From an uncultured Selenomonadales bacterium (GTDB lineage: Bacteria > Bacillota > Negativicutes > Selenomonadales > Selenomonadaceae): a stretch of DNA of 41,495 bases. The position numbers were made by a program, and so were the translations under genes. The stretch's first letter is position 1. The number at the start of each line of letters is the position of its first letter. The notes under the pieces were generated by a model, which saw only the letters and a program-made list of their open reading frames with translations, made no database searches and was not told the origin of the DNA. The stretch spans positions 1 to 41,495 of the forward strand of contig CAMJMR010000023.1 in assembly GCA_946407095.1 (NCBI GenBank), given 5' to 3'. Shown here piece by piece: positions 1 to 41,495 of the stretch.

Positions 1-789
1 CATGAAGCTGAACGTGTAATCGATGTTGGGATTGACGACTTTGATAGGATTTTTGGGTTTGTAGACTTCGTTAATCAAATCCCAATAGAAAATGCCGCTG
101 CCGCCGAGCGGGTCTGCGCCGACGTTGAGGCCGCTGTTGACGACGGCGTCCATGTCGATAACGCGGCTCAAAGCCTTGACGTAGGGCATCATGTAGTCCA
201 TGAAGTGAACGTTATCCTGCTTAATGGCACGCTCAAACGGAATGCGCTTGACGACTTTGGCGACGCCTTCCTTGATAATTTCGTTGGCGCGATTCTGAAT
301 CGTCTTGGTAATATCGGTGTCGGCGGGGCCGCCGTTGGTCGGGTCGTACTTAATGCCGCCGTCCGTCGGGGGGTTGTGCGAAGGCGTGATAACGATGCCG
401 TCAGCCTTTTTGGCCTCTTTGCGCTCGTAGTTGTGTTCGAGGATGATGCGCGATACGACGGGCGTAGGGACGGGTTTGAAATCTTCCTGCAGAATGATAT
501 CGACGCCGTTAGCCGCAAGGACTTCGACGCAGGAACGGAGGGCGGGCTCGGAAAGCGCGTGGGTATCTGCGCCGATGTAGAGCGGCCCCTGAATTTTTTG
601 GGCGGTGCGGTATTCGTAGACCGACTGCGCGATGGCAAGGATGTGTTCCTCGTTGAAGCTGTGGAGCTTGGAGCTGCCCCTGTGGCCGCTGGTGCCGAAC
701 GCGACGCCTTGAGTCTTGTTATCGGGGTCGGGTGTCAGCGTGTAGTAATCGCTGATCAGCGACGGAAGGTTGACAACGGTTTTGCTCAT
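1..789 (-). CDS. pgm: alpha-D-glucose phosphoglucomutase, N-terminal part (gene runs off the left edge)
   Basis: Interconverts glucose-1-phosphate and glucose-6-phosphate in the cytoplasm, feeding nucleotide-sugar synthesis. The 263 codons visible read in frame to the window edge. They match the E. coli Pgm type (about 546 residues): the GTSGHRG phosphate-binding motif is near residue 32 and the catalytic serine loop TPSHNPP near residue 139, followed by DGGIKY and NGGPAD. A DPLGGSG segment lies near the end of the visible part. The ATG at 787-789 has an AGGAGG ribosome site a few bases upstream. The C-terminal half, including the metal-binding and sugar-recognition loops, lies outside the window. 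The gene is downstream of a second phosphohexomutase on the same strand (1274-2644). Family assignment is very secure. Confidence 0.96.
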   Translation of the reverse strand, partial: MSKTVVNLPSLISDYYTLTPDPDNKTQGVAFGTSGHRGSSKLHSFNEEHILAIAQSVYEYRTAQKIQGPLYIGADTHALSEPALRSCVEVLAANGVDIILQEDFKPVPTPVVSRIILEHNYERKEAKKADGIVITPSHNPPTDGGIKYDPTNGGPADTDITKTIQNRANEIIKEGVAKVVKRIPFERAIKQDNVHFMDYMMPYVKALSRVIDMDAVVNSGLNVGADPLGGSGIFYWDLINEVYKPKNPIKVVNPNIDYTFSFM

Positions 790-856
790 AGCAAATCCTC
801 CTTTGGTTGAAAAACTTTTATACACATGCTCAAATAGAGCGATTTAGGCTAACGTG

Positions 857-1270
857 TTACCATTTATAACGGTCGTGTTTCTTTTTAATTTTAGATTTGG
901 CATGTTCCGACACTTCGCCCGGTTGACTTATATACACGACTTTTGCAACTGACCATGAAGGTTTGCCGCGTTCTTTGTCGCTTACATAAACTTCAACGAA
1001 ATCGCCGACTTTTATGTCGGGATTGTTGCCCAAAAGATAGTCGTAACATTTTTTTGAATCGGGACTAAATATTACTTGCACAAAGGTTTTATCTGCAGGC
1101 GGCGGAGCTTGAGCGGGCGACGATTGAACAGCGTCGGATTTTTGGTACTGCAACCTGTGAAGTTCGTCCTTCAAGGCGTCGACTTCTTCGCGCTTTTTGT
1201 GCAACAGGTACGCGAGGAACCCGACGACGCAAAATAAAAAAGTAACAATTACGTCCACTGCAATTATCAA
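857..1270 (-). CDS. small membrane-anchored protein of unknown function
   Basis: I do not recognise a named family. The 137-residue product starts with one hydrophobic segment (about residues 4-22), then a charged, probably coiled-coil stretch (about 24-45), a Pro/Ala linker and a small C-terminal domain. That domain contains YDYLLGNNPDIKVGD and a run of beta-like valines. It vaguely resembles the short KxYDYL..VGDxVxV fold seen at the start of PriA helicases and in some small phage or Firmicute proteins; that is only a resemblance. It begins three bases after the stop of the phosphomannomutase gene, so the two are probably co-transcribed. The start could be TTG at 1270 or GTG at 1258; the latter has better spacing from AAAGG. 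Confidence 0.7.
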   Translation of the reverse strand: MIIAVDVIVTFLFCVVGFLAYLLHKKREEVDALKDELHRLQYQKSDAVQSSPAQAPPPADKTFVQVIFSPDSKKCYDYLLGNNPDIKVGDFVEVYVSDKERGKPSWSVAKVVYISQPGEVSEHAKSKIKKKHDRYKW

Positions 1271-1273
1271 CCT

Positions 1274-2644
1274 TTAGCCGCGAATGACGCCAAGCAATTC
1301 GTCGCGCTTGGTCTCCATTAAAGCCTTGGCGTTGTCGCCGCGAGCTTCGACGTTCAGGCGAATGTAAGGCTCCGTTTGCGAGCCGCGCAGATTGAAACGC
1401 CAATCGTCGAAGTCGACGCAGAGCCCGTCAACGTAATTGGCTTTGCCCGCCGCGCCGTAGCGTTCTTCAATCTTCGCCATAATTTCCGTCACCTTGTCGA
1501 CATTCTTGACGCGCGTGTTAATTTCGCCGCTGACGGGATATTTCTCAATCATTTTCCCGACAAGTTGGGAAAGCGGCTTATCGGCCTTGCACAAAAGCTC
1601 CAAAACCAAAAGCCAAGGAATCATGCCGCTGTCGCAACAGTAAAAGTCGCGGAAGTAGTGGTGCGCCGACAGTTCGCCGCCGTAAATCGCATTTTCCGCC
1701 CGCATGAGTTCCTTTATGTAAACGTGCCCCGAACGACACATCAAAGCCTTGCCGCCGTGAGCCTCGGCAATGTCAATCGTATTCCAAATGGCGCGCGGGT
1801 CATGAATAATCTTTTCGCCGGGATTCTTCGTGAGGAACGCCTCGGCAAGCAGGCCGACCATGTAGTAGCCCTCGATGAAGCTGCCCGTCTCGTCGAACAG
1901 GAAGCAACGGTCAAAATCGCCGTCGAAGGCAATGCCGCAAGCCGCGCCGCTCTCGACGACAGCCTTTGAAGTTTCTGCGCGGGCGTTTTGAAGCAGGGGA
2001 TTGGGTACGCCGTGCGGAAAGAAACCGTTGGCGTTATTGTGGACTTTAACCATCTCGAACGGCAAAAATTTTTCCAGCTCGTTAATGACGGGACCAGCCG
2101 CGCCGTTGCCGCAGTTTATGACGACTTTCAGCGGCTTAAGGGCTTGAGCGTCGACGTAGGACAGCAGGCGTTTGATGTAATTGTGCTGAATGTCAATCTT
2201 GCGAATGGTGCCCGTCGCCTTGCGATAAGACCAATCGCGCCCTTCGTCCTCGACGGCCGCCTTGATTGTCAGCAGCCCGCTTTGAGGAGCCATGGGTCGC
2301 ACGCCTTTGCCGACGAATTTCATGCCGTTGTATTCTTGCGGGTTATGGGAGGCGGTAATCATGATGCCGCCGTCGAAGTCGTTGAAGCCCGTCGCGAAGT
2401 AAATCATTTCGGTGCCGCATTGCCCGATATCGAAAACATCACAGCCCGCCTCGGTCAAGCCGCGCGCCAAAGCGTCGAACAGCGTGGGACCCGAAAGGCG
2501 AATATCATGCCCTACGGCAACCTTTTTCGCGCCGAACAATTCGGGAAAAACTCTGCCGACTCGGTACGCCAGCTCTTGGTCGATTGTTTCGGGATAAATT
2601 CCGCGAATGTCGTACGCGCCGAAGCCGGAGGTGTTTACCGCCAT
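1274..2644 (-). CDS. phosphomannomutase/phosphoglucomutase (alpha-D-phosphohexomutase family)
   Basis: Converts mannose- or glucose-6-phosphate to the 1-phosphate in the cytoplasm, for nucleotide sugars used in surface polysaccharides and glycoproteins. The 456 residues have the family's four landmarks in order: GAYDIRGIYP near residue 9, the phosphoserine loop TASHNP with Ser at about 99, the magnesium loop DGDFDR near 243, the sugar-specificity segment GGELSAHHYF near 320, and the phosphate-binding loop RGSQTEPYIRL near the C terminus. The GEXSAHH form of the sugar loop is typical of dual PMM/PGM enzymes of the ManB/AlgC group, so I do not assign a symbol. ATG at 2642-2644 is preceded by AAAGGAG. 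A lytic transglycosylase gene diverges upstream. Confidence 0.94.
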   Translation of the reverse strand: MAVNTSGFGAYDIRGIYPETIDQELAYRVGRVFPELFGAKKVAVGHDIRLSGPTLFDALARGLTEAGCDVFDIGQCGTEMIYFATGFNDFDGGIMITASHNPQEYNGMKFVGKGVRPMAPQSGLLTIKAAVEDEGRDWSYRKATGTIRKIDIQHNYIKRLLSYVDAQALKPLKVVINCGNGAAGPVINELEKFLPFEMVKVHNNANGFFPHGVPNPLLQNARAETSKAVVESGAACGIAFDGDFDRCFLFDETGSFIEGYYMVGLLAEAFLTKNPGEKIIHDPRAIWNTIDIAEAHGGKALMCRSGHVYIKELMRAENAIYGGELSAHHYFRDFYCCDSGMIPWLLVLELLCKADKPLSQLVGKMIEKYPVSGEINTRVKNVDKVTEIMAKIEERYGAAGKANYVDGLCVDFDDWRFNLRGSQTEPYIRLNVEARGDNAKALMETKRDELLGVIRG

Positions 2645-2764
2645 ATTTCTACACGCTCCTTTTGAAATTACGTTGCAGTTTTAAATTCCTATTCTATTCG
2701 CGGAAAAATTTTCCTGTTAAATTGACAGAAAAATTTTGGCTGAAAATGCGCGTCTCTGCAGGAT

Positions 2765-2793
2765 TTGACAGCGGCGGAACAATCATTTAGAAT
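2765..2793 (+). promoter_or_regulatory. sigma-70/SigA-type promoter for the lytic transglycosylase gene
   Basis: TTGACA at 2765-2770 and TAGAAT at 2788-2793 are separated by exactly 17 bases. The predicted start of transcription is near 2800, just before the ribosome site GGAGGTG at 2811-2817. This is a close match to the consensus. Confidence 0.7.
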
Positions 2794-2823
2794 TCAGAAA
2801 GAATTTTGCGCGGAGGTGAATCG

Positions 2824-3456
2824 ATGCTTAAAAAAATTTTGGCAATCTGCGCGGTCGCGGTTGCGGTGTATTTCGCAATGAGCGTGCCGGCAGTTCAAAA
2901 AAAATTCCTGTACCCGTTCCCCTACCGCTCGACGGTCGAAAATTATTCGGCGCGTTGGCATGTCGATAAATTTTTGGCGGTCGCCGTGATTAAGGTCGAA
3001 AGCGATTTCCGCGAGGCAGCGAGTTCTCAAAGCGGCGCGGTCGGTCTGATGCAAATCATGCCCGAAACGGCGGCGTGGATAGCTTACCGGCTGGGCGAGG
3101 CGCCCGACGAAATTGCCGACGACATTAAGCACTTGCGCGAGCCCGAAACCAATATCCGCTACGGCACGTGGTATCTTTCCGAGCTTGAGGAAGAATTCAA
3201 GGGCAATGACGTGTTGGCTTTGGCGGCTTACAACGCGGGGCGCGGCAACGTTCGCGATTGGATGGAAAAAAATCATTGGAGCGATAATTTTTCCGATGTC
3301 GACAAAATTCCCTACGCCGAAACCCGCGACTACGTCAAGCGCGTCCTCCACTGCCGCGAAAAATATTCCGAGCTTTACGGAAAAGACAGTTTCATTTCCG
3401 CGCCCATTGCCTTGCACGAGTTGCGCTTTGCCCGATTAAAAAATTTATCGCTGTAA
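2824..3456 (+). CDS. membrane-anchored lytic murein transglycosylase (SLT domain)
   Basis: Cleaves the glycan strands of peptidoglycan between MurNAc and GlcNAc, outside the cytoplasmic membrane. The 210-residue product has an N-terminal signal-anchor (about residues 5-22) and then a Slt/MltE-type catalytic domain. This contains the VIKVESDF segment with the catalytic Glu, the SGAVGLMQIMPETA motif, and the ALAAYNAGRGNV motif that packs against the active site. A tyrosine near SKYAET/YAETRDYV closes the fold. The ATG at 2824 is favoured over an upstream in-frame TTG at 2806 because GGAGGTG lies at 2811-2817 with good spacing. It is a single-gene unit with its own promoter and a terminator directly after the stop. 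Confidence 0.93.
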   Translation: MLKKILAICAVAVAVYFAMSVPAVQKKFLYPFPYRSTVENYSARWHVDKFLAVAVIKVESDFREAASSQSGAVGLMQIMPETAAWIAYRLGEAPDEIADDIKHLREPETNIRYGTWYLSELEEEFKGNDVLALAAYNAGRGNVRDWMEKNHWSDNFSDVDKIPYAETRDYVKRVLHCREKYSELYGKDSFISAPIALHELRFARLKNLSL

Positions 3457-3494
3457 AAAAATCCCTCCCGTTGTTGGGAGGGTAATTTTTTTGT
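3457..3494. terminator. bidirectional rho-independent terminator between the transglycosylase gene and trpB
   Basis: CCCTCCC at 3463-3469 pairs perfectly with GGGAGGG at 3476-3482 around a 6-base loop. It has an A tract on the left and a T tract (3486-3492) on the right, so it works on either strand. It separates two convergent units and closes the trp operon straight after trpB. Confidence 0.9.
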
Positions 3495-3501
3495 CCGAAT
3501 G

Positions 3502-4692
3502 TCATTCGCTGATGTTTTCGCCTCTGTAGCGGGCAACCGACGCGCAATCTTTGTCGCCGCGCCCCGAAAGCGTCACGACGATGATTTTGTCACGACTCAT
3601 GGCGGGCGCAATCTTCATGACGTGAGCCACCGCGTGCGCCGATTCAATCGCGGGGATAATGCCTTCGGTGCGCGAAAGATATTCAAACGCCTCGACGGCC
3701 TCCTCGTCGGTTATCGGCACGTATTCGGCGCGTCCCGTGTCGTGAAGCCAGGCGTGTTCGGGACCGATGCCCGGATAGTCAAGCCCCGCCGATATCGAAT
3801 AGACAGGCGCGATTTGTCCGTAGGCGTCTTGGCAAAAATAAGACTTCATGCCGTGGAAAATGCCCGTCCTGCCCGTCGCTATCGTGGCTGCCGTCTCGAA
3901 GGTGTCAACGCCTCTGCCCGCCGCCTCGCAACCTATCAATCTAACCGTCGTGTCGCCTATGAAGTCGTAGAACGTGCCGATTGAATTTGAGCCGCCGCCG
4001 CAACACGCAACCACCGCGTCGGGAAGTTTGCCCTCCGCCGCAAGCAGTTGAGCTTTAATCTCGCGGGAAATGACGGCTTGAAAGTCGCGGACAATCGTCG
4101 GGAAGGGGTGCGGCCCCATAACCGAGCCAAGGCAGTAATGCGTGTCGGCGATTCGATTCGTCCACTCGCGGAAAGTTTCGCTTACGGCGTCTTTGAGCGT
4201 GCCCGTGCCGCTCTTGACGGGGACGACCTCCGCGCCCAAAAGTTTCATGCGGTAGACGTTCAAGGCTTGCCGGCGCGTGTCCTCTTCGCCCATGAAAATT
4301 TTGCACTCCATGCCGAAAAACGCGGCGGCCGTCGCCGTAGCTACGCCGTGTTGACCTGCGCCCGTCTCCGCAATCAAACGCGTCTTGCCCATTTTTTTCG
4401 CCAGCAACGCTTGACCGAGAACGTTGTTAATCTTGTGAGAGCCCGTGTGATTCAAATCTTCGCGCTTGAGATAAATTTTCGCGCCGCCCAAGTCGTCAGT
4501 CATTTTGCGGGCGAAGTAGAGCATTGACGGGCGTCCCGCGTAGTTGGTGAACAAGTCGGCGAGTTCGCGTTTGAAGTCGGCGTCGTCCTTGAAGCGGGTG
4601 TAGGCCTCCTCCAGTTCGATAACCGCGTTCATCAGCGTTTCGGGTATGTATTGCCCGCCGTAAATGCCGAAGCGTCCCTTTTGATTCGTCAT
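3502..4692 (-). CDS. trpB: tryptophan synthase beta chain
   Basis: Condenses indole with serine to form tryptophan, using pyridoxal phosphate. The 396-residue product is full length for the TrpB1 type that normally partners TrpA. The cofactor lysine is Lys87 in HTGSHKINN and the catalytic glutamate is Glu109 in AETGAGQHG. The glycine-rich phosphate loop [10 protein letters not shown] is present. It is the last gene of the operon: the stop is followed at once by a terminator, so no trpA lies next to it, although trpB and trpA are usually adjacent. The trpF-trpB gap of about 40 bases contains an inverted GGAACAA heptamer array that could affect its translation. ATG at 4690-4692 has GGGAG upstream. 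Confidence 0.97.
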
Positions 4693-4720
4693 GGAAAAAT
4701 CTCCCTTCGGTCGATTTTTA

Positions 4721-4796
4721 GGAACAAGGATTTAGGAACAAGGAACAAGTTCAAACCCCTTGTTCCTAGTTCCTTGTTCCTTGTTCCTTACTGCTT
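4721..4796. repeat. inverted array of GGAACAA heptamers at the trpF 3' end
   Basis: Three copies of GGAACAA on the left (from 4721, 4735 and 4742) face four copies or near-copies of TTGTTCC on the right (up to about 4787). The two arms can fold into a long hairpin. The array covers the trpF-trpB gap and the last codons of trpF, where it encodes an extra tail. The same heptamer recurs at 32249-32293. Confidence 0.85.
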
Positions 4797-5364
4797 TGAC
4801 GAAAGCCGCCATCTTGCTGAAATCCTTGCGCCCGTCCGTTTCAATGCCGCTGCTAACGTCGACGGCGAACGGGTGCAAAAGTTCAATCGCCGAGCCGACA
4901 TTCTCAACTGTCAAGCCGCCCGCCAAAAAATATTCACGCCGCAAGTTTATCAGGCTCCAATCGAAAACTTTGCCGCCGCCCGCTCCCGAATCAATCAAAA
5001 CAAAATCGGCAACGCTTGACTCCGCCGCCGCAATGTTTTCCGCTTGAAACGCTTTGATTATCGGCTTATTCGTGAGTCCGCGCAGATTTTTAATGTAGTC
5101 GTCGGTTTCGTTGCCGTGAAGTTGCGCCGCGTCGATTGTGCCGTTGTTTAGCAGTTCGGCGACGGTTGAAAGGTTTTCGTCGACGAAGACGCCGACCGCC
5201 GAAATTTTTTTGTCGAGGGCGTTGCGAAGTTGGCGAGCCTGCGCGGGCGTGACGTATCGTTTGCTCTTCGGCGCGAAGACGAAGCCGACGTATTCGGGCA
5301 AAAGCTTGTTGACGGCTTGAATGTCGTCGAGCGTCTTCAGCCCGCAAAATTTTATTTTAGTCAT
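4732..5364 (-). CDS. trpF: phosphoribosylanthranilate isomerase
   Basis: Catalyses the Amadori rearrangement of phosphoribosylanthranilate to CdRP, the third step of tryptophan synthesis. The (beta/alpha)8 fold is complete: catalytic Cys7 in IKFCGLK, the AQLHG strand, catalytic Asp125 in LIDSGAGG, and the phosphate-binding loops LAGGLTVENV and VDVSSGIETDG. The normal family end is at about residue 193 (FVKAVR). The remaining 17 residues (NKEQGTRNK and onward) are encoded by the GGAACAA heptamer array and look like a tail gained by repeat insertion. The start overlaps the trpC stop by four bases (ATGA), implying translational coupling. Confidence 0.96.
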   Translation of the reverse strand: MTKIKFCGLKTLDDIQAVNKLLPEYVGFVFAPKSKRYVTPAQARQLRNALDKKISAVGVFVDENLSTVAELLNNGTIDAAQLHGNETDDYIKNLRGLTNKPIIKAFQAENIAAAESSVADFVLIDSGAGGGKVFDWSLINLRREYFLAGGLTVENVGSAIELLHPFAVDVSSGIETDGRKDFSKMAAFVKAVRNKEQGTRNKGFELVPCS

Positions 5365-6143
5365 GATTCGCCCTTCAACTCCGCAAGCTTAGATTTTTTA
5401 TCGACGGCACGCATGAGGACTTCGCCGACAAGCACGGCATCGGCTCCGAGGGCGCGAATTTTTTTCACGTCGTCGGCAGATTGAACGCCGCTTTCCGAAA
5501 CGAAAATTATTTCGGGCGGGACGAGTTCGCGCAAGCGTTTGGCGTTGTCCATGTCGACGCTGAAGTCTTTCAGGTTGCGATTGTTGACGCCGATAATCTT
5601 TGCGCCGCCGTCGACAGCCCGCTTAATCTCCGCCGCGTCGTGAGCCTCAACCAATGCCGATAAGCCGAGTTCTTCAGCCAGCGCGATAAAATTTTTCAGC
5701 CGCCCGTCGTCGAGTATCGAGCAAATCAAAAGCACTGCCGCCGCGCCCAAAACTTTCGCCTGCCATATCTGATAGGCGTCGACGACAAAATCTTTCCTAA
5801 GGCACGGGATTGACACCTGCGCAGCTATCTCCGACAGAAATTTATCGTTGCCCAAGAAAAATTCGGGCTCTGTCAAGATTGAAATGGCATCCGCGCCCGC
5901 CGCCTCGTAAGCCCGCGCTATGTCCAAGTACGGGAAGTCCGCCGCGATTAAGCCCTTCGACGGCGAAGCTTTTTTGCATTCGCAGATGAACGACAGCCCT
6001 TGACGCCTCAACGCCGATTCAAACGGGAAGTCGCCTTTCGGCAAGCGCAATGCCCGTCGCTTAAGTTCGTCGAGCGGCAAAAGTTCTTTGTCACGAGCCA
6101 CGCGCAAGGTCGTCCGTTCGGCTATCTTGTCGAGTATCGTCAT
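5361..6143 (-). CDS. trpC: indole-3-glycerol phosphate synthase
   Basis: Closes the indole ring: CdRP to indole-3-glycerol phosphate with loss of carbon dioxide. The 260 residues are the usual length. The catalytic set is visible: Glu55 and Lys57 in [11 protein letters not shown], Lys117 in CLRKDFVVD, the ALVEAHD glutamate and IGVNNRNL asparagines, and the phosphate-binding SESGV and LVGEVLM loops. It overlaps both trpD and trpF by four bases, so trpD, trpC and trpF are translationally coupled. The product indole-glycerol phosphate would normally go to TrpA, which is not encoded in this window. Confidence 0.97.
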
Positions 6144-7153
6144 TGGCTCCTCCGAATGAACTTTTCCAACGTGTCCAAAGCCTTGCCGCTGTCGATTAGT
6201 TCAGCCGCGAACTTGACGCCCGCCTTGAAGGTTTCAGCCTTGCCGCCGACGTAAAGAGCCGCGCCAGCGTTCAGCAGGACGGCGTTGCGTTTGTGGCCGC
6301 CTTCGCCGCGCAGAATCGCACGGGTTATCTCCGCATTTTCCGAAGGGTCTCCGCCATGCAGGTCTTCGCGCGTGCAACGGGCAAAGCCGAACTCTTCGGG
6401 CGTGACGACAAAATTTTTTATCCAGCCGTCGTTAATTTCGCAAACGGAAGTCGGCGCGCTCAAGGAAATTTCGTCGAGCTTATCGCGACCGTAAACGACC
6501 ATGCCGCGCTTGACGCCGAGGCTAATCAGAACTTGCGCGAGCGGCGCGACGAGATATTCGGCATAGACGCCGAGGATTTGCCTTGACGGCTTGCCGGGAT
6601 TGGTCAAAGGGCCGAGGATATTGAACACCGTGCGGAAGCCGAGTTCCCTGCGAATCGCGCCGACGTATTTCATCGAGCTGTGATATTTCTGCGCGAAGAA
6701 AAAGCAGATACCGACATCGCGAAGAAGTTCGACGCATTTATCGGGGCTCTGATTGATGTTGACGCCGAGAGCCTCCAAGCAGTCGGCGGCACCGCATTTG
6801 GAGGAGGCAGCGCGGTTGCCGTGTTTGGCGACCTTCATGCCGCCCGCCGCCGCGATTATCGCAGCCGTCGTGGAAATGTTGAAGCTGTGGGAATTATCGC
6901 CGCCCGTCCCGACAATTTCAAAAACATCCATGCCCGTATCGACAGCCGTGGCGTGAGCCCGCATTGCCGCCGCGCAGCCCGCGATTTCGTCGGTAGTCTC
7001 TGCGCCCGCGCTTTTCGTCGACAGGGCAGACAGGAACGCCGCATTTTGCGTCGGACTGGTTTCGCCGCTCATTATCTCGTTCATGACGGCAAAAGCCTCG
7101 TCGTAAGTCAAATCCTCCTTGTTCACGATTTTAACGATAGCCTCTTTAATCAT
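6140..7153 (-). CDS. trpD: anthranilate phosphoribosyltransferase
   Basis: Joins anthranilate and PRPP, the second step of the tryptophan pathway. The 337-residue protein has the PRPP-binding loop [11 protein letters not shown] at about 82-92, the [21 protein letters not shown] segment split by the hinge, and [12 protein letters not shown] that lines the anthranilate tunnel. It is not fused to a TrpG glutamine amidotransferase, and no trpE or trpG is found upstream; instead a glycosyltransferase gene ends 21 bases before it. ATG at 7151-7153 follows AAAGGAG. Three short TTTGAAACT repeats cover the junction (7144-7190). Confidence 0.97.
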
Positions 7154-7174
7154 CTTTGAAACTCCTTTGAAACT

Positions 7175-8325
7175 TTACTGCTTTTGAAACTTTGCAAGCT
7201 CCTGCTGAAGCCGCATGATTTGAAGCCGATAAATATTTGCCGTGTCGAAAAGATGCGCCGCAAAAGCTTTATCGTCAAATGAAAATTCTCTCTCAACAAA
7301 GGACGTGAGAACAACTGGGGAATTATTCGCGTAATAGCTCATGAACATTTCGAAACGAGTATTGGCAAACCAATTCAAAACCGCATAACGATAATCGGGG
7401 TGTTCGCCGAAAAATTTTATGCCGTCCATAATCCGTGCGAATTCTCTAAAGCCGCCTTTAAAACTGACCATGTCTTTATGGAAAGATTTTTCAGAAGGAA
7501 GTACTCCCTTATACCGCCATGCGGAATTCAGACGCGGTCTTATGATGTAAATGACATTGGGCGCAATCAAATAATTTTTTGCTAAACAAAGCATTTTAAA
7601 GCTGAACGGAGCATCCTCACAGGTTTCCATATCAGAAAATAAAATTTGATTTGCGATGAGAAAATCTCGCCGGCAAAAAGAAAGGCAAGTCGACCATTCC
7701 GGCGGCAACATTAACCAATGATGAACTCGCTCAATGAGATTTTCAGATTCCAAATTCGGCGCAACGGATTTTTCTTTTCTGTTCGATTGCAATGTAAAAT
7801 TTTTCGGATTGATTAATTCATTCATATCGGTAAATGCCGGGTCATCGGTTGCCAATGCTTTTCCGCTCCACAAAATGTAATTGCTGTATAAATGAACGAC
7901 GTCCGCTTGATATTCTTCGGCGAGTGTCGACAGCTCTTCAAGGGCGGTCTTCGTGAAAAGGTCATCGCTGTCCAGGAAGGCGATATACTTTCCGCGCGCG
8001 AATTGAATGCCGACATTGCGGGGCAAGCCGGGCGTGCCCGTGTTCTTCGGGAGCTTGATGACGTGAAGATTCAACCCCCACACACACACAGGTTCTTAAA
8101 GGCTTCGACGACTTCGACGCTGTTGTCGGTTGAGCAATCGTCAACCACGACGACTTCAAAATCGCGCATCGTCTGATAAGCCAAGCTCTCAAGCGTTTGC
8201 GTTATGAATTTCGCCGAATTGTACATGGGGATAATCACCGACACGAGCGGGATTTTGTCCGTGACGGTTGCGGGCGAAGACTTTGCCTCGCGTCGCCGAC
8301 TTTTAACTTTTGCCAAGCAAATCAC
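7175..8325 (-). pseudogene. family 2 glycosyltransferase, frameshifted at a CA repeat (possibly phase-variable)
   Basis: One GT2 gene is split across two frames. The N-terminal piece has VSVIIPMYNSAKFI, VVVVDDCSTDNS and ends abruptly in LCVCGG. The remaining 304 codons carry LPKNTGTPGLPRNVGI, YIAFLDSDDLF with the metal-binding DSD, and a C-terminal domain of about 200 residues I do not recognise. The break is exactly at six CA units (8079-8090) next to a C5 run. Losing one unit, or gaining two, would restore a single protein of about 380 residues. So this is either an OFF phase variant, a real frameshift or a sequencing error. The outer start is GTG 8325, overlapping the murB stop; TTG at 8316 has better spacing from GGAGAGGAG. 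The part at 7200-7870 is richer in A+T than its neighbours. It sits oddly inside an ilv-mur-trp operon. Confidence 0.85.
8075..8090. repeat. C5 plus (CA)6 simple-sequence repeat at the GT2 frameshift
   Basis: C5 at 8075-8079 runs into six CA units (8079-8090). The two halves of the glycosyltransferase reading frame meet here and differ by two bases in register (one CA unit too many). Confidence 0.9.
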
Positions 8326-9242
8326 TCCTCTCCGATGATTCTGACTTCGGGGCTGAGCGTGACACCGTGCACTTCGCAGACGCGCCGCTTGACCTCCTCA
8401 ATCAGCGTCAACACGTCATTGGCAGTCGCGCCGCCCGTGTTCACGACAAAGCCCGCATGTTTTTCCGAAACCATCGCGCCGCCGATTCGCAAGCCTTTCA
8501 AGCCCGCTTTGTCAATCAGAGTGCCCGCGAAGTGTCCTTTCGGACGCTTGAACGTGGAACCCGCGCTGGGCATGTCAAGCGGCTGTTTACTCTCGCGCCG
8601 TGCCGTCAAGTCTTCCATTTTGCGCTTAATTTCGTCGACGTTGCCGCGCTGAAGAATCAATTCGACTTCGCAAATGGCGCAACCGTTTTCCTGGAAAATG
8701 CTGTGACGATAGCCCAAATGCAGGCTCGACCCGCTGAACTCGATAAGCTCTCCGTTGCAGTTGACCGCCTTGACGCTGGCAACGGTATTTTTCATTTCGC
8801 CGTCGTAAGCACCCGCGTTCATGAAAATCGCGCCGCCGATACTGCCGGGGATGCCGCAAGCGAATTCCATGCCCGTCAAGTCGTGCTGAGCCGCGCAGAT
8901 TGAAACGTCTTTGAGCTTCGCGCCCGCGCAGGCAGTCAAGCGTTGACCTTCGCACTTCATGCCGCCGAAAAATTTTTCCGTGAACTTCACGACCACGCCG
9001 CGAATTCCCTTGTCGCGCACCAAAACGTTTGAGCCGTTGCCCAATATCACGCACGGCAAGCGGAATTCGTTCACCAGCTTGAAAATTTTCGACACGTCCG
9101 CCGAATTCGACGGGAAGATTAAAACATCAGCCGGCCCGCCGATTTTGAATGTCGTATGTTCCCGCATCGGCGCGTCGAAGATGAATTGCTCCGCCCGCAA
9201 GAATTCTGCCAATCGAAATTTGAAACTGTCTTGCCAATCCAT
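8322..9242 (-). CDS. murB: UDP-N-acetylenolpyruvoylglucosamine reductase
   Basis: Reduces enolpyruvyl-UDP-GlcNAc to UDP-MurNAc, the second committed step of peptidoglycan synthesis, with FAD and NADPH. The 306 residues have the FAD-binding elements [19 protein letters not shown] and [20 protein letters not shown]-like GAYDGEM, the substrate-binding YRHS, the catalytic serine in AGSTFKRP, and the C-terminal catalytic glutamate in LSPEVRIIG. The start is four bases after the ilvD stop and the end overlaps the glycosyltransferase start, so it is inside the ilvD-trpB operon. Confidence 0.97.
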   Translation of the reverse strand: [306 protein letters not shown]

Positions 9243-9246
9243 TGAA

Positions 9247-10902
9247 TCAGCTCCTCAAAACGGCACCCGTCGAGGCAGAAGTCGTAAGCTTGGCGTAGCG
9301 CGCAAGGTAGCCCGTCTTGATTTTGGGTTCGGGCTTCGTCCAAGCTGCGCGGCGTTTGGCAAGTTCGTCGTCGGAAACTTCGAGTTCAAGCTTGCGATTG
9401 GGAATGTCGATTGAAATGGTGTCGCCGTCGTGAATCAGCGCGATTGTGCCGCCTTCCATGGCTTCGGGCGAAATGTGACCAATGCACGCGCCCTGGCTGG
9501 CTCCGCTGAAACGCCCGTCCGTTATCAAACCGACTTTGAGCCCCGCGCCCGTTATCGCCGCCGTGGGGTTGAGCATTTCCTGCATACCGGGGCCGCCCTT
9601 GGGTCCTTCGTAGCGGATAACGACAACGTCGCCGTCGTGAATTTCGCCGCCCATAATCGCGTTAATCGCCGCCTCTTCGCTGTCGAAACATTTTGCCTTG
9701 CCCTTGTAGACGAGCATGTCTTCGCTGACGGCGGAGGCCTTGACGACCGCGCAATCGGGGCAAAGGTTGCCGTGAAGAATCGCGATGCCGCCCGTGGCGC
9801 GATAGGGATTGTCGACCGTGCGAATCACGTCGGGGCGTTCAATCTGCGCGTCTTTGATTCTGTCGCCGAGCGTGCCCGTGACCGTCAAGGCGTCAAGGTG
9901 CAAAAGATTTTTCTTGGAAAGTTCGTGCATGACGGCGTTGATGCCGCCCGCCTCGTCCAGGTCTTGCATGTGATGCTTGCCTGCGGGGCTGAGCTTGGTT
10001 ATGTAGGGCGTCCGCGCAGAAATTTCGTCGAAGAGCGTCGCGGGGATTTGAATGCCGCATTCGTTGGCAATCGCCGTCAAATGTAAAACCGTGTTCGATG
10101 AGCCACCGATACCCATGTCGACCGTTATGGCATTCTCAAAGGCTTTAAGCGTCAAGATGTCGCGCGGGCAGATATTTTTTTCCAACAAGTCCATGATGAC
10201 TTTGCCGGCGCGCTTGGCAAGAATGAATCTGTCGCCCGTGTAAGCTGCGGGGATTGTGCCGTTGCCGGACAGAGCCATCCCCAACGCCTCGCTTAAGCAG
10301 TTCATGGTGTTGGCGGTGAAAAGTCCCGCGCAGGATCCGCAACTCGGACAAGCGTGCGCCTCAAGGTCTGTCATTTCGTCCTGCGTCATTTTGCCCGCCG
10401 CGAACTTGCCCGCCGCCTCGAAAGCCTGACTGACGCTGATATCGCGCCCGTGAAAACGTCCTGCCAACATGGGGCCGCCGCTTACGATTATCGCGGGGAT
10501 GTTGAGTCTTGCCGCCGCCATCAACATGCCGGGGACGACTTTATCGCAATTCGGGATGAGAATCAGCGCGTCGAAGCCGCTCGCCATAGTGACAGCCTCG
10601 ATTGAGTCGGCGATGAGTTCACGGCTTGCAAGGGAATACTTCATGCCCGTATGACCCATAGCTATGCCGTCGCACACGCCGATAGCGGGAAATTCGACGG
10701 GGGTGCCGCCCGCCGCCGCCACGCCGAGCTTTGCCGCTTCGGTTATCGATTTAAGGTGCATGTGACCGGGAATGATTTCGTTGAAAGAGTTGCACACGCC
10801 GATAAGCGGGCGGCTCAGTTCGTCTTTGCCGTAGCCGTTCGCGTGGAATAGACTTCTGTGCGCGCAACGCGTCGCGCCCTTTTTGACTATGTCGCTTCTC
10901 AT
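9247..10902 (-). CDS. ilvD: dihydroxy-acid dehydratase
   Basis: Dehydrates dihydroxy-isovalerate and dihydroxy-methylvalerate, the third step of valine and isoleucine synthesis; an Fe-S enzyme of the cytoplasm. The ATG at 10900-10902 (MRSDIVKKG) is chosen because AGGAGG lies about nine bases upstream; a 17-codon upstream extension is possible but lacks a ribosome site. The 551-residue product is the normal length. Cluster cysteines are in [17 protein letters not shown] and the [17 protein letters not shown] signature, and the C-terminal [12 protein letters not shown] loop is present. It is the first gene of the operon that continues through murB, GT2 and trpDCFB. Confidence 0.97.
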
Positions 10903-10934
10903 GTTAGGGTTACCTCCTAAAAATTTTCGTAGGG

Positions 10935-10963
10935 ATTTTACAGCATTTGTCAATCCCTTGCAA
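10935..10963 (-). promoter_or_regulatory. promoter of the ilvD-murB-GT2-trpDCFB operon
   Basis: On the minus strand, TTGCAA (10958-10963) and TAAAAT (10935-10940) are 17 bases apart, followed by the ilvD ribosome site. The -35 box is at the edge of a roughly 40-base direct repeat that recurs at 11615-11656. No leader peptide or T-box fits in the short leader. Confidence 0.6.
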
Positions 10964-10965
10964 CG

Positions 10966-10999
10966 AAAAAAATCGCCCCGACTGCGCGTCGAGGCTTTT
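10966..10999. terminator. terminator downstream of the AT-rich orphan gene (copy 1 of a duplicated terminator)
   Basis: GCCCCGAC (10975-10982) and GTCGAGGC (10988-10995) pair, with one G-U wobble on the minus strand, followed there by a T7 tract. The whole unit is nearly identical to 11621-11656, differing essentially only in the loop. Confidence 0.85.
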
Positions 11000-11001
11000 A
11001 T

Positions 11002-11607
11002 TCACTTATAAGTTACGGTAACATTGTCGGTCGTGAATTGAATTTTAAACATTTTGCTTTCCACTATAAAATTCGTTAACTCTCCGTAAACATGGTAGAT
11101 ACTTTTTATGTTAATAGTAATCGAGTTGCCGGTATATTTTCTGCCGAATTTCCACGACAAAAAAACTTTCTCGTAAATTTTTATTGTCATGTTTGTGATA
11201 TGATTTTTTCTTGGCAAAAAACCTAGCATATCCTCAATATCAGGCTCATCAGCACGGATAAGATCTATTGCATCCGATAATGAATCATATTCTGCTAAAA
11301 TATCCTCTATGTTATCAGATGCATTTGTTCCGCGAAAATCAAATCTATAATATTCCTCTTTAAAATGATTTTCAAGATACTTTGTTATCCGCTTATCACG
11401 TTCAATATTTGCTTCACGACCAATAATACTGCTTGAAACTATCCACGCAGGCTCTTCATGTCCACATGTAACATCGAAAACATAATCGAACTGTGCTCTT
11501 GTTAAATAAACGTAACGTCCATGGATTTTGTACATAACAAGTTCACTACCTTTTTCAAGAATTAATTTATCAAAAACGCTTGTTGAAAAATAGTTTACAC
11601 GATTCAC
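11002..11607 (-). CDS. AT-rich orphan gene of unknown function
   Basis: I recognise no family. The predicted 201-residue protein is soluble, with a charged middle (DNIEDILAEYDSLSDAIDL) and a beta-rich C-terminal part (MTIKIYEKVFLSWKFG, KMFKIQFTTDNVTVTYK); there is no signal peptide or membrane segment. Codons are rich in ATA, TTA and AAA, very unlike the GC-rich neighbours, which suggests recent transfer. The gene is bracketed by two almost identical terminators (10966-10999 and 11621-11656). The start is uncertain: GTG 11607 has no clear ribosome site, while ATG 11535 follows GAAAAAGGT and would give about 177 residues. Confidence 0.7.
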   Translation of the reverse strand: MNRVNYFSTSVFDKLILEKGSELVMYKIHGRYVYLTRAQFDYVFDVTCGHEEPAWIVSSSIIGREANIERDKRITKYLENHFKEEYYRFDFRGTNASDNIEDILAEYDSLSDAIDLIRADEPDIEDMLGFLPRKNHITNMTIKIYEKVFLSWKFGRKYTGNSITINIKSIYHVYGELTNFIVESKMFKIQFTTDNVTVTYK

Positions 11608-11620
11608 CGCCGTCTTGCAA

Positions 11621-11656
11621 TAAAAAATCGCCCCGACTTAACGTCGAGGCTTTTTT
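11621..11656. terminator. bidirectional terminator ending the purine operon (copy 2 of a duplicated terminator)
   Basis: GCCCCGAC (11630-11637) pairs with GTCGAGGC (11643-11650), flanked by A6 on the left and T6 on the right. It closes the minus-strand operon that ends at 11723. Confidence 0.88.
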
Positions 11657-11722
11657 GTTGCTAAAAAAGCGCGACAAGCTGTTCGATAATCCTAATCGGC
11701 TCGCCGCGCTTAAAATTTGTCG

Positions 11723-12910
11723 TCACACTTCGGAAAGGTATTTCGTTATCGCCGCGTCGTAGTCGGCAGTATGAGCGAAAGCCTCCGCCGCCAAAGTCTT
11801 GCGCACGTCAAGCGGAACTTCGCCATGCTCTTTAATCAGCGCGGCAATTTCGTCGTAGCGTTCGGGGTTAGTCACAACCGTCACGTATTTGAAATTCTTC
11901 GCCGCAGCCCGAATCATGGCGGGGCCGCCGATGTCGATGTTCTCAATCGCGTCCTCAAGCGTCACGTTGGGTTTGCGAATCGTCTTCTTGAACGGGTACA
12001 GATTGACGACGACCAAATCAATCGGTTCAATGCCGTTTTCCGCCATCTGCTTGACGTGTTCGGGATTGTCGCGCACAGCCAAGATGCCGCCGTGAATTTT
12101 CGGGTTGAGCGTCTTGACGCGCCCGTTCATTATTTCGGGGAAGCCCGTCAAATCGCTGACGTAGGTGACGGGAATGCCCGCCGCCCGAATCGCCTTGCCG
12201 GTGCCGCCCGTGCTGATTATCTCGACGCCGCACTTGCTTAGTTTCTTCGCCAACTCGACCGCGCCGATTTTGTTCGACACGCTGATTAATGCCCGTTTGA
12301 TTTTCATTTTGCCGCCTCCAATCTCAACTCTGCGCCCGACGATTTTCAGACGCCCTTCGATGAACAGCTTAATCGCTTGCGGATAAATTTTGTGCTCCTG
12401 CTCCAAGACTCGCGCCGCCAAAGTTTCCTCGGTGTCGTCCTCCATGACTTCAACCGCAGCTTGCATGATAATCGGGCCCGAATCGGTGCCCTCGTCGACG
12501 AAATGAACCGTGCAGCCCGAAACCTTCGCGCCGTAAGCCAAAACGTCTCGGTGGGCGTGCGCGCCGGGGAAGGCCGGCAACAGCGAAGGATGAATGTTCA
12601 TAAGCCGCCCCTCGTAGTGCTTGACGAAGTCCGCGCTCAAAATCCTCATGAAGCCCGCCAAGATGACCAAGTCGACGCCCTTAAGGTGCCGCAACAGTTC
12701 CGCTTCGAAATCTGCGCGGCTTGCGAAATTTTTCCTGTCGACGCAGATATTTTTGATGCCCGCCTCCTCCGCTCTCGCCAAGGCTCCGACGTTCGGCTTG
12801 TCGGTCAAGACGATTGAAACTTCCGCCGCCAAGTAGCCGCTCGCCGTCGCGTCGATTATCGACTGCAAATCTGTGCCGCGTCCCGAACACAGCACGCCAA
12901 GCTTAATCAT
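11723..12910 (-). CDS. purN: fusion of GAR formyltransferase (PurN) and an IMP cyclohydrolase domain (PurJ-like)
   Basis: The first about 200 residues are PurN, which formylates glycinamide ribonucleotide: [15 protein letters not shown] at the N terminus, MRILSADFV, the catalytic [17 protein letters not shown], and [10 protein letters not shown]. Without a stop the frame continues into a complete IMP cyclohydrolase domain: [54 protein letters not shown] and [17 protein letters not shown]. It then stops, so the AICAR transformylase half of normal PurH is absent. An internal ATG at 12307 has GGAGGC six bases upstream, so free cyclohydrolase of 194 residues could also be made. The start ATG at 12908-12910 follows GGGAGGTG. 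Confidence 0.93.
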
Positions 12911-12936
12911 TGAATACACCTCCCTAAAATTACGAA

Positions 12937-13032
12937 GCTAGCAATGCGCCAGCGTTGCGTTCCGGCGCGGCGATTACGTTTCCTTTATCGGACGATTCGG
13001 CGTGCTATCTGTTCCGCCGCTTTTAAAGCGGC
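12937..13032 (+). repeat. R1 element, copy B (96 bp)
   Basis: Starts GCTAGCAATGCGC and ends GCCGCTTTTAAAGCGGC. It shares length, both ends and the internal CTATCTGTTCCGCCGCTTT block with the copy at 24293-24388. It separates the real purN start from a duplicated purN 5' fragment, whose frame runs into the element. Confidence 0.85.
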
Positions 13033-13080
13033 CGTCACGTTGCTGCCGCGTCCCGAACACAGCACGCCAAGTTTAATCAT
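12985..13080 (-). pseudogene. duplicated 5' fragment of purN running into an R1 repeat
   Basis: A mini-frame of 31 codons starts [15 protein letters not shown], which repeats the first residues of the real purN at 12910, and then continues as repeat-encoded sequence (AALKAAEQIARRIVR) to a stop at 12985. About 40 bases match the purN 5' end closely. It has a weak GGGTGA ribosome site. It is a remnant or a duplication made with the insertion of R1 copy B; a functional peptide is unlikely. Confidence 0.7.
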
Positions 13081-13102
13081 AGCTGTCACCCAATTTGCTG
13101 AT

Positions 13103-13333
13103 TCAGTTATCGCTGTCGCCGCTGTTGTCGCTTCCGCCGTCGTCGCCGTCGTTGTCGTCATTTCCGAAAAAGTCGCTGTCGTTGTCGTTGTTGTCGAAAG
13201 AGTCGCCGCTGTCATCATTGTCGTTGTGAGTTCTGTGGTAAAAATTAGTGTCGTCGTCGCTGTCTGCCTCGTGTCCAAATATTTTTACTGCTAAGAACAC
13301 GAAAATCAATAGCCCAAATATTATTTCAAACAT
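13103..13333 (-). CDS. small membrane or exported acidic protein with an Asp/Asn/Ser-rich tail
   Basis: The 76-residue product begins with a hydrophobic helix (about residues 3-18, [18 protein letters not shown]) followed by roughly 50 residues made almost wholly of D, N, S, G and T. The function is unknown; such tails can bind cations or simply reflect repeat expansion of GTC/GTT-type triplets. It overlaps the end of purM by 13 bases, so it is probably translated from the same message. It has no visible homology to the purine enzymes around it. An overlapping threonine-rich frame on the same strand is a shadow. Confidence 0.6.
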
Positions 13334-14346
13334 GACTTGTCCGTTCCGAAAATCTCAACGCCGTTGCCTTCGACGACCCGCCCGATTTTGTAGCCCGCCA
13401 AGTTGTCGGCAATGCCCGCGTCGACAATCAGAATCATGCCGATGCCGCAGTTGAACGTTCGGAACATCTCGCGCCGCTCGACGTTGCCCCACTCCTTGAG
13501 CAGCTTGAAAATCTTCGGGACTTGCCAAGTGTCGGCGTCAATCGTCGCGCCCAAGCCGGCGGGCAAAGCGCGGGGGATGTTGTCGTAGAAGCCGCCGCCC
13601 GTCACGTGGACAAGCCCGTGAATTTTTTCGCCGTACTCTCGGATAAGCGGCAAGACCGTCGCGGGATAAAGCCTCGTCGGCGTCAAAAGCTCTTCGCCCA
13701 AAGTTTTGTTCAGACCGTCAATTTTCTCCGCGCCCGTGAACTTCATGCGCTCGAAGACGATTTTCCTAACCAAGCTGAAGCCGTTGGAATGCAAACCGCT
13801 CGACGGCAAGCCGATAAGCACGTCGCCGACTTTAACCCGCGCAGGCGTTATCAGATTTTTCCTTTCGACGACGCCGACCGCAAAGCCCGCAATGTCATAC
13901 TCGCCGCCCGAATAAAAGCCGCTCATTTCGGCGGTCTCGCCGCCTATCAGCGCGCAACCCGACTCCTTGCAAGCCGTCGCTACGCCTTTGACGATGTCGG
14001 CAACCTGTGCGGGGATAAGCTTGCCGACAGCCAGGTAGTCCAGGAAAAAGAGCGGCTCGGCTCCCTGGACAAGGATGTCGTTGACGCACATGGCAACGGC
14101 GTCTTGCCCTATGGTGTCGTGCTTGTTCAATAGGAAAGCGATTTTCAGCTTCGTACCGACGCCGTCGGTGCCCGAAACCAAAATCGGCTCGTTGTAGTGC
14201 TTAAGCGCGAACAGTCCGCCGAAGCCTCCCAAGTCGCCCAAAACTTCAGGGCGATAGGTCTCGCGGACAAAATTTTTTATCAGGCGCACGGACTCGTTGC
14301 CCGCGTCGATATCCACGCCCGAATCTTTGTAAGTCAGTTGCGTCAT
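13321..14346 (-). CDS. purM: phosphoribosylformylglycinamidine cyclo-ligase (AIR synthetase)
   Basis: Closes the imidazole ring of AIR using ATP, the fifth step of purine synthesis. The 341 residues are normal for the family. Visible landmarks are [13 protein letters not shown] at the N terminus, the ATP-binding [39 protein letters not shown], and the C-terminal [15 protein letters not shown] and FNCGIGM segments. It lies within the minus-strand purine cluster, separated from the upstream exported-protein gene by a 370-base gap that holds an R2 element. ATG at 14344-14346 has GGGAG upstream. Confidence 0.97.
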
Positions 14347-14399
14347 TGGGAAAATCTCCCTTCATCGATTCTTTTTTAGGGTCTATTGGTAAATTTACG

Positions 14400-14625
14400 A
14401 TTGCATTGCAGAGGATGAGGCCGCCCATGGATGGGCGGCCGCCGGCAACAAAAACATGGAAGTTTTTTTGCCGGCACAGTCGGCTTCGGGTAGCGTGGAC
14501 GTTTCGCCAGTGGACGGTATCCGCCCCACGCGTAGTGGCGAGTTTCTTTGCTACTTTCTTTGCTCGGTCAAAGAAAGTAGTTAATCAACTAAAAAGTCAT
14601 CGAAACGCCGAATCGAAGAGTCGCC
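14400..14625 (-). repeat. R2 element, copy a
   Basis: Read on the minus strand it has the family order: conserved hairpin H1 at 14551-14580 (12 perfect pairs), H2 around 14523-14540, variable hairpin H3 at 14441-14475 (arms GCCGGCAA/TTGCCGGC and AAAAAC/GTTTTT), GC palindrome H4 at 14419-14440, then the TTGCA end. A short piece like the other element end (TAGGGTCTATTGGTAA) abuts it at 14377-14392. It fills most of the gap between purM and the next gene. Confidence 0.85.
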
Positions 14626-14675
14626 CGCCGCTACGACGACAATCACCGGCTTGCGCCCGCCGCGCGAAATTTAAA

Positions 14676-14709
14676 GGGACATGGGACAACCTTAAGCCGT
14701 CCCTGTCCC
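14676..14709. repeat. imperfect inverted repeat downstream of the small exported-protein gene
   Basis: GGGACATGGGAC on the left faces GTCCCTGTCCC on the right. It lies just past the stop of the gene at 14717 and may serve as a terminator-like stem or a processing signal, but there is no clear T tract. Confidence 0.5.
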
Positions 14710-14716
14710 CGAAGTC

Positions 14717-15064
14717 TCAATATTCCCTGATAATCGTGTACATAGCCCATTCAATCGGCGTGTCTTGCGGCGTCGCTCGACCTTTAAAGCCCTGCGAGTT
14801 CGTGAAGGTTACGTTTTCGGTGCCGCCGTCAAGCGCGAAAAAAACATATTCCAAAAATTGTGCGCCGCCGTATTGGTCAACCATTTTCAGCGTCGCGGAA
14901 GTGATAACCATGCGATGTTCGTTCGTGCGGCTTATCGTGTCCGTCATGACGAAGCACTCGTAACCCGTCGCGGGGGACATGCCGGCGTAAACTTCGGCAG
15001 CCTCCGCCTTGACGCCCGCGCAGATTATCAAGCCGACAATCGCCGCAAGGAAAAAATTTTTCAT
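14717..15064 (-). CDS. small exported protein of unknown function
   Basis: The 115-residue product has a clear signal peptide (about residues 1-22, charged start, hydrophobic core, AEAAE cleavage region). The mature part of about 90 residues is probably all-beta: YECFVMTDTISRTN, HRMVITSATLKMVDQ, FLEYVFFALDGGTENVTF. It contains one cysteine. I do not recognise a family; similar short exported proteins of unknown role occur in Negativicutes. It starts 12 bases after the purC stop and is probably on the same message, although no link to purine synthesis is apparent. Confidence 0.75.
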   Translation of the reverse strand: MKNFFLAAIVGLIICAGVKAEAAEVYAGMSPATGYECFVMTDTISRTNEHRMVITSATLKMVDQYGGAQFLEYVFFALDGGTENVTFTNSQGFKGRATPQDTPIEWAMYTIIREY

Positions 15065-15076
15065 GGGACGGGCTCC

Positions 15077-15784
15077 TTACAAAGTCAGACGGCGCAACAT
15101 TTCCTGATAAGCCTCTTCGACGCCGCCCAAATCTTGACGGAAGCGGTCTTTGTCGAGCTTTTCGTGCGTGACGATATCCCAGAAGCGGCAGTTATCGGGC
15201 GAAATTTCGTCGGCAAGAATGACTTCGCCGTAGTCGCCGCGCCCGAATTCCAACTTGAAGTCAATCAGGTCGACGTTCTTTGCCTTGAGCAGGTCACGCA
15301 GAATCGTATTGACGGAAAAGGCGATGTGCTCCATTTGATTGAGTTCGTCGATTTTCGCCAAGTCCAAAGCCATAATGTGATAGCGATTGAGCATGGGGTC
15401 GCCGAGTTCGTCGCTCTTGTAGTAGTATTCGACGACGGGGACGGTCAAGGGCGTGCCTTCCTCCTTGCCGAGCCGCTTAACGAGACTGCCCGCGATGATG
15501 TTGCGCACGACGACTTCAAGCTTAATCATGTCCAGCCGCTTGACGAGCATTTCGCGTTCGCCGATTTTTTCGATGAAGTGATTCTTAATGCCGCGATCTT
15601 TGAGCTGCTTGAAAAAGAATTCACTGAGCTTGTTGTTGATGACGCCTTTGCCTTCGATGATGCCGTGTTTCTCGCCGTTGAGCGCGGTGGCGTCGTCCTT
15701 GAAGTACACCAGCAACTCGCCGGGGTTGTCGGTCTCGAAGACGGTTTTCGCCTTGCCCTCGTAGAGAAGATTGCCCTTAATCAT
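15077..15784 (-). CDS. purC: phosphoribosylaminoimidazole-succinocarboxamide synthase (SAICAR synthetase)
   Basis: Joins aspartate to CAIR with ATP. The 235-residue protein is the bacterial short form. It shows LLYEGKAKTVF with the ATP-binding GKAK, FKDDATALNGEK, the VVVRNIIAGSLVKRLG signature, and the second signature LIDFKLEFGRG followed by LADEISPDNCRFWD. It has ATG at 15782-15784 with AGGAGG upstream and belongs to the minus-strand purine cluster with purB and purM. Confidence 0.97.
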   Translation of the reverse strand: MIKGNLLYEGKAKTVFETDNPGELLVYFKDDATALNGEKHGIIEGKGVINNKLSEFFFKQLKDRGIKNHFIEKIGEREMLVKRLDMIKLEVVVRNIIAGSLVKRLGKEEGTPLTVPVVEYYYKSDELGDPMLNRYHIMALDLAKIDELNQMEHIAFSVNTILRDLLKAKNVDLIDFKLEFGRGDYGEVILADEISPDNCRFWDIVTHEKLDKDRFRQDLGGVEEAYQEMLRRLTL

Positions 15785-15803
15785 GATAAAACCTCCTTAA
15801 ACT

Positions 15804-16448
15804 TCACAGTGCCAACGCGTCCAAGTCGTCGGGCACATGGATTTTCCCGCTGAAATATTTTTTGCCTTCCGCCCGATAAAGTTCCTTCCGCGCAGAAAGA
15901 TTTTTGTCCTCGGTGTGATACAGCAACAGATTCTTGACGTGAAGGCTCTCGGCAAGCTCGCAGGCGTCTTTAACCGTCGAATGATTCTTGCTGTAAGGGT
16001 CGAAGATGTCGGCTTGCGAATGAAGACAAAAGGCCTCGTGCAAAAGCCATTCGGAATTTTCGGCGTAAGGCTTTCCGAATTCGTTGCAGGGCTCGTCTCC
16101 GCAACACGTCAACTTTTTTCCGCCGCCGATGTCCATTGAAAAGCCGAATTGCTTTGTCTTGGTCGAATGGATGTCAAAGAAGGTCGTCGCGCGCCCGATA
16201 ACGCTCACAGCCTCTCCGTCGGCAACGGAAACGAAATGAAGTCGGTCGCCGATAAAGCGCGTCTCTTTCGGCTGAAGAAGTTTATCGGCAATGTCCTTAA
16301 GCTGTTGAAGAACTTCGGCGTGCCCGTAAATCTTGGCGGTGCCGGCCGCTTTAAAAGCGGCGGAACAGCGGACGCGCCTCAACGACACGACGATTAAGCC
16401 GACCGCCCGCGCCGATACGAAATGCTTGCCCATTTCTAGCCCGCTCAT
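15804..16448 (-). pseudogene. MBL-fold (RNase Z-like) hydrolase, N-terminally truncated at an R1 repeat
   Basis: From about residue 40 on, the product matches the C-terminal two-thirds of a metallo-beta-lactamase-fold hydrolase: AKIYGHAEVLQQL, RFIGDRLHFV, TTFFDIHSTKTKQFGF, LTCCGDEPC, WLLHEAFC and VKNLLLYHTEDKN, with several metal-ligand candidates. The N-terminal part that should hold the HxHxDH metal motif (about 85 residues, estimated from the family) is missing. In its place the first codons (MGKHFVSARAV onward) are encoded by the 96-bp R1 repeat at 16345-16440. No ribosome site is evident before either ATG (16448 or 16433). It lies between purB and purC; probably a dead gene. Confidence 0.8.
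16345..16440 (-). repeat. R1 element, copy C (96 bp), inside the truncated MBL-fold frame
   Basis: On the minus strand it starts GCTAGAAATGGGC and ends with GCCGCTTTTAAAGCGGCC. Its length is exactly that of copies A and B. It is read in frame by the truncated MBL-fold gene and coincides with the point where homology to that family begins. Confidence 0.85.
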
Positions 16449-16466
16449 CGTTGCGTCGAAATAAAA

Positions 16467-17759
16467 TCACAGTCCGAAGCGAGCGAAAATCATATCGACG
16501 TTGCGAAGGAACCAGTTGTAGTCGAAGCAGGCGGCAATTTCCTCCGCGCCCAGGTATTTCGTGATGTCGGGGTCGGCTGCCACGTTCGTTTTGAAGTCTT
16601 CGCCGTCAAGCCAACGTTTCATTGCGTTGCGTTGCACCCACTTGTAAGCGTCTTCGCGCAGGACGCCCTTGCCCACAATCTCAAGCATGAGCCGCTGACT
16701 GTAAATCAGCCCGCCCGTCCGATTCATATTATGCAACATTGCGTCGGGATAGACAAGCAACTTGTCAACGATATTGGTTATCTTGCGCGTGCAGTAGTCA
16801 ACGTTAATCGTCGAGTCGGGAAGGATGACGCGTTCAACCGAGCTGTGCGAAATGTCGCGTTCGTGCCAAAGGGTGATGTCCTCCATTGCGGCGATTGCGT
16901 TGCCGCGCACGAGCCGAGCCATACCCGCCACGCGTTCGCAGTTTATCGGGTTGCGTTTGTGCGGCATGGCCGACGAGCCCTTTTGCCCCGGCGAAAAATA
17001 TTCTTCAGCCTCGCGAATGTCGGTGCGTTGCAGGTTGCGAATCTCCGTCGCGATTTTCTCAAGCGTGCTTGCCACTATCGCCAAGGTCGTCATGTATTCG
17101 GCGTGACGGTCGCGCTGAATGATTTGCGTCGCCAAACGGACGGGCATCAAGCCGAGCTTTTGGCAAACGAGCTCCTCAATGCGCGGGTCGATGTTTGAAT
17201 ACGTGCCGACGGCTCCGCTAAGCTTGCCGACGCTGACGATTTTCTTTGCGTGTTCGACGCGCTCAATGTCGCGTTCAACCTCCGCGCTCCAAAGCAAAAG
17301 CTTAAGCCCGAACGTCATGGGCTCCGCGTGAATGCCGTGCGTCCTGCCTATGCAAGCCGTATGTTTGAATTCGACGGCGCGGCGGCGCAACACTTCGCGG
17401 AACTTGCGCAGGTCGTCGAGGATAATTTCCGCCGAGCGTTTCATCATCAAGCAAATCGCGGTGTCCTTCACGTCGCTTGAAGTCAAGCCCTTGTGAATGT
17501 ATTTCGAGTCTTCGCCGACGTATTCGCCGACGCAAGTCAGAAAGGCGATGATGTCGTGGTGAGTGACCGATTCGATTTCGTGAATGCGTTCCAGGTTGAA
17601 GTTTGCCTTGGCGCGAATGTTTTGCGCGGCTTCGGCGGGGATTTCGCCGAGTTCTGCCATAGCGTCGCAGGCGGCCAGCTCCACGTCGAGAATCGTCTGC
17701 CATTCGTTTTCAATCGACCAGAGCTTACCCATTTCGGGCAAGGTGTAGCGTTTAATCAT
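16467..17759 (-). CDS. purB: adenylosuccinate lyase
   Basis: Splits fumarate from SAICAR and from adenylosuccinate, so it serves both the IMP pathway and AMP synthesis. The 430-residue protein is typical. It contains THHDIIAFLT with the catalytic base region, GLTSSDVKDTA, GRTHGIHAEPMTFG, and the fumarase/aspartase superfamily signature SSAMPHKRNP. ATG at 17757-17759 (MIKRYTLPEMG) is the normal start. It follows 11 bases after the Pro-rich exported-protein gene, suggesting one transcript with the upstream GT4 genes. Confidence 0.97.
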   Translation of the reverse strand: MIKRYTLPEMGKLWSIENEWQTILDVELAACDAMAELGEIPAEAAQNIRAKANFNLERIHEIESVTHHDIIAFLTCVGEYVGEDSKYIHKGLTSSDVKDTAICLMMKRSAEIILDDLRKFREVLRRRAVEFKHTACIGRTHGIHAEPMTFGLKLLLWSAEVERDIERVEHAKKIVSVGKLSGAVGTYSNIDPRIEELVCQKLGLMPVRLATQIIQRDRHAEYMTTLAIVASTLEKIATEIRNLQRTDIREAEEYFSPGQKGSSAMPHKRNPINCERVAGMARLVRGNAIAAMEDITLWHERDISHSSVERVILPDSTINVDYCTRKITNIVDKLLVYPDAMLHNMNRTGGLIYSQRLMLEIVGKGVLREDAYKWVQRNAMKRWLDGEDFKTNVAADPDITKYLGAEEIAACFDYNWFLRNVDMIFARFGL

Positions 17760-17770
17760 TGCTTAGCCTC

Positions 17771-18727
17771 CTATAAGTCCAGATAGTAATGCGTCGACAG
17801 TTCGATAAGTTCATCCGAAACGAGCGAATGGAAGCCCGCATACGACAGATTTTGAGCCTGCGCGGAAAAAGTGTAGTGCCCTACCGCCCAAGCCGCCACT
17901 TGCATGGTCTCAGATATTTTGGCGATATAAAGCGTGGTGCCCGTCGTCGTGTCGACGCGCCACTTCACGCCCGTCACGCCGCTTATGTCTTGAGGCTCTT
18001 CGCCGTCGGCGCGCTTGTAGGTCTTGACCGTCAAGGAAACAGTCGGCTCCCATCTGCGCCCGTAGCGAACTTCGGCAATGCCGTTGCTTGCGTAGAGCGC
18101 GGTTATTTCGTAGCCGGACTTGCGCGGCATGTAGAGCGGAATGAATTTGACGGCGCGAGCTACTTCGGTGAAATTGGCGTAGGCTGCCTGCTGATTCGGC
18201 AAGCTAACGGTTTCAGTTGCTTGCGGCGTGAAAGTCTGCGCGGGCGGAGGAGGTGGTTGAATCGGTTCGGGCGCGGGCGACTGTTCGATTACAGGTTCGG
18301 GCGTCGGTTGCTGTTCGATTATCGGTTCGGGCGCAGGCGGCGGTTCCGGTATCGGTTCGGGCGGCGGAGGCGGAGGCGCGGGTTCAGTCGGTGCATTCGG
18401 GTCTATGATGATGGTTTCGTCACGACTGCGCGAATCGTCGCGCGCGGTGCTTTCCTTGAGCTTGCGTTTATTTTCCTCTTCCTTTTCCTTGCGTGCCTGC
18501 TGAAGTTTCCTTTTGCGCTCTTTGATTTCCTTATCGGTTTCCTGCGTCCGTTCGGTAGAGATGCTTTCGGTGAGCGCGGGATTGATTTCGTTTAATTGTT
18601 CGTCGTCGCCTTCCTGTTCCGCAGCTATCAGCGCAAGTTCTTTGTCTTCCTCGGCAGCGTAGACGGCGCAAGGCAACTGAATCGCCGCCAAAAGCATAAG
18701 CAAGGCGATTTTCTTTCTGAACGTCAA
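17771..18727 (-). CDS. exported protein with coiled coil, Pro-rich repeats and a C-terminal DUF4367-like domain
   Basis: The 318 residues are arranged as a signal peptide (about 1-24), an acidic and then highly charged helical stretch (about 60-100, KEIKERKRKLQQ and following), a Pro/Glu-rich region (about 112-170) built on EPI/PEPPPAPEP repeats, and a globular C-terminal domain of about 140 residues. The last part (YMPRKSGYEITALYASNGIAEV, WAVGHYTFSAQ) resembles DUF4367-type domains of exported Firmicute proteins; this is a moderate guess. Pro-rich spacers of this kind often span the periplasm or wall. It starts just after the Rossmann-like gene and precedes purB. Confidence 0.8.
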   Translation of the reverse strand: MTFRKKIALLMLLAAIQLPCAVYAAEEDKELALIAAEQEGDDEQLNEINPALTESISTERTQETDKEIKERKRKLQQARKEKEEENKRKLKESTARDDSRSRDETIIIDPNAPTEPAPPPPPPEPIPEPPPAPEPIIEQQPTPEPVIEQSPAPEPIQPPPPPAQTFTPQATETVSLPNQQAAYANFTEVARAVKFIPLYMPRKSGYEITALYASNGIAEVRYGRRWEPTVSLTVKTYKRADGEEPQDISGVTGVKWRVDTTTGTTLYIAKISETMQVAAWAVGHYTFSAQAQNLSYAGFHSLVSDELIELSTHYYLDL

Positions 18728-18738
18728 ACATATTCCTC

Positions 18739-19695
18739 CTATCGGCTTAAATCCTGCGAAAGGATTTCGTATTGCCGATTGACGCGGGCAGTCGAGCCGT
18801 TGCCGAGCCGCAAGTCAATCAAAAATTCCTTGAGCGCGTTGAAATTGAACTTGACGCTGTCCGAAGGAAGCGCGGGGAAAATTTCAGCCAAAACCTTTTC
18901 GGCGCGAGCGACTTCGGCAATGTATTCGTCAAGGTAGGCGGTCTTGCGCTTGTGAGGCAAGGTGTTGAATTTTTTTAGGACGGCGGGCACCTTGGCGACG
19001 GTTTGACTTATCGCGGAAAGTTTTTCGTCGAGCCGGCCTTGCGGCGTGCGCTTGCGAAGTTCCTGCCGAAATTGCGGCGTGACTTCCAACTCAAACAGTG
19101 CGACCGCCTCCGTCAATGGGAAAATCTGCGCGGCGTTCTTCAAAAACTCTTCGACCTTCCACGGCTGCGCGATGAAATAAATTCGCCCGTAATCTTTGAC
19201 TGCCGACAAGACTTCGGGCGGCGGCGTTGACGGAAAGATAATCGTGTCGAATTTGTTTTCGGGCAGAAGGTAGCCTTCGCCCTCCGCGAAGATGAAATTC
19301 ACCGACGGGATTTTTCCGAGCGGGCGCGTTTCCGACAGGCAATAAAGTTTGTTGGCGGGGTTGAATTGCGGCAAAAGTTCTGCAAGCGATTCGTCGAGCG
19401 GCGACCATTGCCCGACGCGCAGGACTGTATGAACTTGCGGCTTGCGCAGGAGGCGGGCAACGATTCGCAGATAGGTTACGAGTTCCGCCATTGTTTCGGG
19501 CGTCCGCTTGAAAATTCTGTTCGCCGCCGCGTTGACGATGTTTGTCAGCGGATATTCGGCGGTGCGCTGTTCCGTGAATTGGTGCGAATGGACGCGGCTC
19601 CTGTTCACTAACGGCGTGCGAACGTCCGCAAGCAATGTGCCGCGGTCTCCGTCCTGCAGAATGTATTTTCCGTCCGAATAGTTTATGTTGCTCAA
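18739..19695 (-). CDS. conserved cytoplasmic protein, possibly with a methyltransferase-like Rossmann fold
   Basis: I do not recognise a named family. The 318-residue protein has no signal peptide. The middle (VHTVLRVGQWSPLDESLAELL, ANKLYCLSETRP, FDTIIFPSTPPP, GRIYFIAQPW) alternates strands and helices as in a SAM-dependent methyltransferase, but a clear glycine-rich SAM loop is missing. The C-terminal third is helical (AYLDEYIAEVARAEKVLAEI). Its ATG overlaps the stop of the GT4 gene by four bases, so the two are coupled; a role in glycan or surface-structure assembly is an inference from that pairing only. Confidence 0.7.
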   Translation of the reverse strand: MSNINYSDGKYILQDGDRGTLLADVRTPLVNRSRVHSHQFTEQRTAEYPLTNIVNAAANRIFKRTPETMAELVTYLRIVARLLRKPQVHTVLRVGQWSPLDESLAELLPQFNPANKLYCLSETRPLGKIPSVNFIFAEGEGYLLPENKFDTIIFPSTPPPEVLSAVKDYGRIYFIAQPWKVEEFLKNAAQIFPLTEAVALFELEVTPQFRQELRKRTPQGRLDEKLSAISQTVAKVPAVLKKFNTLPHKRKTAYLDEYIAEVARAEKVLAEIFPALPSDSVKFNFNALKEFLIDLRLGNGSTARVNRQYEILSQDLSR

Positions 19696-20825
19696 GTAGC
19701 GTCGCCTCCGTAAAGCAAATAGTTCAGCCGAGCCACGATTTTGTTCATGTCGAACTGTTCGCGGGCGTAGGCGGCAGCGTGTTGGCCGCCGTCACGAAGC
19801 AATTTTTCATCGCGGCAGACTTCGCGCAAAATATTCGCCAAGGCGTCGACGTTGCCAATCGGAAAGACTCTGCCGCATTCGTTATCGTCAGTCATATCGC
19901 CCGCCGCGTCGAAGCTTGAACAAATCGTGAAGTTTCCGCTGAACAAAGCCTCCGCCACGACGTTGGGCGTGCCGCCCTCAAAGTTGGAAGTCAGGCAGAA
20001 AATTTTCGCGCGCTTGTATTCTTCCATGAGCGTGTTTTTGTCCGCTATCAGTCCCGTGAAAGTCACACGTTCGCGCAAATCGGGACGAGCCGCAAAAAAT
20101 TTTTCAACGTAGGGCTTAAACGCCTCCTCAATGCCGCCGACCAGACGAACGCGCCAGCCGGGCAAATCGTTGGCAACTTTGGCGAACGCCTCAAGCAAAA
20201 TGTGATTCTGCTTTTGAGTCGAGCCGATTCGTCCGACAGTCAAGATGACATTTTCCTTGCGCATATCGTCGAAGTTGACGCCGAAAAAATTGTACCAGCC
20301 GTTGCGAATCAGCTCCACGGGCACGCTCCACTTCACCGAAAGATATTTTTGCGCGGCGCGGCAACTTGCGGCGACAACGTCACATGAATGCAAAAAATTT
20401 TTGTAAGCGGGGTCTTCGTGCGGAAGCCTGTCCGCCCAATCGATATTCATGTCGGTGGCAAGGTAAATCTTTCCGTCGGGGCGGACGCTCCTATAGCGCG
20501 CAACCAGCGGAATATAATCGGGATACGCGCCGTAAAGTATCAGCAAGTCCATATCGCCCGCGTGTGAGTCAATGTAATTGATTCGAGCCTGCACGGTGTC
20601 TTCGGGCAAGAAGTCAAGCTCCAAGCCGCGCAGATATTGTTCAAGGTAAGGATAATCGGCGTCGAACTTTATGCCGACCATCACCGACTTGAAGCCGTGA
20701 TTTTTTTGAAGCAGGTAAGGCACCAGCCCGCAATCTTTCATCAACTGTTGATTGTTCCAGCCGCCGCCGTTTACGGGGTCGCCGTTATGAGCTATGACGT
20801 AAGCTCCCCGCCTTCCGTTTTGCAT
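19692..20825 (-). CDS. family 4-type glycosyltransferase
   Basis: A GT-B fold sugar transferase that probably adds a sugar from a nucleotide donor to a surface glycan or lipid carrier. With ATG at 20823-20825 the protein is 377 residues. The C-terminal half has the GT4 landmarks ENVILTVGRIGSTQKQNH, WRVRLVGG, VTFTGLIADK and FEGGTPNVVAEALFSG, whose E-x7-E pair contacts the donor. The N-terminal half has HNGDPVNGGGWNNQQL and LATDMNIDW. Upstream frame extension to 20999 lacks support because the ribosome site GAGGTG lies just before this ATG. It is the first gene of the minus-strand operon leading into the purine genes. Confidence 0.9.
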   Translation of the reverse strand: MQNGRRGAYVIAHNGDPVNGGGWNNQQLMKDCGLVPYLLQKNHGFKSVMVGIKFDADYPYLEQYLRGLELDFLPEDTVQARINYIDSHAGDMDLLILYGAYPDYIPLVARYRSVRPDGKIYLATDMNIDWADRLPHEDPAYKNFLHSCDVVAASCRAAQKYLSVKWSVPVELIRNGWYNFFGVNFDDMRKENVILTVGRIGSTQKQNHILLEAFAKVANDLPGWRVRLVGGIEEAFKPYVEKFFAARPDLRERVTFTGLIADKNTLMEEYKRAKIFCLTSNFEGGTPNVVAEALFSGNFTICSSFDAAGDMTDDNECGRVFPIGNVDALANILREVCRDEKLLRDGGQHAAAYAREQFDMNKIVARLNYLLYGGDAT

Positions 20826-20843
20826 TGTCATCACCTCGCGCCG

Positions 20844-20872
20844 ATTATAACAGGCAACGCGGCAAGGGGCAA
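20844..20872 (-). promoter_or_regulatory. promoter of the GT4-to-purine operon
   Basis: On the minus strand TTGCCC (20867-20872) and TATAAT (20844-20849) are 17 bases apart. Transcription would start about 10 bases before the ATG at 20825, giving a very short leader. There is no room for a purine riboswitch here. Confidence 0.6.
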
Positions 20873-20925
20873 AGGGCAAGCCGCAAGTTTTTTCGGAGTC
20901 GCTTTGATTCTGCGCGGCTATTTTG

Positions 20926-20954
20926 TTAAAAATTTTTATCGCGCGTGTTATAAT
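20926..20954 (+). promoter_or_regulatory. promoter of the hybrid histidine kinase gene
   Basis: A perfect TATAAT at 20949-20954 is preceded at 17 bases by TTAAAA (20926-20931), a weak -35. The ribosome site GGGAG precedes ATG 20998. It diverges from the GT4 promoter. Confidence 0.5.
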
Positions 20955-20997
20955 CACAGTGCCGAAAGAGTTAAAGAGTCTTCGACGGGAGAATGTC

Positions 20998-23900
20998 ATG
21001 AATCAAATTGCACGAACAAAAACTTCGACGAGCGACAAGAAACGCTCTGTCATAACAAAGCTTTTAATCCCCGCGATTGTAATCACGTTCTTTGTCGGCA
21101 TCGTGCTGGCGTATTACAACATGCTTTACAACGAGACGCGCAACGGCATCATCCGAAACGGACAATCAGCCGCCATTCAGTCGAAAAATTATTTGAGCGA
21201 ATATCTTTCCACGAGCATCGACGCCATAAAGATAACCGCCTACACGACGGACGGCATGATTAAGAGTAAAAAGACGAACAAGGAAATTCTCGATTATCTG
21301 GTCGGACAGTCGACGGCGGTAACCAGCACAGTCTTTGAGAACACGACGGGGCTTTACGGCTACGTCAACGGCGAATATCTCGACGGAGCGGGTTGGGTTC
21401 CCGACGCGGGCTGGGTAGCGACGGAACGCCCGTGGTATGTAACGGCAATGGCAAGCGACGGCAACGTTACGCTCATTGACCCGTATCTCGACGCTCAAAC
21501 AGGCGAAGTCATGATGACAATCGCCAAAAAACTTTCCGACGGCAAAAGCGTCGTGGCAATGGACATAAGCCTCGACAGAGTGCAGAAAATCACCGAAGAA
21601 GCCGTGAAGTCCGGGCAGTCCGATTACGAATTCATTTTGGACAGCCGCAACATGGTCGTGGCTCATTCCGACAGAAACGAAGTCGGCAAGAACTACGCCG
21701 CCGAACAAGACAGCTTTTGGGGCGTCGTCTTGAATAACGTCAAAGCCTCGGACGATAATTTCTTTGAGTTTGACTATGAAAAAATCCACTACATTGCCTT
21801 CGCCGAAAGGATTGAAAACGATTGGCGTTGCCTGTCCGTGAAGAACACGACGGAAATTTTTACGCCGCTGAAATTCCTTTTGGGCACCACCATTGCCGTC
21901 GTGATTGTCGTCGTGCTCATCCTGCTGTACATCCTCAACAAATCGAATCAACGCTACGATATGGCGCAGGAACTCAACGAACAACTTTCCTCGCTGTCGA
22001 ATATCTATCTGTCCGTCTACGACATTGACATCATCGAAAACACTTTCAAGGAAATACAATCGACGCGCCCCATACTCGGCAAGCTGACCAAGGAAGACTT
22101 AAGCGGCGCAAGCTCCATGATTGAAGCGACCGTGCGGCAAATGACGGGCAAAGCATCTTTGGACGACGCGCTGAAATTCGTGAACCTCGACACTTTGAAC
22201 GACCGCTTGAAAGATTCGGACACCGTGGCACTTGAATACCTGAACGTTGAGCAAAAGTGGCGCAGGGCTCGCTTTATCGCCTCGCAACGCCTGAAGAACG
22301 GCATCGTCTCCAATGTCCTTTGGCTTATCGAAGACATCGACAAGGAAAAGCAGGAACGCGACGCCCTTATCAATCTTTCCGAACGCGCCTTTGCCGCAAG
22401 CGAAGCAAAATCTTCCTTCCTGTCCAACATGTCTCACGAAATACGCACGCCCATAAACGCGATTCTCGGCATGAACGAAATTATCATCAGAGAATGCGGC
22501 GACGCGAACATCATATCCTACGCGGAAAGCATAAGGACGGCCGGCAACACGCTTTTGGGGATTATCAACGACATTCTGGACTTTTCAAAGATTGAGGCGG
22601 GCAAGATAGAAATTATCCCCGTCGAATACGATTTGTCGTCTCTGATTAACGACCTGGTCAACATGATTCAACACAAGGCCGACGACAAGGGGCTGGCGTT
22701 ATCGCTTGAGTTCGATAAGGGCTTGCCGAAAATGCTTTACGGCGACGAAGTCCGCATTAAGCAAGTCATTACCAACATCCTGACAAACTCGGTGAAATAT
22801 ACCGAAAAGGGCATCGTGACGTTTTCAATCGGCTTTAAGCGCGTCGAGGCGGAGGCTGACAGCGTAATTCTCTTGGTTTCGGTCAAGGACACGGGCATCG
22901 GCATAAAGCCCGAAGACATGAAGAAACTTTTCGCGGAATTTGAACGCATTGAAGAGGATCGCAATCGCAACGTCGAAGGCACGGGGCTCGGCATGGCCAT
23001 TACCAAAAATCTTTTGCACTTGATGAAAAGCAGCCTCAAGGTCGAAAGTATTTATGGCTTGGGGTCGAAGTTTTCATTCGAGCTGAAGCAGAAGGTCATC
23101 AAGTGGGAACCGCTGGGCGACTACGAGGCGTCGTACAAAGCTGGCTTGAAGGAACGGAAACGCTATCGGGAAAAGTTCACGGCTCCGACGGCGCGCGTCC
23201 TCATGGTCGACGACAATTCAATGAATCTTATGGTCTTCAAAAATCTGCTCAAGCAAACGCAAATCAAAATCGACACGGCAATCAGCGGCGACGAGGGGCT
23301 CCGTTTAACCCAAAGCAACAAGTACGACGTGATATTTTTGGATCACATGATGCCCGACAAGGACGGCATTGAAACGTTGCAGGAGTTGCGGGCGCAGGAA
23401 CAAAATCCCAACTGCCGCACGGTTGCCGTCTGCCTGACTGCCAATGCCATATCGGGCGCGCGAGAAAAATACATTGCGGCGGGCTTCGACAACTACCTGA
23501 CCAAGCCGATTAATCCCGACAAGCTGGAAGAAATGTTGCTGGAATATTTGCCGGCGGAAAAGGTTGAGGCGGCGTCCAAAGACGATGCCGACGTTGCGAT
23601 TCAAGACGAGCCGCCGCAAGCGTTCAAATACTTGAATATCGCCATGGGCTTGCAATACAGCGACGGCGAGGATATGTTCCGAGAGGTCGTGGAAATGTTC
23701 TGCGGTCTCAAGGACGCCAACAAGGCGAAAATCCAAAAGGCTTTCGACGGCGGCGATTGGAAAAATTATACGATTTTCATTCATTCGTTGAAGTCAACCG
23801 CGCTTTCTGTCGGCGGCGAACAAGTCGGACAAATCGCCAAAAAACTTGAGGCGGCGGGCAAAGTCTTGCGAAACAATGACTCTTCGGAAAAGGACAAGCG

Positions 23901-24006
23901 CGACGCCGAAGCTTACATAAAATCGAATCACGCCGAGGCAATGAAACTTTACGACAAGCTTGTCGAAGAGGGTCAACGCTACCTTGAAGCGAATCAAAGC
24001 CCGTGA
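20998..24006 (+). CDS. hybrid sensor histidine kinase with Cache, HisKA, HATPase, receiver and HPt domains
   Basis: A membrane phosphorelay sensor of 1002 residues. In order: TM1 (about 20-42), an extracellular Cache-type sensor domain (about 45-290, with GWVATERPWYVTAM and the VTLIDPYLDAQTGE segment), TM2 (about 298-318), a PAS-like linker (about 330-450), the dimerisation domain with phosphoacceptor His480 in NMSHEIRTP, the ATPase domain (NILTNSVKYTEKG, DTGIGI, GTGLGMAITKNLL), a receiver domain with phosphoacceptor Asp782 in FLDHMMPDKDG, and a C-terminal HPt domain with His929 in FIHSLKST. ATG 20998 follows GGGAG. No separate response regulator is adjacent, so its output partner lies elsewhere. 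The ligand is unknown; Cache domains often bind amino or organic acids. Confidence 0.95.
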   Translation: MNQIARTKTSTSDKKRSVITKLLIPAIVITFFVGIVLAYYNMLYNETRNGIIRNGQSAAIQSKNYLSEYLSTSIDAIKITAYTTDGMIKSKKTNKEILDYLVGQSTAVTSTVFENTTGLYGYVNGEYLDGAGWVPDAGWVATERPWYVTAMASDGNVTLIDPYLDAQTGEVMMTIAKKLSDGKSVVAMDISLDRVQKITEEAVKSGQSDYEFILDSRNMVVAHSDRNEVGKNYAAEQDSFWGVVLNNVKASDDNFFEFDYEKIHYIAFAERIENDWRCLSVKNTTEIFTPLKFLLGTTIAVVIVVVLILLYILNKSNQRYDMAQELNEQLSSLSNIYLSVYDIDIIENTFKEIQSTRPILGKLTKEDLSGASSMIEATVRQMTGKASLDDALKFVNLDTLNDRLKDSDTVALEYLNVEQKWRRARFIASQRLKNGIVSNVLWLIEDIDKEKQERDALINLSERAFAASEAKSSFLSNMSHEIRTPINAILGMNEIIIRECGDANIISYAESIRTAGNTLLGIINDILDFSKIEAGKIEIIPVEYDLSSLINDLVNMIQHKADDKGLALSLEFDKGLPKMLYGDEVRIKQVITNILTNSVKYTEKGIVTFSIGFKRVEAEADSVILLVSVKDTGIGIKPEDMKKLFAEFERIEEDRNRNVEGTGLGMAITKNLLHLMKSSLKVESIYGLGSKFSFELKQKVIKWEPLGDYEASYKAGLKERKRYREKFTAPTARVLMVDDNSMNLMVFKNLLKQTQIKIDTAISGDEGLRLTQSNKYDVIFLDHMMPDKDGIETLQELRAQEQNPNCRTVAVCLTANAISGAREKYIAAGFDNYLTKPINPDKLEEMLLEYLPAEKVEAASKDDADVAIQDEPPQAFKYLNIAMGLQYSDGEDMFREVVEMFCGLKDANKAKIQKAFDGGDWKNYTIFIHSLKSTALSVGGEQVGQIAKKLEAAGKVLRNNDSSEKDKRDAEAYIKSNHAEAMKLYDKLVEEGQRYLEANQSP

Positions 24007-24012
24007 ATCGGA

Positions 24013-24262
24013 GGGTGTGTCGATAAGTTGCCGACTTCGATTAATCTTAATTTTTATGATTAGGATCTACTTTCTTTGCTTGCCCAAAGAAAGTAGCAAA
24101 GAAAAGGCCCCTCGCAGGGGCGTTAAGCGAGTGACCGCAACTAACCATGACTGCACAGGAATCGAAACCGCAACCGCTCGTGCCCGCTTTGTTGCATCAC
24201 GCAACAAGCCGCGGGCGGCCGCCCGTCCATGGGCGGCCTCTTTCCTTGCAACGTCACATTGT
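24013..24262 (+). repeat. R2 element, copy c
   Basis: It starts GGGTGTGTCGATAAGTTG and ends near TTGCAACG. H1 is at 24067-24096 (12 pairs, loop CTTGCC), H2 at about 24109-24123 (CCCCTCGCAGGGG), H3 at 24182-24216 (GCCCGC/GCGGGC with TTGTTGC/GCAACAA) and H4 at 24217-24238. It lies between the kinase gene and the fur promoter, beside R1 copy A. Confidence 0.88.
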
Positions 24263-24292
24263 CCCGTCGAAAGGCGGAATTTTTTTTGTGAG

Positions 24293-24388
24293 GCTAGAAA
24301 TGCGCAGCATTTCGTTCCGGCGCGGGGATAACCCCTCCTTTGTCGAAGAGCACGGCGCGCTATCTGTTCCGCCGCTTTCAAAGCGGCT
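24293..24388 (+). repeat. R1 element, copy A (96 bp)
   Basis: GCTAGAAATGCGCAGCATTT opens the element and GCCGCTTTCAAAGCGGC closes it. An AATGC/GCATT mini-stem near the start is varied in the other copies but still able to pair. It ends four bases before the -35 box of the fur promoter. Confidence 0.88.
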
Positions 24389-24391
24389 TTT

Positions 24392-24420
24392 TGCGCTTTC
24401 AGGCGATAACTGCTATAATC
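24392..24420 (+). promoter_or_regulatory. promoter of the fur-hemZ operon
   Basis: TTGCGC (24392-24397) and a perfect TATAAT (24415-24420) are 17 bases apart, with AAGGAGG at 24433-24439 before the ATG. R1 copy A is immediately upstream. Confidence 0.7.
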
Positions 24421-24448
24421 AGTTCAAATCGTGAAGGAGGCTTTAACC

Positions 24449-24913
24449 ATGAGCGAAAACCATCAGCTGTTCGGCGTGGAAGACTTGCGCGGCAAGCTTT
24501 CGGAGCGCGGCTACAAAATGACGCCGCAACGTCAAGAAATTCTGCGGATATTCGTCGAACACTCGGACTATCACCACATGAGCGCGGAGGACGTCTACGC
24601 TATCCTTCAAAAGCGGGAATCTGAAATCGGCTTGGCGACGGTTTATCGCGCCTTGGATTTGCTCTGCGAATTGGGCATTCTGGTTAAAGTCGAATTCGGC
24701 GACGGCTGCGCCCGCTACGAACTCAACACCGCCGACCCGAAAATTCATCACCACCACCATTTGATTTGCCTAAAATGCAAGAAGGTCATCGAGTTCGAAG
24801 ACGATTTGCTTGACGATTTGGAGGCGACTATCGCGAAAAAATCCGGCTTCCAGATTTTGAATCACGAAGTAAAATTTTTCGGCTACTGCAAAGATTGTCG
24901 GGGGGAGGCATGA
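24449..24913 (+). CDS. fur: Fur-family metal-responsive transcriptional regulator
   Basis: A DNA-binding repressor of 154 residues, most like Fur though PerR or Zur is possible. The winged-helix part holds RGYKMTPQRQEIL and GLATVYRALDLL (recognition helix). The dimerisation part holds the metal-binding HHHHHLICLKC segment, the EFEDDLL acidic cluster, and a second cysteine pair CKDC near the C terminus for structural zinc. ATG 24449 is chosen over an in-frame GTG at 24431 because AAGGAGG (24433-24439) sits at the right distance. The hemZ start is five bases after its stop, linking iron sensing to haem synthesis on one transcript. Confidence 0.93.
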   Translation: MSENHQLFGVEDLRGKLSERGYKMTPQRQEILRIFVEHSDYHHMSAEDVYAILQKRESEIGLATVYRALDLLCELGILVKVEFGDGCARYELNTADPKIHHHHHLICLKCKKVIEFEDDLLDDLEATIAKKSGFQILNHEVKFFGYCKDCRGEA

Positions 24914-24917
24914 CATT

Positions 24918-26660
24918 TTGGGCATCAAGATAAAAAACCTAACTCTCCTCGGCAAAAACGATTTCTCAAAGGTCGTCGGCGACGTGCTGCGCGCGCTGAA
25001 GGTTTCGACGACGGACGGCGCGGCTGACTTCGACGGCGTGGAAATTCTTAATGAAGTCGTCGGCAAGCGGGTTATCACGCGGCTGAAAGTCACGACGGAC
25101 GGTTCGGCGAACTATCTGCGCAAAACTTCAACCTTGCGCGCCGATGAACGCTTCGGCTCTGAAGTCAATCGCCTCGTCAAAAAAAATCTGTACACGCTGC
25201 TGATTGACGAATGCGGGCTTGAGCCTGTGCCTTACGGGATTCTTCACGGCGTGCGCCCGACGAAAATCATTCAGCGGTGGATAAGCGAGGGCTTCGGCGT
25301 CACCAGCCAAGGCATAATCGACCGCGACAGGATTTTCCGCCGCATTTGCGACGACTTCCTTACCACGCGCGACAAGGCGTCTCTTTTGGCGGAGGTTGCG
25401 ATTAGTCAGCTGCCGATTATCCGCGCAAGCGACGCGCAGACCGTCAGCGTTTACGTCGGCATTCCCTTCTGCAAAACGCGCTGCCTGTATTGTTCCTTCC
25501 CGTCGAACGTCCTGCCCGCCGAGGATAAGATTGTCGAGTTCATGACGGCTTTGACGCGCGATATCGAGGCGGCGGCGGGCGCGATTAATCGCTACGGCTT
25601 CAAGGTGCAGACGATTTACGTGGGCGGCGGCACGCCTACCGCTTTGCCCGAAAAATTTTTCGTCGAGCTGTTGGCCAAGGTTCGCGACAACTTTGCCTGC
25701 GCGGGCGTCGAAGAGTTCACGGTCGAATGCGGGCGACCCGACACGATAACCGCCGAGAAAATCGCCGCCATGAAAAATTTCGGCGTCACGCGAGTCAGTG
25801 TCAATCCCCAATCGATGCACCAACGGACGCTTGACAAAATCGGGCGTCAACACACCGTCGAGGATGTCACGCGGGCTTTCGACGCGCTTAGGGCGGCGAG
25901 CGACTTCAAAATCAACATGGATTTGATAGCGGGCTTGCCGGGCGAACAGCTTGCCGACTTCGCGGAGAGTTTGGACAAAATCCTTGCGCTTGCGCCCGAT
26001 GACGTGACGATTCACGCCTTGGCGATTAAACGCGGCTCAAAGATTCAAATGCGGCTTGCCGACAAGTTGAACAGCTTGGAGGATTTCGATTTGCCGAGTG
26101 ACGACGAAGTTCGCAAGATGGCCGAGCACGCCGAGAAAATTTTGCGCGCGGAAAAATTTTCGCCGTACTATCTTTATCGGCAAGGCTACAGCAGCGGTCA
26201 GATTGAAAATGTCGGCTGGTGTCGCAAAGGCGCGGAAGGCATTTACAACGTTCAGATAATGGGCGAGCGTCAAACGATATTGGGCGTGGGAGCGGCGGCG
26301 TCGACGAAGGTGCCCGACCCCGTCGACAAAAAGATTCAGACGGCGTTCAACGCGAAGGACTTGGCAACTTATCTGCGAGACGTTGAAAAATACATAGCGC
26401 GGCGCGAGGAAGTTTTGGCGATGGTTTACACGCCCGCCACGGCTGAAGTCGTCGAGCCCGCCACGGCTGAAGTCGTCGAGCCCGCCACGGCTGAAACCGT
26501 CGAGCCCGCCACGATTGAAACCGTCGAGCCCGCCACGGCTGAAACCGTCGAGCCCGCCACGATTGAAACCGTCGAGCCCGTCAAGACCGCTAAGCGCAAA
26601 CACGGCAAGGCGAAGGCTGCTAAGCCCGTCAAAGCGACCGCAGACGAAGGAGGAGATTAA
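24918..26660 (+). CDS. hemZ: oxygen-independent coproporphyrinogen III oxidase-like radical SAM protein HemZ
   Basis: Probable haem-pathway radical SAM enzyme. The 580-residue protein has the HemZ-specific N-terminal region (about 1-170), then the radical SAM core with the 4Fe-4S motif CKTRCLYC (C-x3-C-x2-C), YVGGGTPTAL, EFTVECGRPDTI, RVSVNPQSM and MDLIAGLPGE, and the HemN-like C-terminal part with YLYRQGYSSGQIENVGW. After about residue 500 comes an unusual tail of six 8-residue repeats (EPATAETV type) and a Lys/Ala-rich end. The TTG start at 24918 is preceded by GGGGAGG. Family members can be coproporphyrinogen dehydrogenases or haem chaperone-like; HemZ of Bacillus is the closest known type. 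Confidence 0.92.
   Translation: MGIKIKNLTLLGKNDFSKVVGDVLRALKVSTTDGAADFDGVEILNEVVGKRVITRLKVTTDGSANYLRKTSTLRADERFGSEVNRLVKKNLYTLLIDECGLEPVPYGILHGVRPTKIIQRWISEGFGVTSQGIIDRDRIFRRICDDFLTTRDKASLLAEVAISQLPIIRASDAQTVSVYVGIPFCKTRCLYCSFPSNVLPAEDKIVEFMTALTRDIEAAAGAINRYGFKVQTIYVGGGTPTALPEKFFVELLAKVRDNFACAGVEEFTVECGRPDTITAEKIAAMKNFGVTRVSVNPQSMHQRTLDKIGRQHTVEDVTRAFDALRAASDFKINMDLIAGLPGEQLADFAESLDKILALAPDDVTIHALAIKRGSKIQMRLADKLNSLEDFDLPSDDEVRKMAEHAEKILRAEKFSPYYLYRQGYSSGQIENVGWCRKGAEGIYNVQIMGERQTILGVGAAASTKVPDPVDKKIQTAFNAKDLATYLRDVEKYIARREEVLAMVYTPATAEVVEPATAEVVEPATAETVEPATIETVEPATAETVEPATIETVEPVKTAKRKHGKAKAAKPVKATADEGGD
26433..26576 (+). repeat. 24-bp tandem repeat, six units, in the hemZ 3' end
   Basis: Six in-frame units of 24 bases start CCCGCCACG and end GTCGAG. 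Two forms alternate at the middle (GCTGAA or ATTGAA; GTC or ACC), so units 3-4 and 5-6 form a repeated pair. Each unit encodes eight residues of the PATAE(V/T)VE type. Confidence 0.95.
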
Positions 26661-26663
26661 CAA

Positions 26664-27521
26664 ATGGCATACGTTACGCGGGACGAGATGCTTGAAGTTT
26701 TTCGAGACACGGAGGAATTTTGCAAGACCGACGAGAATTTAAAGCAGTCCATTCGCGATTCGATAAAGGGCACGGTTTTCTACGGCGCGAAGAATTATCC
26801 GCCGATACCTGCGCGGCGATTCAAAAAGACAGTCGTGTCGGTGGCGAAGCGGCGGACATTCGACGCGGCGATAGCCATGCAACGAAAGTACTTGGAGCTT
26901 AGGATAGCGGTGCACAATTTCGCCTCGGCGACGAATCCGGGCGGCGGCGTCAAATACGGTTCGCGGGCGCAGGAGGAGGCTCTTTGCCGCTGTTCGACGC
27001 TTTACCCCGTGCTAAACACCGACGCCAACTGGAAAAATTTTTATTCGGTCAATCGCGAGCGCAGAAACCCCCTCCACGACGACGCCTGCATTTATACGCC
27101 CGAAATTACCGTTTGCAAAAGCGATATCGACAAGCCGCAACGTTTGCCGCGCGATAAGTGGGATTTGGTCGACGTGATAACGATAGCCGCGCCGAACTTG
27201 CGCGAGCGTCCGAATAACATAAACAACCCCGGCAACGACATTCCCGTAAACATTTCCGACGACGAACTTTTTGCGCTTCACGAGAGCCGCCTCCGCCACA
27301 TGTTCACGGTAGTGGCGCATCACGGCGCAGATATTTTCGTGACGGGCGCGTTCGGTTGCGGAGCCTTCCAAAACAATCCCGAAGTCGTCGCGCAGGCTTA
27401 CAAGAAAATTCTTGCCGAGTTCGACGGCTGCTTCAAGGAAGTTGTCTTCGCCATCTACTGCCGCCCGCAAGAGACGATTAACTACGACATCTTCAAAGCG
27501 GTTTTGAAGACTAAAGCTTAG
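26664..27521 (+). CDS. bacterial-type poly(ADP-ribose) glycohydrolase macrodomain protein (TIGR02452 family)
   Basis: Likely removes ADP-ribose groups from proteins or nucleic acids. The 285 residues include the bacterial PARG signature GGG followed after seven residues by QEE (NPGGGVKYGSRAQEEALCR, about residues 91-109), the upstream FASATNPGGG strand, and the ADP-ribose-binding FVTGAFGCGAFQNNP segment near residue 227. The N-terminal helical part (DEMLEVFRDTEEFC) is as expected for the microbial PARG N-domain. ATG 26664 follows GGAGGAG at the end of hemZ, so it is in the same operon. No ADP-ribosyltransferase partner is visible in the window. Confidence 0.92.
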   Translation: MAYVTRDEMLEVFRDTEEFCKTDENLKQSIRDSIKGTVFYGAKNYPPIPARRFKKTVVSVAKRRTFDAAIAMQRKYLELRIAVHNFASATNPGGGVKYGSRAQEEALCRCSTLYPVLNTDANWKNFYSVNRERRNPLHDDACIYTPEITVCKSDIDKPQRLPRDKWDLVDVITIAAPNLRERPNNINNPGNDIPVNISDDELFALHESRLRHMFTVVAHHGADIFVTGAFGCGAFQNNPEVVAQAYKKILAEFDGCFKEVVFAIYCRPQETINYDIFKAVLKTKA

Positions 27522-27533
27522 GAGGCGGCGCAC

Positions 27534-28307
27534 ATGAGGCAGTATATCGTTGACGCGTTCACTGAAAAAATTTTCGGCGGCAATCCTGCGGCGGTTTGCG
27601 TGCTTGAGGACTTTCCGCCCGAAACTTTAATGCAAAACATTGCCCGCGAAAATAATTTGTCGGAGACGGCATTTGTTGCCAAAAGTGGTGACAGTTATCG
27701 GCTGAGGTGGTTTACGCCCGCCGCCGAGGTAGATTTTTGCGGACACGCCACGCTTGCCACGGCTTACGTTATCTTGACGCTGCTTGAAAAGGATTTGCCC
27801 GCCGTCGCCTTCGAGACGTTGAGCGGCAGGTTTACGGTCGCGCGCAAGGGCAAAATGTTCGAGATGAACTTTCCCGCCTACAAGCCGACAAAAATCCCCG
27901 TGACCGCCGCGATGAGTGACGCCGTCGGCGCGAAGATTTTGGAGGCTTACCTTGCCCGCGATTTGCTTATGGTTTTGGAGTCGGCGGCGGCTGTCGAAAA
28001 CCTTGCGCCCGATTTGAACAAACTTGCCAAACTGGACGGGCTGACTCAAGCTGTGACGGCTGTCGATAAAAATTTCGATTGCGTGTCGCGAGTGTTCGCG
28101 CCGAAGATAAGCGTGCCCGAAGACCCCGTGACGGGTTCGACGCATTGCCTTATCGCGCCGTATTGGTCGGAGCGGCTGGGCAAAACCAAACTTATCGCCC
28201 GTCAAGCGTCGGCGCGCGGCGGAGTGTTGCATTGCGAGGTTGCGGGCGCACGCGTCAAAATTTCGGGCAACGCGGTACTCTTCGCCGTCGCCGATTTGAC
28301 AACGTAA
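27534..28307 (+). CDS. PhzF-family isomerase/epimerase
   Basis: PhzF-like enzyme of 257 residues with the diaminopimelate-epimerase fold; exact substrate unknown. The N-terminal signature VDAFTEKIFGGNPAAVCVL is followed by NNLSETAF with the likely catalytic Glu near 45, WFTPAAEVDFCGHATLATAY, and in the second lobe EDPVTGSTHCLIAPYW and GGVLHCEV. The protein is slightly short compared with PhzF proper (about 280 or more). ATG 27534 follows GGAGGCGG and lies 12 bases after the PARG-like gene, so it is the last gene of the fur-hemZ operon. An R2 element begins right after its stop. Confidence 0.93.
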   Translation: MRQYIVDAFTEKIFGGNPAAVCVLEDFPPETLMQNIARENNLSETAFVAKSGDSYRLRWFTPAAEVDFCGHATLATAYVILTLLEKDLPAVAFETLSGRFTVARKGKMFEMNFPAYKPTKIPVTAAMSDAVGAKILEAYLARDLLMVLESAAAVENLAPDLNKLAKLDGLTQAVTAVDKNFDCVSRVFAPKISVPEDPVTGSTHCLIAPYWSERLGKTKLIARQASARGGVLHCEVAGARVKISGNAVLFAVADLTT

Positions 28308-28310
28308 CGA

Positions 28311-28558
28311 AAACGTTGCAAAGGATGAAGCCGCCCATGGATGGGCGGCGCCGCGACTTCGACGCAGGATGCGTCGATAGCGGCACGAGCGGCCTCGGGT
28401 TGCGCGGACGTTGCGGCGGTGGTCAGTATCCGCCCCACGCGCAGTGGCGAGTTTCTTTGCTACTTTCTTTGCTCGGTCAAAGAAAGTAGATTCTAATCAT
28501 TAAAGTTATCGAAACGCCGAGTCGCCGCCGTCAACTTAATTTACCAACACACCCTAGT
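28311..28558 (-). repeat. R2 element, copy b
   Basis: On the minus strand it opens CTAGGGTGTGTTGGTAA and closes TTGCAACGTT. H1 is at 28460-28489 (12 perfect pairs, loop identical to copy a), H2 around 28432-28449, H3 at 28350-28384 (GCCGC/GCGGC with CGACGCA/TGCGTCG) and H4 at 28330-28349. It fills the whole gap between the PhzF gene and the hisS ribosome site. Confidence 0.88.
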
Positions 28559-28577
28559 TCCTAAGGAGGTATGACCA

Positions 28578-29834
28578 TTGCTGACGAATGCGCCGAGAGG
28601 CACCAAAGACATTTTGCCGGAACAATCAGCGAATTGGATTCGGCTTGAAAATAAAATTCGGGAGCTGTGCAAGCTTTACGGCTACGAGGAAATTCGGACG
28701 CCGACCTTTGAGCACACGGAACTTTTCCTGCGCGGCATAGGCGAGGGCACCGATGTCGTCGATAAGGAAATGTACACCTTCAAAGACCGCGGCGACCGCT
28801 CGATAACGTTGCGCCCCGAAAATACCGCGTCGGTCGTGCGCGCTTACTTGCAGAACAAACTTTTCGCCAACGGCGGGCTCGTGAAGCTGTACTATATCGG
28901 CTCGATGTTCCGCTACGACAGACCGCAGGCAGGACGCTTGCGCGAGTTTCATCAGTTCGGAGTGGAGGCCTTGGGCGAAAAAAATCCCGCCGTCGACGCC
29001 GAAATCATTCTGTTGGCTTGGGAGTTCCTTAAAAGCCTTGGGCTCGAAGACTTGACGCTGAAGATTAACACCGTGGGCTGTCCCGCCTGCAGACCGATTT
29101 ATCGGCGCAAGCTGACGGAATTTTTCACCGAAGAGATTGACGAACTTTGCGAGGATTGTCGGCGGCGGCTTGAGAAAAATCCATTGCGCATCCTCGACTG
29201 CAAGATTGACGGGCTGAAAGACTTCATGGACGACGCGCCGAAAATCGAAACGTGCTTGTGCGACGACTGCCGCGAACACTTCAACGGCGTCAAGAAACTT
29301 TTGACGGCGGCGGGCATTCCCTTCGCGATTGACAATCGGCTGGTGCGCGGGCTTGACTACTACACGAAGACCGCCTTTGAAATTCAATACGCGCCGTTGG
29401 GAGCGCAATCGGCGGTTGCGGGCGGCGGCCGCTACGACGGGCTAATTAAGGAAATCGGCGGCGACGATACCCCGGCTGTCGGCTTCGCGGCCGGCTTGGA
29501 GCGCATTTTGCTTGCCCTGGAGCTTCAAAACCTTTTGCCCGCGCAGGACAAAAAAATTTCCGCCTTCGTGGTGAGCGGCGGCTCGGCGGCTGAAATTTAC
29601 GCCTTCAAGCTGTTGACTGACTTGCGGCGGAAAAATATCGCGGCGGCCATGGACTTCGGCGGAAAAAGCATGAAATCCCAAATGAAGGCGGCGGCGAAGT
29701 CGGGAGCGAAGTTCGCGCTTATCGTCGGCGAGGACGAGGTCGAAACTTCAACCGTCACCGTCAAAAATCTTGAGACCGCCGCGCAGGAAAAAATCCCCGT
29801 CGCCGAAGTCGACAAGCTTAATTTTGACACTTGA
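28578..29834 (+). CDS. hisS: histidyl-tRNA synthetase
   Basis: Charges tRNA-His. The 418-residue class II enzyme has motif 1 (YEEIRTPTFEHTELF), motif 2 (YYIGSMFRYDRPQAGRLREFHQFG), the histidine-specific segments LVRGLDYYTKTAFE and AGGGRYDGLI, motif 3 (AVGFAAGLERILLAL), and the C-terminal anticodon-binding domain (AFVVSGGSAAEIY, FALIVGEDE). A cysteine-rich insert (CPACRP ... CEDC ... CLCDDC) could bind zinc, as in several Firmicute HisRS. The start is TTG at 28578 with AAGGAGG upstream; a nearby ATG at 28571 is out of frame. The next gene, rnmV, starts 12 bases on. Confidence 0.97.
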   Translation: MLTNAPRGTKDILPEQSANWIRLENKIRELCKLYGYEEIRTPTFEHTELFLRGIGEGTDVVDKEMYTFKDRGDRSITLRPENTASVVRAYLQNKLFANGGLVKLYYIGSMFRYDRPQAGRLREFHQFGVEALGEKNPAVDAEIILLAWEFLKSLGLEDLTLKINTVGCPACRPIYRRKLTEFFTEEIDELCEDCRRRLEKNPLRILDCKIDGLKDFMDDAPKIETCLCDDCREHFNGVKKLLTAAGIPFAIDNRLVRGLDYYTKTAFEIQYAPLGAQSAVAGGGRYDGLIKEIGGDDTPAVGFAAGLERILLALELQNLLPAQDKKISAFVVSGGSAAEIYAFKLLTDLRRKNIAAAMDFGGKSMKSQMKAAAKSGAKFALIVGEDEVETSTVTVKNLETAAQEKIPVAEVDKLNFDT

Positions 29835-29846
29835 GGAGGAAATTTT

Positions 29847-30401
29847 TTGCTTAAGGAAGTTTTGATAGTCGAAGGCAAAAACGACGCGGCCGCCGTCAAA
29901 AAAGCAGTCGAGGCTGACTGCATAACGACAGGCGGCTTTCATTTTACGCGCAGGACGATTGAAAACATTGCGGCGGCTTACGCGCGGCGCGGGATAATCA
30001 TTTTGACTGACCCCGATTCGGCGGGCGAGAACATCCGAAATTTTTTGTCGAAGAAGTTTCCGCAAGCCAAGCACGCCTACATTCCGCGCGACGAGGCTAC
30101 GGCCAATGACGACGTGGGCATTGAGCAGGCTTCGCCCGAATCCATTCGCAAGGCGTTGAGCAAAGTGCGCACGCTTGAAATTAATCCGCGCGAAGAGTTC
30201 ACGGCGGCTGAAATGGTTGCGCTGAAACTTTCGGGCGGCGCGGACAGTTCCCGTCTTCGCGACAAGGTCGGCGCGGCATTGGGCATCGGCTACGGCAACG
30301 TCAAAACTTTCGTCAAGCGGCTCAACAACTACGGCGTCACCCGCGAGGAATTCATGGAGGCTGTTGCTTTGGAAGCTGTCGGTTCCGACTCGGCGATTTG
30401 A
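29847..30401 (+). CDS. rnmV: ribonuclease M5
   Basis: Cuts the 5S rRNA precursor to its mature ends in Gram-positive-type bacteria. The 184-residue protein has the Toprim domain with VLIVEGKNDAAAV (catalytic Glu), IIILTDPDSAGE (DxD) and HAYIPRDEA, then the C-terminal substrate-binding part (SSRLRDKVGAALGIGYGN). TTG 29847 follows GAGGAGG. In most Firmicutes rnmV is followed directly by rsmA; here an 813-bp IS and an R2 remnant separate them. The stop codon abuts the R2 sequence. Confidence 0.95.
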   Translation: MLKEVLIVEGKNDAAAVKKAVEADCITTGGFHFTRRTIENIAAAYARRGIIILTDPDSAGENIRNFLSKKFPQAKHAYIPRDEATANDDVGIEQASPESIRKALSKVRTLEINPREEFTAAEMVALKLSGGADSSRLRDKVGAALGIGYGNVKTFVKRLNNYGVTREEFMEAVALEAVGSDSAI

Positions 30402-30416
30402 TAGCTTTAATGTTTA

Positions 30417-31229
30417 GAATCAGTGTTCATAAACGTTTAAGCAAAGTGTGAATATGAGAAATCTTAATCAAGGTCTCGGCAGAAGCAACCGTCAGCTCGT
30501 AGTCTTTGCTAAGTCGCCGAGAGTGATTGAGCCAAGAAAAAGTCCGCTCCACTATCCACCGTTTTGGCAATACTTGCCAGCCGTGCGGCTTTAACTTCTT
30601 ACTTATCTCTACTTGCAAACCAAAATATTTGTGAGCTTCGTAAACGAAAGTCCCACGGTAACCGCCATCTCCGCATATCTTTTTCAACGTCGGATAGGCG
30701 AAAGTCGCCAAACCCGCTACCCAATATCCCATTTTTGTGTCGTGTAAATTCGCTTTGTGAATCACGACCGATAAAAGACAACCAGTCTCGTCGGTGACGA
30801 TCTGACGTTTTACTCCTTTCGTTTTTTTCCCATGTCAAAAGCCTTTTGTTCGACGGCACCGGTCGTTTTCACGCTTTGGGAATCGATTAAAGCTTGGGTT
30901 GGATTTTCGCTCAAGCCTGCTCTTTGGCGCGTCAGCTTTACGAGGTGTTCGAGGATTTTGTCCCACAAACCGTTGAGCCGAGCGCGGCGATAAAAGCTGT
31001 GCACCGTGAAGACCGGCGGGAAATCGTGCGGCAAATTACGCCACTGACAGCCCGTTTTCACCAGATACAACACCGCATTGACCAATTCGCGCTTATCCCA
31101 TTTGCGTTTTCGCATGTTGACGAACAAAGGCGAGATAACTTCCCATTGCTCGTCCGTTAAGTCTGTTTCGTATTTTTTTCTCATAGTACACTTACTATAT
31201 CACTTTTTACCATTTATGAACACCTGTTC
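30417..31229 (-). mobile_element. IS5-family insertion sequence, copy 1 (complete, 813 bp)
   Basis: The ends are imperfect inverted repeats: GAATCAGTGTTCATAAA at 30417 and, on the other strand from 31229, GAACAGGTGTTCATAAA (14 of 17 match). TTA flanks both sides (30414-30416 and 31230-31232), consistent with a 3-base target duplication; identity in fact extends to TTAGAATC on both sides because the left end resembles the target. It carries one transposase gene in two frames. A second copy starts at 41091. Confidence 0.88.
30427..31184 (-). CDS. IS5-family transposase made by -1 frameshifting (orfA 30810-31184, orfB 30427-30827)
   Basis: DDE transposase of about 250 residues. OrfA (124 residues) has the DUF4096-like N-terminal region LTDEQWEVISPLF, GCQWRNLPHDFPP and the first Asp in ALIDSQSVKTTGA. 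OrfB, in the -1 frame, has KRQIVTDETGCLL, the second Asp in CGDGGYRG, and the glutamate in RWIVERTFSWLNHSRRLSKDYE. The frames meet at an A7 run (30822-30828, read as GGA AAA AAA), with the orfA stop at 30810, as in the IS427-type members of the family. The stop of orfB lies in the terminal inverted repeat. Both reading frames look intact, so the copy may be active. Confidence 0.92.
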
Positions 31230-31391
31230 TTAGAATCTACTTTCTTTCAGCGAAGAAAGCAAGTAGCAAAGAAAGCAGCATCTCGGTTTCAATTCGCGGA
31301 GTGCGCGCATGTCCGCGCAAGGCGCCCGTCCATGCGCGCCCTCGTCCCCTGCAACGTTTTCCTTATCAATAGATTTTGGAGGCTTTGAACA

Positions 31392-32234
31392 ATGTTACAT
31401 CCGCTGATAGCTGACCCTCACGCGACGCGCCACATCCTGAAGCGTTTCAAGTTGCGGGCAGTCAAAGGGCTCGGACAAAATTTTTTAATCGATGCGGAAG
31501 TCGTTCGGCAAATCGTCGAGGCGGCCGACATCTGCGCGGGCGATGAGGTTTTGGAAATCGGCGCGGGCATAGGCACGTTGACGCAAGGCTTATTGGAGGC
31601 TGGCGCACACGTCACGGCGGTCGAAGTCGACAAGAAACTGCCTGCGGTGCTCAAGGAGACGTTGGCGGGCTACGAAAATTTTCGGCTCGTCGAAGGTGAC
31701 ATCCTCAAGGTCGACGTGGCGGAGCTGATGCCGCGCCCGTTCAAAGTGGCGGCGAATTTGCCCTACTACATCACGACGCAGATTTTGCTGACGCTCTTGG
31801 AAAAAAATTTGCCCGTAACAAAAATCGTGACGATGGTTCAGCGCGAAGTCGCCGAACGTATGACGGCCGCGCCCAGCTCGAAAATCTACGGGGCGTTGTC
31901 GGTGGCAGTCCAATTCCGCTCGGAGGCGCGAATCGTTTTCGACGTGCCGCCCGAAAGTTTCTTGCCGCCGCCCGAAGTGACAAGCTCGGTCGTGGTCTGC
32001 AACATTCGCAAGCCGCCCTTTGAAGTCGTCGACGAAAATTTTTTCACCAAGGTCGTGCGCGCGTCCTTCGCTCAACGGCGAAAGACTTTGGCGAACTCAT
32101 TGGCGGCCTCGTTCGGGCGCGAAAAAGTTTCGGCGGCTTTGACGGCGGCTGGCTTTGACGGCTCAAGGCGCGCTGAAACTCTAAGCTTGACGGAATTCGC
32201 AAGGCTGGCGAATTTTTTGGCAAAAGGAGCGTGA
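31392..32234 (+). CDS. rsmA: 16S rRNA (adenine(1518)-N6/adenine(1519)-N6)-dimethyltransferase
   Basis: KsgA/RsmA dimethylates two adjacent adenines in helix 45 of 16S rRNA late in small-subunit assembly. The 280-residue protein has KGLGQNFLID at the start, the SAM-binding motif I EIGAGIGTLTQ, VEVDKKL, motif IV NLPYYITTQI, QREVAERM, and the C-terminal ASFAQRRKTLANSL typical of the family. ATG 31392 follows GGAGG. It forms an operon with the large glycosyltransferase gene, whose GTG start overlaps its TGA stop. Confidence 0.97.
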   Translation: MLHPLIADPHATRHILKRFKLRAVKGLGQNFLIDAEVVRQIVEAADICAGDEVLEIGAGIGTLTQGLLEAGAHVTAVEVDKKLPAVLKETLAGYENFRLVEGDILKVDVAELMPRPFKVAANLPYYITTQILLTLLEKNLPVTKIVTMVQREVAERMTAAPSSKIYGALSVAVQFRSEARIVFDVPPESFLPPPEVTSSVVVCNIRKPPFEVVDENFFTKVVRASFAQRRKTLANSLAASFGREKVSAALTAAGFDGSRRAETLSLTEFARLANFLAKGA

Positions 32235-32239
32235 ACATT

Positions 32240-35200
32240 TTGGCGAAACGGAAGGAAGGAACAAGGAACAAGGAACAAGGAACAAGGGACAAGGTTAAAA
32301 TTTCGGCGTGCTACATGGTTAGGGACGCCGCGCAGGATTTACGCCGCTCGTTGGAAAGTTTGAAGGGTCACGTCGACGAAATTATCGTCGTCGATACCGG
32401 CTCGACCGATTCAACCGTCGCCGTCGCAAAAAAGTTCGGCGCGAAGATTTTCAGCACGCCGTGGCAAGATGACTTCTCTGCGCCGCGCAACATTGCCTTG
32501 CGAGCCGCCAAGGGCGATTGGATTCTGTTCCTGGACGCCGACGAATTTTTTATCGACGACACCGCCCAAGACCTTCAAGCCGCCGTCAAACGCGCGCAAA
32601 GTCACGGCGTCCAAGGGCTCTTCGTCAAGCGAATCAACGTCGACGCGAACGACGGCAACAAGGTTATCAGCGTCGATTATTCGTTGCGGCTGTTCGAAAA
32701 CGCGGCTGGGCTTCACTACGTCGGCAAGGTTCACGCAGACGTTTGCCTGGGCAAAGACATGCTGACTAACGTCGCCGCCTTGCCCGCCGATATGCTGACG
32801 CTTTGGCACACGGGCTATTCAAAGTCGATTATCAAAGCCAAGCTTGAGCGCAACCTGAAACTTTTGCTTGAGGAACTGCGCGAGACCGACAAGCCGCAAC
32901 GCGTCTACGCCTACCTTGCCGACTGCTATTACGGTTTGGGCGATTGGACTGCCGCCGAGAAATACGCCCGCTTGCACGTCGACGCCATCCCCGGCTTTTC
33001 GACACGCCCGCTGAAAATTTTGATTGACATCCTGGAAAAAGATTCTTCGCGCGCCGACGAGTGCTTTGAGCTTTATCGGCGAGCGGTCAAGCTTTATCCC
33101 AAGGTGCCCGAATTTTCCGCCAAGCTTGCCGTGGCGTGGGCTGAACGCGGCGATTATCGGGCGGCGATAGCGGAAATGTGTTGGGCTCTGGTCAAGGCGG
33201 CGGCTTACGTCGACGAGTTGGCGAATTCCGACTTCGACGAGGCGGTTGCCAAGCGACTCATAAACGAATGGCTTTTGGAGGGCATGGGCTTATCCGAGCT
33301 AACTGACGCGCTGATTCACGCCGTGGAAGTTTCGGGCGATAAGGAAAAGATTTTGCTGACCGCCAAGAAAATTTTCGCGCTCAAGCCCGCCGAGCCCGCA
33401 CCGCTTGAACGAGTGGCGTCCGTCTACGTCGATTTGAAAATGATTGACGCGGCGGAGGAAGTCGTCGCTTACATGGAAGAACATTTTCCGCCGTCGCCCT
33501 ACCGTTTGCTTTTGCGAGGCAGAATTTTGTTCGCCCAAGACAATTGTCTTGACTGCATAGCGGTCGCCGAACGCGCTTTGACGCTTGAAGGAGCCGACAC
33601 CGTCACGACGATGATTATCCACAATCTTTTGGGGCAAGCCTGTCGCGGCATTGGAGACGCTCAAAGCGCAGTCAATCACTACGAGCGCAATGCCAAGCTT
33701 GACCTTTCCGCGCTGAAGGATTCGCCGCAATTCGCGCAGGCGCAACGCATTCGTCGAGAGGAGTACAGCAATTATCTTTTCAACCTGCACAACGTCAACG
33801 TCACGCGCGAAAAGCTTTTCGAGGAGACGCGCGGCTTTAACCGACTGCTTGAGCACATTCCGCGCCGCACGCACGACAAGGCAACTCATTCCCGTCATGA
33901 AAAGATTCGCGTGGGCTACATATCGCCCGACATTCGTTTTCACGTCGTGGCGTTTTTCAGCGCGCATTTCTTCAAAAGCTGCGACAAGACGCGCTTTGAG
34001 GTCTTCATCTACGCCAACAACGTCAATGACGGCATAACCGCGCAATTCGCCGCCGCTGTCGACGGCTTCCGCAACATTTCGGGCATCGACGCAAGGGACG
34101 TTGCCGCGCAGATTTTTCAAGACGAGATTGACATTTTGGTTGACTTGGCTGGGCATTCGGCGAGCAATTCGCTGGAGGTCATGGCTTACAAGCCCGCGCC
34201 CGTTCAGATTAGCGGCATTGGCTATTTCGATTCGACGGGCGTCGAGGCGATTGATTATTTCATTGCCGACAAGTTCACCGACCCCGAAGGCTTGAACGAA
34301 AACTTTTTCACCGAAAAAATTTTGCGGCTTCAACACAGTCACTTTTGCTACGTTTGGCACGAGTTGCAGTCTGCACCGACGCCCGCGCCCTGCACCAAGG
34401 CGGGTTACGTGACGTTCGCGAGCTTCAACAACTTCGCCAAGGTTACCGACGAGATGTTGAGGCTTTGGGCTGAAATTTTGGACGGCGTCCCCGATTCGCG
34501 ACTTTACCTTAAGAATGCCGCCTTCAGGGAAAATTGCGGGCTTGCGCTTGCCAAGGAGCGAATGACGGCGGCGGGCATCGACATCGAGCGCGTGACGTTC
34601 GAGGCGTTCGCGACCGACTACGTCAAGTGCTACGAGCGGGCTGACATCGCGCTGGACACCTTCCCTTATCCCGGCGGCGGCACCACTTGCGACGCGCTGT
34701 ATATGGGCGTTCCCGTCATCACTTTGGCGGGCGAGCGGCATAATTCGCGCTTCGGCTATTCCTTGCTTGCCAACATGGGTCTTGAGGAATTGTGCGCGTT
34801 CAGCGAGGCGGAATACGTTCAAAAGGCGATTGCGCTTGCCCAAGACCGTGAACGGCTTCGCGAATATCATTTGACGATTCGGCGGCGGATGGAGCTTTCG
34901 CCCGTCATGAACGACGCGATTTATATGGGCGAGCTTGAGCAGGCTTACGAGAAAATTTTTGGCGCGTGGCTTGCAGATGAGCCGTTGCCCGACTTTCCGC
35001 AGGAGCCCGCGCCCGTCACGAGCGAACTTGCCGAGGAATATTATCGGCGGGCGTTGAGCTACCTTCCTTTGGAGGGCGAACACGGCGAGAGCCGCTTTAA
35101 TCGCGTTGACTTCAAGCGGACGCTGTATTTTGCCGAGCTTGCCGCGCAGATTAGGCAAGACGCGAAACTTTTGCTGACGATAGCTGACCGCCGCTACATG

Positions 35201-36607
35201 TTGAACGACAACGTCGGGGCATACGCCGCCATGCGAGAGGCCGTCGAACATTTCGGCGCGGACGACTCAAATTTTTTCAAGGCGGAGTGTTTTTCCAAGC
35301 TTGCCCGATACGCGCAGGACAATCGGCAACACGTCGAGGCGATAAAAAATTTCGAGCGGGCATTCGAGCTTGCCGAGACCGAAAAGCAACAGCTTGAGGC
35401 TTACGAGTCGATTTTGTTGGCGTTGCACTTCACGGACGTTTCGAGCGAGGAAATGGCGGCGGCGCACTTCGATTGTCAAAAATTCTTCGAGGACGTCAAG
35501 CCGTTCAAGACTTATCGCAAGCAGCGCGGCAGAATCAAAATCGGATACATTTCGGGCGATTTTCGCAAGCACGCGGCGTTCGCGGTGATGTTCGGGCTTA
35601 TCGTCTGTCACGACAGGAAAAAGTTTGAAGTCACGTGCTACAGCCGCAATCCCGTCGACGACGAGTATACCGAGCTTTACAGGCGAGCCATCGAGCATTT
35701 CGTTGACGTGAGCGCGTTGACTGCCGCCGAGCTTGCCAAAAGGATTCACGACGACGCGATTGACATTGCGATTGACTTGGCGGGGCACACGGATTATAAC
35801 GGCCTGCCGGCGTTGGCATATCGGCCTGCGCCCGTGCAAATCGGTGGCGTGTACATGTCGACGACGGGTCTCAAGCAGATTGACTACTTCATAACCGACG
35901 AGCGGCTTGACCCGCCCAATTGCAACCGCGAGGCGCATTTCAGCGAAAAACTTTTGTACATGCCCGCGCAGTTCAGCTACGCGCAAAAAAAAGACGCACC
36001 CGTTCCGAGCGGCGCGCCTTGTATCAAAAACGGTTATGTGACGTTCGGCACGCTTTGCCGCTACAGCAAGATGAGCGACGAGATGCTTGCCGTGTGGACG
36101 GAGATTCTTCGGCGCGTCCCGACCGCCAGGCTTTTGCTTAGGGCGCAGGAGTTCATCAGCGACCGAGCGCAAGACGAGCTTTACGCCGTCATGAAGGCTT
36201 TGGGCTGCGATATGGAGCGCGTGACTTTCCGACCTGCCGTGGCGGATTATTTCGGCGCAATCGGGCAGTTGGACATTTGCCTTGACAGCTATCCTTACGT
36301 CGGCGGCGCGACGACCTTGGACGCGTTGTTTATGGGCGTGCCCGTCGTTAGTCTTTACGGCGAGCGGCATTCGACGCGTTTCGGCTTGAGCATTCTTCAC
36401 AGCGTCGGGCTTGAGGAATTGGCGGTTGACAGCGTCGACGCGTATGTTCAAACAGCCGTGGCGTTGGCCAATGACTTTGAGACGTTGGACGCGTTGCACA
36501 AGGGCTTGCGGCAGATGTTCACGCAATCGGACGCGCTTGACCCGCTGAAATATTGTCGACGGCTTGAGGCGAAGCTTGAAAGGATATTGGAGGCGAAGGC
36601 GTCATGA
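32240..36607 (+). CDS. giant multidomain glycosyltransferase: GT2 + TPR + two OGT/SPINDLY-like GT41 domains
   Basis: About 1455 residues holding three predicted transferase modules in the cytoplasm. Residues about 20-240 are a GT2 domain (VDTGSTDS, DADEF metal motif, SVDYSLRLFENAAG). Residues about 240-540 are TPR-like helices. The first GT41-like domain starts near 556 (IRVGYISPDIRFHVVAFF, VDLAGHSASN, KPAPVQISGIGYF, DTFPYPGGGTTCDALYMG). After more TPR-like helices (about 905-1095) the second starts near 1100 (IKIGYISGDFRKHAAF, IDLAGHTDYNG, RPAPVQIGGVYMS, SYPYVGGATTLDALFMG). Both keep the donor-site glycine/threonine segments of the O-GlcNAc transferase family. TTG 32240 is favoured over GTG 32231, because AAAGGAG is spaced nine bases from it. 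Residues 5-15 come from the GGAACAA heptamer repeat. It overlaps nagA by four bases; a protein-glycosylation role (for example flagellin) is inferred. Confidence 0.9.
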   Translation: MAKRKEGTRNKEQGTRDKVKISACYMVRDAAQDLRRSLESLKGHVDEIIVVDTGSTDSTVAVAKKFGAKIFSTPWQDDFSAPRNIALRAAKGDWILFLDADEFFIDDTAQDLQAAVKRAQSHGVQGLFVKRINVDANDGNKVISVDYSLRLFENAAGLHYVGKVHADVCLGKDMLTNVAALPADMLTLWHTGYSKSIIKAKLERNLKLLLEELRETDKPQRVYAYLADCYYGLGDWTAAEKYARLHVDAIPGFSTRPLKILIDILEKDSSRADECFELYRRAVKLYPKVPEFSAKLAVAWAERGDYRAAIAEMCWALVKAAAYVDELANSDFDEAVAKRLINEWLLEGMGLSELTDALIHAVEVSGDKEKILLTAKKIFALKPAEPAPLERVASVYVDLKMIDAAEEVVAYMEEHFPPSPYRLLLRGRILFAQDNCLDCIAVAERALTLEGADTVTTMIIHNLLGQACRGIGDAQSAVNHYERNAKLDLSALKDSPQFAQAQRIRREEYSNYLFNLHNVNVTREKLFEETRGFNRLLEHIPRRTHDKATHSRHEKIRVGYISPDIRFHVVAFFSAHFFKSCDKTRFEVFIYANNVNDGITAQFAAAVDGFRNISGIDARDVAAQIFQDEIDILVDLAGHSASNSLEVMAYKPAPVQISGIGYFDSTGVEAIDYFIADKFTDPEGLNENFFTEKILRLQHSHFCYVWHELQSAPTPAPCTKAGYVTFASFNNFAKVTDEMLRLWAEILDGVPDSRLYLKNAAFRENCGLALAKERMTAAGIDIERVTFEAFATDYVKCYERADIALDTFPYPGGGTTCDALYMGVPVITLAGERHNSRFGYSLLANMGLEELCAFSEAEYVQKAIALAQDRERLREYHLTIRRRMELSPVMNDAIYMGELEQAYEKIFGAWLADEPLPDFPQEPAPVTSELAEEYYRRALSYLPLEGEHGESRFNRVDFKRTLYFAELAAQIRQDAKLLLTIADRRYMLNDNVGAYAAMREAVEHFGADDSNFFKAECFSKLARYAQDNRQHVEAIKNFERAFELAETEKQQLEAYESILLALHFTDVSSEEMAAAHFDCQKFFEDVKPFKTYRKQRGRIKIGYISGDFRKHAAFAVMFGLIVCHDRKKFEVTCYSRNPVDDEYTELYRRAIEHFVDVSALTAAELAKRIHDDAIDIAIDLAGHTDYNGLPALAYRPAPVQIGGVYMSTTGLKQIDYFITDERLDPPNCNREAHFSEKLLYMPAQFSYAQKKDAPVPSGAPCIKNGYVTFGTLCRYSKMSDEMLAVWTEILRRVPTARLLLRAQEFISDRAQDELYAVMKALGCDMERVTFRPAVADYFGAIGQLDICLDSYPYVGGATTLDALFMGVPVVSLYGERHSTRFGLSILHSVGLEELAVDSVDAYVQTAVALANDFETLDALHKGLRQMFTQSDALDPLKYCRRLEAKLERILEAKAS
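32249..32293 (+). repeat. GGAACAA heptamer repeat at the 5' end of the giant glycosyltransferase gene
   Basis: Three or more direct GGAACAA units plus variants (GGAAGGA, GGGACAA) in frame, encoding EGTRNKEQGTRDK. The same heptamer, partly inverted, is found at 4721-4796 at the end of trpF. Confidence 0.88.
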
Positions 36608-37722
36608 AGACTTTGATTAACGGGCGGCTGATTGTTCCCGACGAGTGCGGCGACTTTAAAATCTGCGCGGGAGCCATCAACTTCGACGAGAAGATAATTT
36701 CAATCGGCGAGCCTGCGGACGGCGCGGAGGTTATCGACGCGGCGGGAGCTTACGTTTCGCCGGGATTCATCAACGTTCACTTTCACGGGGCGGCGGGCGT
36801 CGACGCAATGGACGAAGACCTTGATGCTCTGCAACGACTTGCCGACTTCCTGCCTTCGACGGGCGTCACGAGCTTTTTGCCCACGACTATGACTTTGCCG
36901 ATTGAAAAAATTCACGGCGCGCTTGAGCGAATCCGCGCAGGGAAAAATTTTAATCACGGCGCAAAAATTTTGGGCGCACACGTCGAAAGCCCGTTCATCA
37001 GCAAAAAATATTGCGGCGCGCAGGATACGGCTTACATCATCCCCGCCGACTTCGCGCTGATTGAAAACTTCGCCGACGTGATAAAAATCATCACGGTTGC
37101 GCCCGAAGAGACGGGGCTTGGCTTTATCGAGCGTTGCTTAGCGGTGGGCATTATCGTTTCAATCGGACACAGCGCGGCGACTTACGAGGAGGCAATGGCG
37201 GCGATTGAGCGCGGGGCGAGCCGCATAACGCACCTGTTCAACGCGCAAAGTCCTTTCCACCACCGCAAGGCGGGCGTCGTGGGGGCGGCGTTCGATTCGG
37301 ACGCCAACGTCGAGCTGATAGCCGACAACGTTCATGTCAGCCCCGTCGCGCAGAGGATTGTTGCGAAAGTCAAGCCGCGCCGTCAAATCATTCTGATAAC
37401 CGATTCAATGCGAGCTTGCGGTTTAGGGGACGGCATCAGCGAACTTGGCGGGCAGAAAGTTTTCGTCAAGGGTAGCCTTGCCACGCTGGAGGACGGGACG
37501 ATTGCGGGAAGCGTCGCCAAAATGAATGACGTCCTGCGAAATTTTTGTGCGAACACGCGGCTTGACGTGGCAGCGGGCGTCGAGTTGGCAACTAAAAACC
37601 CCGCCGTCGAGCTGAACATTTACGACGAGCGGGGCAGTCTTGAGGTCGGCAAGGCGGCTGATATCACCGTCTTCGACGACGCCTTCAACATAAAAAAAAC
37701 TTTTGTCAACGGTTCGCTTTGA
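36604..37722 (+). CDS. nagA: N-acetylglucosamine-6-phosphate deacetylase
   Basis: Removes acetate from GlcNAc-6-phosphate, feeding glucosamine-6-phosphate to UDP-GlcNAc synthesis or glycolysis. The 372-residue amidohydrolase has the HFHG metal-site region (INVHFHGAAGVD), a modified HVESPF in place of the usual HLEGPF with the metal-binding Glu kept, SIGHSAATYEEA, THLFNAQSPFHHR and the catalytic Asp in LITDSMRACGLGDG. The ATG overlaps the stop of the giant glycosyltransferase gene (ATGA), so the two are translationally coupled, hinting at amino-sugar chemistry for both. An R2 element follows. Confidence 0.94.
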   Translation: MKTLINGRLIVPDECGDFKICAGAINFDEKIISIGEPADGAEVIDAAGAYVSPGFINVHFHGAAGVDAMDEDLDALQRLADFLPSTGVTSFLPTTMTLPIEKIHGALERIRAGKNFNHGAKILGAHVESPFISKKYCGAQDTAYIIPADFALIENFADVIKIITVAPEETGLGFIERCLAVGIIVSIGHSAATYEEAMAAIERGASRITHLFNAQSPFHHRKAGVVGAAFDSDANVELIADNVHVSPVAQRIVAKVKPRRQIILITDSMRACGLGDGISELGGQKVFVKGSLATLEDGTIAGSVAKMNDVLRNFCANTRLDVAAGVELATKNPAVELNIYDERGSLEVGKAADITVFDDAFNIKKTFVNGSL

Positions 37723-37739
37723 GGGCGTTGATTCGGCGC

Positions 37740-37974
37740 GTAATATTTGGCCGCCCATGGACGGGCGGCCGCCGCAACAGAAAGCCGGACGCTTTCTTTG
37801 CGGCACAGTCGGCTTCGGGCAGCGCGGACACTTCGTAGACGTTTGCTTAACGCCCCTGCGAGGGGTCTTTTCTTTTTGCTACTTTTTCTTTGGACACGCA
37901 AAGAAAAAGTAGATTCTAAACATTAAATTTATCAAAACGCCGAATCGAAGCCGACAACTTACCAACAGACCCTA
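37740..37974 (-). repeat. R2 element, copy d
   Basis: On the minus strand it opens TAGGGTCTGTTGGTAAGTTG. H1 is at 37879-37912 with 14 pairs, longer than other copies on both arms at once. H2 is CCCCTGCGAGGGG at about 37853-37865, H3 is at 37771-37804 (GCCGCAA/TTGCGGC with AGAAAGC/GCTTTCT), and H4 at 37749-37770. It lies between convergent nagA and the kinase gene; the TAG stop of the latter is part of the element end. Confidence 0.88.
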
Positions 37975-38622
37975 AATCAAAAGTTCGTCGACGAGCGTAA
38001 CAATTTCTTCGTGAATGTCCATCGTGCTCCGAGCGAAACTGCCCGCCGCGCAGTGGACGACGCGCCAGCCGTATTTGTGGGCAAGTTCCTTGTACATGTT
38101 GTAGGTTTTGTTTTGAAAGGCGGCATCTGCTTCGTGAATGTCTTCACGCCCGCGCTCCCGACGCAGGACGGCGCAAATTTCGGGCGGCATGTCCAAGAAA
38201 ATCGTCAAGTTCGGTCGCGGCAAGCCGTAATGCTTGTACTCCAAATCGTCGAGCCACGCCAAAAATTTTATGCGTTCCGTTTCGTTATCGAGTTTCGCGG
38301 CTTGATAGGCCATGTTCGAGCCGACATAGCGGTCGCTCAAGACGAGCCCGCCGCGCTGATAAAAATCTTTCCAGTCGAAAAAGTTAGCGAATCTGTCGAC
38401 GGCGTAGAACGTCGCCGCCGCGTAGGGGTTGACAGCCTCCGCCGTGCCGCCGAAGTCGCCGCGCAGATACATCTTAATAAGCGCGGAAGACTCCGACTCG
38501 TAATTGGGAAAGCTCACGCGCCTCACATTGACGCCGACGTCGCGCAGGCGTTCAAAGAGTTTGCGTGTCTGCGTTGCTTTGCCTGAGCCGTCCGAGCCTT
38601 CTATTACGACCAACTTCCCCAT
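37972..38622 (-). CDS. thymidylate kinase-like nucleotide kinase
   Basis: Probably phosphorylates dTMP or another deoxynucleoside monophosphate. The 216-residue P-loop kinase has VIEGSDGSGKATQT (Walker A of the TMPK type), RVSFPNYESES with the DR/FP-like substrate region, AVDRFANF and LSDRYVGSNMAYQAAK (DRY motif), and a lid region with RRERGREDIHE. It is a divergent Firmicute form, so a second, standard tmk may exist elsewhere. ATG at 38620-38622 is chosen because GGGGGTG is just upstream; a longer frame to 38748 runs into an R1 repeat and has no ribosome site. The stop is contributed by the adjoining R2 element end. Confidence 0.9.
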   Translation of the reverse strand: MGKLVVIEGSDGSGKATQTRKLFERLRDVGVNVRRVSFPNYESESSALIKMYLRGDFGGTAEAVNPYAAATFYAVDRFANFFDWKDFYQRGGLVLSDRYVGSNMAYQAAKLDNETERIKFLAWLDDLEYKHYGLPRPNLTIFLDMPPEICAVLRRERGREDIHEADAAFQNKTYNMYKELAHKYGWRVVHCAAGSFARSTMDIHEEIVTLVDELLI

Positions 38623-38696
38623 ACCGTACACCCCCTGAAAATTTTTGCTATAAAAGTAAATGTGCTTATTAGACAGGCCGCGCATATTTCCTGCAA

Positions 38697-38775
38697 CCCG
38701 CTTTAAAAGCGGGGGAACAGCAAGCGCGCCGTGCCGCTCAGGATTCAAAGGTTTGTCGCCGCGCCGAAACGCAAC
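38697..38775 (-). repeat. R1 element, copy D (partial)
   Basis: It keeps the CCGCTTTTAAAGCGG-type end, a CTGTTCC block and the TTTCGGCGCGGCGA middle, but lacks the GCTAG end present in copies A-C. It sits upstream of the thymidylate-kinase-like gene and next to the terminator of the following gene. Confidence 0.7.
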
Positions 38776-38815
38776 TTAAAAACGGACGCGCCTTTTGGGC
38801 ACGCCCGCTTTTTTT
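38776..38815 (-). terminator. rho-independent terminator of the two exported-protein genes
   Basis: On the minus strand the stem CGGGCGTGCC (38807-38798) pairs with GGCGCGTCCG (38792-38783) using two G-U wobbles, followed by TTTTTAAG. It lies 19 bases past the stop at 38834. Confidence 0.85.
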
Positions 38816-38833
38816 ATCGGAGCCGTCAACGAA

Positions 38834-39670
38834 TTACTTCAAGAAGACGACCGCGCAGTTTTCGAGGAATTTGTCAATTTGGTTGGCGGAAAGGATTTTA
38901 TCGGCATCCGCCACGCTGACGACGGGATTGGCGTTGATATCGTCGAGACGAGTCGCTTTGACGACGATAGGATTGTTACCAGCGCGGTCGCGGCTGATTT
39001 GGTCGTAAGCGTCGCCCGCGTAGCTTGCCATGCCGTTGACGATGATTTTGTCGTAGTCAAGATTTTTGTGGCCGTAAATTGCTTGTCCGTTGGCATTTTT
39101 AATGACGGGGCTCATAACGGGGTTGAGGTTCATGCCGCGGCAGTCGATAACCAAGCCCGTGTAATTGGCACCCGACTTTGCAACTTTGGTGGTCGGCGCG
39201 GGGAAGGCAACTTTGGGCTCGTCCTTGAAGGGCAGATAAGCCACTTCAGCCACGGAGCCTTTGCCGCCGTAAAGATTCATTTCCATGATGACTGTGCAGG
39301 TGTCGTCGGTCGGGTCGTATTGCGGAGAGCCAATTTCCTTGGCGTTGCGGATAATTCCTTGCGCCGAAGTCTTGACTTGGTAGGTGTCAATCTCGTAATC
39401 GGTCATGGACGCGTTGGTTTCGACTTGAACGCCGATATACTCAACCAATTTGGCTTGAGCGTCCATCCTTGCCGCCTTCGACGCCGTCAAGCGGAATTTG
39501 CCGGGATTGTCTTTGTACGCGCCCTTGCCGACGCCTTGACCCGTCACACGCACGACGCCCGCCATAAAGTCAACTTCGACACCGTCAAGGTCTTGCGCGA
39601 ACGTCACCGCCAACATCGTCAGCATAACCGCTGCCGCCGCCAAGCACGTCGCCAATCTTTTGAAACTCAC
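38834..39670 (-). CDS. exported protein with an LPP20-like domain
   Basis: A 278-residue protein with a clear signal peptide (about 1-25, ending TFAQD). The following region (GVVRVTGQGVGKG, ARMDAQAKLVEYIGVQVETNASM) has the strand then Ala-rich helix pattern of LPP20/FlgT-N-type domains of exported Gram-negative proteins. The C-terminal half (VIDCRGMNLNPVMSPVIKNANG, VVSVADADKIL) looks like a second alpha/beta domain. No lipobox cysteine is seen, so it is probably soluble in the periplasm. It follows 82 bases after a gene whose product has a similar first domain. Assignment of the domain is tentative. Confidence 0.75.
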   Translation of the reverse strand: MSFKRLATCLAAAAVMLTMLAVTFAQDLDGVEVDFMAGVVRVTGQGVGKGAYKDNPGKFRLTASKAARMDAQAKLVEYIGVQVETNASMTDYEIDTYQVKTSAQGIIRNAKEIGSPQYDPTDDTCTVIMEMNLYGGKGSVAEVAYLPFKDEPKVAFPAPTTKVAKSGANYTGLVIDCRGMNLNPVMSPVIKNANGQAIYGHKNLDYDKIIVNGMASYAGDAYDQISRDRAGNNPIVVKATRLDDINANPVVSVADADKILSANQIDKFLENCAVVFLK

Positions 39671-39752
39671 GTTAAACGCCTCCTCCTGATGACAGAAAGT
39701 GATTAATCGAACGTTTGAATTTTAATTGAACTTCAAAACGGTGTCAACGCGT

Positions 39753-40826
39753 TCAGCCGTCGTAGCCGAGTGCCTTTGCCTTGTTGAAGTCTTCCTGCGC
39801 GGCGGCGAAGTTGCCCGTCAGCTGATAGCACGTGCCGCGTATCATATACGACAAGTCGAGCTTCGGGTCGAGTTCGATAGCCTTGTTTGCGTCTTGGAAG
39901 GCCGCTTCGATATCGCGAGCCATAAGGTACATGGCGGCGCGGTTGTTGTAGGCAAGGGCAAGCGTCGGGTCGCATTCGATGGCACGGTTGATGTCCTCCA
40001 TTGCCTGTTCGTAGTTGTTGAGGTTGCCGAAGGCCGCGCCGCGATTGTTGTACGCCATTGCGTAATTCGGGTCGAGCTTTATGGCTTGCGTGCAGTCGGC
40101 AACGGTCTTGTCGAAATTCTTCAGCACGCCGTAAGCACCGCCGCGCCCGCAATAAGCCCGCGCCGTCGGCTGAAGGGCAATCGATTCGTCGCAGAGTTTA
40201 ATCGCCTCGGTGTAGTTGCGGTTGTAGAAATTTTTCTGCGCCTCCTCCAGCTTCCTGTTCGCCAAGAAGGTATCGTCCTCGGCTGCTATTTCGCGGCTTA
40301 CGGCTTCACGTTCGCGCTTGCCGCTAAGTTTGCCGTCGACCGTCAGCCGTTTGATTTGCTCTTTGAGTTTGTTAATCGTCGCGTCCTGTTCGTCGACCGC
40401 TTGACGCAATTCCTTATTCTGAATGACGATCATCGAACGTTCCCGCGCAGATTTTTCAAGCCACTTGCCCACGTCGTCGGTCTCGATATTCGCCTTGACC
40501 GTCGCGCGAATGACGAAGCCGTTGACGTCGGGCAGGCTGTCCGTGGTGTACTTGACATCGACGACGCTCATAATCCCGCACGTGATTGAAATGACTTCGT
40601 CGTCGACCAGCTCGAAGTTGTTCGTCTTTGAGTAGCCGCTTATGAAGACGCCCGCCTGCTCTTGAGCATTGCGCTCCGCCTTTTGACGAGCGCGCTGCTT
40701 GGCTATGTCAATCGTTTCGAATTCGCTCATGACGTATTCGTCGGTGCCCGTGTAGGTTTTGACTTCGGCGGAGGCATTCGACGCGATAAGCAAGCCCGTC
40801 GCCAGCGCGATTAAAAATTTTTTCAT
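39753..40826 (-). CDS. exported TPR-repeat protein with an LPP20-like N-terminal domain
   Basis: The 357 residues comprise a signal peptide (about 1-20, ASNASAEV), an LPP20/FlgT-N-like domain (about 22-125, with AKQRARQKAERNAQEQAGVFI), a coiled coil (about 130-170, NKELRQAVDEQDATINKLKEQ), and four or five tetratricopeptide repeats (about 195-355; AYNNRGAAFGNLNNYEQA is one). Such proteins act as scaffolds in the periplasm. It likely forms a unit with the gene at 38834. ATG at 40824-40826 follows AAGGAGG. An R2 element lies immediately upstream, so its promoter must lie in or beyond that element. Confidence 0.85.
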   Translation of the reverse strand: MKKFLIALATGLLIASNASAEVKTYTGTDEYVMSEFETIDIAKQRARQKAERNAQEQAGVFISGYSKTNNFELVDDEVISITCGIMSVVDVKYTTDSLPDVNGFVIRATVKANIETDDVGKWLEKSARERSMIVIQNKELRQAVDEQDATINKLKEQIKRLTVDGKLSGKREREAVSREIAAEDDTFLANRKLEEAQKNFYNRNYTEAIKLCDESIALQPTARAYCGRGGAYGVLKNFDKTVADCTQAIKLDPNYAMAYNNRGAAFGNLNNYEQAMEDINRAIECDPTLALAYNNRAAMYLMARDIEAAFQDANKAIELDPKLDLSYMIRGTCYQLTGNFAAAQEDFNKAKALGYDG

Positions 40827-40838
40827 GACGTCGCCTCC

Positions 40839-41075
40839 TTAGGGGTTGTCGGCAAATGGGATTTGTCGGCTTCGATTCGTCGTATCGATTGAATTTTATT
40901 TTGATTAACTACTTTCTTTTGCGCACCCAAAAGAAAGTAGCAAAGAAAAAGGTGCCTCGCAGGGGCGAAGGGTCGTGACCCGCGCTGTCCGATATTTTCA
41001 GCGTGCTCGCGCCGACGGTTTTTGCGTCACGCAAAAGCGTCGGCGACGGCCGCCCGTCCTTGGGCGGCCTTTAAA
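40839..41075 (+). repeat. R2 element, copy e
   Basis: It starts near TTAGGGGTTGTCGGC. H1 is at 40909-40940 with 13 pairs (one longer than copies a-c, changed on both arms). H2 is imperfect (GCCTCGCAGGGGC, about 40953-40965), H3 is at 41011-41044 (GCCGACG/CGTCGGC with TTTTGCG/CGCAAAA) and H4 at 41048-41069. The second IS copy begins about 20 bases beyond. Confidence 0.88.
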
Positions 41076-41090
41076 TACGGGTCGATTTTA

Positions 41091-41495
41091 GAACAGGTGT
41101 TCATAAATGGTAAAAAGTGATATAGTAAGTGTATTATGAGAAAAAAATACGAAACAGACTTAACGGACGAGCAATGGGAAGTTATTGCGCCTTTGTTCGT
41201 CAACATGCGAAAACGCAAATGGGATAAACGCGAATTGGTCAATGCGGTGTTGTATCTGGTGAAAACGGGCTGTCAGTGGCGCAATTTGCCGCACGATTTC
41301 CCGCCGGTCTTCACGGTGCACAGCTTTTATCGCCGCGCTCGGCTCAACGGTTTGTGGGACAAAATCCTCGAACACCTCGTAAAGCTGACGCGCCAAAGAG
41401 CAGGCTTGAGCGAAAATCCAACCTAAGCTTTAATCGATTTCCAAAGCGTGAAAACGACAGGAGCCGTCGACCAAAAAGGTTTTGACATGGGAAAA
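41091..41495 (+). mobile_element. IS5-family insertion sequence, copy 2 (runs off the right edge)
   Basis: Starts with GAACAGGTGTTCATAAA after a TTA at 41088-41090, as for copy 1, and is nearly identical to it for the first 330 bases. The sequence then shows several substitutions. The far end lies outside the window. Confidence 0.9.
41136..41495 (+). pseudogene. IS5-family transposase, interrupted by a nonsense codon
   Basis: Matches copy 1 from ATG 41136 (LTDEQWEVIAPLF) through LSENPT, where the CAA glutamine codon of copy 1 has become TAA (41424-41426). Beyond it the same frame continues with ALIDFQSVKTTGAVDQKGFDMGK up to the window edge, just before the frameshift site. So the gene is broken by one base change plus scattered substitutions and cannot make a full transposase. 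Confidence 0.88.

Follow-up and report, generated by a model that had tools for sequence, protein, structure and literature searches.

Class II intrastrand triplexes have already been described as the repeats variously named BoxC, PIT and TMECO, in which a pyrimidine arm, a purine arm and a mirror-image purine third strand follow one another (Holder et al. 2015, PMC4666352). According to the sections of that paper on which we draw, PIT elements are a block to DNA polymerase in vitro, earlier work had seen no in vivo effect of them, and a G-rich relative gave no stable triplex in vivo. RNA is said there to be incapable of forming purine-motif triplexes, and the stability of the purine motif to come from G-G-C triplets; an A-rich triplex should accordingly be weaker. 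As far as these sections go (further triplex literature includes a paper on Acinetobacter, PMC5472653), the PIT/BoxC work leaves open whether such triplexes arise in bacterial DNA and have any importance there.

The window analyzed here, a stretch of 41,495 nucleotides from an uncultured Selenomonadales bacterium, holds all six copies, in both orientations, of an intergenic element that a preliminary description had reported. We read these, with a probability of roughly 0.7 and from sequence comparison, as miniature inverted-repeat transposable elements (MITEs) that would be moved in trans by an IS5-type transposase, and that carry a widespread, putatively triplex-forming pseudoknotted module most likely acting as DNA. 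The module joins the hairpin H1, with stem S1, to the A-rich segment CAAAGAAA (L3), and the H1 loop pairs with bases 3' of CAAAGAAA (helix S2) to give a pseudoknot; H1 and CAAAGAAA, previously listed as separate parts, thus belong to one pseudoknotted unit. The features of the window are as follows.

14377..14661, minus strand: MITE copy A; right terminal repeat at 14377-14392; the left one could not be recognised, and the outer limit is approximate.
14539..14580, minus strand: core of copy A; H1 stem 14551-14580, then L3 CAAAGAAA and S2 strand CTCG.
24011..24254, plus strand: MITE copy B; degenerate left terminal repeat at 24011-24026 (3 mismatches), right end not recognised.
24067..24109, plus strand: core of copy B; H1 stem 24067-24096, L3, and S2 (loop CTTGCC with GGC).
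24214..24238, plus strand: palindrome H4 of copy B, seen as an inverted repeat and as alignment helix 5.
28292..28556, minus strand: MITE copy C; exact left terminal repeat at 28541-28556, right end worn and limit approximate.
28448..28489, minus strand: core of copy C; H1 stem 28460-28489, L3 CAAAGAAA, S2 strand CTCG.
30368..31378, plus strand: MITE copy D, split by an insertion sequence (IS); left end worn, right end TTATCAATAGATTTTG at 31363-31378.
31237-31266, plus strand: H1 of copy D, imperfect.
30422..31229, minus strand: IS lying within copy D and carrying a DUF4096 transposase frame; its limits are approximate.
From about 41090: second copy of the IS of copy D, adjoining MITE copy F.
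37740..37974, minus strand: MITE copy E; exact left terminal repeat at 37959-37974, right end not recognised.
37865..37912, minus strand: core of copy E; longer H1 TTTTTCTTT at 37879-37912, with L3 CAAAAAGAAA longer to match.
40840..41085, plus strand: MITE copy F; degenerate left terminal repeat at 40840-40855 (3 mismatches), right end not recognised.
40909..40955, plus strand: core of copy F; H1 TTTCTTTT at 40909-40940, L3 AAAGAAAA, S2 GCACC with GGTGC.

The right terminal repeat is worn or missing in several of these copies, and the TTGCAACGTT-like end proposed earlier gives way to a true right end, which repeats the left one in inverted form (TTACCAATAGACCCTA, 14377-14392). The carrier measures approximately 244-295 bp, with inverted ends TAGGGNNTGTTGGTAA and TA flanks nearly always; the TA, which formed no part of the search pattern, stands on both sides in 10 of the 11 elements read, L196 being the exception. 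Empty sites were also recovered within another repeat, where L019, L028 and L033 show a single, uninserted TA at the position occupied in L186; since the empty-site pattern itself demanded TA at both ends, the evidence for TA rests on the 11 elements read together with these sites. Elsewhere in the same genome (G000:C6, about 1939-2795) lies an apparently complete 857-bp IS with matching ends, the right one a single base off the TAGGGNNTGTTGGTAA type, and a 254-aa frame that shares 95% identity with L199 over 216 residues. L199 matches DUF4096 (IS4/5) and DDE_Tnp_1, and L204 matches DUF4096; the assignment of the 254-aa frame to the IS5 group runs through its kinship to L199, on which the domain scan was made.

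Ends held in common with an autonomous IS, TA target duplication, empty sites and an IS5-group transposase thus lend strong support to the reading of these elements as MITEs mobilized by an IS5-type (DUF4096/DDE) transposase, and the transposase gene bearing the element's own ends that had been suggested as a check is represented by the G000:C6 IS. Such a transposase would recognise the TAGGGNNTGTTGGTAA ends, move the MITEs in trans and insert them at TA. Of the alternatives raised in the preliminary description (MITE, REPIN or structured RNA), the MITE is the one supported. A REPIN-like element, on which a RAYT (HUH) transposase would act through single-stranded hairpins, would share the hairpins, the intergenic position and the high copy number, and outside Selenomonadales inward-facing core pairs are indeed frequent (30 of 68 regions '+-', one '+--', none '-+'). 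We nevertheless regard this as very improbable, because in the window's genus the element ends in terminal inverted repeats that belong to a DDE-transposase IS, and TA is duplicated at the target.

Copies were located by sequence patterns and their structure judged by alignment tests. The genome holds the exact H1 hairpin 39 times (reversed-pattern control 0), and a relaxed core pattern gives 53+48 = 101 matches, a few possibly counted twice, such that the family extends well beyond the window. A chance origin of the matches was rejected, as reversed-pattern controls gave 0 in every pattern search. L3 is intact in 33 of the 39 exact hairpins and changed in one (L040), while in 5 (L018, L033, L038, L041, L051) CAAAGA joins another repeat, CCCGCTT; the order of parts is thus less fixed than first described, the linker between H2 and H3 also varying among copies. 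Similarly, 'always between genes' becomes 'nearly always', with 3 of the 36 distinct cores from Selenomonadales, and 7 of the 147 from elsewhere, overlapping a frame called by a simple home-made codon model, which was the basis of all gene calls.

That structure is the conserved object, as had been suggested, is supported by pairing covariation, and can be sharpened to a pseudoknot with a mirrored L3. In an alignment of 28 of the 33 candidates from this genome (L041, L046, L051, L195 and L196 were left out as divergent or long), the pairs of S1, S2, H3 and H4 form in 95.4% of cells, against 78.8% after shuffling, and both sides change in 16 of 31 pairs, neither value being reached in any of 500 shuffles; the count of further pair types is less striking, being reached by 51 of 500. 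The three pairs of H2, counted apart, form in 93.8% of cells and one of them covaries strongly (GC 9, AU 8, UA 6), H2 not being predicted by RNAalifold by itself. For S2 (helix 3), both sides change in 3 of 4 pairs and 85.3% of cells are paired, with weak spots at 3 U-G cells and at the innermost pair, which fails in 11 of the 28 copies.

The same pairing appears across lineages. Among 100 distinct loop/tail pairs, the mean Watson-Crick run is 3.51, compared to 1.68 for shuffled pairs (sd 0.10, max 2.08, 2000 shuffles), and with one pair per distinct loop (n=63) it is 3.37 against 1.67; the pooled cores share kinship, so that the shuffles overstate their independence, an effect that the one-per-loop test lessens and does not remove. 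Fewer than 3 of 4 pairs form in 10 of 106 distinct loop/tail pairs. An S1 loop that pairs downstream with compensating changes is the hallmark of an H-type pseudoknot, and the covariation supports such a fold here.

The behavior of L3 was followed in a pool of 280 hairpins (223 from loci examined and 57 distinct strings from pattern searches, with sense-strand rows picked by hand), 4 of which have an unreadable L3. In all 56 asymmetric stems (8 types), L3 is the mirror of the stem purine strand, and in none a direct repeat; in the symmetric TTTCTTT stems the mirror is intact in 203 of 216 and lacking in 13, and two G-less stems (TTTTTTT), from one genome, have a G-less L3. One contig (L121) carries two length variants, each with its matching L3. 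L3 is almost always A/G, and among the listed deviating sequences that keep the downstream S2 strand, only L134 has a T in L3, although the DNA purine motif accepts T on A-T pairs, a rarity that counts against the triplex. Strand switching between two direct copies of CAAAGAAA was rejected as an origin of the pattern, because asymmetric stems carry the mirror, and a mirror L3 cannot stand in for a stem arm. The order pyrimidine, purine, mirror purine on one strand is that of class II intrastrand triplexes, and the mirror pattern obeys the purine-motif rule for an intrastrand triple helix. In the fold that we propose, pyrimidine and purine arms would form S1, its loop would pair with the bases just past L3, and L3 would run beside S1 as a purine third strand, antiparallel to the purine strand of the stem and placing A over T-A pairs and G over C-G pairs, in a geometry that we infer.

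The same topology of S1, S2 and L3 is that of RNA H-type pseudoknots, and the core could instead be an RNA with its A-rich L3 in the minor groove, serving as a stability, pausing or binding element. The near-exclusive A/G content of L3 and the U-G pairs in S2 would be in keeping with this, as would the placement of the cores: 27 of 68 core regions fall in convergent gaps, compared to 61 of 378 coreless gaps (16 of 158 for those of at least 100 nt), a preference that fits 3' UTRs. In tandem gaps, however, the cores have no strand bias relative to the genes (10/10 and 30/26), and S1 and S2 are almost free of G-T in the cross-lineage sets, the 17 changes in S1 comprising 0 G-T, 12 Watson-Crick (6 of them length variants) and 5 mismatches, and G-T accounting for 2 of 34 single non-Watson-Crick positions in S2. 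We also know of no rule for minor-groove contacts that would demand a strict mirror in which G tracks C-G pairs. Furthermore, Rfam gave no match for the window at gathering thresholds and, for six loci at E<=1, only RsmV at E=1; with the many further copies in the genome, neither of the outcomes named as refuting the preliminary description appeared within these searches. We therefore consider the RNA role, the less favoured part of the earlier proposal, to be doubtful. The scarcity of G-T in S1/S2 and the lack of strand bias in tandem gaps are what lead us to a DNA-level reading, and we put the chances that the module acts as folded single-stranded DNA at about even: whenever its strand is single, for instance at the replication fork, it might adopt a knotted intrastrand triplex that would hinder polymerases.

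Among the matches listed, the module occurs in Burkholderiales, Neisseriales, Xanthomonadales, Desulfuromonadia, Chitinophaga and others, bearing out the earlier suggestion of similar spacers in unrelated genomes, and its strict form in Burkholderiales, Neisseriales, Desulfuromonadia, Bacteroidota and one Selenomonadaceae genus. A sample of 298 further genomes of the window's phylum yielded the strict form in none. Two of the pattern searches demanded a closing non-G base and so lost copies: G004 and G085 scored 0 in them, yet their own loci L085 and L054 contain a core. One of the two demanded CAAR after the stem, with the G position left free. In one Clostridiales MAG (L099) the hairpin and AAAGAAA occur with a poor S2, other deviating loci include L067, L072, L123 and L131, and misbinned MAG contigs may blur the phylum picture. 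A 47-base query of the Neisseriales type had no hit at E<=0.01 among phage records or E. coli genomes, and literature searches with 12- and 13-base sequences found no such repeat, judging by titles and the starts of abstracts. While the triplex class is known already, the A-rich knotted family is new relative to the searches made, in that no description was found in Rfam or the literature.

It could be argued that the core is functionless, a relic copied along with MITEs and other repeats whose rules reflect descent: within the window's genus the core does travel inside MITEs, and copy number per genome is erratic, from 0 to 195 matches (90+105 in G029). Nonetheless, changes in S2 and L3 are matched by changes in their partners in lineages whose flanks differ, and the L121 length variants each keep their own L3 on a single contig; because of these compensating changes, we judge a relic improbable. 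For the MITEs themselves, we favour selfish persistence where insertion harms little, the MITE in the window's genus probably spreading the module as passenger cargo.

Many natural variants in length and sequence conserve the mirror rule as well as the knot; they provide evolutionary evidence for the fold, and constitute a ready set of mutants with which a DNA structure held in doubt can be put to the test. That one strict module should occur in lineages as distant as Burkholderiales and one Selenomonadaceae genus calls for a common reason. Tentatively, and at rather less than even odds, this could be a cross-phylum DNA module that in living cells takes up the form of a pseudoknotted intrastrand triplex; with base triples and knot both kept by compensating changes, selection would then act on the DNA as a folded single strand, and mobile or palindromic elements of unrelated kinds would carry the module because the fold has an effect of its own, for instance in stalling a fork, binding a host protein or aiding spread.

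Like the MITEs of IS5-type insertion sequences, the element of the window is short and gene-less, with IS-shared terminal repeats and TA duplication, to which it adds the knotted core and the covarying hairpins H3 and H4. With RNA H-type pseudoknots that have an A-rich third loop it shares the S1, S2 and L3 arrangement, whereas its L3 mirrors S1 base by base and G-U pairs are few. The resemblance to BoxC/PIT/TMECO, as presented in the sections of PMC4666352 used here, includes the pyrimidine arm, purine arm and mirror purine third strand in the same order, an intergenic position with no strand bias and sometimes inverted pairs, and a copy number very uneven among related genomes. The A-rich module does not match the TMECO/BoxC consensus given there, CCCTCNCCCN3-6GGGNGAGGGN3GGGNGAGGG, and 15 BoxC-like motifs from three other genomes lack S2, with no loop-tail pairing (1.40 vs 1.37 shuffled). 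The module of the window rides a MITE, whereas PMC4666352 did not find an association of TMECO with mobile elements, and TMECO is G/C-rich (CCCTCNCCC...), whereas the present family is A-rich and has a loop-tail pseudoknot.

All six copies (A-F) that the preliminary description had counted in the window are present, and the family continues genome-wide, with 39 exact H1 hairpins in the window's own genome (0 in the control) and 53 + 48 matches to the relaxed core plus CAAR tail. Within the window, five terminal-repeat matches with at most 3 mismatches lie at 14377, 24011, 28541, 37959 and 40840, where 0.31 would be expected by chance; 3 mismatches are reached by two of them. In a structure alignment of 28 own-genome copies out of 33 candidates, the H1 stem (S1), the pairing of its loop with the bases after the A-rich stretch L3 (S2), and hairpins H3 and H4 are paired in 95.4% of cells, compared to 78.8% after shuffling, and pairing falls to 38-57% when the 3' partners are shifted by 1-3 columns. 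Both sides change at 8/8 pairs of H3; H2 is paired in 93.8% of cells, with one pair covarying strongly.

In 11 loci, facing ends could be read as pairs with a spacing of 240-291 bp; TA lies on both sides in 10 of them, the exception, L196, having TA/TC. One such element (L186) is inserted in a hairpin repeat, GAGCCCTTTTGCTTAGCCAACGAAAGGGC. In L019, L028 and L033 this repeat stands uninserted and has a single TA; the L033 element adjoins another core, and a similar uninserted form is found in L179. This type of IS end (at most 3 mismatches) is present in 24 of 60 genomes of the window's genus, own included, and the own genome holds an apparently complete 857-bp IS with the MITE ends (G000:C6, about 1939-2795; right end one base off), encoding a 254-aa frame. 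Domain matches are to DUF4096 and DDE_Tnp_1 in locus L199 and to DUF4096 in L204. Taken together, TA flanks, empty sites, the same-ended IS and these domains give good support to the mobile part being an ordinary kind of element, a MITE of an IS5-type IS; non-autonomous mobile elements (MITE- or REPIN-like) were one of two readings offered in the preliminary description. Several contigs also break a few dozen bases inward of MITE-type ends, which points to a longer multicopy element.

An IS with a DUF4096 frame has two copies in the window, at 30422-31229 (in copy D) and 41090-41495 (directly after copy F), 97% identical over 406 bases. The GAGCCCTTTTGCTTAGCCAACGAAAGGGC repeat (L019, L028, L033, L186) is a third repeat family with its central TA as the MITE target, and an IS end also lies at this TA in L040 and L179. 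Other repeats in the window are:

12950-13032, 16339-16378, 24305-24389 and 38695-38734: second repeat family, CAGCATTTCGTTCCGGCGCGG ... GTTCCGCCGCTTTAAAGCGGC
4757-4792 and 32243-32300: AGGAACAAGGAACAAG-like units in tandem, with both orientations represented
26408-26623: 24-base tandem repeat (GCCCGCCACGGCTGAAGTCGTCGA), within open frame 24918-26660

A segment akin to the second family, CCCGCTTT...AAGCGGGGGAACAGC, is joined to truncated cores in L018, L033, L038, L041 and L051, and CCTTGTTCC-type stretches, similar to the AGGAACAAGGAACAAG tandems, follow some MITE copies (e.g. L037, L043).

The core is spread far more widely, with at least 118 stretches in a hairpin scan of GTDB genomes. The matches listed are mostly from Burkholderiales, with Neisseriales, Xanthomonadales, Nevskiales, Pasteurellaceae, Chitinophaga, Segetibacter, Desulfuromonadia, Selenomonadaceae and single MAGs called Moraniibacteriota and Clostridiales, so that the similar spacers in unrelated genomes mentioned in the preliminary description do exist; the order-level placement of these taxa draws in part on general taxonomic knowledge. 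The hairpin also occurs in 7 IMG/VR viral contigs (L170-L176), and 13 plasmid records, those of Ilyobacter and Pasteurella among them, contain similar sequence. A tail-pattern search matched 23 of 25 genomes chosen from scan loci, the two misses being pattern losses. Nearer the window, the relaxed core is found in 43 of 60 genomes of its genus and the exact hairpin in the own genome and 10 of 24 genus mates, with none in 16 other genomes of the class; the strict pattern, searched in 299 genomes sampled across the phylum, matched in the own genome alone. Quinella sp. 1Q7 (G003) appears to belong to the genus, as we infer from the same kinds of places being listed for it and genus member G069.

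Outside Selenomonadales, gaps between convergent genes make up 27/68 of gaps with a core vs 61/378 without, and divergent gaps 5/68 vs 62/378. In tandem gaps, 30 cores run along the genes and 26 opposite (10 and 10 in Selenomonadales). Gap types and even orientation fit a harmless placement better than a role as sense-strand RNA. One facing pair ('+-') occupies 30 of the 68 core gaps and '+--' one, with '-+' in none; eight Burkholderiales pairs, 404-534 bp, resemble arms of large imperfect palindromes, as judged by eye. Such palindrome-like cores (L053 5537-6350, L062, L063, L071, L081, L106, L124, L128) have inner inverted repeats, e.g. GTGGCAAACTGTGTGTAGG.

Among 119 cores with exact L3, the 17 stem changes comprise 12 Watson-Crick (6 length variants) and 5 mismatches, none of them G-T; G-T occurs at 2 of 34 single non-Watson-Crick S2 positions, and in the own-genome alignment U-G fills 3 cells of S2 and 1 of S1. 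This scarcity leans, short of proof, towards a core that would act at the DNA level; the function of this cargo is likewise something we infer.

The evolutionary evidence for the cargo fold is unusually direct. Loop and tail of the pseudoknotted core co-vary both in the own genome (ACCGAG/CTCG, ACTGGC/GCCA, TCTGGG/CCCA, TGCGGA/CCGC) and elsewhere (CTTCGT/GACGA, CTGCTG/GCAGC, CTGGTG/GCACC), and across 100 distinct pairs the loop-tail pairing is 3.51 vs 1.68 shuffled (sd 0.10), exceeding all 2000 shuffles. Where the purine tract is asymmetric, L3 mirrors the 3' arm in 56/56 cores (8 stem types), with no direct-repeat L3 among them; examples are TTTTCTTT with L3 AAAAGAAA, TTTCTTTT with AAAGAAAA, TTTCCTT with AAAGGAA, and TTTCTCTT with AAAGAGAA. 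Deviations from the mirror occur at 13/216 symmetric TTTCTTT stems.

No earlier description of a knotted A-rich triplex family was found in Rfam or the literature searched. As far as its main text goes, the paper on class II intrastrand triplexes (Holder et al. 2015, PMC4666352) has no instance of "pseudoknot", AAAG-initial words, Burkholderia or Selenomonas, and its database may list such sequences. The antiparallel purine motif described in that text, A on A-T and G on G-C, is the mirror rule of L3. For 15 BoxC-like motifs, taken from three other genomes, the loop-tail pairing is 1.40 vs 1.37 shuffled, and these thus are without the knot. As a DNA structure, the cargo belongs to a known, functionally obscure kind, of which it is a knotted, A-rich variant.
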